In this document: one piece after another, positions 1 to 64,000 of the stretch | How the letters are laid out: each line of letters opens with the position of its first letter | Numbering within the stretch: position 1 is the first letter of the stretch | Assembly (NCBI GenBank): GCA_035610835.1 | Contig: CM069454.1 | Span: forward strand, 57,890,580-57,954,579 | Reading direction: 5' to 3' | Source of the DNA: Ophiura sarsii | Lineage: Eukaryota; Echinodermata; Ophiuroidea; Amphilepidida; Ophiuridae | DNA length: 64,000 nt | Translations under genes and position numbers: made by a program | The notes under the pieces: model-generated | What the model was told of the DNA's origin: nothing | Seen by the model: only the letters and a program-made list of their open reading frames with translations | The model's database searches: none

Positions 1-3000
1 CTTCTCATATACTATTATGTCTTTTATATCATTAATTCATTTACTTTTTCGCCTGTGACATGGTGTCATCTGTGCCAAACCGGGTGTTATTCTTCTCATA
101 TTCTATTATGTATTTTATATCATCAATTCAATTACTTTTTTGCCTGTGACATTGTGTCTTCTGTGTCAAACCGGGTTTCATTCTTTTCATACCATTATGT
201 CTTTTATATCACAAATTCATTTACTTTTTCGCCTGTGACATTGTGTCATCTGTGCCAAACCGGGTTTTATTCTTCTCATATACTATTATGTATTTATATC
301 ATAAATTAATTTACTTTTTCGCATGTGACATTGTGTCATCTGTGCCAAACCGGGTTTTTATTCTTCTCATATACTATTATGTATTTTATATCATAAATTC
401 ATTTACTTTTTCGCCTGTGACATTGTGTCATCTGTGTCAAACCAGGTTTCATTCATTTCATATACCATTATGTCTTTTATATCATAAATTCATTTACTTT
501 TTTCCCTGTGACATTGTGTCATCTGTGTCAAACCGGGTTTTATTCTTCTCATATACTATTATGTCTTTTATATCATTAATTCATTTACTTTTTCGCCTGT
601 GACATGGTGTCATCTGTGCCAAACCGGGTGTTATTCTTCTCATATACTATTATGTATTTTATATCATCAATTCAATTAATTTTTTGCCTGTGACATTGTG
701 TCTTCTGTGTCAAACCGGGTTTCATTCTTTTCATACCATTATGTCTTTTATATCAAAAATTCATTTACTTTTTCCCCTGTGACATTGTGTCATCTGTGCC
801 AAACCGGGTTTTATTCTTCTCATATACTATTATGTATTTATATCATAAATTCATTTACTTTTTCGCATGTGACATTGTGTCATCTGTGCCAAACCGGGTT
901 TTTATTCTTCTCATATACTATTATGTATTTTATATCATAAATTCATTTACTTTTTCCCCTGTGACATTGTGTCATCTGTGCCAAACCGGGTTTTATTCTT
1001 CTCATATATCATTATGTCTTTTATATCATAAATTCATTTACTTTTTCGCCTGTGACATTGTGTCTTCTGTGTCAAACCGGGTTTCATTCATTTCATATAC
1101 CATTATGTGTTTTATATCATAAATTCATTTACTTTTTCGCCTGTGACATTGTGTCATCTGTGCCAAACCGGGTTTTATTCTTCTCATATACTATTATGTA
1201 TTTTATATCATAAATTCATTTACTTTTTGCCTGTGACATTGTGTCATCTGTGCCAAACCGGGTGTTATTCTTCTCATATACTATTATGTATTTTATATCA
1301 TGAATTCATTTACTTTTTCCACTGTGACATTGTGTCATCTGTTCCAAACCGGGTTTTATTCTTCCCATATACTATTATTTATTTTATATCTTAAATTCAT
1401 TTACTTTTTCGCCTGTGACATTGTGTCATCTGTGCCAAACCGGGTGTTATTCTTCTCATATACTATTATGTATTTTATATCATAAATTCATTTACTTTTT
1501 CGCCTGTGACATTGTGTCATCTGTGCCAAACCGGGTTTTAATTCTTCCCATATACTATTATGTATTTTATATCATAAATTCATTTACTTTTTCGCCTGTG
1601 ACATTGTGTCATCTGTGCCAAACCGGGTTTTAATCCTTCCCATATACTATTATGTATTTTATATCTTAAATTCATTTACTTTTTCGCCTGTGACATTGTG
1701 TCATCTGTGCCAAACCGGGTTTTATTCTTCTCATATACTATTATGTATTTTATATCATGAATTCATTTACTTTTTCCACTGTGACATTGTGTCATCTGTG
1801 CCAAACCGGGTTTTAATTCTTCCCATATACTATTATGTATTTTATATCTTAAATTCATTTACTTTTTCGCCTGTGACATTGTGTCATCTGTGCCAAACCG
1901 GGTGTTATTCTTCTCATATACTATTATGTATTTTATATCATAAATTCATTTACTTTTTCGCCTGTGACATTGTGTCATCTGTGCCAAACCGGGTTTTAAT
2001 TCTTCCCATATACTATTATGTATTTTATATCATAAATTCATTTACTTTTTCGCCTGTGACATTGTGTCATCTGTGTCAAACCAGGTTTCATTCATTTCAT
2101 ATACCATTATGTCTTTTATATCATAAATTCATTTACTTTTTTCCCTGTGACATTGTGTCATCTGTGTCAAACCGGGTTTTATTCTTCTCATATACTATTA
2201 TGTCTTTTATATCATTAATTCATTTACTTTTTCGCCTGTGACATGGTGTCATCTGTGCCAAACCGGGTGTTATTCTTCTCATATACTATTATGTATTTTA
2301 TATCATCAATTCAATTAATTTTTTGCCTGTGACATTGTGTCTTCTGTGTCAAACCGGGTTTCATTCTTTTCATACCATTATGTCTTTTATATCAAAAATT
2401 CATTTACTTTTTCCCCTGTGACATTGTGTCATCTGTGCCAAACCGGGTTTTATTCTTCTCATATACTATTATGTATTTATATCATAAATTCATTTACTTT
2501 TTCGCATGTGACATTGTGTCATCTGTGCCAAACCGGGTTTTTATTCTTCTCATATACTATTATGTATTTTATATCATAAATTCATTTACTTTTTCCCCTG
2601 TGACATTGTGTCATCTGTGCCAAACCGGGTTTTATTCTTCTCATATATCATTATGTCTTTTATATCATAAATTCATTTACTTTTTCGCCTGTGACATTGT
2701 GTCTTCTGTGTCAAACCGGGTTTCATTCATTTCATATACCATTATGTGTTTTATATCATAAATTCATTTACTTTTTCGCCTGTGACATTGTGTCATCTGT
2801 GCCAAACCGGGTTTTATTCTTCTCATATACTATTATGTATTTTATATCATAAATTCATTTACTTTTTGCCTGTGACATTGTGTCATCTGTGCCAAACCGG
2901 GTGTTATTCTTCTCATATACTATTATGTATTTTATATCATGAATTCATTTACTTTTTCCACTGTGACATTGTGTCATCTGTTCCAAACCGGGTTTTATTC

Positions 3001-6000
3001 TTCCCATATACTATTATTTATTTTATATCTTAAATTCATTTACTTTTTCGCCTGTGACATTGTGTCATCTGTGCCAAACCGGGTGTTATTCTTCTCATAT
3101 ACTATTATGTATTTTATATCATAAATTCATTTACTTTTTCGCCTGTGACATTGTGTCATCTGTGCCAAACCGGGTTTTAATTCTTCCCATATACTATTAT
3201 GTATTTTATATCATAAATTCATTTACTTTTTCGCCTGTGACATTGTGTCATCTGTGCCAAACCGGGTTTTAATCCTTCCCATATACTATTATGTATTTTA
3301 TATCTTAAATTCATTTACTTTTTCGCCTGTGACATTGTGTCATCTGTGCCAAACCGGGTTTTATTCTTCTCATATACTATTATGTATTTTATATCATGAA
3401 TTCATTTACTTTTTCCACTGTGACATTGTGTCATCTGTGCCAAACCGGGTTTTAATTCTTCCCATATACTATTATGTATTTTATATCTTAAATTCATTTA
3501 CTTTTTCGCCTGTGACATTGTGTCATCTGTGCCAAACCGGGTGTTATTCTTCTCATATACTATTATGTATTTTATATCATAAATTCATTTACTTTTTCGC
3601 CTGTGACATTGTGTCATCTGTGCCAAACCGGGTTTTAATTCTTCCCATATACTATTATGTATTTTATATCATAAATTCATTTACTTTTTCGCCTGTGACA
3701 TTGTGTCATCTGTGTCAAACCAGGTTTCATTCATTTCATATACCATTATGTCTTTTATATCATAAATTCATTTACTTTTTTCCCTGTGACATTGTGTCAT
3801 CTGTGTCAAACCGGGTTTTATTCTTCTCATATACTATTATGTCTTTTATATCATTAATTCATTTACTTTTTCGCCTGTGACATGGTGTCATCTGTGCCAA
3901 ACCGGGTGTTATTCTTCTCATATACTATTATGTATTTTATATCATCAATTCAATTAATTTTTTGCCTGTGACATTGTGTCTTCTGTGTCAAACCGGGTTT
4001 CATTCTTTTCATACCATTATGTCTTTTATATCAAAAATTCATTTACTTTTTCGCCTGTGACATTGTGTCATCTGTGCCAAACCGGGTTTTATTCTTCTCA
4101 TATACTATTATGTATTTATATCATAAATTCATTTACTTTTTCGCATGTGACATTGTGTCATCTGTGCCAAACCGGGTTTTTATTCTTCTCATATACTATT
4201 ATGTATTTTATATCATAAATTCATTTACTTTTTCCCCTGTGACATTGTGTCATCTGTGCCAAACCGGGTTTTATTCTTCTCATATACCATTATGTCTTTT
4301 ATATCATAAATTCATTTACTTTTTCGCCTGTGACATTGTGTCTTCTGTGTCAAACCGGGTTTCATTCATTTCATATACCATTATGTGTTTTATATCATAA
4401 ATTCATTTACTTTTTCGCCTGTGACATTGTGTCATCTGTGCCAAACCGGGTTTTATTCTTCTCATATACTATTATGTATTTTATATCATAAATTCATTTA
4501 CTTTTTGGCCTGTGACATTGTGTCATCTGTGCCAAACCGGGTGTTATTCTTCTCATATACTATTATGTATTTTATATCATGAATTCATTTACTTTTTCCA
4601 CTGTGACATTGTGTCATCTGTGCCAAACCGGGTTTTATTCTTCCCATATACTATTATGTATTTTATATCTTAAATTCATTTACTTTTTCGCCTGTGACAT
4701 TGTGTCATCTGTGCCAAACCGGGTGTTATTCTTCTCATATACTATTATGTATTTTATATCATAAATTCATTTACTTTTTCGCCTGTGACATTGTGTCATC
4801 TGTGCCAAACCGGGTTTTAATTCTTCCCATATACTATTATGTATTTTATATCTTAAATTCATTTACTTTTTCGCCTGTGACATTGTGTCATCTGTGTCAA
4901 ACCAGGTTTCATTCATTTCATATACCATTATGTCTTTTATATCATAAATTCATTTACTTTTTTCCCTGTGACATTGTGTCATCTGTGTCAAACCGGGTTT
5001 TATTCTTCTCATATACTATTATGTCTTTTATATCATTAATTCATTTACTTTTTCGCCTGTGACATGGTGTCATCTGTGCCAAACCGGGTGTTATTCTTCT
5101 CATATTCTATTATGTATTTTATATCATCAATTCAATTACTTTTTTGCCTGTGACATTGTGTCTTCTGTGTCAAACCGGGTTTCATTCTTTTCATACCATT
5201 ATGTCTTTTATATCACAAATTCATTTACTTTTTCGCCTGTGACATTGTGTCATCTGTGCCAAACCGGGTTTTATTCTTCTCATATACTATTATGTATTTA
5301 TATCATAAATTAATTTACTTTTTCGCATGTGACATTGTGTCATCTGTGCCAAACCGGGTTTTTATTCTTCTCATATACTATTATGTATTTTATATCATAA
5401 ATTCATTTACTTTTTCGCCTGTAACATTGTGTCATCTGTGTCAAACCAGGTTTCATTCATTTCATATACCATTATGTCTTTTATATCATAAATTCATTTA
5501 CTTTTTTCCCTGTGACATTGTGTCATCTGTGTCAAACCGGGTTTTATTCTTCTCATATACTATTATGTCTTTTATATCATTAATTCATTTACTTTTTCGC
5601 CTGTGACATGGTGTCATCTGTGCCAAACCGGGTGTTATTCTTCTCATATACTATTATGTATTTTATATCATCAATTCAATTAATTTTTTGCCTGTGACAT
5701 TGTGTCTTCTGTGTCAAACCGGGTTTCATTCTTTTCATACCATTATGTCTTTTATATCAAAAATTCATTTACTTTTTCCCCTGTGACATTGTGTCATCTG
5801 TGCCAAACCGGGTTTTATTCTTCTCATATACTATTATGTATTTATATCATAAATTCATTTACTTTTTCGCATGTGACATTGTGTCATCTGTGCCAAACCG
5901 GGTTTTTATTCTTCTCATATACTATTATGTATTTTATATCATAAATTCATTTACTTTTTCCCCTGTGACATTGTGTCATCTGTGCCAAACCGGGTTTTAT

Positions 6001-6950
6001 TCTTCTCATATATCATTATGTCTTTTATATCATAAATTCATTTACTTTTTCGCCTGTGACATTGTGTCTTCTGTGTCAAACCGGGTTTCATTCATTTCAT
6101 ATACCATTATGTGTTTTATATCATAAATTCATTTACTTTTTCGCCTGTGACATTGTGTCATCTGTGCCAAACCGGGTTTTATTCTTCTCATATACTATTA
6201 TGTATTTTATATCATAAATTCATTTACTTTTTGGCCTGTGACATTGTGTCATCTGTGCCAAACCGGGTGTTATTCTTCTCATATACTATTATGTATTTTA
6301 TATCATGAATTCATTTACTTTTTCCACTGTGACATTGTGTCATCTGTTCCAAACCGGGTTTTATTCTTCCCATATACTATTATTTATTTTATATCTTAAA
6401 TTCATTTACTTTTTCGCCTGTGACATTGTGTCATCTGTGCCAAACCGGGTGTTATTCTTCTCATATACTATTATGTATTTTATATCATAAATTCATTTAC
6501 TTTTTCGCCTGTGACATTGTGTCATCTGTGCCAAACCGGGTTTTAATTCTTCCCATATACTATTATGTATTTTATATCATAAATTCATTTACTTTTTCGC
6601 CTGTGACATTGTGTCATCTGTGCCAAACCGGGTTTTAATCCTTCCCATATACTATTATGTATTTTATATCTTAAATTCATTTACTTTTTCGCCTGTGACA
6701 TTGTGTCATCTGTGCCAAACCGGGTTTTATTCTTCTCATATACTATTATGTATTTTATATCATGAATTCATTTACTTTTTCCACTGTGAAATTGTGTCAT
6801 CTGTGCCAAACCGGGTTTTAATTCTTCCCATATACTATTATGTATTTTATATCTTAAATTCATTTACTTTTTCGCCAAACCGGGTTTTATTCTTCTCATA
6901 TACTATTATGTATTTTATATCATAAATTCATTTACTTTTTTTCCTGTGAC
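1..6950 (+). repeat. 91-bp satellite array with higher-order structure
   Basis: About 76 head-to-tail copies of a unit of about 91 bp, built around GTGACATTGTGTCATCTG followed by CCAAACCGGGTT and an AT-rich half. Monomers carry recurring variants. The variant with GACATGGTG occurs at 57, 601, 2240, 3879, 5061 and 5605, which gives a 1639-bp higher-order period (18 monomers) at 601/2240/3879. A second near-identical duplication is offset by 5004 bp (1-1230 versus 5005-6234). The array runs off the left edge. It ends near 6950 after a shortened monomer at 6870-6890. Open frames inside it are by-products of the repeat and are not genes. Confidence 0.97.
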
Positions 6951-6954
6951 ATTG

Positions 6955-8618
6955 TGTAGCTACTGTTGAAGACGTCTCTCTGTTATGACTGTATATTGTA
7001 TATATGTGCTCCACATAGTGTTTGCCCACGGTAGTTCCCTGTTGACGACGTCTCTCTGTTGCTGCCACATTCTGCTATCACGGTATATTGTATGTGCTTC
7101 ACATGGCATGCATGGTGTTTGCCCATGGTAGTCCACTGTTGAATACGTCTCTCCGTCTCGCTGTCATCTTTTGTTATGACTGTATATTGTATGTGCTCTT
7201 CATGGTGTTTGTCTACGGTAGTCCACTTTTGAAGACGTCTCTTTGTTGCTGCCATCTGCTGCCATCACGGTATATTGTATGTGCTTCACACAGTGTTTGC
7301 CCATGGTAGTCCACTGTTGAATACATCTCTCTGTTGCTGTCATCTTCTGTTATGATTGTATACTGTATGTGCTCCACATGGTGTTTGCCCGCGGTAGTTC
7401 TCTGTTGACGACGTCTCTCTGTTGTTGTCATCTTCTGCTATCACTGTATATTGTATGTGCTCCACGTGGTGTTTGTCTACGTTAGTCCACAGTGACTACT
7501 GTTGAAGACGTCTCTCTGTTGCTGCCATCTTCTGCTATCACTGTACATGTATGGTGTATGTGCTTCACATGGTGTTTTCCCATGGTAGTCCTCTGTTGAT
7601 GACGTCTCTCTGTTGCTCCCATCTTTTGTTATCACCATATAGTTTATATGCTCCAAATTGTGTTTGCCCACGGTAGTTCTCTGTTGATGACGTCTCTCTG
7701 TTGCTCCCATCTTTTGTTATCACCATATAGTTTATATGCTCCAAATTGTGTTTGCCCACGGTAGTTCTCTGTTGATGACGTCTCTCTGTTGCTCCCATCT
7801 TTTGTTATCACCATATAGTTTATATGCTCCAAATTGTGTTTGCCCACGGTAGTTCTCTGTTGATGACGTCTCTCTGTTGCTCCGATCCCATCTTTTGTTA
7901 TCACCATATAGTTTATATGCTCCAAATTGTGTTTGCCCACGGTAGTTCTCTGTTGATGACGTCTCTCTGTTGCTCCCATCTTCTGGTATCACTTTATATT
8001 GTATGTGCTCTTCATGGTTATTGCCCAAAGTAGTTCTTTCAAAGATGCTCTCTGATGCTCCCATAGTCTGCTATTACTGTATATTGTATGTGCTACACAT
8101 GGTGTTTGCTCACGGTAGTCTACTGTTGACGACGTCTCTCTGTTGCTTCCATCTTCTGCTATCACTGTATATTGTATATATGTGCTCCACATGGTGTTTG
8201 CTCACGGTAGTTCTCTGTCGGCGACGTCTCTTTGTTGGTCTCATCTTCTGCTATCGTAAGTGCTCCACAATGTGTTTGCCTGAGGTATGGTGTTTGCGTG
8301 TGGTACTTTACTTTTGAAAACTTCTCTCGGTGCTCCCATCTTGTGCTATCGCTGTGTATTTTATGAGCTCCACATTGTGTTTACATGTGGTATCCACTGT
8401 TGATGACGTTTATCTGTTGCTCCCAATGTCTGTTATCACTGTATAATATGTGCTCCACATTGTGTTTGTCGTGGTATTCCACATGTTAAAGTCGTCTCTC
8501 TGTTTCTCCCATCTTCGGCTATCACTGTATATTCTATATGCTTCGCATGGTGTTTTTGGCCATGGTAGTCCACTGTTGAAGACATCTCACTGTTCCTCCC
8601 AAGTCATGCTATCATTTA
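6955..8618 (+). repeat. 88-bp minisatellite
   Basis: About 19 diverged copies of a unit of about 88 bp with the landmarks CTGTTGATGACGTCTCTCTG, a CCCATCTTCTGCTATCA box, a TGTATATTGTATGTGCTCC box and TTTGCCCACGGTAG. The central copies (about 7565-7990) are almost identical and exactly 88 bp apart; the edges are more diverged. This is the usual pattern of an array renewed in its middle by unequal exchange. It abuts the 91-bp satellite but shares no sequence with it. Each unit contains a TGACGTC half-palindrome. Confidence 0.93.
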
Positions 8619-8913
8619 GTATTTCGGCCGTATTTCCTACCAAAGCTTGCCATATTTCAACACTATGCAAGATTCTAGACCATGTTGATTCGTTGAATGG
8701 TTTGATAACAGTCTCAGCTACCGAAGGATTGTGGCAAAAACACCGTAAAACGGTAGAAACTTGACAGCTTTTCGAAGCTATTACTATTACATTTTCCTTC
8801 TCGATCAGCTGTTGTTTATCGATCTCGTATTTGTTCATGTTGTTTGTAACCAAGTGACCTGCAAAGGTCATGCGGCAGCGCACACATTTTACGCTCGTAT
8901 TACACGACTGCAT
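8619..8913 (-). CDS. Unassigned open frame, possible decayed exon
   Basis: An open frame reads leftward from 8913, next to the tail of the retrotransposon. It contains a CVRCRMTFAGH stretch with two cysteines and a NESTWSRILHSVEIWQAL stretch that looks like ordinary protein rather than translated repeat. It runs on into the 88-bp minisatellite before stopping at 8587, so the natural end is lost or the frame is fortuitous. No splice sites or family could be assigned. It could be a fragment of a gene or of a transposon protein. Confidence 0.22.
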
Positions 8914-8923
8914 AAATAGCTGC

Positions 8924-10391
8924 TATTTATTTATTTATTTATTTATTGTTTATTTGGCAAATTGACAACACAATACAAAAAATTACAAAGCAATCAATAC
9001 ACAAAGAGCAAATATATAATAAGAACACACAAAAATAGACAACCAAATCAATATGCCAGGATAGCCCATAAAGTTGGCTAAATATGCCAACTTATTTCCA
9101 ATGGGTCCAGTAAAGAAAATGGAGCCTGCAAAAGTGTGAAAAAACAAAGCAAGACAGGACAAAAGAAGAGGACCAATAGAAATAAGTTTAAGCATACTCA
9201 GCCAACTCCCGGTTCAACGAACTTTGAGACAAGTGTGCTTTGACATGGGCTTTGAAGGCATGTTTATCAGAGATGGATTTAACATGGTTAGGTAAATAAT
9301 TCCAGTAAATGATACCATTGTAATAAAAAGTATCAGCAGCAAGGCCTTTGTGATGTGGAACATGAAAGTTATAGGATCTTGAACGAGTGCCATGGGAGTG
9401 AACATTGGACACTTTGGAGAAAAACTGCTGTAAATAGGATGGACCGGATGCATGGAAGACATTGAACACATGATTGAGTCGCAACTGTTTGACTCTATCC
9501 TGGATGTCAAGTATTTTGATAGAGTTCAAGTGAACCTGACCAATATGCTCTCTAGGAGGTAAATTCAGAATGAAACGAACCATTTTGTTCTGGAACGTTT
9601 TCAGTTTCTTTTGTTTAGTGGAAGTGAGACCAGAAAACCATGAGGTGCAGCAGTAATCAATGTGACACTGAATAAGAGCCGAACATAAGTTTTTGCGCAA
9701 TTTCTAGTTGAAATATTGAGAGTGTCTGTAGAGAAATTTTAGTCTGCCACTGACTTTGCTCATGATGGAATTAAACATATTGTCACCAGAGAGACATCGG
9801 TCAAGCGTCACACCCAAATATTTGATGGAATCCTGGCTTTTGATAATTTGATCGTTATAAGAAATGTTAAAATCACCTGTTTGGCCAAGTTTGATTTTTG
9901 TTCCAAAAAGGATACATTCAGTTTTGCCAACATGGAGGGAAAGTTTGTTAGCGATCAACCAATCATTGCATGATTTCAAATCAGAGCTGAGGCTATGGGA
10001 AATGACCGCAGGATCAGTGTGAGATGAAATGATGACACTATCATCAGCATATAGAAGCAGCTTGTTGTGAACAGAGGATTCCATGTCATTGCTATAACAC
10101 AGATAGAGCAAGGGACCTAGTAGGCTCCCTTTGGGAACTCCACAAGAGAGCTGCTCAAGACTGGAATTGATGCCATCAATGCTCACCAGCTGCTGCCTAT
10201 TGGCTAGATAAGATTTAAACCAACTGGGGTCGATTCCCATAGCCTCAAGTTTATTGCACAAGATTTGGTGATTCACGCTATCAAAGGCTTTTTGCACATC
10301 AAGCAATAGCATACCAACAAACTTACCCTCTGAAATTTCTTTTCTTATATAATCAGTGAGGTATATTAAGCAACTTTCAGTAGATCTGAAA
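8924..10391 (-). mobile_element. 5'-truncated non-LTR retrotransposon (CR1/Jockey-like)
   Basis: On the minus strand this runs from inside the reverse-transcriptase domain at about 10391, through the end of the ORF at 9188, a short 3' UTR, and a 3' tail of ATTT/TAAA tetranucleotides at 8924-8948. A 3' simple-sequence tail and 5' truncation are typical of target-primed non-LTR elements. The left border abuts the unassigned frame at 8619-8913. The right border abuts a small inverted-repeat element at 10407. The clade is inferred from general RT features; CR1, L2 and Jockey cannot be separated by eye. Confidence 0.85.
9188..10380 (-). pseudogene. Reverse transcriptase, broken by an in-frame stop
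   Basis: Translation leftward from about 10380 gives the fingers/palm of a non-LTR reverse transcriptase: LLLDVQKAFDSVNH (motif A, aspartate metal ligand), a GVPKGSLLGPLLY loop, then LLYADDSVI (catalytic YADD, motif C), and IKYLGVTLD at the start of the thumb. An in-frame TAG at about 9704-9706 follows RHSQYFN. The same frame then resumes with LCSALIQCHIDYCCTSWF and continues to a stop at 9188, completing the C-terminal region. The N-terminal endonuclease is missing through 5' truncation. The one stop plus the truncation make this copy immobile on its own. Confidence 0.88.
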
Positions 10392-10406
10392 AAATAAATC
10401 GCATTT

Positions 10407-10538
10407 ATAATTGAACGAACACATTGCAGAGTATTGCGAGTATTGCGCGTGCGTACATTGCGTGAGGCGCACAGCCATAATTGATAATTTCGGGCACGTT
10501 CATCTTTTTGCTGCGTGCGTGTTGTTCGTTCAATTATT
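10407..10538. mobile_element. Small inverted-repeat element
   Basis: A 15-bp arm, ATAATTGAACGAACA, at about 10407-10421 is repeated in reverse complement at about 10522-10538, enclosing GC-richer DNA with repeated TTGCG motifs. The size (about 130 bp) and inverted ends suit a MITE. No target duplication was recognised, so the family is open. Confidence 0.5.
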
Positions 10539-10719
10539 AATTTGATAGTATAATCATTTTAGTGCAGTTCGTTAAAATGACAAATTTGACTGGATTTTCA
10601 CCCGGAAAATTAAACCATAAAGGGTCACTTCTGCACGCGGGAGAAGGTGAAAATGCTTATTCTATATTTTCCCCATAATTTTAAAAGTGTTTTCAAGTTC
10701 CGCCTGATGCGTCCGCCTA

Positions 10720-10939
10720 AAACCATGGTTTTAGAGTGAAAATAACTCGGACAACTTATTTTTACTCTAAATTCACTCTAAAACCATGATTTTGAGGTAA
10801 TTAGGAATCGTATCGCTCTGTAACTTGGAATATATTCATGATTTATGATCCGAAATGTAAATCTACAAGAAAATCAACTTTCTAAAAAAATCATGAATAG
10901 AGGGCGATCCCTGGAAAAGATCACATAATATGCCTTTAA
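10720..10939. mobile_element. Partial copy of the TTAA-flanked palindromic MITE
   Basis: It shares the core CTCTAAATTCACTCTAAAACC and the end TCACATAATATGCCT followed by TTAA with the complete copy at 42422-42789. The left half beyond about 10720 is missing or replaced by unrelated sequence. The preserved TTAA at the right end supports the target site proposed for the full copy. Confidence 0.72.
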
Positions 10940-11028
10940 TAAACAGTGGCAGAGGACATTCCTACGTCCTGGGCGGATCCCTCCTATTTGATGCTATTTT
11001 TTAATATTATTTGTTTGACAATTACAAC

Positions 11029-11121
11029 AACACTATATTTAAACAAACAACAACAATCATTGCTTTTGTTTTTCGTCAGACTATGGCATGTATTTACTGC
11101 AAATTAAATAGCGAGTCTTTT
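11029..11121 (+). repeat. Left copy of a 93-bp direct repeat
   Basis: This stretch, beginning CAATTACAACAACACTATAT and containing GCTTTTGTTTTTCGTCAGAC, recurs almost unchanged at 12441-12542. The pair brackets a 1.3-kb interval with the 127-bp repeats and the (ACAG)n tract. It is too short for ordinary LTRs and is more likely a segmental repeat or the scar of an insertion. Confidence 0.8.
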
Positions 11122-11504
11122 TGAGCCATTTGAACAGGTATTGTACTTGGTTGATAATACTACGTGTTGGGCTGGAGGGGAATAGGCGAGGGCGTATATT
11201 ACGTCAAGTCCTACCACCATGGCTCACGGTCACGATCACGATCAGAGCACAATATGCAATAACAGGATGTATCAGGTCAGGGTCTGTACTCTTGTAGAGA
11301 TTCTGTTTCCTTTATCAGGATAACATCTACAACACGTCGATCAACAACCATATATTCAAGGGCACCCCAATCCCACGCAATACTGACGCATACTTTGAAT
11401 ATTAGTGCAATAGCCCAGCAAGTATTAACTTGTAATAAATTCCATCAATGTTCATTCAATTGCCAGTTTATATTTCTTTCCATAGGCCTACACTTCACCA
11501 TTAT

Positions 11505-11975
11505 TATTATACTAGGCGGTCACCCGGATTTTGGCGGTTCTCGGGTTTGGTGGTTTGTAGAATGCATGATGCATAAAGCCCGATCGGACAAACTTTGAAA
11601 ATTCGACCCTTAGACGACCTTTGACCCCGGACGACCCAAGAAAAGCAAAGGCGTTTTATTTTTTTCCACGCTCGATTCGCATTCGGGCTTCCCGTCACCG
11701 AGTTTAAGCCCGATCGGACAAACTTTGAAAATTCGACCCCTAGACGACCTTTGACCCCGGAAGACCCGAAAAACGCTAACCCATTTTATTTTTGCCACGC
11801 TCGCCTCGCATCGAGCATTACGATCACCGAGTTTAAGCACGATCCGACCAACAAGTTGACCCCTAGATGACCTTTGACCTCGTACGCTCTAGCGAATGCA
11901 AACTTGCTCTTGCGGGGACCGAGCTGCACCCACCCACCGAGTTTGAACGCCGCCCGACCCCGGGAAGGCGACGAA
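11505..11975 (+). repeat. Degenerate tandem repeat of about 125-130 bp
   Basis: About three and a half copies of a unit containing AGCCCGATCGGACAAACTTT, TTCGACCCCTAGACGACC and TTTGACCCCGG. The last copies drift and end at the (ACAG)n tract. One unit has a perfect DR1-type motif, TGACCTTTGACCT, at 11868-11880. The block plus its tetranucleotide tail resembles a dispersed non-autonomous repeat. Confidence 0.75.
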
Positions 11976-11984
11976 AAAGCGCGC

Positions 11985-12065
<81 letters not shown>

Positions 12066-12066
12066 A

Positions 12067-12133
<67 letters not shown>

Positions 12134-12134
12134 G
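11985..12134 (+). repeat. (ACAG)n microsatellite
   Basis: About 37 tandem ACAG tetranucleotides, nearly uninterrupted apart from one AAAG and one AAAC variant near 12065 and 12123. Cysteine/serine/leucine-rich and arginine/aspartate/threonine-rich frames across it are artefacts of the tetranucleotide. Confidence 0.98.
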
Positions 12135-12440
12135 AGTAGCGTATTATAATATAGATTTCCATCCATATCAGTCACATCATATAGAACTACACTGAATAGG
12201 ACTATGAGGAACTCAAATCCATTACCAAACCACCTCTTTTCTTCCACGGAAATCTGTTGAAGAAAAAAAAACGGGAAGAAACCACGCCCCTCTACACCTT
12301 TTTTATCATTACATTTGTAATTTCTCAATTTAAGAACTTCTGAACTTTTAAAGCCCTGAATCAATTTCATATTCTTAGGCCAATAGTTCAATATAGTCCA
12401 GGAATATAAACTGCTCAAAAAAAGTTTGGAAATTTGTATT

Positions 12441-12542
12441 CAATTGCAACAACACTATATTTAAACAAACAACAACAATCCTTGCTTTTGTTTTTCGTCA
12501 GACTATGGCATATATTTACTGCAAATTAAATAGCCAGTCTTT
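12441..12542 (+). repeat. Right copy of the 93-bp direct repeat
   Basis: Near-identical to 11029-11121, with small differences such as ATCCTTGC for ATCATTGC. Beyond 12542 the flanks of the two copies have nothing in common. Confidence 0.8.
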
Positions 12543-12734
12543 ATAAAATCAAAAATATAACAATAAAATACCGAGTATTTATGACGAAGTGCTATAATTA
12601 AGGTCAGGCTTTTTTTGGCAAGGATTTTTCACGGTATATTTTTACAACAAAGTAAAATTAAAGTATACCAGAAAAATTATATAACACCTCCTTGCATATA
12701 CCCTATTAATTCGAAATATTCCAAATTATTTATA

Positions 12735-13085
12735 ATTTAGGATCGGTTTCTTTTTCTGTCCTAAAAAAATCCACAGCCTTTTGAACAATTGGTTGACAGC
12801 TCAGGTCTAACTGGAAATTAACACAGGACAGACACCACACCCGGGAAGAATAATGAATCACCCGGATAAACAACCCTCTCAATAGCAACTTTATTTTAAA
12901 GAAATGATTTAGGATCGGTTTCTTTTTCTGTCCTAAAAAAACCCGACAGCCTTTTAAAATTTGGTAAAAGCTAAGGCTTACTGGAAATTATTAAACACAG
13001 GACAGACACCACACCCGAGAAGAATGAATCACCCAGACATACATGTACAACACTCCCAAGAACAACTTCATTTTAAAGAAATCGG
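12735..13085 (+). repeat. Tandem duplication, about 172-bp unit
   Basis: Two copies begin with ATTTAGGATCGGTTTCTTTT at 12735 and 12907. Both include ACACAGGACAGACACCACAC and end in TTTTAAAGAAAT. They are about 85-90 percent alike with small indels. No coding potential is evident. Confidence 0.85.
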
Positions 13086-13401
13086 TTGTTTTACCATTTT
13101 CTACATAATGATAATGTACCTACAATCAAGGAAAATAATAGTTGGCACACTTGATACAATTTAATACAACTATCACTGTGCTCACAATAGAGAACTGACT
13201 TGGGACATAGCACTCTTTAACAGCACGCAGTGGTCTCCCCCTCTCTCTCATCCTTCCCCACCCCCCATCAATTAATGTTGAGAGAGCTGCCAAAGCTTCT
13301 GATGACATGTAGTTCGGATCAACATTGCCTCGGGGGAGAGGGGCACTTTTTTCCTTAAGTGGGACAATGGTGCCAACCTTTTTTTCCTTGATTGCAACCA
13401 A

Positions 13402-13893
13402 TTTTACATCTTGACCTCATATGACCTTTGACCTTGGTATGTGACCTTTGACCTCATTAATGTATGAAGGTTTCCATGATGCATCTATGACCGAAGTTTG
13501 GTTGCAACTGGTCATTGTATGGAAAAGAAATGGACAAATGTAATCAATTTTATATATGCAGCCACTTTTACATCTTGACCTCAGATGACCTTTGACCTTG
13601 GTATGTGACTTTTGACCTCATTAACATATGAAGGTTTCCATGTTGCATCTATGACCTGAGTTTGGTTGCAATTGGTCATTGTATGGAAAAGAAATGGACA
13701 AATATAATCAATTTTACATACGCAGCCACTTTTACATCTTGACCTCAGATGACCTTTGACCTTGGTATGTGACCTTTGACCTCATTAACATATGAAGGTT
13801 TCCATGTTGCATCTATAACAGAAGTTTGATTGCAATAGGTCATTGTATGGAAAAGAAATGGACAAAACAAAAAGTGTATACCAAATTGTTGAC
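13402..13893 (+). repeat. 164-bp tandem repeat carrying DR1 motifs
   Basis: Three copies at an exact 164-bp period (starts 13402, 13566, 13730), each with TTTTACATCTTGACCTCA, two TGACCTTTGACCT-type boxes and GGTTTCCATGTTGCATCTAT. A (GACA)n-rich tail follows at 13890-13930. A diverged relative lies near 52270-52380, so this is a dispersed family. The TGACCTTTGACCT box is the complement of AGGTCA-A-AGGTCA, the consensus DR1 site of RXR/HNF4/COUP-type nuclear receptors. Confidence 0.88.
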
Positions 13894-14638
13894 AGACAGA
13901 CACAGACACAGACTACAACACAGACAGACGAATGATGCTGCCATAAGGTCTCTTCCTACGGACGACCTAAAAATGGCTTCTTTATAGGTCATATTTTCCA
14001 TTTTTAGAAGGAGAATTACTCCATAAAATAACACTTAAATTAAGAAAATAACACATACATCACTTATATCAGTCCTTTACCAACATTTATATGGAATATG
14101 TTGGTCAGTTTCTATTTCTAAAGTTGAAAAATCGCAATTCCCAGTGAGGCCGTTCCATGGCCGCTATTAACATGATTAACCAACGCTAAAATTGTACATT
14201 GTACAGTCTGTCTGTTGTGTGTGATGTGAGCGTGCGTTCAGTGACGGGGTTCAGTGTTGCCACTTTAAACTCCCAAACCAAGGCTCAAGTGGTCTCTCAT
14301 TTATTGTTTGCCAATAGAAAATACATGTAGTCTGAATTCTAAAAATAAGCCCAATTCCGCGATAGATGTTGCATTGGCAATCCATATTTCTATATATAAG
14401 TTTAACAGAGGCAAATCCTACCAAACCAAAAATCGTACTGAAAATCCTACCAAAAATTGTACTGAAAATCTGCACTAAAAGTAAACATCAATTACATGTT
14501 GCTGTTAGGTTCCAAATACTAGTAGCCAAGTATGCTCGTGTAAATAATTATACTAACGACAACCACCCATTCTTGGTTTGGTATGGTTTGGTTTGGTTTG
14601 GTAGGTTGAGCAACCGTCGTTTTCAATACTGGAGACCC

Positions 14639-16672
14639 AGTAAATACATAATAGTATATGAGAAGAATAAAACCCGGTTTGGCACAGATGACACAATGTC
14701 ACAGGCGAAAAAGTAAATGAATTTAAGATATAAAATACGTAAGAGTATATGGGAAGGATTAAAACCCGGTTTGGCACAGATGACACAATGTCACAGGGAA
14801 AAAGTAAATAAATTTATGATATAAAATACATAATAGTATATGAGAAGAATAACACCCGGTTTGGCACAGATGACACAATGTCACAGGCAAAAAGTAAATG
14901 AATTAATGATATAAAAAGACATAATAGTATATGAGAAGAATAAAACCCGGTTTGACACAGATGACACAATGTCACAGGGGAAAATGTAAATGAATTTATG
15001 ATATAAAATACATAATGGTATATGAAATGAATGAAACACGGTTTGACACAGATGACACAATGTCACAGGCAAAAAAGTAAATGAATTTATGATATAAAAT
15101 ACATAATAGTATATGAGAAGAACAAACCCCGGTTTGGCACAGATGACACAATGTCACAGGCAAAAAAGTAAATGAATTTATGATATAAAATACATAATAG
15201 TATATGGGAAGAATAAAAACCCGGTTTGGCACAGATGACACAATGTCACAGGGGAAAAAGTAAATGAATTTATGATATAAAAGACATAATGGTATATGAA
15301 ATGAATGAAACCCGGTTTGACACAGATGACACAATGTCACAGGCAAAAAAGTAAATGAATTTGTGATATAAAATACATAATAGTATAAGGGAAGAATTAA
15401 GACCCGGTTTGGCACAGATGACACAATGTCACAGTGGAAAAAGTAAATGAATTCATGATATAAAATACATAATAGTATATGAGAAGAACAAAACCCAGTT
15501 TGGCACAGATGACACAATGTCACAGGCGAAAAAGTAAATGAATTTGTGATATAAAATACATAATAGTATATGAGAAGAATAAAACCCGGTTTGACACAGA
15601 TGACACAATGTCACAGGGGAAAAAGTGAATGAATTTATGATATAAAAGACATAATGGTATATGAAATGAATGAAACCCGGTTTGACACAAATGACACAAT
15701 GTCACAGGCGTAAAAGTAAATCAATTTAAGATATAAAATACATAATAGTATATGGGAAGAATTAAAACCCGGTTTGGCACAGATGACACAATGTCACAGG
15801 GGAAAAAGTAAATGAACTAATGATATAAAATACATAATAGTATATGAGAAGAATAAAACCCGGTTTGGCACAGATGACACAATGTCACAGGCCAAAAAGT
15901 AATTCAATGTATGATATAAAAAGACATAATAGTATATAGAATGAATTAAATCCGTCATGTCACAGATGACACAATGTCACAGGCGAAAAAGTAATTAAAT
16001 GTATGATATATAAAGACATAATAGTATATAATGAATTAAACCCGCCATGTCACAGATGACACAATGTCACAGGCCAAAAAGTAATTAAATGTATAAAATA
16101 AAAAGACATAATAGTATATAGAATGAATTAAACCGGCCGTGTCACAGATGACACAATGTCACAGGCCAAAAAGTAATTAAATGTATGATATAAAAAGACA
16201 TAATAGTATATAGAATGAATTAAATCCGTCATGTCACAGATGACACAATCTCACAGGCGAAAAAGTAATTAAATGTATGATATATAAAGACATAATAGTA
16301 TATAGAATGAATTTAACCCGCCATGTCACAGATGACACAATGTCACAGGCCAAAAAGTAATTAAATGTATAATATAAAAAGACATAATAGTATATAGAAT
16401 GAATTAAACCGTCCGTGTCACAGATGACACAATGTCACAGGCGAAAAAGTAATTAAATGTATGATATATAAAGACATAATAGTATATAGAATGAATTAAA
16501 CCCGCCATGTCACAGATGACACAATGTCACAGGCCAAAAAGTAATTAAATGTATAATATAAAAAGACATAATAGTACATAGAATGAATTAAACCGGCCGT
16601 GTCACAGATGACACAATGTCACAGGCCAAAAAGTAATTAAATGTATGATATAAAAAGACATAATAGTATATA
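14639..16672 (-). repeat. 91-bp satellite array in inverted orientation
   Basis: About 22 monomers that are the reverse complement of the satellite at 1-6950 (core CAGATGACACAATGTCACAG). Two subfamilies are visible. 14639-15890 matches the main array. 15890-16672 is a diverged form with AATCCGTCATGTCACAG or AACCGGCCGTGTCACAG in place of the AAACCCGGTTTGGCACAG part, and alternates short variants. The TGACACAATGTCA palindrome survives in both. Confidence 0.96.
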
Positions 16673-16676
16673 TTTC

Positions 16677-16775
16677 GTGCTATTTTGATGTTCGTGCTAT
16701 ATTGATGTATTATATTTTGTGTTATATTGATGTATTATATTTCGTGCTATATATATATATATATATATATGTTAT
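16677..16775. repeat. AT-rich junction repeats and (TA)n
   Basis: Several copies of a TATTTCGTGCTATATTGATG-like unit of about 26 bp follow the satellite and run into a (TA)n microsatellite at about 16749-16770. Nothing else is seen here. Confidence 0.8.
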
Positions 16776-16976
16776 ATTTCGTGCGATATTACATGAAGGA
16801 GTAACCAAAGAAGTCCTACTAACGTTTCACGACGTACGAGTCCCTGGTTGTACTAAAGTTGAATTTTACCGCCGTTTTGATCACATGCATTGCGTCAGCC
16901 AGCTCAGACGACATCGTGCATCGCTTTATGTTACATGCGGGGGACTGAGCTGGGACTGATTGCCGAGTTAAATACT

Positions 16977-17363
16977 GATCAAAATAGAAAGGTACGTGAA
17001 AATATCATTTTTCTCAACGTTGTTTTTATATTAAAGTTGTTTGTTATAATTTGAGTGAGATCGTAAGGCGTCATGCAAGTTAGACAGGATTTTGTATGGT
17101 CATCGTGAACTGGCCCAGTTTGCAATGTAATGCAATGCCAATGGTGCAAAATTTTGCAGACTACATAAAACATACTAGACCTGATCATCATACCTCAGAC
17201 GATGTGCACAAGTGTGTACAAAACACACCATTTAAAGTTGACCATACAAAATCCTGCCTACCTTGCATGACGCTTTACGATCTCATTTTAAATTATAACA
17301 AACAACTTTTTTAAAAAAAACGTTGAGAAAAATGATATTTTCACGTAACTTTCCATTTTGATC
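16977..17363. mobile_element. MITE with long imperfect inverted repeats
   Basis: The left arm, 16977-17106, starts GATCAAAATAGAAAGGTACG. It pairs with the right arm, 17232-17363, which ends in a matching CTTTCCATTTTGATC. Both arms include ATATCATTTTTCTCAACGTT and GGATTTTGTATGGTCA. The short centre is unique. At about 387 bp this fits a foldback-type MITE. The target duplication is unclear. Confidence 0.82.
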
Positions 17364-18139
17364 GACGTATTTTAGCTTAGTTAGGCAAGCTAGCTGAACA
17401 TGCTAGTTCAATCTGCTGAACTAGTAAAAGCTTTAGTACAGTATGCCTGACTGATAAAAAATAGTCGTACTTGACATAATTTTGGTTAGTAGAGACCATT
17501 AGTAGAACACCCAATATATTAGTAGAGCACTCGATTATATTAGTAGGGCATGTTTTAACTAGTTTATTATATTAGTAGGTCAAAGTTGAACTAGTATATT
17601 TGATAGTCCAGCACCTAGTACATCCTAACGTACTAATATATAGTTTAGTCCAACCTAGCCGTACTAGTTATAAGTTAGTCGTACTTGACATAGTTTTAAC
17701 TAAGTTTTGTTTAGTAGGGCAAACCAGGTTTCGTTTTCAGTGTGCCTACATTTTGATATTCATTCAATTTGGAGCTGATCAAACTATAGTGTTTACATCT
17801 CTTCTATATAATTAACCCGGGGGGTGTACTCGGTTTTAATTTGGTCGGGTTGTGCCGCTGGAGATTCAAAACCCCTATCCATTTTTGAGGGTGATTTTGG
17901 AAAAAACGGTTACCCATTTTTAAGGATTTTGCTTCATTATAGACCCAATTTTCGGAAAAAATAGGGGAAAATATACCTAATTTTCGCGAAAATAGACCCA
18001 TTTGTAAAATGTGACCCCATTGAATATTATGGATTTTCCAGCACAAAATCATACCCCATGTTTAGGGATTTTTTATACCATATTAGGTGAGTACCTCCCC
18101 CCTCCCCCAATTTACAATACACTGATACTTCATGCATAC
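17364..18139. other. Non-coding interval, short dispersed repeats
   Basis: 17390-17720 has many small TTAGTAG/ACTAGT-rich repeats. 17815-18110 is a degenerate stretch with repeated ACCCATTTTT/GGGTGATTTTGG phrases, resembling the dispersed repeat near 44700-45300. The WWE C-terminal and PARP catalytic exons expected downstream of 18140 on the minus strand were not found here. Confidence 0.55.
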
Positions 18140-18669
18140 CTCAACACACATGTCAAAACATCAGTGGTTGGCTCGCAGAAATTTTCTTCTAAACTTGTAT
18201 TATCGTCCTGTGGAAAGTTTGTCCATGAGTAGTCTGAATCAAAATCCAAATACTGCCACTGATAAGGACACTCCGCATGGAATTTACGACACTCCTCGCC
18301 GTATTTACACTTCTTGTTGCGCAACATGATTGGACAGATTTCACGAGCCTTAAGAAGGGTAGAAGAACTTGTGGAGGATCTGACACTGAGGCTTTTCTTC
18401 CCGGTGAGTCCAGCAGATAATTGCTGGGTAGCCATACGAACAGCAGGTCTCTGTTTTGCTGCAGCACAAGCCGCATTGGTGGTCAATTTAAAATCAGTTC
18501 CAAGTTTTGGTCTACGTAGAAATAGCTGCGTTGTATTTTCAACAATGATTTTAATTTGTTCAATTGAATGCGTCGCGAAGAACCCATATGGAGTTGGTCC
18601 ACCTATCAAGAAGGTATGGTATTCTCTCTCTAAGATATCACTATTTATGGCACGCCTGATTTGTAGCAC
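18140..18669 (-). CDS. Module B exon 4: WWE end, CCCH finger, WWE start (PARP12/ZAP-like)
   Basis: A 530-nt exon between a TATACAG acceptor (right) and a GAG|GTATGC donor (left), entered in phase 0 and leaving two bases over. Residues about 9-55 (INSDILEREY ... LFLRRPKLG) match the second half of a WWE domain. A serine-rich basic linker follows. Residues about 110-131 form a C-x8-C-x5-C-x3-H zinc finger (ICPIMLRNKKCKYGEECRKF, then H). CPYQWQYLDFD then starts another WWE domain, cut by the intron. WWE domains in PARP12/ZC3HAV1/TIPARP-type proteins bind poly-ADP-ribose, and CCCH fingers bind RNA. The phase fits module B exon 3. No disruption is seen in this exon. Confidence 0.8.
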
Positions 18670-19384
18670 CTGTATAAGATATGGATACAGAGAGTAAACA
18701 AAATGCTCACCCCAAACCCGACCTCTGGGATTTCAACAAAAATGCGGAGGGACAAGATGACCCAATAAATCGTTGCAAATCATCACTCTGCGACCGGGAA
18801 TGTATCTGGGCCACCCTCCGCCGCACATCAACCCGCCAGCCTGCATATAAGAAAGCCACAACTATCACAGCTTCACGTTCGCATAGTATACCACGCTCAT
18901 TATATAGGCTTGGTAGATTGCGTCAACGAAAACTGTCCACGCATGCGCTGGGAGAGTCTCTGACGTGGTATTTTGTGGTGTTTGGTAGGGGTAGGGTTAT
19001 GGCGACAGGAAAAAACCCTGATCTATTGGCCTGACTGACCCAAAAAAAAATTTAAATTATAATTTTATGTTTTTACGATTTTATTAACTACTAGGCCTAT
19101 ATCATGTATATTAGTATTGTAAATTGATTGATAAAGCAAAAAAGTACATTTTTTTCAAAATCAAACCACAAACACTAAATTTTACTCAAAACATATGAAT
19201 CTTAGGTGTTCACCTAAGCAGCCCATGCTGACCACTAAACCACATGCGCTTTTGGTACATGCCGATGACGCCCAAATTCGCTTAAAAAATCATAGCTCAA
19301 GTTCTATCCAACTTTTTAAAAATGTAGAAACTGATTGATAACGCTGACATATTTCTTTCAAACAACATATAAATATTACATTTG
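18670..19384. other. Intron interval without recognisable element
   Basis: This lies between module B exon 4 and the duplicated block. 18720-19000 is balanced in base composition and has a fortuitous open frame; 19040-19384 is AT-rich. No coding, RNA or repeat signature is recognised. Confidence 0.5.
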
Positions 19385-19863
19385 TAAAAAAATATTCTGG
19401 GCCGTTCTACAATTTATTTATATCCTAGTTTGGCATGTTTTTGGGTCATTTTATGCTGCTATATTTAAGAAATTGCGGTTTTTTCTTGATGGTTGTAGTA
19501 ATTTGGGCGCCATTTCCAAACCGTGTATGAAATCAAAATGTAGAAGCGCAGACACGCACGGGAACTGCCCTCCTAAGTAGTCCCTTAAAATCAATCCGAT
19601 TGGATAATATATGACACCGTACATCTTAAGGACCAATCATCGACTGCAAAAGTAAATTTTCAGTAAATTTTCAGTGTTGGCATGGCACTTATAAAACTCG
19701 CCCATTGCTTGTGTGGTAGATTTCGATCACGACAGGAGCATGCGCAGATGCGATTTTTGTTTAAGTGGTCTGTGATTTTGTCAATATTATATTTTTACTG
19801 TGATTTGTCGATCTGCATTAAATGCAGTAAATGCAAAAAGTAACAACGCCCCCGGCTGGACTC

Positions 19864-19903
<40 letters not shown>

Positions 19904-20877
19904 AATTGCGCCACGGAGGTGATTATTTACTAGGCTGTTTTGGTTTGTCATGTTCACCCGTACACTTCCCCGTACACTTTCTTGCAAAGTCGGGCATCGT
20001 TTTTTCTCAAATGTTGCTTGCATATTGCCTTTGCTGTCGCCTTTAATACATGTGCTGTCACTTGAACTTGGAACCAATGTTTAATTTGAACTGTCTATTT
20101 TCAATAAAAAAATACTCCAATACGGGAAAAAAATCAGAAAAGCTCACAGACAACAAATAAGAACATCATTTTACTCGACCTAGAATTTCAATCAACGGAT
20201 TTCAATCATCGGCAAAACCCAATGATGTGAGTGACGTCATTTAATGAGCTCATTAGCATAATTTATGTCCGTGAAATATACAATAGGGTTTTGGTAGTGC
20301 ATGGCTGGTCACCGTGGTCTGTGTGACCAGTACGGGCACCAAAAGAACCAGTGTTTACCTTCTATTGTCCAACTCTCAAATTGGTTATCGATTGGTCAAC
20401 ATCAGTGAGCCATAGCTCATACAGCAATGTATACTGTGTATATACTGCTTATGTTAGGTGAACAAAATAACCGTAATAAGATTCATGTGAAATGACAAAT
20501 AGTGTATTATAAAGCAAAATTAAGTGACCATGATAATGTGGTTTGAGGCTGAACTGAAGGTCATCAGTGAGCAGCTGAGGTGTATAGAAGTATTCATGCA
20601 AAAAATGAGGACATTTTGCCTGTAAAGCCAGTTAACACACCCCTAGTATTTTACCATTTCAAAGACACTTTTTAAAATAGCACCCCCTCCCCCTCTTATT
20701 TGTGCAAAAACGAGGACACATTTGGTTCAAAATACTCCCTTTATCAATGTATGCACAGAGGAGCAGACATGGGGTCTTCAAATATAATAGGCCTACCAGT
20801 TTTGTTTTCTTTTAAAAAAACACACCTCTAAGTTGGGGCAATTGCAGACATTTATCATCCGCGGACACTCCCCTTTT
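19385..20877. repeat. 1.49-kb duplicated block, copy 1
   Basis: This matches 22974-24466 almost base for base over about 1490 bp, with an exact offset of 3589 bp. The few differences seen include one base near 19555 and one near 20176. It contains a tRNA-Asn-like gene at 19847-19920. The high identity implies a recent duplication or transposition. Copy 2 lies inside the foldback element, so the sequence appears to have moved. Confidence 0.93.
19847..19920 (-). tRNA. tRNA-Asn (GTT)-like gene, copy 1
   Basis: 74 nt on the minus strand fold as a cloverleaf. The D arm is GCGC/GCGC around AATTGGTTA. The anticodon stem is TTCGG/CCGAA around CTGTTAA (anticodon GTT). The variable loop is AGGTT. The T arm is GGTGG-TTCGAGT-CCAGC, and the acceptor stem is ACCTCCG/CGGGGGC. 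Box A (TGGCGCAATTGG) and box B (GGTTCGAGTCC) are intact, and a TTTTT terminator follows about 10 nt downstream. Two mismatches (positions 1:72 A-C and 50:64 G-G) suggest decay, so it may be a pseudo-tRNA. No CCA is encoded. Confidence 0.82.
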
Positions 20878-21214
20878 CCGCGATTTGGGAACCGTCATGC
20901 ATACACCCAAAGTCAATGTCAACTGAAACCAGCAGGAAAAATATATCCTACTGATAAAAAGGTGCCACAAATCCCCATAATATGAACTTTCAATGCCATG
21001 AGCAATATAAGCTCAACAACCCCCACCCCACCCCAAGTTTAACCCCAATTGATAGTTTTGATTATTATTTAAATAGATATGCTATGTAATTAGAAATTTA
21101 CAATTTTGCGTAACTATTGGAGAAATGTTATATTATTTCCTTTCATTAGTTTCATCAATAAAGAAAAGGCCTTAACCCTTACTCCCCTCCGTTTGTTGAT
21201 CAAAACCTTAATTG
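20878..21214. other. Intron interval, no gene seen
   Basis: AT-rich with short CCCCACCCC runs. The first bases (CCGCGATTTGGGAACC) continue a dispersed repeat that uses CGCGGACA phrases and also appears around 58400-58700. No coding signal is seen. Confidence 0.45.
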
Positions 21215-21765
21215 CACTGACATGGTGAAGATTCTGGGCGTAAATATTGCTAAAGATCTGAAATGGAACACCCACATTGGTGACATTACGAAACGTGCAA
21301 GTGGACGGCTATTCATGCTTAACATCCTAAAACGGCATGGGCTAAAGTGTTAAAGACCTGGTGACAATCTATGTTGGTTTTGTTCGCCCCCTTCTTGAGT
21401 ATGCTCTACCAGTGTGGCATCCTGGTCTGACAGAAAATCTCCACTATGATTTGGAGCGTATTCAGAAGAGGGCGTGTAGAATCATCTTAGGTTTTAACTA
21501 CACAGGCTATCAGGATGCTTTAAATAACATGTGCTATTATGGAACTCAGGAACCGTAGAGACCAAATTTGTTTACATTTTGCTCAATCCCTTTTAAAATC
21601 AAGTGAGTTCCGTGGTTGGTTACCAAGATCTAGAAGTGAACAAGTGCATGACTCTCCGTAGTGCTCACAAATTAACTGTTCCTAAAACACGTACCATGCG
21701 TTACGCAAGAAGCTCAATTCCATACATGGTCAAACTCTTAAATCATACATTATAGTTCTGTTTCG
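21215..21765 (+). pseudogene. Non-LTR reverse transcriptase C-terminal fragment
   Basis: In three frames joined by frameshifts, this reads like the thumb and C-terminal region of a non-LTR RT: VKILGVNIAKDLKWNTHIGD, then VTIYVGFVRPLLEYALPVWH, then YDLERIQKRACRIILGFNY, then FRGWLPRSRSEQ. These phrases are characteristic of the end of LINE ORF2. Catalytic motifs are absent (5' truncated), and at least two frameshifts or stops occur near 21350 and 21550. It differs in sequence from the minus-strand element at 9188-10380, so it is a separate family. Confidence 0.82.
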
Positions 21766-22973
21766 AGTAGGGGATGTGTTGTTTTATCACTTAGTAGCTA
21801 TAAATAGATACAAATGCTGTAATCTGATTGGTACATAGCCATTTAGCAACCACGCGATATATAAGCGTATTGCGTTGTAATCAGCTGTTCCAACAACGCA
21901 ATATATTTGGTATTGCGTTGTTGGTTGAATAACAGCTCTGATTGGTTAAAGAGATTTGGGTTGATCCATTATCATTTTTAGGGGTTGGTGGTTGTGGTGA
22001 TGGATAGGGTGGCCGTAGGGGTTGGGTTATCATGGGTGCGAGGGGAAGGGGGGGTTGACCTGTCTTTTTTGGTGGTTCCAGTTGTCATTTTGGTGGTTCC
22101 CAGTGTTTTGGGTTCCGATATGTTTTTAGTGCTCAATAAATATGTTTAGGGGGTTGGGCTGGGGTGTGGTGAATAAGGAAGGGGGTGAGTTGACAAAATG
22201 GCCCTTTTTTGGTGGTTCCCAGTGTCATGTTGGAGGTTCCCAGTGTTTTGGGTTCCGGGATGTTTAAATGCTCAATAAATATATGTTAGGAGTTGTGCTA
22301 GGGTGTATAGTGAATAAGGAAGGGATGGGTTGACAACATGTTTTTAGGTGGTTCCCATGTTATTTTGGTGGTTCCCAGTGCTTCGGGTTTCAAGTTGTGT
22401 AAGTGCTCAATAAATATATTTGTTGGATTGGGCTGGGATGTGGTGAATGAGGAGGAGATAGATTGTCAAAATGGCCCATTTTGGTGGTTCCCATTGTTTT
22501 GGGTTGTTTAAGTGCTTAATCAATATATATGGGGGGGGGGTTGTGGTGAATAAAAAGGGGGTTGTTGACAAAATAGCATTTTGTGATGGTTCCCAGTGAC
22601 ATCTTGGTGGTTCCTAGTGTTTGAGACACTGGGAACAACCAAAATGACACTGGGAACCACCAAAATATAATATTTATCTCACCGCCCTTCCATAACCCAA
22701 CACCAATAACCACATGTGTACCCATCCACAAATGCCAACCCCTAACAAATCTTATGGTTTTAACCCCTCAAATGATAATGGATCAATCAAAAACTTGATT
22801 AATCCAATCAGAAGCTACTACGCAATACCAAATATGATTTATTCAACCCAACCTCCTAATACCCCACATCCTAGCACAACCCAAAACTATGTTATTGGGT
22901 ACTTAAACAACTTGGAACCCCAAACACTGGGAACCACCAAAATAACACTGGGAACCACCAAAAAAGACAATTT

Positions 22974-23452
22974 TAAAAAAATATTCTGGGCCGTTCTACA
23001 ATTTATTTATATCCTAGTTTGGCATGTTTTTGGGTCATTTTATGCTGCTATATTTAAGAAATTGCGGTTTTTTCTTGATGGTTGTAGTAATTTGGGCGCC
23101 ATTTCCAAACCGTGTATGAAATCAAAATGTAGAAGCGCAGACACGTACGGGAACTGCCCTCCTAAGTAGTCCCTTAAAATCAATCCGATTGGATAATATA
23201 TGACACCGTACATCTTAAGGACCAATCATCGACTGCAAAAGTAAATTTTCAGTAAATTTTCAGTGTTGGCATGGCACTTATAAAACTCGCCCATTGCTTG
23301 TGTGGTAGATTTCGATCACGACAGGAGCATGCGCAGATGCGATTTTTGTTTAAGTGGTCTGTGATTTTGTCAATATTATATTTTTACTGTGATTTGTCGA
23401 TCTGCATTAAATGCAGTAAATGCAAAAAGTAACAACGCCCCCGGCTGGACTC

Positions 23453-23492
<40 letters not shown>

Positions 23493-24466
23493 AATTGCGC
23501 CACGGAGGTGATTATTTACTAGGCTGTTTTGGTTTGTCATGTTCACCCGTACACTTCCCCGTACACTTTCTTGCAAAGTCGGGCATCGTTTTTTCTCAAA
23601 TGTTGCTTGCATATTGCCTTTGCTGTCGCCTTTAATACATGTGCTGTCACTTGAACTTGGAACCAATGTTTAATTTGAACTGTCTATTTTCAATAAAAAA
23701 ATACTCCAATACGGGAAAAAAATCAGAAAAGCTCACAGACAACAAATAAGAACATCATTTTACTCGAACTAGAATTTCAATCAACGGATTTCAATCATCG
23801 GCAAAACCCAATGATGTGAGTGACGTCATTTAATGAGCTCATTAGCATAATTTATGTCCGTGAAATATACAATAGGGTTTTGGTAGTGCATGGCTGGTCA
23901 CCGTGGTCTGTGTGACCAGTACGGGCACCAAAAGAACCAGTGTTTACCTTCTATTGTCCAACTCTCAAATTGGTTATCGATTGGTCAACATCAGTGAGCC
24001 ATAGCTCATACAGCAATGTATACTGTGTATATACTGCTTATGTTAGGTGAACAAAATAACCGTAATAAGATTCATGTGAAATGACAAATAGTGTATTATA
24101 AAGCAAAATTAAGTGACCATGATAATGTGGTTTGAGGCTGAACTGAAGGTCATCAGTGAGCAGCTGAGGTGTATAGAAGTATTCATGCAAAAAATGAGGA
24201 CATTTTGCCTGTAAAGCCAGTTAACACACCCCTAGTATTTTACCATTTCAAAGACACTTTTTAAAATAGCACCCCCTCCCCCTCTTATTTGTGCAAAAAC
24301 GAGGACACATTTGGTTCAAAATACTCCCTTTATCAATGTATGCACAGAGGAGCAGACATGGGGTCTTCAAATATAATAGGCCTACCAGTTTTGTTTTCTT
24401 TTAAAAAAACACACCTCTAAGTTGGGGCAATTGCAGACATTTATCATCCGCGGACACTCCCCTTTT
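22974..24466. repeat. 1.49-kb duplicated block, copy 2
   Basis: Near-identical to 19385-20877 at a constant offset of 3589 bp. It ends abruptly against foldback-arm sequence on both sides (GACAATTTT on the left, GGAAGGGCGG on the right). Confidence 0.93.
23436..23509 (-). tRNA. tRNA-Asn (GTT)-like gene, copy 2
   Basis: Identical in sequence to the copy at 19847-19920, including the GTT anticodon, both internal promoter boxes, the downstream TTTTT and the same two stem mismatches. It was therefore duplicated with its block. Identity between copies is explained by recency and does not show function. Confidence 0.82.
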
Positions 24467-25088
24467 GGAAGGGCGGTAGGAGATAAATATTATATTTTGG
24501 TGGTTCCCAGTGTCATTTTGGTTGTTCCCAGTGTCTCAAACACTAGGAACCACCAAGATGTCACTGGGAACCATCACAAAATGCTATTTTGTCAACAACC
24601 CCCTTTTTATTCACCACAACCCCCCCCCCCCCATATATATTGATTAAGCACTTAAACAACCCAAAACAATGGGAACCACCAAAATGAACCACCAAAAAAG
24701 ACAATTTATCTACCCCTTCCTAATTCATCATAAACCTCCACCCAACATATATTTCTTGAACACTTAAACAACTTGGAACCCCAAACACTGGGAACCACCA
24801 AAATAACAATAGGAACCACCAAAAAAGAGAATTTTTCAACCCCCTCCTTATTCACCATATACCCCCTCCCAACATATATTGCTTGAACACTTAAACAACT
24901 TGGAGCCCAAAACACTGGGAACCACCAACATTACACTGGAACCACCAAAAAGGCATGTTAACCCCATTCCAACCCATAATCCAAAACCTACCACTACCCT
25001 ATCCACCCATCACCACTACCACCAACCCCTGAAAATGATAATGGATCAACCCAAATCTCTATTTAACCAATCAGAGCTGTTATTCTGC

Positions 25089-25168
25089 CAACAACGCAAT
25101 ACAGGATATATCGTCCTGGTAGCAATCTGCCAACAACGCAATACAGGATATATCGTCCTGGTAGCACA
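25089..25168 (+). repeat. Two copies of a 44-bp direct repeat
   Basis: CAACAACGCAATACAGGATA, continuing TATCGTCCTGGTAGCA, occurs twice in direct succession (about 25089 and 25133). It is linked to the outer end of the foldback element, which shares the CAACAACGCAATA motif. Confidence 0.85.
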
Positions 25169-25210
25169 TACATGTACAGGATATATTGGGGATTTCCTAA
25201 GTGATAAATT

Positions 25211-25350
25211 CGTTATCCCCTGTTTGATAACGCAATACGGTCGATACCTATGGTTGGGTGCCATATCACATTCGGCCTCCGGCCTCATGTGATATGGCAC
25301 CCAACCATAGGTATCTTCCCGTATTGCATTATCAAACAGTGGATAACTAA
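25211..25350. repeat. Long hairpin, stem of 50-60 bp
   Basis: The arm 25221-25270 (starting TGTTTGATAACGCAATACGG) pairs with 25288-25338 (ending GTATTGCATTATCAAACA) around a 17-nt GC-rich loop, TTCGGCCTCCGGCCTCA. There are only a few mismatches, and pairing extends outward through GTTATCC. The loop itself contains the repeated GGCCTC/CGGCCTC motif. Confidence 0.92.
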
Positions 25351-25526
25351 TAGTGTTATGCATGCTTAGTTATTATATCTATGAATATATATTGTTTCTA
25401 TTGTTCTATATATTACATATTGTGAATATTGTTGTAATTCAGCATTTTGCTGCGATAATGATATGTTTATTAAACCTTGAATTGAATTGAAAAAAGTTGC
25501 ACATAAACTTTTTTCACTATACCTAC

Positions 25527-25762
25527 CAGGCTTCTCGTTACATTGCGTTTTCGCGTCGTGTCCGTAGTCGTGGTTGAATGCATACAACCACATAGTCCCC
25601 GTTTAACCACTCCGTATCCGATTCCGAAGTCACAACTCACAATTCGCAAATTACATTTTTGACTTGGACCCCATAATTTCTTCTCGGACCCCATAATTTT
25701 GAGAATTGGTAAATTATGGGGTCCAGTGGACCCCATAATATTTGTACCTAACGAGAAGCCTG
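25527..25762. mobile_element. hAT-like MITE with 8-bp target duplication
   Basis: A 236-bp element begins CAGGCTTCTCGTTA and ends TAACGAGAAGCCTG, a 14-bp perfect terminal inverted repeat. ATACCTAC directly precedes it (25519-25526) and follows it (25763-25770). An 8-bp duplication and a CAGG start are typical of the hAT superfamily. Inside are repeated GGACCCCATAATTT phrases. It has no coding capacity. Confidence 0.92.
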
Positions 25763-25770
25763 ATACCTAC

Positions 25771-26630
25771 GGCATTAACATTAGTTTCACCATATAAAAA
25801 AAGATTTATCAGAAACCATTCCCATTCCGTCAAAGTCTATCTCAAGGATTACTGAACTAATACTAGGCATGTTTGTACTTATTTCAATACAATTCTCACT
25901 GTGATTCCAAATAATTAAATAATGTTGACATTTTTGAAACATTTTATGATATTTTGGAATGTCGTCTGCAGATGCTAGTGATGCTTGTAAAGTGTTAAGC
26001 ACACTAAGGTAAAGCTTATGGAAGTATCCTGATCGAAAAAGTGTAGATTTTAACTGTCTGATTAGTATATTTAGAGATCAGTATCAAACCAGAACCATTT
26101 GTAATCCATTTTAATTACATGTATAAGCTTTTGTGGGGGTACTGAGATTAATTGAGGGACAGCCATGCCAAAGGAGGGGTCTGTGGTACTTCCTAAATAT
26201 TTACTATATCCTCACTAATAACCCCTGTCACTAAATGAAATAATCGCAATGACTTGTTTTGAAAAAGAAAAGGCCTTAACCCTAACCTCACCAGAGGCCA
26301 CAAAAGGCCACGGCAAATAGCTCTTGTACCGCATGGTTCACGGTTCTATCTTGTGGCACAATCTGTCAAGTCAAATGGTCTCGAAAAAGTTAACTTTTTT
26401 GAGCTCCCCTGTTAGATTTTGAGTCACTGTCTAAACATCCTGTGACTTCCAAAGCTGGATGAGTCATCCCCCACCTTCACGTCTGACGACCTGATCATAT
26501 ACTATGAGTTTTGCAAAAATTCAGTTTTCAGAAAACCAATTTTCAGGCCTTTTAGAGTACATGCAAAAAGCAACCCATTTGGGCAGTATAAATGTGAGTA
26601 TACTAAGCCCCGCCATCGCCCCCCCCCCCA
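25771..26630. other. Intron interval with dispersed repeat
   Basis: 25795-25920 (AGATTTATCAGAAACC, CTAGGCATGTTTGTACTTAT) is related to 56480-56580, so it is a dispersed repeat of unknown class. The remainder up to the poly-C runs at 26620-26670 shows no gene. Confidence 0.5.
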
Positions 26631-26701
26631 GTACCCCCAGCCACCACCCCCCCCCCCCCCCCCCCCCCCACCCACCAATGTTCCCACCATACATGACTTA
26701 C

Positions 26702-26900
26702 CCCTGTATGACACTCTTTATAGCGTTCAAAATAAAAGTTCCGGTAATACCAATGCCAATGTGTGCAGACAGTGTCCATCCTCTTATTCCTATTCTTGAC
26801 ACTGGACATGGTAGAGAGTCGTCGTATCTTGAGAGAGTCATCAAACGTACTCTGAGGAGCCAGTGTCATAGTAGTAAACTTAACATCATAGGTTTTGCCA
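26702..26900 (-). CDS. Module B exon 3: end of WWE 1 and start of WWE 2
   Basis: A 199-nt exon with acceptor TTCCTTGCAG|T and donor GGG|GTAAGT. One leading base completes the glycine codon left by exon 2, and it ends in phase 0. It encodes GKTYDVKFTTMTL, then KIRRLSTMSSV, then VCTHWHWYYRNFYF. In PARP12-type proteins an RRLST-SSV link joins the first WWE to a second WWE that begins with a W-x-W-Y core, and that is what is seen here. The length is exactly compatible with the flanking exons, so this exon appears intact. Poly-C runs start within 40 bp of its donor. Confidence 0.8.
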
Positions 26901-26929
26901 CTGCAAGGAATAGAAGAAAAAAACCAATT

Positions 26930-27025
26930 GTTTAAGAAGATGTGTACAAAGACAATGACACAGTCCATCCTCTTATTCTTATTATTGGCACTGGTCATGG
27001 TGGAGAGTCATTGTATCTCCTAAGA
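26930..27025 (-). pseudogene. Partial degenerate copy of module exon 3
   Basis: About 90 bp just upstream of exon B3 on the minus strand repeats the middle of that exon: LSTMTSANNKNKRMDC against LSTMSSVKNRNKRMDT. A stop replaces the RR pair, and the tryptophan core and splice sites are missing. It is a fragment of a local tandem duplication. Confidence 0.75.
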
Positions 27026-27054
27026 GCAGGCCCATAACTAGGGGGTGCGGGTGG

Positions 27055-27375
27055 ACGCCCCCCCCCCCCCCCCCCCCAAATCTGAAAAAGTCCTTTTTTT
27101 GTACCAATGTACCTTTTTTTGTTGTACCAATGTACCTTTTTTTGTACCAATGTACCTTAATGTACATTTTTTTGTGAAAATGCCCCCCCCCCCCACCCAA
27201 ATTTTCGGGAAAAGCCCCCATTTCCCATTGTGTAAAGCAGCTTTTGCCCCCCCCCCCCCCCCCCCCTTCTCAACATTTCTGAGATGACTAAAAAAATGTT
27301 TGGGGCAACCTTTTACGATTTTTTGGGGTACCAATGTACCTTTTCAAAAAAATACGCCCCCCCCCCCCCCCAAAA
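27055..27375. repeat. Poly-C runs and ACCAATGTACC repeats
   Basis: Four poly-C runs of 11-20 bases (about 27059, 27182, 27247, 27357) alternate with four copies of ACCAATGTACCTTTTTTTG-like sequence. Proline-rich and glycine-rich frames here are artefacts. Confidence 0.9.
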
Positions 27376-27408
27376 AAAAAAAATCCTGCTTACGGGCCTG
27401 CCTAAGTA

Positions 27409-28720
27409 ATGCACTTATCAATTGCAGTCCCGGCCCCGGGGGACCCGGGGCATGGCGGGGACTATGCGGGGACCGTACGCCAACGTACAAAAAACATGGC
27501 CCGGCTATGCGGGGACGTATACCCGGGGCGTACAAAACGTGCCCCCGCTAGCCGGGGCTTGTAGCCGGGGCATAGCGGGGACGTACATTACTGAAAAAAT
27601 AGGCCGGGCATTGTAGCGGGGGCGTACGCTAGGGTACACAAATGTACACCCCGGGGCATAGCCGGGGCGTACACATACATAGCGGGGACGTACGCTAAGG
27701 TACAAAAAATGTACACCCCGGGGTATAGCCGGGGTGTAAAAAACCGTGTACGCACACATAGCGGGGATGTACGCTAAGGTACATATCATCCACACCGGTG
27801 CATAGAGATATAAAATACAGACATGCACTATATTAAACTTTAAAATTAGTCACCTCGATTGATCAATACCTGGATTTTCACTACCATGACTACGGTAAAC
27901 TTAGTACAATTTGACCATATAGTGCTTTTGCCTGGAATAATGTACATGGTAGGCCCGGACAGATAGACAACACCTACCTACTTGCAGGCCCGTAAGTCAG
28001 GGAGGGAGAGCCCCAACCCTCTATTCCCCCTCCCAAGTCCCCAAGAAGGTCCAAAATACCCCTCCCAAGTCAATTAGCTAGATCAATCATCATGTTTTCG
28101 GTTCATTTTTAAAACTTAAATAGGCCTACTGTTTGTTCATAATAAATAAATTGGATCAAAACTTTCCAATGTTGCCATTGGGTACGCATGATATATCAAA
28201 AATAAAGCGACACAATATGACATCCATAAAGTGATTTTTTGACTCGATTCATTTCTGGTTGACAACAAACTGAGATAGATCATGCCAAAATTATTGTATT
28301 TTTAGTTTTAGGCCTCTGGTAAGTTTTGTTCTGGAGCACTGTATAATTTAAAAACTATTCACAAAACCATAGAAGTCAACGGTAAATCATGAAACCGTGT
28401 AACATAATAACGATTCGCTAATATTGGCCCGGCTGTCTGAGGCCGGGCGTACACTATGCCCCGGCTATGGGGGCCGGGACCGTACGCCGTCGTACACTTT
28501 GTCCCGGCTATGGGGGGCCGGGACCGTACGCCGGCGTACACTTTGTCCCGGCCATGGGGGGCCGGGACTGTAGCGGGGGCGTACAAAAAGTGGTGCCCCG
28601 CCCTGCGGGGACCGTACACGACTGTAGCCGGGACGTCACATCGGCAATTTGTACGTCCCGGCCCTAATCCCCGCTATCCCCGGGTCCCCCGGGGCCGGGG
28701 CTGCAATTGATAAGTGCATA
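27409..28720. mobile_element. GC-rich element with inverted termini
   Basis: It begins ATGCACTTATCAATTGCAGT followed by CCCGGCCCCGGGGG. It ends in the reverse complement, ..CCGGGGCTGCAATTGATAAGTGCAT, giving termini of about 45 bp. The body has GGGGCATAGCGGGGACGTAC-type repeats near both ends (27430-27800 and 28430-28710) around an AT-rich middle. At 1.3 kb, with GC far above the surroundings at its ends, it is probably a non-autonomous DNA transposon. A decayed relative lies at 34825-35030. Confidence 0.85.
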
Positions 28721-28808
28721 AGAGTCATCTCTAACTCTGATTGAGAAACCATAGAAGTCAACTCAAAATCACAGGGGAAAAAACATGGCAGCAGCGATAT
28801 TGTATGTA

Positions 28809-30390
28809 ATACACCCAACAAAATAATGTAAGTTCCCACCTAGCATAGCATATTTCCAAAAATATTTGATGGATTTAAATAATTTTCAGCTAGAAAGATG
28901 CACCCAATTGCTAGGCACATTTTGATACCAAATTTGTTGGCCTTGAGACAATGCAACAATAAGAAATTGTGCCATTTACCAATTTTATACAGAAAACAAA
29001 GTGGCACTAAATCTCACTGGCTATGGCTGGTTTTGTCCATAAATTAACAGACATTTTCTTTGTGGATTTTCGTGCACAGACATGGGAATCTACCAATCAA
29101 TTGTGTGGCAAGCTCGTCGGATTATGAGTGACATGGCAATTTGGTCCGATCATGAGTGACATGGAAATTTGGTCTGATTATGAGTGACATGGCAATTTGG
29201 TCGGATTATGAGTGACATGGCAATTTGGTCCGATTATGAGTGACATGGCAATTTGGTTCGATTATGAGTGACATGACAATTTGGTCCGATTATGAGTGAC
29301 ATGGCAATTTGGTCCGATTATGAGTGACATGGCAATTTGGTCCGATTATGGGTGACATGGCAATTTGGTCCGATTATGAGTGACATGGCAATTTGGTCCG
29401 ATTATGAGTGACATGGCAATTTGGTCCGATTATGAGTGACATGGCAATTTGGTCCGATTATGAGTGACATGACAATTTGGTCCGATTATGAGTGACATGG
29501 CAATTTGGTCCGATTATGAGTGACATGGCAATTTGGTCCGATTATGAGTGACATGGCAATTTGGTCCGATTATGAGTGACATGGCAATTTGGTCTGATTA
29601 TGTGTGACATGGCAATTTGGTCTGATTGTGTGCGACATGGCAATTTGGTCCGATTATGAGTGACATGGCAATTTGGTCCGATTATGAGTGACATGGCAAT
29701 TTGGTCCAATTATGACTATGAGTGACATGGCAATTTGGTCTGATTATGTGTGACATGGCAATTTGGTCTGATTGTGTGCGACATGGCAATTTGGTCGGAT
29801 TATGAGTGACATGGCAATTTGGTCTGATTATGTGTGACATGGCAATTTGGTCTGATTGTGTGCGACATGGGCAATTTGGTCGGATTATGAGTGACATGGC
29901 AATTTGGTCCGATTATGTGTGACATGGCAATTTGGTCTGATTGTGTGCGACATGGCAATTTGGTACGATTATGTGTGACATGGCAATCTGGCAATCTGGT
30001 CCGAGTATGAGTGACATGGCAAAATGGTCTGATTATATGTGACAATTTCTTTAGCAGGATTTGAACCAGTACCCGATCAAATTGATCTTTCTTTGTGTAT
30101 TATGTGTTATTATGCTACCGTGTCTTGGTCCACAAGATTATGATCTGCTTATTGATTTTCTTGAAATGATGCACAAAACCAGCCATAGCCAGTGCTTTTT
30201 TCTGTATAAAAATTGGTAAATGGCACAATTTCTTATCGTTGCATTGTCTCAAGGCCAACAAATTTGGTAACAAAATGTGCCTAACAATTGGGTGCATCTT
30301 GCTAGCTGTAAATTATTTAAATCCATCAAATATTTGTGGAAATATTCTAGTATATGCTAGGAGGGAAGTTACATATTTTGTTGGGTGTAT
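28809..30390. mobile_element. Inverted-repeat element enclosing a 28-bp satellite
   Basis: The left arm 28809-29090 (ATACACCCAACAAAATAATG at the tip; inside, GGCACATTTTGATACCAAAT) is repeated in reverse complement at about 30140-30390, with tip ATTTTGTTGGGTGTAT. Between the arms is the 28-bp array. The motif GGCACATTTTGATACCAAAT is shared with the element at 38781-39415, so the two may belong to one family. No coding sequence is seen. Confidence 0.85.
29105..30045 (+). repeat. 28-bp satellite
   Basis: About 33 copies of TTTGGTCCGATTATGAGTGA + CATGGCAA. The right third alternates ATTATGTGTGACATGG and ATTGTGTGCGACATGG variants, forming a young dimeric or trimeric sub-period. Translations such as HIIRPNCHVT repeats are artefacts. 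Confidence 0.97.
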
Positions 30391-30659
30391 GAACTGTACA
30401 CTTTTGATCCATATCAGGAAATTTTACTGTTGCTGAACGTATCCTGAACTGAATTAATGTGGAGGCTTTATTTGGAGAAATCTCTTGATCCTTGACCTTA
30501 TTTATGTGCAGGAAATATCATTTCTCTCTTTCTTTACATGGTTGGGGTGTCCCTTTATGACTTTACAAACAGGATTCAATTAATAAGGGCCCATCCAAAA
30601 TGACTGAAAAAAGAAACCCTGTTCCAGGCCTGATACTGACCCATTTAAAAAAAATACTG

Positions 30660-31540
30660 CAAGTCACGACTTACAAATCCCCTGGGCTGGGAGATTCACC
30701 TAAATGGGTCAAAGGTCACCTAGCTAGTTTCATTAGAGGTCAATCTGGGTACACCCAAAAGTCATCTCAAATCCCCTTACCCATGTTATTGTCACCAAGT
30801 TTAATTGAGATTGAAGTCTGACTTTTCATATGGCCCCTAAAGTTCTGACAAAATAGGTCAAAGGTCTTGAAGGGGTCATTACAGGTCAATCCGGTATACC
30901 CCATGTATCATCTCAAGTCTCCTTACCTAAAGATTATTGCTACCAAGTTTGGCCAAGATTGAAGTCTGACTTTACTCAACTTTTTTGGGGGTAGGGGTGT
31001 GCTGCACAGGGTCTCAAAATGGGGGCTACAGAACTGAACTAAGTGGATTTTATGACAACAACAAATAGGGTCTTAGGAACTGATTTTTTTCTTCAAAAAA
31101 GTAGGTCTTGAGAACTGGCTATAGTTCAATTTTGATTAGCAAGAATGCAAATGTTTGATTTTTTTGGTTTTAGAACCCAACTTTTTTCAAAAAATTGGGG
31201 CTTTGGAACGCAAAATTTGGCGATTTTTGTATTTTCAATCAAATTGGGGTCTTTTAAGAAGAACTGATGCAGGCTCAAAAGGGGGGTCATCAGACCTAGC
31301 AGCAGAGGGTGCAAAAAGGGGGTCTTCAGCGTGGCACATACCTATACTCTTTTCCAATGTCAGTGCCCCCCCCCAAAAAAAAACCAGCAGCAATAAGTTC
31401 AGTTTAAAGTGTTGGCAAAATGTGGTCAAAGGTCATGTAGGGGTCATTAGAGGTCAATCTGTCTAAACCCCATGAGCATCTGAAGTCCCCTTTACCCAAA
31501 GATTATTGTTATACCAAGTGTGGTTGAGATTCATATGGCA
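30660..31540 (+). repeat. Degenerate AGGTCA-rich dispersed repeat
   Basis: Three diverged units (about 30690, 30845, 31410) read GGTCAAAGGTCA, then GTCATTAGAGGTCAATC, then ACCCAAAGATTATTG, then CCAAGTTTGG. The AAAGGTCA/AGGTCA content is a weak relative of the DR1 repeats at 13.4 kb in opposite orientation. 31000-31370 interrupts the series with lower-complexity sequence. Confidence 0.7.
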
Positions 31541-32458
31541 AACTTTGTTTGAGCCAATTTTTCTCATTAGTAATTCCCACACAAGTCCTGTGTGTGTACA
31601 CCGTTCTGGTTGCAATGCAAATTATGCTCTATCCAGGTCAGCGCACATCAAAATCCTATTGATATACATGCGATTTCTTTGTATTGAGGCTTCATTTTGT
31701 CATGCTGAGTGCACAAATGACCTCGCATAACGCTCAATTTGATTGGATTGGAAAAATAAGGATTTCTTGTTTCTCTCTGTCCGACAAAAGTATAGCCACC
31801 AATCATGGCCATTTTCACAAATAACCTGAAGAAATACATTTGGCAAGGAATGCCACATTCTACTTGGTCAAAGGTTATTTATTTTATGAAAAGGCGTGAA
31901 GTTGAGCCTCGATATGTCCCATGCGTAAACAATGATGTTTACGCCAAGCAAAAGTTGTACACATCATTTGTAGAAATCAGGGGTGGATGGTTATTTTCTT
32001 TGAAATTAAACATACAGATTGGCATAATACATTCTACTTCGGCGTTTTCATTCAGCAACCAATTTTGTGAAAAAATTGAAAAAATTGCCCAATAGCCAAT
32101 ACATGGTGATCGTGCCATGAGTGGAGTTGCAAGTTAGTGGGCATGATGACTAATGACTATAAACGAAAACAACAACTGTTCTACGTGCCCAACCGACCCC
32201 CCCCCCCCCCAAAAAAAAGTATTATTTTGGGAATTCTTTTTATAAATATTGAATTTGTTCCCCTTCAAATTCTTATTTTTTTTGAAAAATTGTTGTAAAT
32301 TCACCAAAATAACAACAATTTTGAAACAATCAAGAGGAAAGATATGCCTGACAGACCGACCCTACCTGAGATCGAGGTTCGTTTGCCCGTAGAACAGGGT
32401 TTTTTCTGTTGCCTAATCTACATTGCACATGGCATCAATTGATTGATTGAATTCTTAC
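31541..32458. other. Intron interval, no gene recognised
   Basis: This contains an unremarkable open frame (31805-32095) with no recognisable domain, and one poly-C run at about 32196. It includes a CCGACCCTACCTGAGA phrase also found near 37520. There is no other feature. Confidence 0.45.
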
Positions 32459-32770
32459 CCTTCTTTAATCATCGTACTGCTGACATTAGGGTCACAAAAC
32501 GAAGCCTCTACACTTATGTTGTTTGCCTGATCCAGATTCCACCAGTTATTATAGTGGCCAGCCTGCCATTGAAACGGTAACCTGGCTACATGAAGTTGAG
32601 GACACTCTTTCCAATTTCGACAATGACCATATTTTACATAGTAAATACACAATTCCCGCTGCTGATTTTCATCTGGCAGTTCTGGGGTGTTGTTCGTTGA
32701 CTCCCTACATGCACTAGGCATGCCTGGCGTCCTCTTGTGTCGAGGTCTTATGTTTCTTGCATTCCTTTGG
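32459..32770 (-). CDS. Module B exon 2: CCCH finger and start of WWE 1
   Basis: A 312-nt exon between TTAAG|C and GG|GTAAGA. One leading base and two trailing bases leave 309 in frame, so it is intact. A basic N-terminal stretch (RNARNIRPRHKRTPG) is followed by a C-x8-C-x5-C-x3-H finger (LCIYYVKYGHCRNWKECPQL, then H), then the WWE opening RLPFQWQAGHYNNWWNLDQ and ISVEASFCDPNVS. In vertebrate PARP12/ZAP the last CCCH finger directly precedes the WWE region in the same way. The 5.6-kb intron before exon 3 holds most of the mobile elements of this section. Confidence 0.82.
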
Positions 32771-34471
32771 CTTAATTTGTTGGATAATTAAACAAATAAT
32801 ACACATATTAGACAGCTGTAACAAATAATACTTAAAGATCCCCAATATTTTGTGACTCCTCCTCTATTTAAAACCAAGTGATTTAATCTCTATGGTCTGA
32901 TCCCCCCCCCCCCCCCCCCCCCCCATCCAATTTTGTTGGTTTGTATTATACAGGGTGTCCCCAACTTATTTTGAAGGATCTATATTTTTACTTTGACACA
33001 ACCCATTACAAACATGTTTGCACATCCTGAAAATCTTTAAATCTCTACTTTTTGGGGGCGAAGCCACCCTTATAGCATCAGATTGCAACACATTACACAT
33101 TTAGGTCTTTCTAGACATAAGTGGGGGCAGCCATGTTTGTAGTCTTTGTAAATTACATATACCTATGCAGTTTATTTTAACAGTCCTGCAGTCTGTGATG
33201 GAGTCAAAGCTTGTTTAGTTGATGCATAGACTGTTGATGATTCATTCAGAGAGATGTTTATTAGACTCCCCACAGAGAGACATAATAGCTTATCTTGTTT
33301 GACCACAGATGGTTAGCTGTGGATGTTTGAGTTTCGGGTTATAATAATAATTCCTGGGTTGATTTAATGAAATGTTAATACGGATAGGATAACCATGATC
33401 GCGGAATGCCACTTTTAATTAGTATTATAGCAATTCCTGGACCAAACGTGTTAGACCAAGTACAATGTCATATATACCTAATTGTTCTTCAGACGGTCTC
33501 CCCCCCCCCCCCCCCCCCCCCCCCCCTCCATGCAAATAAATCAACTTTATTGGTTTACTGTACTATTTTTAGTGCAGTGTTTTGATTTGTTTTTTTGGTT
33601 TGAATTATGAAAAATACATACACCATATCCCTGGTATTTTGGTATGCAACAGATGCTTCAGAAAATGGTTACAAAACATGTTTCTTTCTTTTGGATCGCC
33701 CCCATTACATTTCAATGGAATTTTTATTATTGGTGACATAAAATCAAGATGCATAAACATCAGAGCTCTGTCAAAATTAGTTTTCTGGGACACCTGATTT
33801 GTAAATCTGATCATCTTTGGATGTGGTGTTTATATGTAATGTCTCAGTGGTGTAGCCAGAGGGGGGCAAAGGGGCAATCGCCCCCTCCCCCTCCCAATAT
33901 TTGAGCCGTGTCAGTTGGCACTGTCGGTTGTTATCGAGAGCTCAATTTTTGGGGGATCATGTCACTGTAATGTCCAATGGGCAAGCATAGTGATAATAAA
34001 ATTTGTATGCTCAGACAGTTTGCATCCATGCCCCACACGGGTATGTGCGGCTGCCAGGACTCCTTTTTCACGCCTTTCGGCCGCTCCGTAAGACCCCCAT
34101 AAGTCTTTTTAGTACTTAGAATCTTTGGACAACAATTATTTGTTTGGTACCAATATTTCAAAATGACCAAAAAGTGAGTAGAGGTCTTCAGGTTGTCAAC
34201 CCTAGATTATTCTCTATTGATTTAGCCTTAATTTAAAAAGCAAGCAAAACAAACATACCCACTTCTACATATTTTCTGCACTTTCATGTAGGGTTGGTGA
34301 ATTTCTGTGTTTTCATTCTCAACAAGTTCCATACAAATTTAACAATTTTAAAAAAAATCAAAAATTAGTAGAATCTTTTTCCGTTTTTTTAAATTTCAAA
34401 TATTTGGGTTGGTCGGGCCTGTAAAACAGGATTTTTTTTCTCTTTGTCCTATAGCTACTATGTTGACTTAC
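32771..34471. other. Intron interval with poly-C runs
   Basis: There are poly-C runs at about 32904-32923 and 33500-33527. A TATACAGGGTGTCCCC phrase at 32948 resembles the ends of the element at 63251. Dispersed repeats with CGGGTATGTGCGGCT (34040, again 35205) are present. No further exon is seen. Confidence 0.5.
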
Positions 34472-34698
34472 TTTGCATTTGAGATGGTATTGGTATATTC
34501 TTCCTCAGAGTCTCTCTCTTCCTCTTCCTCTCTTTCAAGCCCATTTTTGTTTTTGCTTTGAGAAGATTAAGGAGAAATTTTGTGTCTTGAACACTCCAAG
34601 GATCTAAGGCATTCATCCGTAAAATGTGGCTCATTTGAGGCGAGGTAAAGCTGTGGTTGAAGTGACAGTGATAACTACAGCTTCCATCAATAAAGGCG
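34472..34698 (-). pseudogene. Module B exon 1: CCCH finger exon, frameshifted
   Basis: The acceptor CTTGCCAG|C and donor AA|GTAAGT match module A exon 1. The finger reads AFIDGSCSYHCHFNHSF, so the spacing between second and third ligands is C-x3-C instead of the C-x5-C of module A, a loss of two residues in the zinc loop. DPWSVQDTKFLLNLLK follows. The length is 227 nt: after one leading and two trailing bases 224 remain, not a multiple of three. The acidic tail (EREEEEERDSEEE) is open only in another frame. The shift falls around 34535-34555, in an A/T-homopolymer stretch, so a consensus error cannot be excluded. Confidence 0.75.
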
Positions 34699-34824
34699 CT
34701 GGCAAGATAAAACAAACAAAAAATATCGTTGCTGTTCTGTCAAAACCTTGTATGTTTTTCCGGTCCAGCCCTTCCATATAAAGTATTACTGCCCAACAGA
34801 TGCATGTTGCTTTATACATGAGGG

Positions 34825-35030
34825 CCATGGGACGTACAAAGTGTGTCCCTGCTAGCCAGGGAGCCTGGGACGTACAGGGATATTATACGCACAAAACTTA
34901 GTGATCCCCCCCCCCCCTGACAGGCCAGGCAGTGTAGTGACTGTCATGATACCCAAACGGGTGCCCTACCCGTCATATGTCCCACTATCCCAGGTCCCCT
35001 GAGGCCAGAGTTGCAATTGATAAGTGCATT
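34825..35030. mobile_element. Decayed relative of the GC-rich element
   Basis: It ends in TTGCAATTGATAAGTGCAT and contains GGGACGTACAAAGTGTG-type phrases as in the element at 27409-28720, but with many substitutions and a poly-C insertion. The left terminus is not evident. Confidence 0.65.
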
Positions 35031-36104
35031 AACACACAAACAGGGTTGTAGCTAGAGCAATTCTATAGTGCCGGGCTCCAATTTCCCCAGCCTGAAGTCC
35101 ATGGGGCCAAATATTGATGTATTATGTGATCAAAAAGGGGAAATACCATACCTTTCACCGGGGGGGGGGGGGCTACTCACGTATATTGGCCATATGGCTA
35201 CGGGTATGTGCGGCTTTCGGCTGCTCCGTGCCCCCTTTTCATCCACTGGCCGTTCCATAAGACCCCCTTTTCATCCATTGGCAGCTCCCTTAGACCCCAA
35301 ATTCAACCACCAAATCATAAAATGTGTGAAAATCTTATGAATTTGAGTTATGTAGCCTCAAATTTGGCCTAAATTCAGTTCATAAGGCAACATTTTGCCT
35401 AAAATTTAGTTTATGAGACACAGTGGCGTATACAGGGGGTCCAGGGGCAGGGGGTCCAGGCCCCCCCCCCCCCCCTGGAATAACCCTTTGGTAAACACGA
35501 CCCTCCGTCGGTAGATTTGCGATTTTGACCATGCAATTTTTTCTGCCGGTTATGTGAACAACCTCATCGCTACCCCCCCCCCCCCCCCCTTCCCCCACTT
35601 ATCAAGGTTTCAGCTGCTGACGGGAAAAAATTGTGGAAGTTTTACGAATTTTTTTTGGGAGTCTGTAAAAAGAATTGTCGGTACATCATGCCTTTCGTCA
35701 GTACATACTGTGGTCGTGCCCCCCCGCCCCCCCCCCCAGTTTGAAAAATCTGGGTTCGCCACTGATGAGACACAATTTTGTATAAGAATTCAGTTCTCTA
35801 AGACCCCAATTTCGGCAACCGTTCAGTTCCGTAAGCCCCTGTTTTGGTGCCCGTTCAGTTCGGTAAGCACCTGTTTTCAGACTGCCCAGCCGGGGGACTT
35901 TCATTGACTGTAAGTGCCGGGCCCAAATTGCTAGTGCTGATGGGTGGCCCGCCCGGTGCCACACATGTCCAACAACGTCTGAGTAGTTTCGACTCGGACG
36001 CCTGCCTATTTGATATTTGTCCATGATCATGAAGCATTATTAGGGCCAATGCAGTGGCGGCGCGACCATAACAAAATTGAGGGCGCAATAAGAAATTGGA
36101 TGAG
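35031..36104. other. Interval between modules, poly-G/poly-C and dispersed repeats
   Basis: Poly-G at about 35161; poly-C at 35461, 35573 and 35722. Phrases such as CAGTGGCGTATACAGGG (35421) and GCAGTGGCGGCGCGACC (36050) resemble ends of hAT-like MITEs. The exon expected after module A exon 4 (second half of a WWE) was not found. Confidence 0.5.
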
Positions 36105-36204
36105 NNNNNNNNNNNNNNNNNNNNNNNNNNNNNNNNNNNNNNNNNNNNNNNNNNNNNNNNNNNNNNNNNNNNNNNNNNNNNNNNNNNNNNNNNNNNNNNN
36201 NNNN
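36105..36204. other. Assembly gap of 100 N
   Basis: Exactly 100 N, the usual placeholder for a gap of unknown length. It lies between the two zinc-finger/WWE modules, where module A's missing downstream exons would be expected. Confidence 0.99.
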
Positions 36205-36686
36205 AATTATTTTTACTACTTTGTTATTAAAATTGGAACAAGATGGCTTCAGAAATGTTTTCTGTACCTTTTTAGTATTTAGCATTTTTTGCACGTTAGC
36301 AAAGCAATTCCCCTGTTGAGCTTTTAAACAATCTATACTTGAATCAGGAAAATATGCTCAACTTCTTTCTTGGATTGACAAAAAAAACAAAATATTTATT
36401 GGAATGAAGAGGTGGCTTTTCGATAAAACTTTGGTCAAAAGTATACACCAGATCGCACCAAATGAGTTCCAAAATTGAAATTTTTTCTACTTCTCAGGGG
36501 GGCACATCCCCCTCAGACACCCCCCTGTGCGAGCATAGCTCGGAGGGCGGTGCCTGTGCACCGCTTGGATGATACCTGATCAATTTCATTTTTTTGGACC
36601 GCTCCCTAACATTTTCTGGATCCACGTCTAGTGTCCCCCCCCCCCCCCACTTCTGAAAACGGGATGACGCCCTTGGGTATAGCTAC

Positions 36687-37332
36687 CTCAATGCATATTG
36701 CAAAGCATCAGTGGTTGGCTCGCAGAAACTTTCTTCTAAACGTGCATTATCATCCTGTGGAAAGTTTGTCCATTTTCGATATTCAGTATTTAAATACTGC
36801 ACTGATAAGGACACTCTGAATGAAATTTACTACACTCTTCGCCGTATTTACACTTCTTGTTGCGCACCATGGCTGGACAGATTTCACGAGCCATAAGAGG
36901 GGACGAAGCACTTGTGGAGGATAAACTGGCGCTGAGGCGTTTTTTTCTCGGTGAGTTCAGCAGACACTTGCTGGACAGCCTCTTTAGGAACAGCGGGTCT
37001 CTGAGAGAGAGCCAAAAGTGTTGGTGTTGACACTTCCTTGCTGTCTCAACCTGTTTTGCTGTAGCACCCTGATTGGTCAATTCAAGATCGGTTTCAACAT
37101 TTGCTGAAGCCCTAGACTCTTTCACAGGTCCTGATTTCTTTTCTTCCACTGTGTAAAGTGTTGGTCTTCGTAAAAGGTCCAGTGTTGTACTTCCTACAGT
37201 GATACTAATGTGATCAATTGAAACTGTTGGAAAGAACCCATATGGATTGGGACTATCTTCCTGATGCTGGAAGGTACGGTATTCCCTCTCTAAGATATCA
37301 CTATTTATGGCAAGCATGCTATCTGGAAGCAT
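36687..37332 (-). pseudogene. Module A exon 4: WWE end, CCCH finger, WWE start, frameshifted
   Basis: The acceptor TCTACAG and donor GAG|GTAGCT are at the same places as in module B. Entry in phase 0 gives INSDILEREYRTF and LLRRPTLYTVEEKK (WWE end), a linker longer than in B, then a C-x8-C-x5-C-x3-H finger (ICPAMVRNKKCKYGEECSKF, then H) and CPYQ. At the first conserved WWE tryptophan one base is missing (near 36800; module B has the extra C on the plus strand). This turns the TGG codon into a shift with an early stop. The exon is 646 nt where 647 would keep phase. Inside the linker, two compensating indels relative to B keep the frame open. Confidence 0.8.
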
Positions 37333-37937
37333 CTGTAGATGGATATCAAAACAAACAGTATGATAAAGGAGACGGACCCAACCATGCCATTTTGTTTTTA
37401 AATTTTCGATAATTTGTTTTAAAAACTTTTGTGAACAAAATTGGATTTTTGTTGTTGTTATTTAAATCTTTTTTGAATATCTTTGAAAAATGTGAGAATA
37501 TTTAAAATGAATGAAAATTCACTCAAAAACACTGATGCCCGACCAACCCTACCTAAGAGATGTGTTTGCCCCAACGAGATAGATAAAGGTAGAGCCAGGC
37601 GCGTACCGCGGCATGTGAGCCAGGGGGCAGAAGTATGTCGTCCCGACAATAAATGTTCGTCCCGACAGTAAATTTTCGTAAAGGTTGCCCCAAATTTTTT
37701 CCCAGTCAGTCACCTCACGAAGACTTTGGTAAAGTTTAAAGGACCGGCTAGGCATCGGAGTAAAAAAGTCTCGAGAAGTGTCATGATTTAACGACATCTT
37801 TCTAAAACAAGGTTGGGTTTGTATGCATTTCGACGTTTATGGGTTTTCAAAATGGTTTTAAGCTTTACGCCCATTTCGGGTCCATTTCAGAGGCGGTTTA
37901 GTGGGTGAGTGACACCCCCTCCCCATATATGACTTAC

Positions 37938-38140
37938 CTCCGTATGGCATTCTACATAGCAGCATTCCAAATAGTAGAAGTACCAATGCCAATGTGTGCA
38001 AACAGAGTCCATCTCCTCATTCCTATTCTTGACACTGGTCATGGTAGAGAGTCGTCGTATCTTGTGAGAGTCATCTGAACAACTCTGAGAAACCAGTCTC
38101 ATAGTCATAGTAGTAAACTCAACATCATAGGTTACGGCCA
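37938..38140 (-). pseudogene. Module A exon 3: WWE 1 end and WWE 2 start, frameshifted
   Basis: The acceptor CCTTGCAG|T and donor GAG|GTAAGT are conserved. TYDVEFTTMTM, KIRRLSTMTSV and VCTHWHWYFYYLE correspond to module B exon 3. Near 38133-38138 the plus strand reads GGTTACGGCCACTGC where module B has GGTTTTGCCACTGC: one extra base, directly inside the exon start. The exon has 203 nt; 202 would match both neighbours. Read from exon 2, the frame meets a TGA within five codons. Confidence 0.8.
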
Positions 38141-38244
38141 CTGCAAGGAAGAAAACAAACATTTATTCGTCTGCTCACAGCAGCGGTGTACACCCAGGAT
38201 TTTATTATCAGGGGCGCGACTTGTGACCAATGCCGAACGCAGCA

Positions 38245-38481
38245 TTATGTTCCCATCCCTTAACACTTTCGCCGGTAATAAATCATATAATGATGTGTCT
38301 ATTTTCCACTATGTGGTCCAATTAAAAGACTGATAAGGACATAATAATGCCCCAAGGGCATACACTAACCTTCATACCCTGAAATGGACCACATAGTAGA
38401 GAAAAGACTTGTCCTTAGATAATTTATTACCCGCAAAATGTCAAATCACCGGTCCAAAAGTGGTAAGGGAAGGGAACATAA
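38245..38481. mobile_element. MITE of about 237 bp
   Basis: The ends TTATGTTCCCATCCCTTA and the complementary AAGGGAAGGGAACATAA form imperfect inverted termini. Internal arms TTCCACTATGTGGTCCA / TGGACCACATAGTAGAG extend the pairing. The target duplication is not clear. Confidence 0.78.
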
Positions 38482-38584
38482 CGGGGTCCTGGATTTGAGC
38501 TTTAGAGGCATATTGCTGGCTTCTCTTGACCTATTTTTTGTGTGCAGGCCGGTCTTGCCTATTTATTTGATAACATTTGGTTTT

Positions 38585-38610
38585 TAACGGGGGGGGGGGG
38601 GGGGGGGGGG
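38585..38610 (+). repeat. Poly-G run
   Basis: About 22 consecutive G, the longest G run in the window on the plus strand. Confidence 0.97.
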
Positions 38611-38780
38611 GCTCAAGAAGGGGATGACCTTTTGTACCTGCACAACCAATCCAGCTTCAGAGTTTTTGTTTGTATTTATTAGTACATTTTTTATATTGGA
38701 AAAGTTGGAACATGCATTTTGTAAATTTGAAAATTTTCAAAAAGAAACTCTGAGTGATTATAGTAATTGAATGAATGATT

Positions 38781-39415
38781 ATAAAGTGCTCAACAAAAGA
38801 AAGTCGTACACTTTGTTTAGGTCAATTAAAGTAACTTTTGATTGTTTTTTTACCAAACAGGCTAGTTAGACATTTGGATGAATCTTTCAGGCACATTTTG
38901 ATACCAAATATAACACCTGGCAACAAAGATAAACCATGATTAGCGCCATTTAAAAAAAATTAGTCACTTTTCAGAAGTCACATTTTCAATTACTACGACG
39001 GGAGGAAAATGTGTGTGTGCGAGGTTCACCCCGTGGGTGACACAGTTATATATTAACCAGCCTGACCGGCGGGCAATCGATCACACAGTGCAGCCGTGTA
39101 CACTACCTTGCGCTGGGGTGTACACTTAGTGAGCGGGATATTTGATTCCGAACATGAAGGGCATTATGTGCTTGTTAACAATTTGTGTTTTCTTTCGCGT
39201 AGTGTATTGAAAATGTGACTTTTGAAAAGTGACTAATTTTCTATAAATGGTGCTAATCATGGTTTATCTTTGTTGTTAGGTGTTATGTTTGGTATCAAAA
39301 TGTGCCTAAAAGATTCACCCAAATGTCTATCTAGCCTGTTTGGTAAAAAAATAATCAAAAGTGACTTTAAATGACCTAAACAAAGTGTACGACTTTCTTT
39401 TGTTGAGCACTTTAT
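38781..39415. mobile_element. Element with terminal inverted repeats of about 190 bp
   Basis: The left arm starts ATAAAGTGCTCAACAAAAGA and includes GGCACATTTTGATACCAAAT. The right arm ends GTTGAGCACTTTAT. Nearly the whole arms pair, including AAGTCGTACACTTTGTTTAG. The centre (39000-39180) is unique and GC-richer. At 635 bp without coding sequence it is a non-autonomous DNA transposon, sharing an internal motif with 28809-30390. Confidence 0.88.
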
Positions 39416-40159
39416 TTTGAAAGTCAGGGGTGGTGGCGGTGGTGCTGTGTACATTCTCTATGGGGAATATAGAAAACGTTCCCAATTCTATGTTCAATTT
39501 ACAATAACTCTTGTTCCCCGTATGGTATAAACATGATCTTGGCCTAATTCTAAAGATCATTTTAGTTTCTGTTTCAACAAATGTGTCAACTACCGTAGTA
39601 TGTAACAATTGTAATCATGAATCGATTGCATTGTCCTTAATTTTTCTTAGTCCCTATCGCAATCAGTTGTAATTATCGGTATCTTAAAATTCAATTTTGT
39701 AATCTTGTTTTATTATTATTACACTGTATAAGATTCAAGAAATATGTTATGTAATTTTAGAGTTATCACGGCCTCAGTGAAAAACAGCTGTTAAGTTGAC
39801 CTATGTATCGTGGATAAATAAAGATTATGTATGTATGTATGTATGCTACACAGTGAATTGGCCCTTATTCATCTGTTTTACATACATGACTACAACAAAA
39901 AAAGTATTCAACCTATGAAAGCAAAATTATACATTTTTGGAAAGCTCTCAAAAATGCCATTTAACTCAGGATAGGGTGCATACCCCCCCCCCCCAAAAAA
40001 AAGAAGGTTTATGACAGCATGAACCCCCCCCCCCCAAAAAAAACACAAAAAAAAACAAAAGAAGGTTAATGACAGCATGAAACCAAAAAGTGTAACAGTA
40101 CCACCCTTTTGGGAGGCGAACATAAAACGAGTGACCCTATTGCTTGCTTGAATTCCTAC
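39416..40159. other. Intron interval with (TGTA)n and poly-C
   Basis: A short (TGTA)n stretch at 39828-39845 follows an AATAAA-like AT-rich region that may be the 3' end of an unidentified retroelement (39600-39845). Poly-C/A tracts lie at 39983 and 40024. No gene is seen. Confidence 0.45.
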
Positions 40160-40468
40160 CCTTTTTTAATCGTCGTTTGGCTGACATTAAAATCACAATA
40201 TGAAGCCTCTATAGCTCTGTTGGTCGTCTGATCCACATTTTCCCAGCTATGATTGCGGAAAACCTGCCATTGAAACGGTAACCTGGAAACATGAAGTTGA
40301 GGGCACTCTTTGCCATTTTGACAATGACCATTTTGTATGTAGTAAATGCACAATTCCCGCTGCTGGTTTTCATCGGACGGTTTTGGGGTGTTGTTCGTTG
40401 CCTCACTAGGTGTGCCTGGCTTCCTCTTGCGTCGACATGGTCTGTTCCTAGCATTGCTTTTGCTAGGG
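40160..40468 (-). CDS. Module A exon 2: CCCH finger and start of WWE 1
   Basis: A 309-nt exon with acceptor ACCAACAG|C and donor GG|GTAGGA, one leading and two trailing bases, so it is in phase. A basic N-terminal stretch (SNARNRPCRRKRKPG) comes first. A C-x8-C-x5-C-x3-H finger (LCIYYIQNGHCQNGKECPQL, then H) follows, then SRLPFQWQVFRNHSWENVDQ and IEASYCDFNVS, the first half of a WWE domain. It is very similar to module B exon 2 (shared DENQQREL) and looks intact on its own, although the next two exons of this module are disrupted. Confidence 0.82.
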
Positions 40469-40579
40469 CTGTTGGTAAAATACAAAATGATTAAAGAGGG
40501 TTGACATTTCTTTCAGAGCTGTTACAAGTACGCTGATAAATATTTTCCAGATTTTGTGACCCATCCTCTAATAAAACCA

Positions 40580-40930
40580 AATTGTGTGCGAATGATCCAA
40601 GCTTAACAAGATCGCTTCAGGAACTTTTTGTGGGCCGCTTTAGTTAAAAAACTGAAAAATGTTGATCCTTCGCGCGATTTAGTTTTAATGTTTCATTATT
40701 CAAGCTTAACAATATACTAGTTACTACAGAAAAGTTTTTTCGAACCATTTGAGTGTTAAAATTGCCATTTTTTGCACGCTATGCGCACATTAGTTTCAAT
40801 GTCTCATGATTCAAGCTTAACAAGATGGCTTCAGGAAGTTATCTGGACCATTTTATTTTTAAAAAATTATCTTTTTTCGTGCTTCTCGCGAATTCGTTTT
40901 TACACTTCATTGCTTAAGGGGGGACTCAAG
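40580..40930 (+). repeat. Degenerate tandem repeat of about 110 bp
   Basis: Repeated AAGCTTAACAAGATGGCTTC followed by AGGAA and a TTTTTGCACG/TTCGCGCGA section, with starts near 40598, 40710 and 40815. Relatives occur at 36232, 41514 and, inverted, 58730, so it is a dispersed family. Confidence 0.7.
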
Positions 40931-41515
40931 GAAGTTACTTTTTGGATTTTGTGAGTGCTGTAATTATTGAACTATGACTCAAATGTATATAAAAGTATAC
41001 ATTTTTGGAAAGGAAATGGGTCGGATAATCCAAATTTTGGGTCAATTTTGACTATAAATGTTGATTTTTTGAGAAAATCACAAATAATCAATTTTTTGAC
41101 CCAAAAAAGTGCAACAAAGCTAACAAAAATAATTTTGAGTAAAAAATTCCCAAATTGCTAGATTATGATGTAAAGACACTAACTTATGGACGATTTTTTT
41201 TTAAAACCCTTATCTAATATTTTTGAAATTTTGACCAAAAAGTGACAAAAAAGTGATTTTTTTATTGGCCCTTTTTGGTCAAAATTTTATAAAAAAATAT
41301 TAGAAAGTTTAAAAAAAAAAAATTGTCCCTAAGTTAGTCTCTTCACATCATAATATAGCAATTTGGGAATTTTTTACTCAAAATTATTTTTGTTGAACTT
41401 TTTGGGGTCCATTTTTTTTAGCTGATCCATTTGCTTTTCCAAAAATGTATACTTTTATATGCATTCAATAATTACAGCACTCACAAAATTAAAAAAAATC
41501 AAGTCAAAAACTTCC
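40928..41515. mobile_element. Foldback element with arms of about 270 bp
   Basis: The left arm starts near AAGGAAGTTACTTTTTGGAT and TTTGTGAGTGCTGTAATTAT. The right arm closes with ATTACAGCACTCACAAAATT and AACTTCCTT. Inner landmarks (TATACATTTTTGGAAA, AAAAATAATTTTGAGTAAAA, TTATGATGTAAAGA) recur in reverse complement. There is almost no unpaired centre (about 41265), so single strands would form one giant hairpin. Confidence 0.87.
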
Positions 41516-41814
41516 TTAACAAGATGGCTTCGAGAAATGTTTTTTCTGGACCAAATATGAGTTGATGAGGTCTGAAATGGCTTAGAAATGCCCTCAGAGA
41601 GCGTCTAAATTCAAAGATTTCTTGGGACCCTAAAAGCGGGCCTAGATATAGCCGTGGTAAGCCCCGCACCATCCTGCACACGTGTATGCAGATTGCGTTT
41701 GTAATTAATAATAATATAAAAATGCAACCCTCACAGTGTCGTCTTTTTAAAGAACATTTCATTACCAAAATTGTGTAAACTGCATTAAAACACACAATAA
41801 AATGCATCAGTGTT

Positions 41815-41904
41815 AACAATTCGTCGCTGTTCTGACATACCGGCACATCTCTTTACTTATTTCTGTTGTGATGTGCCGGTATGTCAGAACAGCGACGAAT
41901 TGTT
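41815..41904. repeat. Perfect 35-bp inverted repeat (hairpin)
   Basis: 41815-41849 (AACAATTCGTCGCTGTTCTG, then ACATACCGGCACATC) is exactly complementary to 41870-41904, around a 20-nt loop. Perfect pairing over 35 bp in 90 nt is far beyond chance. Confidence 0.96.
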
Positions 41905-42421
41905 GTCTTATTTATATTAAAATTGATGGAATGGAAATCATCACTCGAATACTTCAAAATGTGTTAGCGTGTCAGGCAGGGGCTTGCCCCCCCCCCCCCC
42001 CCCCTGGCCCCCACAAAGGGGCTTGCACCTGTCAATCCTGCTGGGGGGTTAATACCTCAGGCCAGGGCTTGAATTAATCGAAGGCATCAAAGGCAATTGC
42101 CTTCGATGCCCCACCTAGTTGCCTTGATGCCCTCAAATTATGGATGTTTTCACTCCATTCAAAAGTACATAATGGCCTTGGATAAAGTTGGTGCCCCTTT
42201 CAATTGCCTTAAATCGCCTGCCCTTTTCATTTCATATTTCAAGGCCTGCCTCAGGCCCCCTCCCCAGATTTGGTCGCACCAATAATAAATTGCTTCCGAC
42301 GGGCCTGTTATTAATGGCTAATGGCAAGCATATACTGATTGTGAAATTTTGTGTGCTTGAAAGAAAAATTGAGCAGGGTTTTTTTTGTATGATTTTTGAT
42401 CCATGCCTTTTTGATCAAAGA

Positions 42422-42789
42422 TTAAAGGTATATTATGTGATCTTTTCCAGGGAACGCCCTCAATCCTCGAGAAAAAATTGAAAACAGCTTTTCTTGCAGA
42501 TTTACATTTCTGATTGTAAATCGTACATACATTCCAAGTTACAGGGTGATACGATTCTTAATTACTTCAAAAATCATGGTTTTAGAGTCTGCGCTGACAA
42601 CTTATTATTACTCTAAATTCACTCTAAAACCATGATTTTGAGGTAATTAGGAATCATATCGCTCTGAAACTTGGAATGTATTCATGATTTATGATCAGAA
42701 ATGTAAATCTGCAATAAAATCTGCTTCCAATTTTTTTTTTGAGGATTGAGGGCGTCCCCTGGGAAAAAAATCACATAATATACCTTTAA
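42422..42789. mobile_element. Palindromic MITE with TTAA target (piggyBac-like)
   Basis: TTAA followed by AGGTATATTATGTGATCTTT at the left, and the reverse complement ..ATCACATAATATACCT followed by TTAA at the right. Pairing continues through CCAGGGAACGCCCTCAATCC and, more loosely, to the centre (ATCATGGTTTTAGAGT / CTCTAAAACCATGATTTTG). At 368 bp with TTAA flanks it suits a piggyBac-derived MITE. A partial copy lies at 10720-10939. Confidence 0.88.
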
Positions 42790-42857
42790 ATGTGATCATA
42801 ATGATTCAAAGCACTATTTTTTGGTGAATTTTCAAAACATTTCAAAAATGTACCTAC

Positions 42858-43121
42858 TTCGTACTAGATGCATTTGAGATACCGGTAGTATCCTCTTCTT
42901 CCTCCTCTTCATCTTCCTCAGAGTCTCTCTCATCCTCCTCACTTTCAATTTCCTCTTTGGTTTTCGGGTTCGGTTTGAGAAGATTTAGGAGATATTCTCT
43001 GTCTTCATCGTCCTGAGGATCTAGGTCATGCTTCCGTAAAATCTTGATCATTTGAGTTGAGGTAAAACTGTGGTTGAAACGACACTGCTGAGATGATCTA
43101 CAGCTTCCATCAACAAAGGCG
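42858..43121 (-). CDS. Module A exon 1: CCCH finger and acidic linker
   Basis: A 264-nt exon between CTTTCCAG|C and AA|GTAGGT, one leading and two trailing bases, in phase with exon 2. AFVDGSCRSSQQCRFNHSFT gives the C-x5-C-x3-H part of a finger whose first cysteine must lie in the preceding exon. QMIKILRKHDLDP and REYLLNLLKP resemble the helix that follows CCCH fingers in PARP12/ZAP. The rest is a highly acidic linker (SEEDERDSEEDEEEEEEDTT). No earlier exon was found to the right, so the gene's 5' end is missing from the window or unrecognised. Confidence 0.78.
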
Positions 43122-43509
43122 CTGGAAAGATAAAACAAAAAGTGCTATATCAGCATTTCACTCCCTCTCAATTATCCACATATCTTGGTGAAAGTTAGTT
43201 GAGCTGAGCATAAAAACAATTTAACATATTTGTTGACTGATCCCCCCCCCCACCCCCCACCCTCGAACAGAAAAGAAAGCCTCCCTTCCTCCTCACTTTT
43301 CAAAGACATGTGCTACGAGAATCGATTTTTTAATTTTTTTAAAGTGGCCTTATTATAGTCGTCGTCAGAATACTTCAGCACTTTTTAAAACCGCCAATGC
43401 GCACGTCTAGTTAATGAGCGTGTGGACGGGGACATTCATGACCCATAGATACGATCGCGGCCAATCGGATTACAGGGGCCGCGACGCTTCGAACTGCTCA
43501 AAGATACCG

Positions 43510-44065
43510 CTGTTGTGTATGGAACGCATTTTGGGTTTTTAATAGCGATCAGAAAATGCGATCATTTTATCACAAACATTTCATCGATCATTTCATCGCG
43601 AACATTTCATCGATCGTTTTATCACGAACATTTCAACGATTGTTTTATCACGAACATTTCATCAATGAGTTTATCACGAACATTTCATCAATGAGTTTAT
43701 CACGAACATTTCATCGATGAGTTTATCGCGAACATTTCATTGATGAGTTTATCGCGAAAATTTCATCGATGAGTTTATCGCGAACATTTCATCGATGAGT
43801 TTATCGCGAACATTTCACCAATGAGTTTATCGCGAACATTTCACTGATGAGTTTATCGCGAACATTTCATCGATGAGTTTATCGCGAACATTTCATCGAT
43901 GGTTTTATCGTGAACATTTCATCTATGAGTTTATCGCGACCATTTCATTGATGAGTTTATCGCGAAAATGTCATCGATGAGTTTATCGCGAACATTTCAT
44001 CAATCGTTTTATCACGAACATTTCACCGCTCTTTTCACATCGATCAGCGGTCAATGACCCCGTGA
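43510..44065 (+). mobile_element. Element built of a 26-bp satellite, copy 1
   Basis: About 18 copies of CGAACATTTCATCGATGAGT + TTATCG (26 bp) at 43560-44030, bounded by GGAACGCATTTTGGGTTTTT at the left and CACATCGATCAGCGGTCAAT + GACCCC at the right. The same edges bound the opposite-facing array at 46728-47305, so edges and array move as a unit. Confidence 0.88.
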
Positions 44066-44694
44066 AAAAATTCAATTTGGGCCCCCGCCCCCACCCCCCT
44101 AAATAAAAAAAAGGGAGTGAGGAAAAAAAGAAATAGGAACAATTTGAGAAAAAAGATCGAGGTTATTAGCCAAATAGAAGGCAAAATTGTTCATTTATAG
44201 TACATTTACTGTGCGATTTTTTTTTTACTGTGCAATTTTTTTTGACTGTACAACATTTTTTGACCTCACCGCCCCCCACTTACGTGAAATTCACGAGGTA
44301 AGTGACTAAATTTTTTTTGGGGCAACCTTTTACGAAAATTTTAGAAATCTTGCCCCCCCCCTGAAAAAAATCCTAGCTACGCCACTGGGTAGGGTAGCTA
44401 GACTAAGCCTCTGAAGCTAGTCTAGGGGGTGTTCAGAAATAATTTGGTGGGTGGGGAGCTGGGCAATATGAGGGGGCACGGAGAAAAAAGTTTTAAAGTT
44501 GCTGAAGGGGGAGGGGACAAATAGTTTTGAGTACTCAAGGGGGTGCACGGGGTCAAAATTTTGTCAAACGGCTAGCAAAACAAAATTTAAATTCATGTGT
44601 TCTTTCATGTATAGGTGGACATAAAGAAATTACAAACAATATACTGATATACAACAAAGTTTGATCATGACAGTCTATGATCTATGCTCTTTTT
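44066..44694. other. Non-coding interval
   Basis: C-rich and A-rich low-complexity sequence at 44080-44130 and 44260-44400, ending TAGCTACGCCACTGGG, a phrase typical of hAT-like MITE ends in this window. No gene. Confidence 0.5.
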
Positions 44695-45311
44695 ATTATA
44701 ATCCCGGGGTGCTCAGTGGTCATTACAAGAGGGGTATTATGCGTGTCCAAGAAATCACGTAATTAGGGCAGTTTTTCAAGCTGGGGCACGTTACATACGT
44801 AACGTGAATAGGGTATCAAAACAAGCCAAATTAAGAAAAAGGGTATACTTTTTAAATCATTGTCTTTCGTATTTAGGGTCCTTATTTGCTCCATGAGGAT
44901 TATAAATAGCCATGATACATGGGCGAGATATATTTCTCAAATTGTATCCTTCGCAAGTGATATGATAAATCAGCTCGGCATTTGTTTTATAATACTTTTA
45001 GCTTAGTAGGGAAGGAAAAAAGGGTTAGAAATGTGTCATACGTGGTAAGAGGTTTAAATTATACAAATTACTTGCTTAGGGTATCAAAATATTTTGAGTA
45101 CTTGTTTAGGGTATCAAAATATTTTGAGTACTTGTTTAGGGTATTGGAAATACTGATATTACTTGCTTAGGGTATGTAAAATACTGTGCCATACTTGTTT
45201 AGGGGTGCTTTTTCACATTAACATGATTACGTATTTAGGGTACTTTTTGAAAGTCCTTGGACGCGCATGATACCCCCTTGTAATGACCACTGAGCACCCC
45301 GGGATTATAAT
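44695..45311. mobile_element. Element with 55-bp inverted termini and internal 37-bp repeats
   Basis: It begins ATTATAATCCCGGGGTGCTC + AGTGGTCATTACAAG and ends in the reverse complement, ..GAGCACCCCGGGATTATAAT. The inside holds tandem TTTAGGGTATCAAAATATTT + TGAGTACTTG units at 45075-45200. At 617 bp it has no coding capacity. Confidence 0.9.
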
Positions 45312-46195
45312 GAACACCAGTCACAACAAATTAGGACTGTTTGGTAACTTTAATGCATCTATAAATACACGGAATAAAGTATTTTGGCCAATTTGAAGTT
45401 CAACGGACCAAGATTGGTTAAAGTTCTCTAATAAAACGGGTACCCAAATCACATGATATGTTTGATAATCACAATTCACTATAGGCCTATTCTTACAGTG
45501 GATCTGGGCCTACTGGTTTTCCCAGTGATATCTGTTATGGCCAGAGCCGCCCTTATGTCAAAACAAAGTGACACAGACAAAGGGTCTAATGCCAACAGAT
45601 CATCAAGGCCTTTTGTGTGGGTTGATGCTTTTATTTAAAGGATGGCATCAAAGTCCCCTTCACATAGTGGTTTAACAATATCTAGTTCAAACATCTATTG
45701 CTCGTACAAGATGCAGTGGCAGCACCAGCATCAACAATTGGGGGGGGGGGCAAGAAACAATTTAGACTGGGGGGGGGGGGGCAAGAATTAAAAACTGCCG
45801 TTTTACGCTTAAAATGTCAATTTTGGTCTAATTTTAACTAATTTGGTAAGCAAATTGCAAAATTTGGTCCAATTATACCTAATATGGTGATAAAATGTGT
45901 GCGCAGCGTGCCAACATTTGATATTTTATGCTAAAATGGTCAAATTTTAACCTTTTTTATTTTTTATTTTTTATTTTTTATTTTTTTTTTGGGGGGGGGG
46001 GGGGGGCAAACTGGAGGGTGGGGGGGGGGGCTGGAAATATATTTGGGGGGGGGGGGGCAAATGCCCCACCATGCCGCCGCGACTGACAAGATGGTCCAGC
46101 ACTGTCTGCATTCTCTGCCATTTTATTTAACAAATTTTGTCACCAGAAGCGAACCAGTTTGCCATGTTTCTTAATTCAACACCACTACCGTATTA
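45312..46195. other. Non-coding interval with poly-G runs
   Basis: G runs at about 45740, 45770, 45990 and 46022 within a segment whose edges (GCAGTGGCAGCACC at 45715, GCCGCGACTGAC at 46076) may be decayed CAGTGGC-type termini. There is also a (TTTTTA)n stretch at 45955. No gene. Confidence 0.55.
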
Positions 46196-46559
46196 TCCCT
46201 ATTAAGCGCCCAGGGCGGTTCGCAAAGTCATTTTGGGTGAGCGCTTATTATGTTACCTTTTTTAAACTCATTTATCGTACTAAATAAAATGTGCAAGTGG
46301 TAATTTGAAGATGCTGACCAGTTGATGGTCATTTGAAAATGCTGACCATTTGATGTACTAAATACAATGTACAAGTGGTAATTTGAGAAGGCTGACCACT
46401 TGACGTACATGTACTAATAAAATTGTACAATTGGTCATTTGAGGAGGCTGACCATTTGAAAAGGTGGGTGCTTATAAGGGATTATTTGTTGGTAGTCATT
46501 GAGAAAAACAGGGGTGTGCGCTTATAAGGTCCTGGGCGCTTAATAGGGATAATACGGTA
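46196..46559. mobile_element. MITE with 27-bp termini
   Basis: TACCGTATTATCCCTATTAA + GCGCCC at the left pairs with GGGCGCTTAATAGGGATAAT + ACGGTA at the right. Between the termini, GTACAAGTGGTAATTTGA and GCTGACCATTTGA repeat four to five times. TA dinucleotides flank both ends. Confidence 0.88.
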
Positions 46560-46727
46560 TATATAATAACCTCTCAAACATTTGTTACAAGTATTTTGGG
46601 ACACTCAGTAGGGTGATTTGAAGCCATGCTGGCATTCGCATTGCGCAACACAATTGTGCATGTTCATGTAAAAAGAGTATCTCCGTAGAAGTAGAAGTGA
46701 CGTGGAGTGATTTAGTGTAGTGCGCCT

Positions 46728-47305
46728 AAGTTAAACACAGCCTATGTGATGGGGTCATCGACCGCTGATCGATGTTACAAGAGCGATGAAATGTACGTGA
46801 TAAAACGATCGATGAAATATTCGTGATAAAACGATCGATGAAATGTTCATGATAAATCGATCGTTGAAATGTTGGTGATAAAACGGTCGATGAAATGTTC
46901 GTGAATCGTGATAAAACGATCAATGAAATGTTCGTGATAAAACAATCAATGAAATGTTCGTGATAAAACAATCAATGAAATGTTCGTGATAAAACAATCA
47001 ATGAAATGTTTGCGATAAACTCATCGATGAAATGTTAACGATAAAACCATCGATGAAATGTTCGCGATAAATTCATCGATGAAATGTTCGCGACTAGATC
47101 ATCGATGAAATGTTCGTGATAAAACGATCGATGAAATGTTCATGATAAAACGATCGAATTTCTGATCATTATTAAACACTGAAAATGCGACGCATTTTTC
47201 GTTTTTAATCGATGAAATGTTCGCGATAGACTGGTCGATGAAATGTTCGCGACGAAATGATCAAATTTTCTAATCATTTTTAAAAACCAAAAATTCGTTC
47301 CATAG
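46728..47305 (-). mobile_element. Element built of a 26-bp satellite, copy 2 (inverted)
   Basis: The reverse complement of the unit at 43510-44065. It begins with a GGGGTCATCGACCGCTGATC + GATG edge, has about 19 CGATGAAATGTTCGTGATAA-type monomers, and ends with the AAAACCAAAAATTCGTTCC edge. Monomers here are more diverged than in copy 1. Confidence 0.87.
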
Positions 47306-47606
47306 TGAGTCCAGTGCTCGAAATAAGTGGTTGTCCGGGTGTCCTAACAACCAAAAATGTCGCCGGACAACCGGCAGACATCCATGTTTTTTGTAAAAAA
47401 TGAATCTCATGTATTATTGCTCTGTGTTATTTTAATGATTCCCGATTTCTAAATGTTGATAATCGGGTCTTTGTAAATGGGAAATGAAAATTTACAAAAT
47501 TCCATTTTTTTTGCGGACAACCTGAAATTTATGTTAACAATGGTTGTCCACTGGATAGCCTGATTTCCCCCCTTAATTCTAACACTGATAGTGACGCTGT
47601 TCTACA

Positions 47607-47765
47607 CAGTGGCGTAACTAGACCTTTTCATTGGGGTGGGGGGGGGGGTGGGGGGCAAGAAGGGGCAGTGACTTGAAATGGGGGAGCTCCATTCCACACC
47701 CACATCGATTGATTTCATTTGGGGGGGGGCTCCAGCCCCCCTGCCCCCTGCTGGTTACGCCACTG
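47607..47765. mobile_element. hAT-like MITE with CAGTGGCGTA termini
   Basis: 159 bp starting CAGTGGCGTAACTAG and ending CTGGTTACGCCACTG. The flanks GTTCTACA (47599-47606) and GTTATACA (47766-47773) match at 7 of 8 positions, consistent with an aged 8-bp target duplication. The interior is G/C-run rich. Confidence 0.87.
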
Positions 47766-48203
47766 GTTATACAACACATATGTTGTTCCATGAGTGCCCG
47801 TGAGAGCACGAATGGAACATTTTACTTGTACGCCTACATGGCCAATAGTCTCATTGTGTCAAACTTGATTAATGAGTGCTCGCAGAGTTGTTATGATTTT
47901 GTGATTTCAATACCAACAGACTGGTATGCTCCATAAAAACAGGCTGGTATTATCTTACAAACCATAATAAATACACACACTGGAAAAGTGTCATATTTAA
48001 CCCTTTTTCAGTTGGTGCATAGTTAGTTGACCCCTGACAAGGAGTCATTTTTAACTACCTATTTTTAAGTGTGTAGAGGATAGTTGGCCAGACATATCTG
48101 TCATCACTGGTCTGGTCCTTGTCTGGTGGTTTATCTGGCTAAGTTTATTATTACCCTATCATTGAATTCCTCTGGTATAAATTGTATGAGGATTTTTTTT
48201 GTT
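47766..48203. other. Non-coding interval
   Basis: No repeat or coding signature was recognised between the two MITEs. Confidence 0.4.
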
Positions 48204-48640
48204 TACACTGTTAGAACGGTTGGGTAAAACTTTACCCAACTTGGGTAAAGTTCTGAAAATCTTGTATTAGACAACACAATATTAGAATATAAATATGTTA
48301 TTTTACCATGAAAAACCTTCAGTAGTTCCTCCCCAGCCAGCGCCTGTTTAATAGTCACCATACCGGCCATTTTGTTTTTGTAAATCATGCGGTTGATTGC
48401 GGTGACCAATAGCCTAACAGCTCGTCCAAGATACCATGTGACCTTAGTAGACCAACGTTGGGCAAAATCCTTTTTTACCCAACCCTGTATTAAACACCCC
48501 TGATAGGTAAAACTGATGAAAAATATATTACTCAACCGTTGGGTAAAATGATTTTTGCCCAACTCGCATTTGTTTGACCAATACTGGGTAAAGTTTACCC
48601 AACCTGACTTTACTATTTTACCCAGTGTTCTAACAGTGTA
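48204..48640. mobile_element. MITE with TACACTGTTAGAAC termini
   Basis: A 14-bp perfect terminal inverted repeat (TACACTGTTAGAAC ... GTTCTAACAGTGTA). If the outer TA is the target site, the pattern suits Tc1/mariner. The subterminal regions are full of TTTACCCAA / TTGGGTAAA motifs in both orientations. Confidence 0.85.
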
Positions 48641-49278
48641 TCAGTAGGGTATTAAACATAGTGTCTGTTTGACAACAACACTGGTTCATGGATGTGTACA
48701 AGTGAACATGGCCAATATTTCCACTGTAAACAAGTGTCCCTAGAGCTGAAATCATAACCTTGAGCGTACAAACTTCCGTACGTGTTTACGCTGTACGCAG
48801 CTGTAGAAGTGCTGAGTATTCTGACGACAACTATAAAAGTATAAGGCTTACCGACATATGTGCAATAAATTGCATTTAACGGCCTTTGAGTTTGAACAAC
48901 CACGGGTCGAGCTGTAGAAGTGACATACTGCTAGACGACCTGTTCCGGGTTTTCTTGGCCGCGAACGCGAAGACATCTTTGATTTTGCAGGAACCTCTGC
49001 TGAATATGGCATAGTTCTTACCCTATAGACGGGCCCGCTGCAGTGATGTATCTGTGCTGGTTCCCAGCATCAGTGGGCTCTACACAATTCATACATGTAT
49101 GAGTATTTTAAAGCGCAGAGATAGCGACAGGGTACCAGCATCCAGGACACGTTGCAATCAGCCCACACGCGCAATCAGTCAGAGACCCGGCGTGATTGCG
49201 TGAGCACTGAGTGAATGTCCGGGAATTCCCATATTAATATTTCTCTTGGGATTTGCGAAGATAATATTTTTAAAGGCA

Positions 49279-50376
49279 GTGATGTCGGGTTTTAAGATTT
49301 TTTACTGAGTTCGCTAAATGGATAATTTAGCGCGCTTCACTGTCTCAGAATCTCCTGACATGGATTTTTAAATTCAAGTAAAATTGTGGTGTTTTCTGAA
49401 CTCTGAACATAAATCTTAGGTCAAATTGAAATAGCTATTAATACTTCAAGGGTGCCATTCATAATATCAAATTTTAAAAACAATACTATTCTAAACCTTT
49501 TCCACGCGGCAGACAAGCGTGGTTAAGCGTTCAAATCGCTCAAACTTAACTAAAATCAGTACCTTTTAATACAAAAATACATTTTTGAACTTGGACCTCT
49601 AATTTCAATGGAACGATGACTATGTAAACACTCTTTTTTCTATCAGCAAATATTTTGTCTTGAATCATATCACGAAATGTGGAGACAATTGCTTGCATAT
49701 TATGCTCTGTATGTTCCATTTAGTGATGTCGGGTTTTAAGATTTTTTACTATATTTTTAGCGTGCAAATTACTCGTAGGCCTACTTGCCTTAAATCCTCA
49801 ATTTTACAGCGGCAAAATTCGGTAGCCTGTCGACGGTATTATTTCTATCCACTTGAACCCCTACACCCCTCCCCCACGACCCCTCCCCCAGAGTTCGACA
49901 CATCATAGCACGCCATATACTAATGGGCCCGACTGCATCGATACTGATTTTTTTTCTTGATTTTTAAAAAAAAAAAAAAAAAATTAAATTGACCTCAACT
50001 TTATTTAAATTTAATATCAATATAAGCGATACTCACGGAAGTACGAGACACTTCCATACTTCCATGATAACCGGCTAATTGTTGGCTGTGAGTGTGACTG
50101 AATTCAAAATGTTACTCTCCACGTAACTTTTGAATTTAGCGCCACTTATTATCCATACCGTGATTGCTGTTTTATATAGGGATATGTACACGTACATGCA
50201 CAATGCTGTCTCGCGCCGAGCGCGCGGCAAACCAACGCACCTGTTGGCATTGTTAGAAATTAGAACGCGGATAATAGAGCTCGCACCAAAGTGCTTGGGA
50301 TGTTCTCGCTGTAAACTAATGAATTAAACACTTTTCGCTATCTTCAAAATATTGTTTTAAAATAATGTTGAGACTA
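49279..50376 (+). repeat. Composite repeat unit P-Q, copy 1
   Basis: P (49279-49722) starts GTGATGTCGGGTTTTAAGAT and includes the small hairpin CGCTAAATGGATAATTTAGCG. Q (from 49723) starts with the same 20 bases and switches to GCGTGCAAATTACTCGTAGG. P-Q recurs at 54234-55345. Q includes GCGCCGAGCGCGCGGCAAAC. No coding sequence was recognised. Confidence 0.85.
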
Positions 50377-50385
50377 GTCAGCATT

Positions 50386-50865
50386 TTGATAGACTTAATT
50401 GATTTTTAATATTTTGTTTGAATCTATAAAAATGTGTTGTTTAAAACAATTTAGCCAACATTGTTTAAATTTTAAACAACATTGGTAAAATATACTTTGA
50501 TTTTCATAAATTTAACCAATAATTGTTTAAAATTTAACCAAAATTGTGCAAAAATATGTTCAACAACTGTTGAGCGATTCACCGGTTAACTAACAGTTGT
50601 TTAAAAGAGCATGTTTTAATCAACTTGTTAAGAAATTATTCAACGTTGTTTAAAACATGCTCTTTCAAACAATTGTTAGTTAACGGGTGAATCGCTCAAC
50701 GGTTGTTTAACATATTTTTGCACAATGTTGGTTAAATTTTAAACAAATATTGGTTAAATTTATGAAAATCAAAACCAATGTTGTTTAAAATTTAAACAAT
50801 GTTGGCTACATTTTTTTAAACAACAATTTTTTAAACAGTGTTTTAACAGTGTAACAACAACAACA
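50386..50865. mobile_element. Near-palindromic element rich in TTGTTTAAA, copy 1
   Basis: The halves mirror each other about 50630: CAACTGTTGAGCGATTCACC + GGTTAACTAACAGTTG against its complement, and ATGTTTTAA / TTAAAACAT at the centre. Outer arms carry AACAATGTTGG-type motifs. It ends GTTTTAACAGTGTAAC. A second, right-truncated copy is at 57988-58398. Confidence 0.85.
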
Positions 50866-50915
50866 AACAACAATTACAACTTAAACCAACAACAAATCTC
50901 TGTAGGTCCCATTTA

Positions 50916-51781
50916 GTGATGTCGGGTTTTAAGATTTTTACTAAGTTCGCTAAATGGATAATTTAGCGCGCTTCAATTGTCTCAGAATCTACTGACATGA
51001 ATTTTTGAATTCAAGTAAAATTCTGGTGTTTGCTTAACTCTGAACATAAATAATAGGTCAAATTGAAATAGCTAACACTTCAATGGTGCCATTCATAATT
51101 TCAATTTAAAAAAAAAATGCTATCCTTATACGTTCAAATCGATCGAACTTGGCTAAAATCAGTACTTTTTTTAATTAAAAAAAATACATTTTTGAACTTT
51201 GACCTCTACTTTCAAAGGAACGATGACTATGTATGCACTCTCTTTTATATCAGCAACTTTTCCATTTTGTCTTGAATCATATCACGAAATGTGGAGACAA
51301 TTGCTTGCATATTATGCTCTGTATGTTCCATTTAGTGATGTCGGGTTTTAAGATTTTTTACTGAGTTCGCTAAATGGATAATTTAGCGCGCTTCAATTGT
51401 CTCAGAATCTACTGACATGAATTTTTGAATTCAAGTAAAATTCTGGTGTTTTCTTAACTCTGAACATAAATCTTAGGTCAAATTGAAATAGCTAACACTT
51501 CAAGGGTGCCATTCATAATATCAAATTTTAAAAACAATACTATTCTAAACCTTTTCCACGCGGAAGACAAGCGTGGTTAAGCGTTCAAATCGCTCAAACT
51601 TAACTAAAATCAGTACCTTTTAATACAAAAATACATTTTTGAACTTGGACCTCTAATTTCAATGGAACGATGATTATGTAAACACTCTTTTTTCTATCAG
51701 CAAATTTACAATTTTGTCTTGAATCATATCACGAAATGTGGAGACAATTGCTTGCATATTATGCTCTGTATGTTCCATTTA
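50916..51781 (+). repeat. Two further P units in tandem
   Basis: P units start at 50916 and 51335 (419 and about 446 bp). The second is interrupted at its end by the Harbinger-like insertion at 51782. The first has its own sequence differences (for example the stretch around 51100-51140), so it split off earlier. Confidence 0.87.
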
Positions 51782-53460
51782 TGCAGGCGTCAATTCACAG
51801 CTTGGACCCACCCTCCTCAAGCGCTCACCTTTCTTCACCTGAGCCAATTATTTATAACGTCAAGACTTCACTTTCTTCACAGAAAATTAAGGTCACACAT
51901 CACCATTATGCCACTGTTTTACGTTCAAGCTTCACCATTCAAATTATTTACATAGTTCAAGCTTCACTTTTGACTTTTTCCCCATAGGTTAAACTTCACA
52001 CAAGTTTCATCAAATTGAAAAATGTGGTACATCACCATAATGCCATTGTTTTTTTAGTTCAAGCTTCACCATTCAAATTATTTACATAGGCCCTAGTCGA
52101 GCTTCACTTTTGACTTGTTTCCATAGATTAAGCTTCACATAAGTAATAAGTTCACCCAATTGACAAATGTGTTCAAGCTTCCCCGTTTGAGCCAATTGTC
52201 AATATCTGCTGCTTGGTTGCAATCAGTATTTGTAGGAAAAAGAAATGTCATTTTTTGATGTTTCATCTTATGTTACAGCTTTGCCTCAGATTACCTTTGA
52301 CCTTGATATATGACCGTTGACCTCATTGACACATGAATGGTCCTATGTTGCATGTATGTAAGTCTGGTTTGCAATTGGTGTTGTTGGCCTGTTCCTTGCG
52401 TTTTGGCCAAGGACTCCTCGTAATTTTGCTAAATAAATGCAAATATAGGAAACCAGCGTAACCTTATGGATGAGCCTTTCTCCTCCCTAACCATCTGAAC
52501 CTGGAGGGGTCTGTGAACCCCATTGACAGTCAAGCAACTCTTGAATACCATGTGCTGAGGCTAAGGGAACTTTGCCATCTAGACAACAGCACAGGCCAAA
52601 GGTTGATGACCTCCAGGCAGAGGTGGGTGTGCAAGCACAGATGTTAGACTCTCAATCCAATTGAAAAATAAAAAGATAACAAATATTTTGTTTAAGCTAT
52701 TTTGTAAAAGTTTTTTTTTTTTTTTAAATTAAAAGGTGTTTTTTTAAAAGTTGTTTTAAGAGTGTTTTTTTTTTCTTTTTAAAAAAGATTTAAAAAAAAA
52801 AAAAAATTAAAGTGTTTTTTTAAAAGTTTTTTTAAGAGTGCTTTATTTTATTTATTTATTTATTTATTTATTTATGTATATATTTTCGCCAGATTTTCGA
52901 CCAAAAATAGCTGATTTTACATGATTTGAGAGAAAAAGAATCTAAAAAAAAACACCGGAGAAAACATTTTGCTTCGTTTCTAAAACGAAAAAAACATAGT
53001 TTTGTCAACGCTGCATCATTTTGTTGTTGTTGTTGCTCGAACAGTGTGTTTACTGTTAAAAGTTTGCTTTCACTTGTTTATGTTTCACTCGTTTATGGAG
53101 CTCAGAATTCTATTCACGAATTGATAAAATCCATTGATATGTTGAAATCAAAATAAATGTTGGATTATCAACAATAGCTTTTTAATTCCTTAAATTATTT
53201 TGTTCATATTTATTTAGCTAACTCTTTGGCACAATGCACACTATTCGAATGAACTTCTGGACGATGTTGACAAACAACAAAATGTGTGTTAGGCCAACTA
53301 ATCAATTAAGCTATTTTGTAAAAGTTTTTTTTTTAATTAAGTATTTTTTTAAAAGTTTTTTTAAGAGTGTTATTTTCTTCATTTGTTTTAATTTGTTTGT
53401 TTTTTTAATTTTAATTTTTTAATTTTTTTAATTTTATTTTATTTTTAAGAGTGTTTTATT

Positions 53461-53503
<43 letters not shown>

Positions 53504-54230
53504 TTAGTATATTTATTTATTTATTTATTTATCTGTTTATTTATTTATTTATAAGAATCACGATGGACTATTTCATCTAACTTGGGGAATTCTAAATCTA
53601 GTCAAATCACATGCTGCTGTTCATAAAATAGGGATTTTATATCATCATGACTGAGGTCAAGGGTCAAACATGTGATACGGTACTATTTTGGTTTAGTAAA
53701 CATTGTGTCATTTTCATGAAAATTTGCAGTGACTTTGAACACTTTGATGAATAATATTACCTATACTTTAAAATAATTTTTAAATTTAAAAAGAAGTTAT
53801 GATAGACAAATAAGTTGTGTATCATATGCTAATGTTTGAAGAAAATTGGTGTTGCAGAATGATGAAAAATGTGATATTTTGAAAATTCCAGATCGGCCTT
53901 TTACTTGTATTTGGTTCCGAATTTTGATACTTATCGCGGAAATCGTTGATTTCTGTTTTGATTTCGAACTTGAAAGACAGAAATTCGATGCTACTTCGAC
54001 TTGGCATACCAGATTGTTCGATGTGACTTCACCCACATACACAAACTAGTGTGTTCAAGCTTCACTCGATCATCAAAATTGTAGGTAAAGCTTTCACAAA
54101 ATAAAAATAAAAATACGTCAGACATCACCTCAGGAACAAATTTATGACGCCACACTTCGGCATCGAATCGACGTCGATGTAGCGTCGAGGCTTGAGGAGG
54201 GTAGGGTCAAGCTCCGAATTGACGCCTGCA
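51782..54230. mobile_element. 2.45-kb element, TTA target duplication (PIF/Harbinger-like)
   Basis: It starts TGCAGGCGTCAATTC, then AGCTTGGACCC and CCCTCCTCAAGC, and ends with the complement (GAATTGACGCCTGCA). TTA precedes (51779-51781) and follows (54231-54233). The uninterrupted sequence CCATTTAGTGATGTCGGG at 49717 and 51329 is the paralogous empty site, so the 3-bp duplication is directly shown. A TTA duplication is characteristic of PIF/Harbinger. No transposase frame was recognised. It contains (TTTA)n tracts and a diverged TGACCTTTGACC repeat. Confidence 0.88.
52845..53552 (+). repeat. (TTTA)n and T-rich low-complexity tracts
   Basis: (TTTA)n at 52845-52875 and 53455-53552, plus poly-T stretches 52705-52830 and 53320-53450, all within the Harbinger-like element. 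The 52680-52845 and 53305-53450 segments are also similar to each other. Confidence 0.9.
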
Positions 54231-54233
54231 TTA

Positions 54234-55345
54234 GTGATGTCGGGTTTTAAGATTTTTTACTGAGTTCGCTAAATGGATAATTTAGCGCGCTTCGCTGTCT
54301 CAGAATCTCCTGACATGGATGTTTGAATTCAAGTAAAATGCTGGTGTTTTCTTAACTCTGAACATAAATCTTAGGTCAAATTGAAATAGCTAACACTTCA
54401 AGGGTGCCATTCATAATATCAAATTTTAAAAACAATACTATTCTAAACCTTTTCCACGCGGCAGACAAGCGTGGTTAAAGCGTTCAAATCGCTCAAACTT
54501 GACTAAAATCAGTACCTTTTAATACAAAAATACATTTTTGAACTTGGACCTCTAATTTCAATGAAACGATGACTATGTAGGCCTATACACTCTTTTTTCT
54601 ATCAGCAAATTTTCAATTTTGTCTTGAATCATATCACGAAATGTGGAGACAATTGCTTGCGTATTAGGATCTGTATGTCCCATTTAGTCATGTCGGGTTT
54701 TAAGATTTTTTACTATATTTTTAGGCGTGCGTGCAAATTACGCGTAGGCCTACTTGCCTTAAATCCTCAATTTTACAGCGGCAAAATTCGGTAGCCTGTC
54801 GACGGTATTATTTCTATCCACTTGAACCCCTACACCCCTCTCCCACGACCCCTCCCCCAGAGTTCGACACATCATAGCACGCCATATACTAATGGGCCCG
54901 ACTGCACGATACTGATATTTTTTCTTGATTTTTAAAAATATTTTTTAATATTTTTTTTTAATTGACCTCAACTTTATTTAAATTTAATATCAATATAAGC
55001 GATACTCACGGAAGTACGAGACACTTCCATACTTCCATGAAAACCGGCTAATTGTTGGCTGTGAGTGAATTCAAAATGTTACTCTCCACGTAACTTTTGA
55101 ATTTAGCGGCACTTATTATCCATACCGTGATTGCTGTTTTATATAGGGATATGTACACGTACATGCACAATGCTGTCTCGCGCCGAGCGCGCGGCAAACC
55201 AACGCACCTGTTGGCATTGTTAGAAATTAGAACGCGGATATAGAGCTCGCACCAAAGTGCCTGGGATGTTCTCGCTGTAAATAATGAATTAAACACTTTT
55301 CGCTATCTTCAAAATATTGTTTTAAAATAATGTTGAGACTTCAGC
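54234..55345 (+). repeat. Composite repeat unit P-Q, copy 2
   Basis: Very similar to 49279-50376, including CGTGGTTAAGCGTTCAAATC-type sequence, the GCGCCGAGCGCGCGGCAAAC stretch and the TAGGCCTA octamers. It continues to CAGCATTTTGAT at 55353, where the 2.6-kb insertion begins. Confidence 0.85.
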
Positions 55346-55353
55346 ATTTTGAT

Positions 55354-57979
55354 CACAGAATTATAAAGGAGAAACCAGACGATTTTTTTTGGCCCTATCT
55401 CTTTACGTGTAACGGTCGCCATTTTGGATTCCCACTATGGGGAGCAAATTGTAGACTGGGTCCCCGCGTCCCTCTATATGGCCGCCATCTTTAAAAATGG
55501 CGGACCAAATACATTTGAGCACCCTCGCAGGGGCCGTGTGGAAAATCGGGAAGACAGGAGGATCCAGTCTAGGCAAATTGGAGGTATGTCGGTATTTTTC
55601 GGAACTGCACGGAAAAGAACGAATGCAGCATCATGCGTGTACATGAGCCGTGACTCTCTCCCCGTAAAACGCAATCGTCGCGTGTGTTTTCGCGCCTGGC
55701 TACTTCGCGCGTACCACTGCGTACTTTTCGTGAACGTCACACCGAAAACGCCATATTTGAACCAGGGTAAATACCGCGCTACACGGGCGGTGAGCAGTGT
55801 GGTCCGATGCTGTTTTATTCAAAAGGTAACTTACTTGAAATAAATGGCTCCGTATTTTGTTGAATCTTCACATAGACAACAGACAATGATCATTTTGAAA
55901 GTTTAATTTCAATTATACCGCAGCAGTATAAAATTAAAATGTTGACGGTCCAAAGCAGCCCGAGAAACCGTCACTCAGGCTCATCGATTTACGCTTCATA
56001 GTTCAAATCACTCTCCTCATATAGGCCTAATAGTTGCGCTTTGATTATTTAAATGTTGATGCTTTAACATATTTTCGTATGTTTTAAACAAAATACATTT
56101 TGTTAATTCATACCGTTCAAATAGATTTCATGATTATCGTAATAACTCAAGTTGTATTAAAACAAAATAAGACAGCGGTAATGTATACAGTTAGTGGCTA
56201 AGGCCTACACATTCAATCAGCAAGCGAGTGCAGTGGATCAATTCCTCCTTCTGCCTTTTGAAATTGTAAATAATTATTTATGGGTAGGCCTATTTGGGTT
56301 TGGTAGGACTCGAGATCTGAATGTATTTCATTCTCGTATATACCTGTTTTGTTAACAACATGAATGGCATTATTTTGAACTATGGATTAGGTGTTTTTGC
56401 GATTGATAATCGGGAATGGTTGTCTATACAGATGATTTGAACACTTTCCACGCGGCTATTGGTTTAACAACTACAAAACAGATTTTTCAGAAACCTTTCC
56501 TTACTTTCCGCATGTGTATCCCAAGGATAATTGAACAAATAATAGGCACGTTTGTACTTATTTGAATGCATTTCACATGTTGTTTTTTTACATTTTTACT
56601 AAACACGCGTGGAAATTGTTAAGGGTTATAAAATGTTAAGGTAAAAAAAGTAATTAGGGGCGGCCTAATCAACAATTTTAATGGGCTTTGTCATGAAACC
56701 TTTGGCCCGTCGTAACGTAAAATAGTCATTGCATTGTGGGATTGCATTTCGGTACATCTCGAATGTGTGTATGATATTTTGAAACATAAATCATATGGCG
56801 GATGGCGCAGTTTGTTCGTGATTAGCTTTAACCCTGTTGTGTGCGGCGTTTTTCGTGTTTCTACTGAAAGGTACTGTTGGATCCTATATATGGTCAGATC
56901 AAAGACAGTAAAGTGACCGTTTTTGGTCAGATAGAGAGTGTTTAGTTGCGGCGGACGTACGCGCTCACCCTTCCGGCTGGGGTCTCCTTCGACGGCGCAA
57001 AATTCAATATTTTTACTAGAAAAACGTTTTCCATATCCAGACCCATAATGTGTTTAGCAACTTGGGGCTTCATCCTGATAATGTAGGCCTATTTCGGTAA
57101 GATAAGCTTAAAAAAGGGACTTTATCTTTGGTTAATACTGGACTAAAGGTTCGCTTCTTAATACTAATAGTCTTTCCCTCATAATTTCGGTGGCCGCTTT
57201 TAAAAAACGACTCATCATGTACTTGGACATATTTGTTCGTCATTATGGTCATGTTACGTTAAGAACGACATATTTGGTTACTGGACTAAATGTAGGCCTA
57301 TATTCTTTATATCATAATCTCGTTGGCCGAACGACCCATCAGTATGGGCAACTTTGGCCGCTCTTTTATCATAATTTCACTTGCTGCTTGTTTTTAGAAG
57401 AAACTATTTCGGATAGGCCTAATAATAATTTGGAGATAATTCACCATGTTGTATTGAATGACCCGAAATTCTTCTAATGTCCCTCCATACATTTATACAA
57501 AAGTTCACATGGCAGCTATCTGAAACACGGTACTTCTCTCTAAGTTCACACTCATCACTGTAATATAAATTGTACGGTCTAGGGCCGCACAATGGTTTTT
57601 CAATCATTTGATAACTTACTCGCGCATCGCTTGTATGAGATTCAGTAGTGACATATATGCAAGGTTAATTAAGACCTGCGTAATATTAAACTTGGCCTAT
57701 TCCGTTGCAAGTTAATTTCCCGGTTCCCGTGCCTATCGTGCCTGCAGAAAACCGAAGTGAAGCGTCGGACCGTTGATCGCGCAACTCAATAAATCTCCGC
57801 GTTATTTTTGGCAGTGACTGCGTACGCGTTGGACATACGCGGATTGAAATACGCGGATAGAATGACACTTTCCGAATGCTCACGAGCATTTACGGAAAAT
57901 ACCGACATACCTCCAATTTGGTCCCCATGATGGTTTCAAAATGGCGGCGGCATACTGGATCTCTATTTTTAAATCTATG
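55354..57979. mobile_element. 2.6-kb insertion with 8-bp target duplication ATTTTGAT
   Basis: ATTTTGAT stands at 55346-55353 and again at 57980-57987. Copy 1 of the host repeat has it once (CAGCATTTTGATAGACTTAA near 50380). The ends (CACAGAATTATAAAGG and, reversed, CATAGATTTAAAAATAG) are weakly inverted. Subterminally, CAAATTGGAGGTATGTCGGT at about 55577 is matched by its complement at about 57893. The 8-bp duplication suits hAT, P or Merlin. Several frames of 60-140 codons show no recognisable transposase. Confidence 0.85.
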
Positions 57980-57987
57980 ATTTTGAT

Positions 57988-58398
57988 AGACTTAATTGAT
58001 TTTTAATATTTTGTTTGAATCTATAAAAATATGTTGTTTAAAACAATTTAGCCAACATTGTTTAAATTTTAAACAACATTGGTAAAATATACTTTGATTT
58101 TCATAAATTTAACCAATAATTGTTTAAAATTTAACCAAAATTGTGCAAAAATATGTTCAACAACTGTTGAGCGATTCACCGGTTAACTAACAGTTGTTTA
58201 AAAGAGCATGTTTTAATCAACTTGTTAAGAAATTATACAACGTTGTTTAAACATGCTCTTTTAAACAACTGTTAGTTAACCGGTGAATCGCTCAACGGTT
58301 GTTTAACATATTTTTGCACAATGTTGGTTAAATTTTAAACAATTATTGGGTAATTTATGAAAATCAAAACCAATGTTGTTTAAAATTTAAACAATGTT
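57988..58398. mobile_element. Near-palindromic TTGTTTAAA element, copy 2
   Basis: Almost identical to 50386-50810, with single-base differences, but it stops at AACAATGTT where unrelated sequence (TCGCGGACAATTGACCCCC) begins. It completes the larger duplicated segment P-Q-palindrome. Confidence 0.87.
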
Positions 58399-59193
58399 TC
58401 GCGGACAATTGACCCCCTTTTCAGTCGCCCAAAAGCACGGATATTTTGTTTGAACAACCCCCACTCCTTTTTCACCATTCAGGGACACTTTCTAAGAAGT
58501 CCATCTTTTTGCACAAAAAAATCGAGGAAAATACCCCTGTTTCCTATTCCCGGGACTATTTGATATATGACACAATTCTCATTCTAATTAGTCTTTTTCG
58601 CGGACATAGCCTCCAAAAAACACCCCTAATTTGTAAGATCGCGGACATAGTTTTCAAAATTACCCCTATTTTTTAAAAGAGCGGACTAAGCTTCAAGCGC
58701 GCACAAAATTCTAGTTTTTTAACTAAAATGGTCCAGAAAACGTTCCTGAAACCATTGTTAAGCTTGAATAATTAACCAATGAAAACAAATTTTGCGCAAA
58801 ATTTGGCATTTATGGACCTGAAGTGTACTCCAAGGGATTATATACACCTTTAATTGATGTTATTCATTCAACCATGAACAGTTCCTTCACATTTTTATCC
58901 GAACAGGTGACAACCATGTGTTTCAATTTTTCATGGGTTGAAAGTTTCATCAATTTGTTCAATCCCTATGCAAGAAAGTGTCATTTTTTATTGGTCATCA
59001 AATTTGATAAATGGCATGCAGCACTTCAAGGTGAAGGTTAACTGTTGGGTGAAACTTTATTGCACATTAAATGTGTAACATTTCAGTCTACATTTTACAT
59101 TTTTGTAACAGGTTAAGGAGCCTAACTGTTTTTCAGAAAAATTCACATTTCCCTGAGGGACTTATTTCTTTTGACCTGTTTATTTATGAACGC
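58399..59193. other. Non-coding interval, CGCGGACA dispersed repeat
   Basis: Repeated CGCGGACATAG and ACCCCT phrases up to 58690 relate to 20640-20890. An inverted copy of the AAGATGGCTTCAGG family lies at 58725-58770. The rest to 59193 shows nothing recognisable. Confidence 0.5.
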
Positions 59194-61840
59194 TTGTGAC
59201 ACGCCTATAGAGTCTTTTTACTCCTATAGAGTCCACACAGCACATAGAAATCCTACAGCTTACGGGTAAGCCCCGTAAGGGGCTAGAAGGGAAACTCGCG
59301 TATAAAAAACAAGTACGCAGTGATCCACCGCGTATTTTTTTGTTTTTTTGTTATTGTGGAATTTTCGTCACGCAGCTACGGAGCGTATTGCTGTACGCAC
59401 ATTTAAGCGCACTAAATAATTTGTTGCCGCGCTGTGCAGACACGCGTTCGTTATTTGATGAGCCGCATGCCGCATTGAAGGATTTAAAGTCGAGTTGCAC
59501 CCCCAAGATTATGGCTAAAAAGGGCAATAAAACAAGGCATCGGGTGATGGGGTGCATCAGCTATGCTGATCACTGTTTTAATTCCATTATGATTGTGGTT
59601 TTGCTCAATTTTTAGATGAAACGGTTGGTGAACTTTTAACTCACTTTCCAGGACTAACTTTAAAATCGCAGTGCCATTCCGTTTTCTTTTTATATTTCCA
59701 TCAACTATGCCATTTTTAAATCACCTAAAATATAATTATTATTCGTTATGTATTATTTTGTATTCAACTAAAATAGTTAACTTGTGCCCGCTAAAACCCA
59801 CGAATAACCCCGCAAAGAATATAATCACCTTTCATACACAGTTTATTTAGTGTTTTGTTGATGCTTAGCCTTTCTAAAAATGGGCAAACTGAATCAAAGT
59901 TGTGCAAGATATTTGAAAGAAATCGTCCATGTTCAAAATGGAAGCATAAAATAGGCCCTACTTACTAAAACAGCACAAATGTTACTGTTATGTCGTGCTT
60001 ATTCGGATAAGATAAACGGCATTTAGTGAAATTCAAATACATTACTATACGAGCTGTTATAAACTTTAATCCTATAGTGATATGGAACACGTGCACCTTT
60101 TTATGGTACATCTTATATTTTATAATAATAAAACATAGGCCTACTCTACATCTAAGTATCAATTCTGATTACTAGATATTCGTAGACAGAGTTGCCAATT
60201 GAATACGGTGCGGCGTTTTGTAAGAATAAGATTACTCCCAAAATGTTGATCTTTCCATCTGTTATTAGGCCTGAATCATCATGCCCTACATGCATCTTTA
60301 TTTTCAATTTTTGAAGGGCTGGGCGAGGGTTCTGATCGGTAAAAAAGGCGTTTTATAGTCGGAGCGGGTATAATGGCCCGGGCGAGGAGGACTTTAGTCT
60401 TTAGAAACCATCGAATCATCATGCCTCTATTACCACCCCACCATTCTTCCTATAGGACACTTTCGAATTCTATGAATTTCATGAAAATAAAGCACTTTTG
60501 AAAAAGTTAAAACACCTCCTAGGACTACCATCCGTAATCCGAAACGAACGTCAATATCAAGTTCAAACCTCCCCCCCCCCCCCCGACCGTTTTTCAAATG
60601 TCGCATTATTTACGAGTTTGTGATTAAATAAACTGCCCAAGACTGAGTGGTTTTTTCTGGCATTCGTTAATTTTTAACGCATTGAACATAAACATTGCAC
60701 TCGGAGCCTCCGGGAACTAGCTTTAAGAACACATGTTTGTTCAAAATCATATAAATCTTTCACCATTGTTTTCAGTGTTCTAATTTAAGTTTAAATGCCA
60801 AATCTTTTTGTAGATGTGGTTATTTTAAGAAGCGTATCGTCGCGTTGGATGCATACATCTGCAAACTCTGGCACGCGTGGCACAACATCCACATTCATTA
60901 TACTATCTTCATCATGTTCATAGATATAGCTTATGGATGCTATCTTCAGTAGATAGCATGCCGGTCCACTTGGATGTCATTGAACCTTTTCGAAAATTGA
61001 ACAATATAAGAATATATAAGACTTGTCCTACTTTGTCGCTTTAAGTTCGTTTCATTTCGTTGCGCAAATGATAAGCCCGATCAAGATAACATTGTCAGAC
61101 ATTGACGTTCATATCGCGGCCTACATGTAGGCCTATTCAGCTTTTTAAGGCATTCTCAATCAACTTTGAATATTACTTTGAAAATTTAATTGGGTGAAGA
61201 ATCAATATTTTTTGTTAGGTTTACTTAACCATAAACGTTGTGATCATGTGATAGACCTACTTGGTCAGTTGGTTTGATCGTTCGTTGGTTCGAATACGGC
61301 ACACTACTTCAAATCCATATCCTTAGTCGTCCTAGCCCAAACACTGTCCTTTCTCGAACTCCAGATATAAACCGTTGCCCCAAACGTCAACAAAATAATC
61401 ACGTTTTATTGCATTCGGGCCCGCATTCGGGTTTAAAAAAAGGGGGGGGGGGGGAAATGGCAAACTGTAACTTACGCAAGCCGCCAAGCCGCGCCTGCTA
61501 CAAAATTCAGTGCATTTCGGATAACGCGGCGTAGCACGACGCAGTTCAAACGCTAATGATGCAGTAAGAACAGGCGCGCTCAACTCATGAAAATTAACTG
61601 GAGGTCAGAATGACCTCCAGTTTGTACAGGGAGATAGGGCGCGTACTCAAGTGCGTCGGAAACAACAATTTCGCCGAGTGGCCCATCTACGCTCCGCTTA
61701 TCTATGACACAGCACTCCGTTAGCGCCCTCAACGGAATAAATCACAATAACACTAGTTTAAGATTACATCTAAATAAATCTAAATACAGAATGCTGTGTG
61801 GACTCTATAGGAGTAAAAAGACTCTATAGGCGTGTCACAA
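59194..61840. mobile_element. 2.65-kb element with 48-bp terminal inverted repeats
   Basis: Left TTGTGACACGCCTATAGAGT, continuing CTTTTTACTCC and TATAGAGTCCACACAGCA. The right end is its complement up to CGTGTCACAA at 61840. AACGC adjoins both ends (59189-59193; 61840-61844), a possible 4-5-bp target duplication. It contains a perfect inverted AGGTCA palindrome at 61596-61622. No transposase was recognised; the superfamily is open. Confidence 0.87.
61596..61622. promoter_or_regulatory. Perfect AGGTCA palindrome (steroid-receptor-type half sites)
   Basis: AACTGGAGGTCA-GAA-TGACCTCCAGTT: 12-bp perfect arms with a 3-nt spacer. The core AGGTCAnnnTGACCT equals the consensus estrogen-response element. 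This is a sequence match only; activity is unknown. Confidence 0.6.
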
Positions 61841-63248
61841 ACGCGCCCTAATTTCAGGCAATGTTTACAATAAAAGCACACATTTTCGCGCGCTTCGCCC
61901 GCATTTCCCCTCCCTCGGATTGTTTTTTCTTCTCCCACCCCCGTTTCCCCCTAAAATGTTGATGCTGGTGCCGTCACTAACCAATCACTACCCAGTAACC
62001 CCACCCACCCATGTTAACAACAAATTTGTGCGTTGTAATCAATAGGTGTTATCATATAATAAACAATGACAAAAAGTGACGTAATATTGATGGATTGGTA
62101 ATTGTCACAGCCCATTTAGCAGGGTCACACTGTGAATGAGTGCAAATCGCGTGTACATTGTACAACAACATTGTACAATCGATATGCGTGACCTGCCTAC
62201 CCATATAGGTCACAACCCGTAAATTACGTGCGTACGCATCGTCTAATCCGCTGCTTCAATTTGGCGCGAATTTTCAATAACATCTCATCATCCATGTTGA
62301 GTGTTTTGCTGTTGCAAAGCTGGTGGAGGCTGTAACTGATAAAGTTTTGGTACGATCAACTGGAGCATTTATCCGTAAGTATTAATTTTACAGAGAAATA
62401 CTGGCCAATGCTTATAATGCCATTCTTTTCAAGAAGCAGATTTCTTTTCGCTGAGAGTCGTCAATCAGTACCGGATGAGAGCCAAAATCGGCAATGTTTT
62501 ACATACGGAATAAAGAACAGGGGCAGCCATTATTTGTACAATGTAAATCAACTGCAAAACAATTTACTGCCTTGTGCTTTATTCCGTAGACACCAACAAG
62601 AATGCCATCTGATTAGACCAGGTCCTCAATTAGTCCCAATCGGTACCGTAGTGCAAGTGTACATTCGATACACGGTACCACCACCCTCCATAGACTCACG
62701 ACGTCGCGAAATTCACATTGAGTGTCAGCACCGCCGATTTTTCACCTCAATATTGTCCCCAAAATGAAGATACTTGATCAACATTAATGAACTCAATTTA
62801 TTACTACGCGTTCTAGGAATAACATGTGAGTGAAGTGCCAAAAATGGTTTTGTTTTTTTATTTATTTTTTAATCTAAAAAAATCACTCTTTGTTCAACAT
62901 TAAAAAAACTAAACATTTTTATGTCAAAACTAAAAAGGTCCCTAGAGAAGTGTCTAGATGATTTCGGTGCAATTTCAGCATTTTTTTACCAACAACTGAT
63001 TTTGCTACATTTGCAACGAATTTTGAGCCAAAAAGGTTATATTTTTGTGTCAAAATTTAAAAGAAATCAGAATTTTCGGTGAAATCTGATACCAAAATTA
63101 GACTCTCCGACTCATTACCTTTTCAAAAATGTACATCAATAATAGTTTGTTTGTTTACGCGGTCGGTCCGTACGGATACACGCATGGGTCCTGAAGGGAC
63201 CAGACTCGAGGAAAATATAATAAGCATGATGGCTGAATGAAATGATAG
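61841..63248. other. Non-coding or unassigned interval
   Basis: An open frame at 62408-62767 (119 codons) has no recognisable domain. A good donor-like CC|GTAAGTATT at 62374 precedes it, so an undetected gene cannot be excluded. 62820-63120 is AT-rich and featureless. Confidence 0.4.
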
Positions 63249-63250
63249 TA

Positions 63251-63954
63251 CAGGGTGTAGGCCTATCAAAAAAATAGGACTCTGTTTCATGATGGTGTAA
63301 TTCTTATCATAATCATTGGACCATGACCAATTTAGTCTCAATGTAAAGCCCAATTAATTATTATGATATCCTGAAAATATGAGATCAATCCGATGAAAAA
63401 TAAGAAAACTATAAGCGTACTTTGTTTAAACCATGTCATTTACTGGTTTGTACAATGAGAATTCACACAGTAACAGTCGAGTATTAAACATGAAAGTGCT
63501 CGATTTGTAACTCAATGAACCATCCACAGTGGGTTCGAGAACTGTTTAACAACACTTTTTAAGTAATTTGCACAGAATATGCATGCATCTGTTTTGCGGA
63601 TTTTGTAGCCAGTAGGCCTATTGATTTGTGCCAGAATTAAATGGATTACCAAACTAAACTTTGCTATTGACTGATAGATTATTTACTATGTTGACAATTA
63701 TTATAACGTATTGAAACGTAAACCATGTTATTTACTGGTCTGTACATGTAGATCCCATTGTACAAACCAGTTAATGACATGGTTTACGCAAAGTACGCTA
63801 GTTTTCTTATCTTGCATCGGATTGATCTTATATTTTCAGGATATCATAATCATTAATTGGGCTTTACATTGAGACTAAATTGGTCATGGTCCAATGATTA
63901 TGATAAGAATTACACCGTCATGAAACAGAGTCCTAATGTTTTTGATACACCCTG
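63251..63954. mobile_element. MITE with inverted repeats of about 200 bp, TA target (mariner-like)
   Basis: CAGGGTGTA ... TATCAAAAA at the left and TTTTTGATACACCCTG at the right, each flanked by TA. The arms pair over about 200 bp (TAGGACTCTGTTTCATGATG, TCTTATCATAATCATTGGAC, CCCAATTAAT). The unique centre has repeated AAACCATGTCATTTACTGG motifs. A TA duplication and these termini suit Tc1/mariner-derived MITEs. Confidence 0.88.
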
Positions 63955-64000
63955 TATAGTAAGAAAAGATACTGCAGTAGTGGTAACATCCACCAACTTG

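Follow-up and report, generated by a model that had tools for sequence, protein, structure and literature searches.

The window analyzed here, a 64,000-nucleotide stretch of the Ophiura sarsii genome, very probably contains parts of two PARP12/ZAP-type genes on the same strand, exons 0 to 4 of gene A and exons 1 to 4 of gene B, within a 1.45-Mb array that holds at least 17 PARP-domain exons. Intact members of the array are predicted to bind RNA and poly(ADP-ribose) (PAR) and to mono-ADP-ribosylate.

Exons of the two genes

The features of the window are as follows.

Exon A0, 48852..48976, minus strand: newly found; ATG, CCCH finger (C-x8-C-x7-C-x3-H) and first Cys of the next finger
Exon A1, 42858..43121, minus strand: remainder of the second CCCH finger (with A0: C-x7-C-x5-C-x3-H) and acidic tail
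Exon A2, 40160..40468, minus strand: CCCH finger (C-x8-C-x5-C-x3-H) and first half of WWE1
Exon A3, 37938..38140, minus strand: second half of WWE1 and first half of WWE2; entry phase mismatched to A2
Exon A4, 36687..37332, minus strand: second half of WWE2, CCCH finger and first half of WWE3; frame shifts past the finger
Assembly gap of 100 N, 36105..36204, no strand: between A4 and B1; 3' part of A and 5' part of B absent
Exon B1, 34472..34698, minus strand: finger and acidic tail, the tail out of frame
Exon B2, 32459..32770, minus strand: CCCH finger and first half of WWE1
Exon 3 relict, 26957..27019, minus strand: partial, with a stop, directly upstream of B3
Exon B3, 26702..26900, minus strand: second half of WWE1 and first half of WWE2
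Exon B4, 18140..18669, minus strand: second half of WWE2, CCCH finger and first half of WWE3; the gene goes on outside the window

An earlier note had placed A1 to A4 and B1 to B4 as eight minus-strand exons that are homologous exon for exon. Both points were confirmed, as AG/GT borders are present at all eight and the two sets share 184/220, 247/300, 165/192 and 430/516 identical aligned bases in exons 1 to 4. The CCCH and WWE domains named in that note were also recovered above the Pfam cut-offs: the B2-B3-B4 join scores 43 bits for WWE_4 (cut-off 24.5) and 35.3 for WWE (cut-off 21.1), and the A1-A2 join 30.4 bits for zf-CCCH (cut-off 20.5), while the Pfam domain search with B1 alone returned no match. 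Chance exon-like frames were ruled out as the origin of these exons, as sister loci beyond the window carry the same exons in the same order.

The proposed module of finger, finger plus WWE, WWE-WWE and WWE plus finger plus WWE is right in its domain types, but the exon 1 finger is incomplete because its first Cys comes from exon 0. Exon A0 has another in-frame ATG, 36 bases farther upstream, and its GT donor leaves two bases over, which fits A1. It is conserved in the sister loci (e.g., 82% at the amino acid level against the P copy, E 3.2e-24). Joining A0 to A1 raises the Pfam zf-CCCH_PARP12 match above its cut-off (29.3 vs 27 bits), and A0-A1-A2 matches the RNA-binding domain of ZAP (6uei, E 2e-8). 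Gene A has four fingers (A0, A0/A1, A2 and A4) and gene B three, the first incomplete; a search for exon B0 near B1 did not find it. Compared with the A1 finger, the second-to-third Cys spacing of the B1 finger is two residues shorter.

Non-catalytic exons were sought in four further loci, in M and P completely and in T and a copy at 57748 kb in part. The intact sister gene M (C14 57792830-57758833, minus strand) lies 98 kb left of the window and has nine exons whose splice phases all agree, giving one frame of 2,337 aa with a single stop, at its end. Its layout is finger-finger-[finger-WWE-WWE]-[finger-WWE-WWE]-PARP-tail, the tail being long (1,519 aa) and Ser/Thr-rich. Pfam gives 77.9 bits for PARP and 70.3 bits for WWE in three stretches, and among PDB entries the catalytic domain of PARP12 matches best (2pqf, E 8.5e-42). 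The four fingers of M were assigned by Cys/His spacing, their matches being below the Pfam cut-offs (zf-CCCH 15.6 vs 20.5; zf-CCCH_PARP12 22.1 vs 27). A relict similar to that in gene B precedes exon 3 of M. P is frame-broken in exon 6.

A duplicated ZnF-WWE-WWE unit

The order of fingers and WWE domains was said to differ from that of PARP12/ZC3HAV1, and it does so because the central domain of ZAP (ZnF5-WWE1-WWE2) is duplicated. The finger-WWE-WWE order of this domain occurs in two units, unit 1 in exons 2 to 4 and unit 2 in exons 4 to 6. In M, the units align with each other over 206 columns at 28% identity (E 7e-25, one-against-one comparison), and unit 2 matches human ZAP 7kzh (E 2.9e-22) and unit 1 matches 7sz2 (E 3.9e-7). 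The B2-B4 join in the window matches the same solved domain (7sz2, E 1.5e-8; 7kzh, E 1.5e-6). Of the duplicated ZnF5-WWE1-WWE2, one and a half copies fall within the window. Together with the 6uei match, these alignments also bear out the suggested kinship to PARP12/ZAP.

PAR binding by human ZAP is reported to require W611 and Q668 (PMC8853533), the pocket residues of the second WWE. In unit 2 the Trp at the W611 place is kept; P, T and the 57748-kb copy also keep the Gln at the Q668 place, where M and B have Tyr. Unit 1 has Tyr or Phe at the Trp place, and its Gln place aligns with Ile. With both PAR-contact residues replaced, unit 1, which the window contains in full, is unlikely to bind PAR as human ZAP does.

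Catalytic exons

The earlier note saw no catalytic exon and proposed to look for one further to the left. Within the window this holds: no PARP exon was found there among the 51 matches listed from a six-frame whole-genome search with PF00644, which scores the best candidates only, nor did Pfam return PARP in three minus frames of 8200-18138, 26600-36500, 43000-52900 and 54100-63999. However, the catalytic exon of B lies left of the window, and the leftward extension recovered exons 5 to 8, located 25-33 kb from the window edge.

B exon 5, C14 57865698-57865497, minus strand: left of the window
B exon 6, C14 57863982-57863756, minus strand: left of the window
B exon 7, C14 57860680-57860462, minus strand: left of the window
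B exon 8, C14 57859321-57857333, minus strand: left of the window; coordinates of its open frame

What the extension did not recover is the stretch with the catalytic His, which is deleted in B, and this deletion also shifts the frame. A C-terminal PARP-like domain is present in M and P; for A, none was found as far as the gap. Among the 11 catalytic exons read, LWHGT is present in 10, and GSYF and IFVIF in all 11. By alignment to 2pqf these motifs correspond to the His, Tyr and Ile of PARP12, the H-Y-I set of a mono-ADP-ribosyltransferase; B is without the His.

Two probable neighboring genes and their state

The introns of A align to P and those of B to M, and outside the exons A and B do not align with each other except for the exon 3 relict and hits of 20-27 bases. 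This favors the second of the two options in the earlier note, tandem paralogues. The other, a single gene whose module is duplicated internally, was rejected as first choice on this intron kinship and on M and P, which each have a single set of exons 1 to 4 that continues into exons 5 to 8 with PARP.

As assembled, the window exons of A and B have three frame-breaking length differences: the splice phases of A2 and A3 are mismatched, the A4 frame shifts past the finger, and the B1 frame shifts in the acidic tail. Only B2-B3-B4 forms a clean single frame (346 aa). In addition, A is without exons 5 to 8 and B without exon 0, both losses meeting at the 100-N gap, and a search for exons 5 to 8 between A4 and B1 did not find them. 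The frame breaks imply that the copies may be relics or mis-sequenced.

We give about an even chance to A and B both being dead copies left behind as the array turned over by birth and death. Their 2,815 coding bases (A exons 0 to 4 and B exons 1 to 4) hold three frame breaks, whereas M has no break in 7,011; the lost His stretch, the two missing gene ends and the exon 3 relict point the same way. The dN/dS between A and B is 0.57 (bootstrap 0.42-0.81), and being below 1 it speaks against decay, though it mostly reflects time preceding any decay. The draft error rate reported for A. filiformis (0.000684 per base; PMC11310086), which may not be that of this genome, would give 1.9 errors in the A and B exons, with a probability of 0.30 for three or more; the same rate would give 4.8 errors in M, where none is frame-breaking (P 0.008).

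It is possible, but clearly less probable, that the animal has both genes intact and that the breaks and missing ends are faults of a nanopore draft. Besides the 1.9 errors expected, the gap sits at the missing ends, B2-B3-B4 is open, and exons 5 to 7 are strongly constrained between B and M (dN/dS 0.20, bootstrap 0.09-0.40). However, the deletion in the B catalytic exon exceeds the usual length of base-calling errors, and M is clean throughout at equal draft quality.

A deletion between neighbors might instead have joined A0-A4 to B1-B8 as one fused gene in which A4 is spliced to B1, which we consider quite unlikely. A has a start without an end and B an end without a start, and the phases agree as the earlier note stated, A4 leaving two bases over and B1 beginning with one. 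The flank of B loses its match to M about 60 bases beyond the exon 0 donor, as after a rearrangement, and the next 1,033 bases up to the gap match M in a single 23-base hit. However, the join would cut two domains, placing half of WWE3, whose second half is in exon 5, before the B1 finger without its first Cys. It also crosses the 100-N gap. Not far away (C14 57975185-57975284) lies another gap of 100 N, at which the assembly stops within a catalytic exon, and exons 1 to 5 are missing between this broken exon and an exon 0; such gaps in this region can therefore conceal sequence. The single sets of exons 1 to 4 in M and P also argue against fusion.

Two separate neighboring genes thus remain our preferred reading. 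In intact members, the two leading CCCH fingers would hold RNA, the second ZnF-WWE-WWE unit would read PAR, and the catalytic domain would mono-ADP-ribosylate targets. By homology to PARP12/ZAP, such members likely serve in virus defence.

Relation to known systems

The array family resembles PARP12 in its CCCH fingers, ZnF-WWE-WWE unit and His-Tyr-Ile catalytic domain. It differs in having two leading fingers (M type) where PARP12 has four. It also has a second ZnF-WWE-WWE unit, M ends in a long Ser/Thr-rich tail, and the copies form an array instead of a single gene. The likeness to ZAP (ZC3HAV1/PARP13) lies in the RNA-binding fingers (6uei) and the ZnF5-WWE1-WWE2 central domain (7kzh), but ZAP has five fingers and one unit, whereas M has four fingers and two units. 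The catalytic site of ZAP is called vestigial (PMC8853533), while 10 of the 11 catalytic exons read in the array retain the catalytic His; the loss in B parallels the inactivity of ZAP through another change. One set of criteria for ZC3HAV1/PARP12 orthologues asks for significant homology, five CCCH fingers, WWE and a C-terminal PARP-like domain (PMC8102003). Homology and WWE are present, but A, B and M have four, three and four fingers; by that rule, the family is therefore PARP12-like and not an orthologue.

The array spans C14 57233433-58684776 on one chromosome of the 1.57-Gb genome and holds 17 of the 51 listed PARP matches, a tally of PARP-domain exons only. Lineage-specific PARP12-like duplications are reported in frog, fishes and lancelet (PMC4245714); here there are far more copies, in one cluster, and the reader unit is duplicated. 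According to a 2021 survey, invertebrates typically carry one ZAP/PARP12-related gene (PMC8102003). We found no earlier report of this array in open-licence papers, and the main text of the A. filiformis genome paper contains neither 'PARP' nor 'ADP-ribos' (PMC11310086).

Tentatively, the array might be of immune type, its RNA fingers and unit 1 varying quickly, unit 2 and the mono-ADP-ribosyltransferase staying constant, and its ends being exchangeable (Ser/Thr repeats, and ZU5 plus a possible Death domain in one copy). It would then supply diversified RNA sensors coupled to ADP-ribose and possibly also to cell death, throwing off reader-only copies like B. ZAP/PARP12 is one of the few antiviral RNA sensors traceable from cnidarians to man, and the brittle star is not known to have interferon-type vertebrate immunity. 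If this reading is true, copies that only read, like B, would have lost their activity as ZAP did, and an array of 17 or more catalytic exons whose PAR-reader unit is doubled would offer a natural experiment in sensor diversification and loss of enzyme activity.

Exons of the window and an intact sister gene

The eight minus-strand CCCH/WWE exons proposed in the earlier note, A1-A4 and B1-B4, were borne out as real and homologous pairwise. A ninth exon absent from that note, A0 (window 48976-48852, minus strand), carries an ATG and a CCCH finger and also encodes the first Cys of the finger continued in A1; its donor leaves two bases over and A1 enters with one, so the phases fit. With A0 included, the Pfam PARP12 tandem-finger model scored 29.3 bits (cut-off 27) and the ZAP RNA-binding domain was matched (6uei, E 2e-8). 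Joined, B2-B3-B4 form a single frame that matches the ZAP central domain (7sz2, E 1.5e-8). The proposed CCCH/WWE/ZAP kinship thus holds in domain searches.

The full architecture is found in M, a sister gene outside the window (C14 57792830-57758833, minus strand), whose nine exons agree in phase and give one 2,337-aa frame.

Exons 0-1: two fingers
Exons 2-4 (unit 1): finger, WWE1, WWE2
Exons 4-6 (unit 2): finger, WWE3, WWE4
Exons 7-8: PARP domain followed by a Ser/Thr-rich repeat tail of 1,519 aa

PARP and WWE are clear in Pfam and the finger models fall below their cut-offs, so the fingers of M are called from Cys/His spacing. Units 1 and 2, each ZnF-WWE-WWE, share 28% identity across 206 aligned columns. 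Sister gene P (plus strand, C14 57806-57839 kb) repeats the nine-exon set of M, but its exon 6 is frame-broken and the donor of its exon 7 is GC. In a third locus, T (plus strand, C14 57985-58015 kb), exon 0 and exons 5-8 are present together with parts of exons 2 and 4. M (minus) and P (plus) stand head to head (C14 57758-57839 kb), their first exons about 13 kb apart.

A and B as probably separate genes

The earlier note left a choice between one internally duplicated gene and two tandem paralogues, and the paralogues are the better supported. Over exons 1-4, A shares 65/81, 83/102, 55/64 and 144/211 residues with P, and B shares 39/53 (B1 only up to its frame change), 72/85, 62/66 and 162/176 with M, compared with 31/51, 64/98, 46/61 and 105/165 between A and B. 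The introns of A align with P and those of B with M, tandem repeats making up part of the aligned blocks, and no alignment was obtained between A and B introns. Exons and introns agree in this, so A and B trace back to two separate, older array branches.

No PF00644 match lies inside the window among the matches listed, as the earlier note had it for a catalytic exon. B itself does not lack one, as it continues into exons 5-7 and exon 8, 25-33 kb left of the window edge. In exon 8 of B the LWHGT stretch is missing, a loss that also breaks the reading frame.

A 100-N gap separates the last exon of A (exon 4) from the first of B (exon 1). Upstream of B1 the sequence is M-like until about 60 bases from exon 0; of the 1,033 bases between that point and the gap, only a 23-base hit matches M. 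Two readings fit: an insertion, in which case B0 would lie behind the gap, and a genuine breakpoint. A second gap (C14 57975185-57975284) cuts through a catalytic exon, and exons 1-5 are absent there; gaps of this kind are therefore likely to hide sequence.

Other elements in and near the two genes are as follows.

Window 1-6876 and 14642-16672: 91-92-base satellite, 75.6 copies in the first block and 22 in the second, the two on opposite strands and interrupting the long intron of B
Window 9704-10558, minus strand: reverse transcriptase fragment (RVT_1, 82.6 bits) in the long intron of B, at a guess from a non-LTR-like element
Window 19846-19921 and 23435-23510: duplicated block with a tRNA-Asn (gtt) gene in each copy (copies 3,589 bases apart, 98% identity across the 300 bases compared)
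Window 43559-44025 and 46784-47157: tandem repeats of a 26-base unit, one block inverted relative to the other, in intron 0 of A

Integrity and rate of change

Exons 0-4 of A and 1-4 of B hold three frame-breaking differences within 2,815 coding bases. At the error rate of the A. filiformis draft genome paper, which may not be that of this assembly, 1.9 errors would be expected there (P of at least three, 0.30), and 4.8 in M vs no frame break observed (P 0.008). The loss in B exon 8 is probably a real deletion. dN/dS was 0.57-0.68 across six comparisons of exons 1-4 vs 0.20 for exons 5-7 (B vs M); the back half of the gene changes more slowly than the front half. PARP12-like genes are reportedly fast-evolving.

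The array

The window occupies C14 57890580-57954579. A PF00644 profile search of the whole genome (1,573,662,873 bases, 748 contigs) gave at least 51 matches, at least 17 of them within C14 57233433-58684776 (11 plus and 6 minus, among the matches listed). We read 11 catalytic exons, from 10 of the 17 array members and from the small contig C571; across the aligned part their identity to the M exon is 86-92%. The other seven members are known as PARP matches alone. In a further copy (C14 57719925-57748444, the 57748-kb copy) exons 5-8 are spread across 28 kb, which indicates that long introns are usual in the array.

The catalytic exons at C14 57763812-57758833 and 57859321-57857333 (both minus) run on into very long tails rich in Ser and Thr, in which units of about 50-66 residues repeat, and a 2,200-aa frame lies at C14 57327019, among the PF00644 matches listed. 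On C571 (29012-31921, minus strand; loci L029 and L030) one 970-aa frame leads from a catalytic exon of the array type into ZU5 (45.1 bits, cut-off 21) and what may be a Death domain (14 bits against a cut-off of 22.6), a PARP-ZU5-Death-like fusion if that last domain is genuine.

Duplication of PARP12-like genes is known from some lineages (PMC4245714, accessible part). Neither the doubled ZnF-WWE-WWE unit nor an array of such size was found in the open-licence literature searched. Under the five-finger rule for ZC3HAV1/PARP12 orthologues, as given in the accessible part of PMC8102003, the array genes are PARP12-like and not orthologues.

Proposed working

The fingers of exons 0-1 resemble the RNA-binding fingers of ZAP. 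Human ZAP binds PAR via its second WWE, which requires W611 and Q668, and this binding boosts its antiviral potency (PMC8853533, accessible part). In the alignments the Trp is retained in unit 2; the Gln of this unit persists in P, T and the 57748-kb copy but is Tyr in M and B. Unit 1 has Tyr or Phe at the Trp place and Ile at the Gln place. Judged by these pocket residues, PAR is likely read by unit 2, less surely so in the B branch, and unit 1 is likely a changed copy. Ten of the 11 catalytic exons read retain the PARP12 His, Tyr and Ile, from which mono-ADP-ribosylation is predicted. The catalytic domain of B would be inactive, as it is in ZAP.
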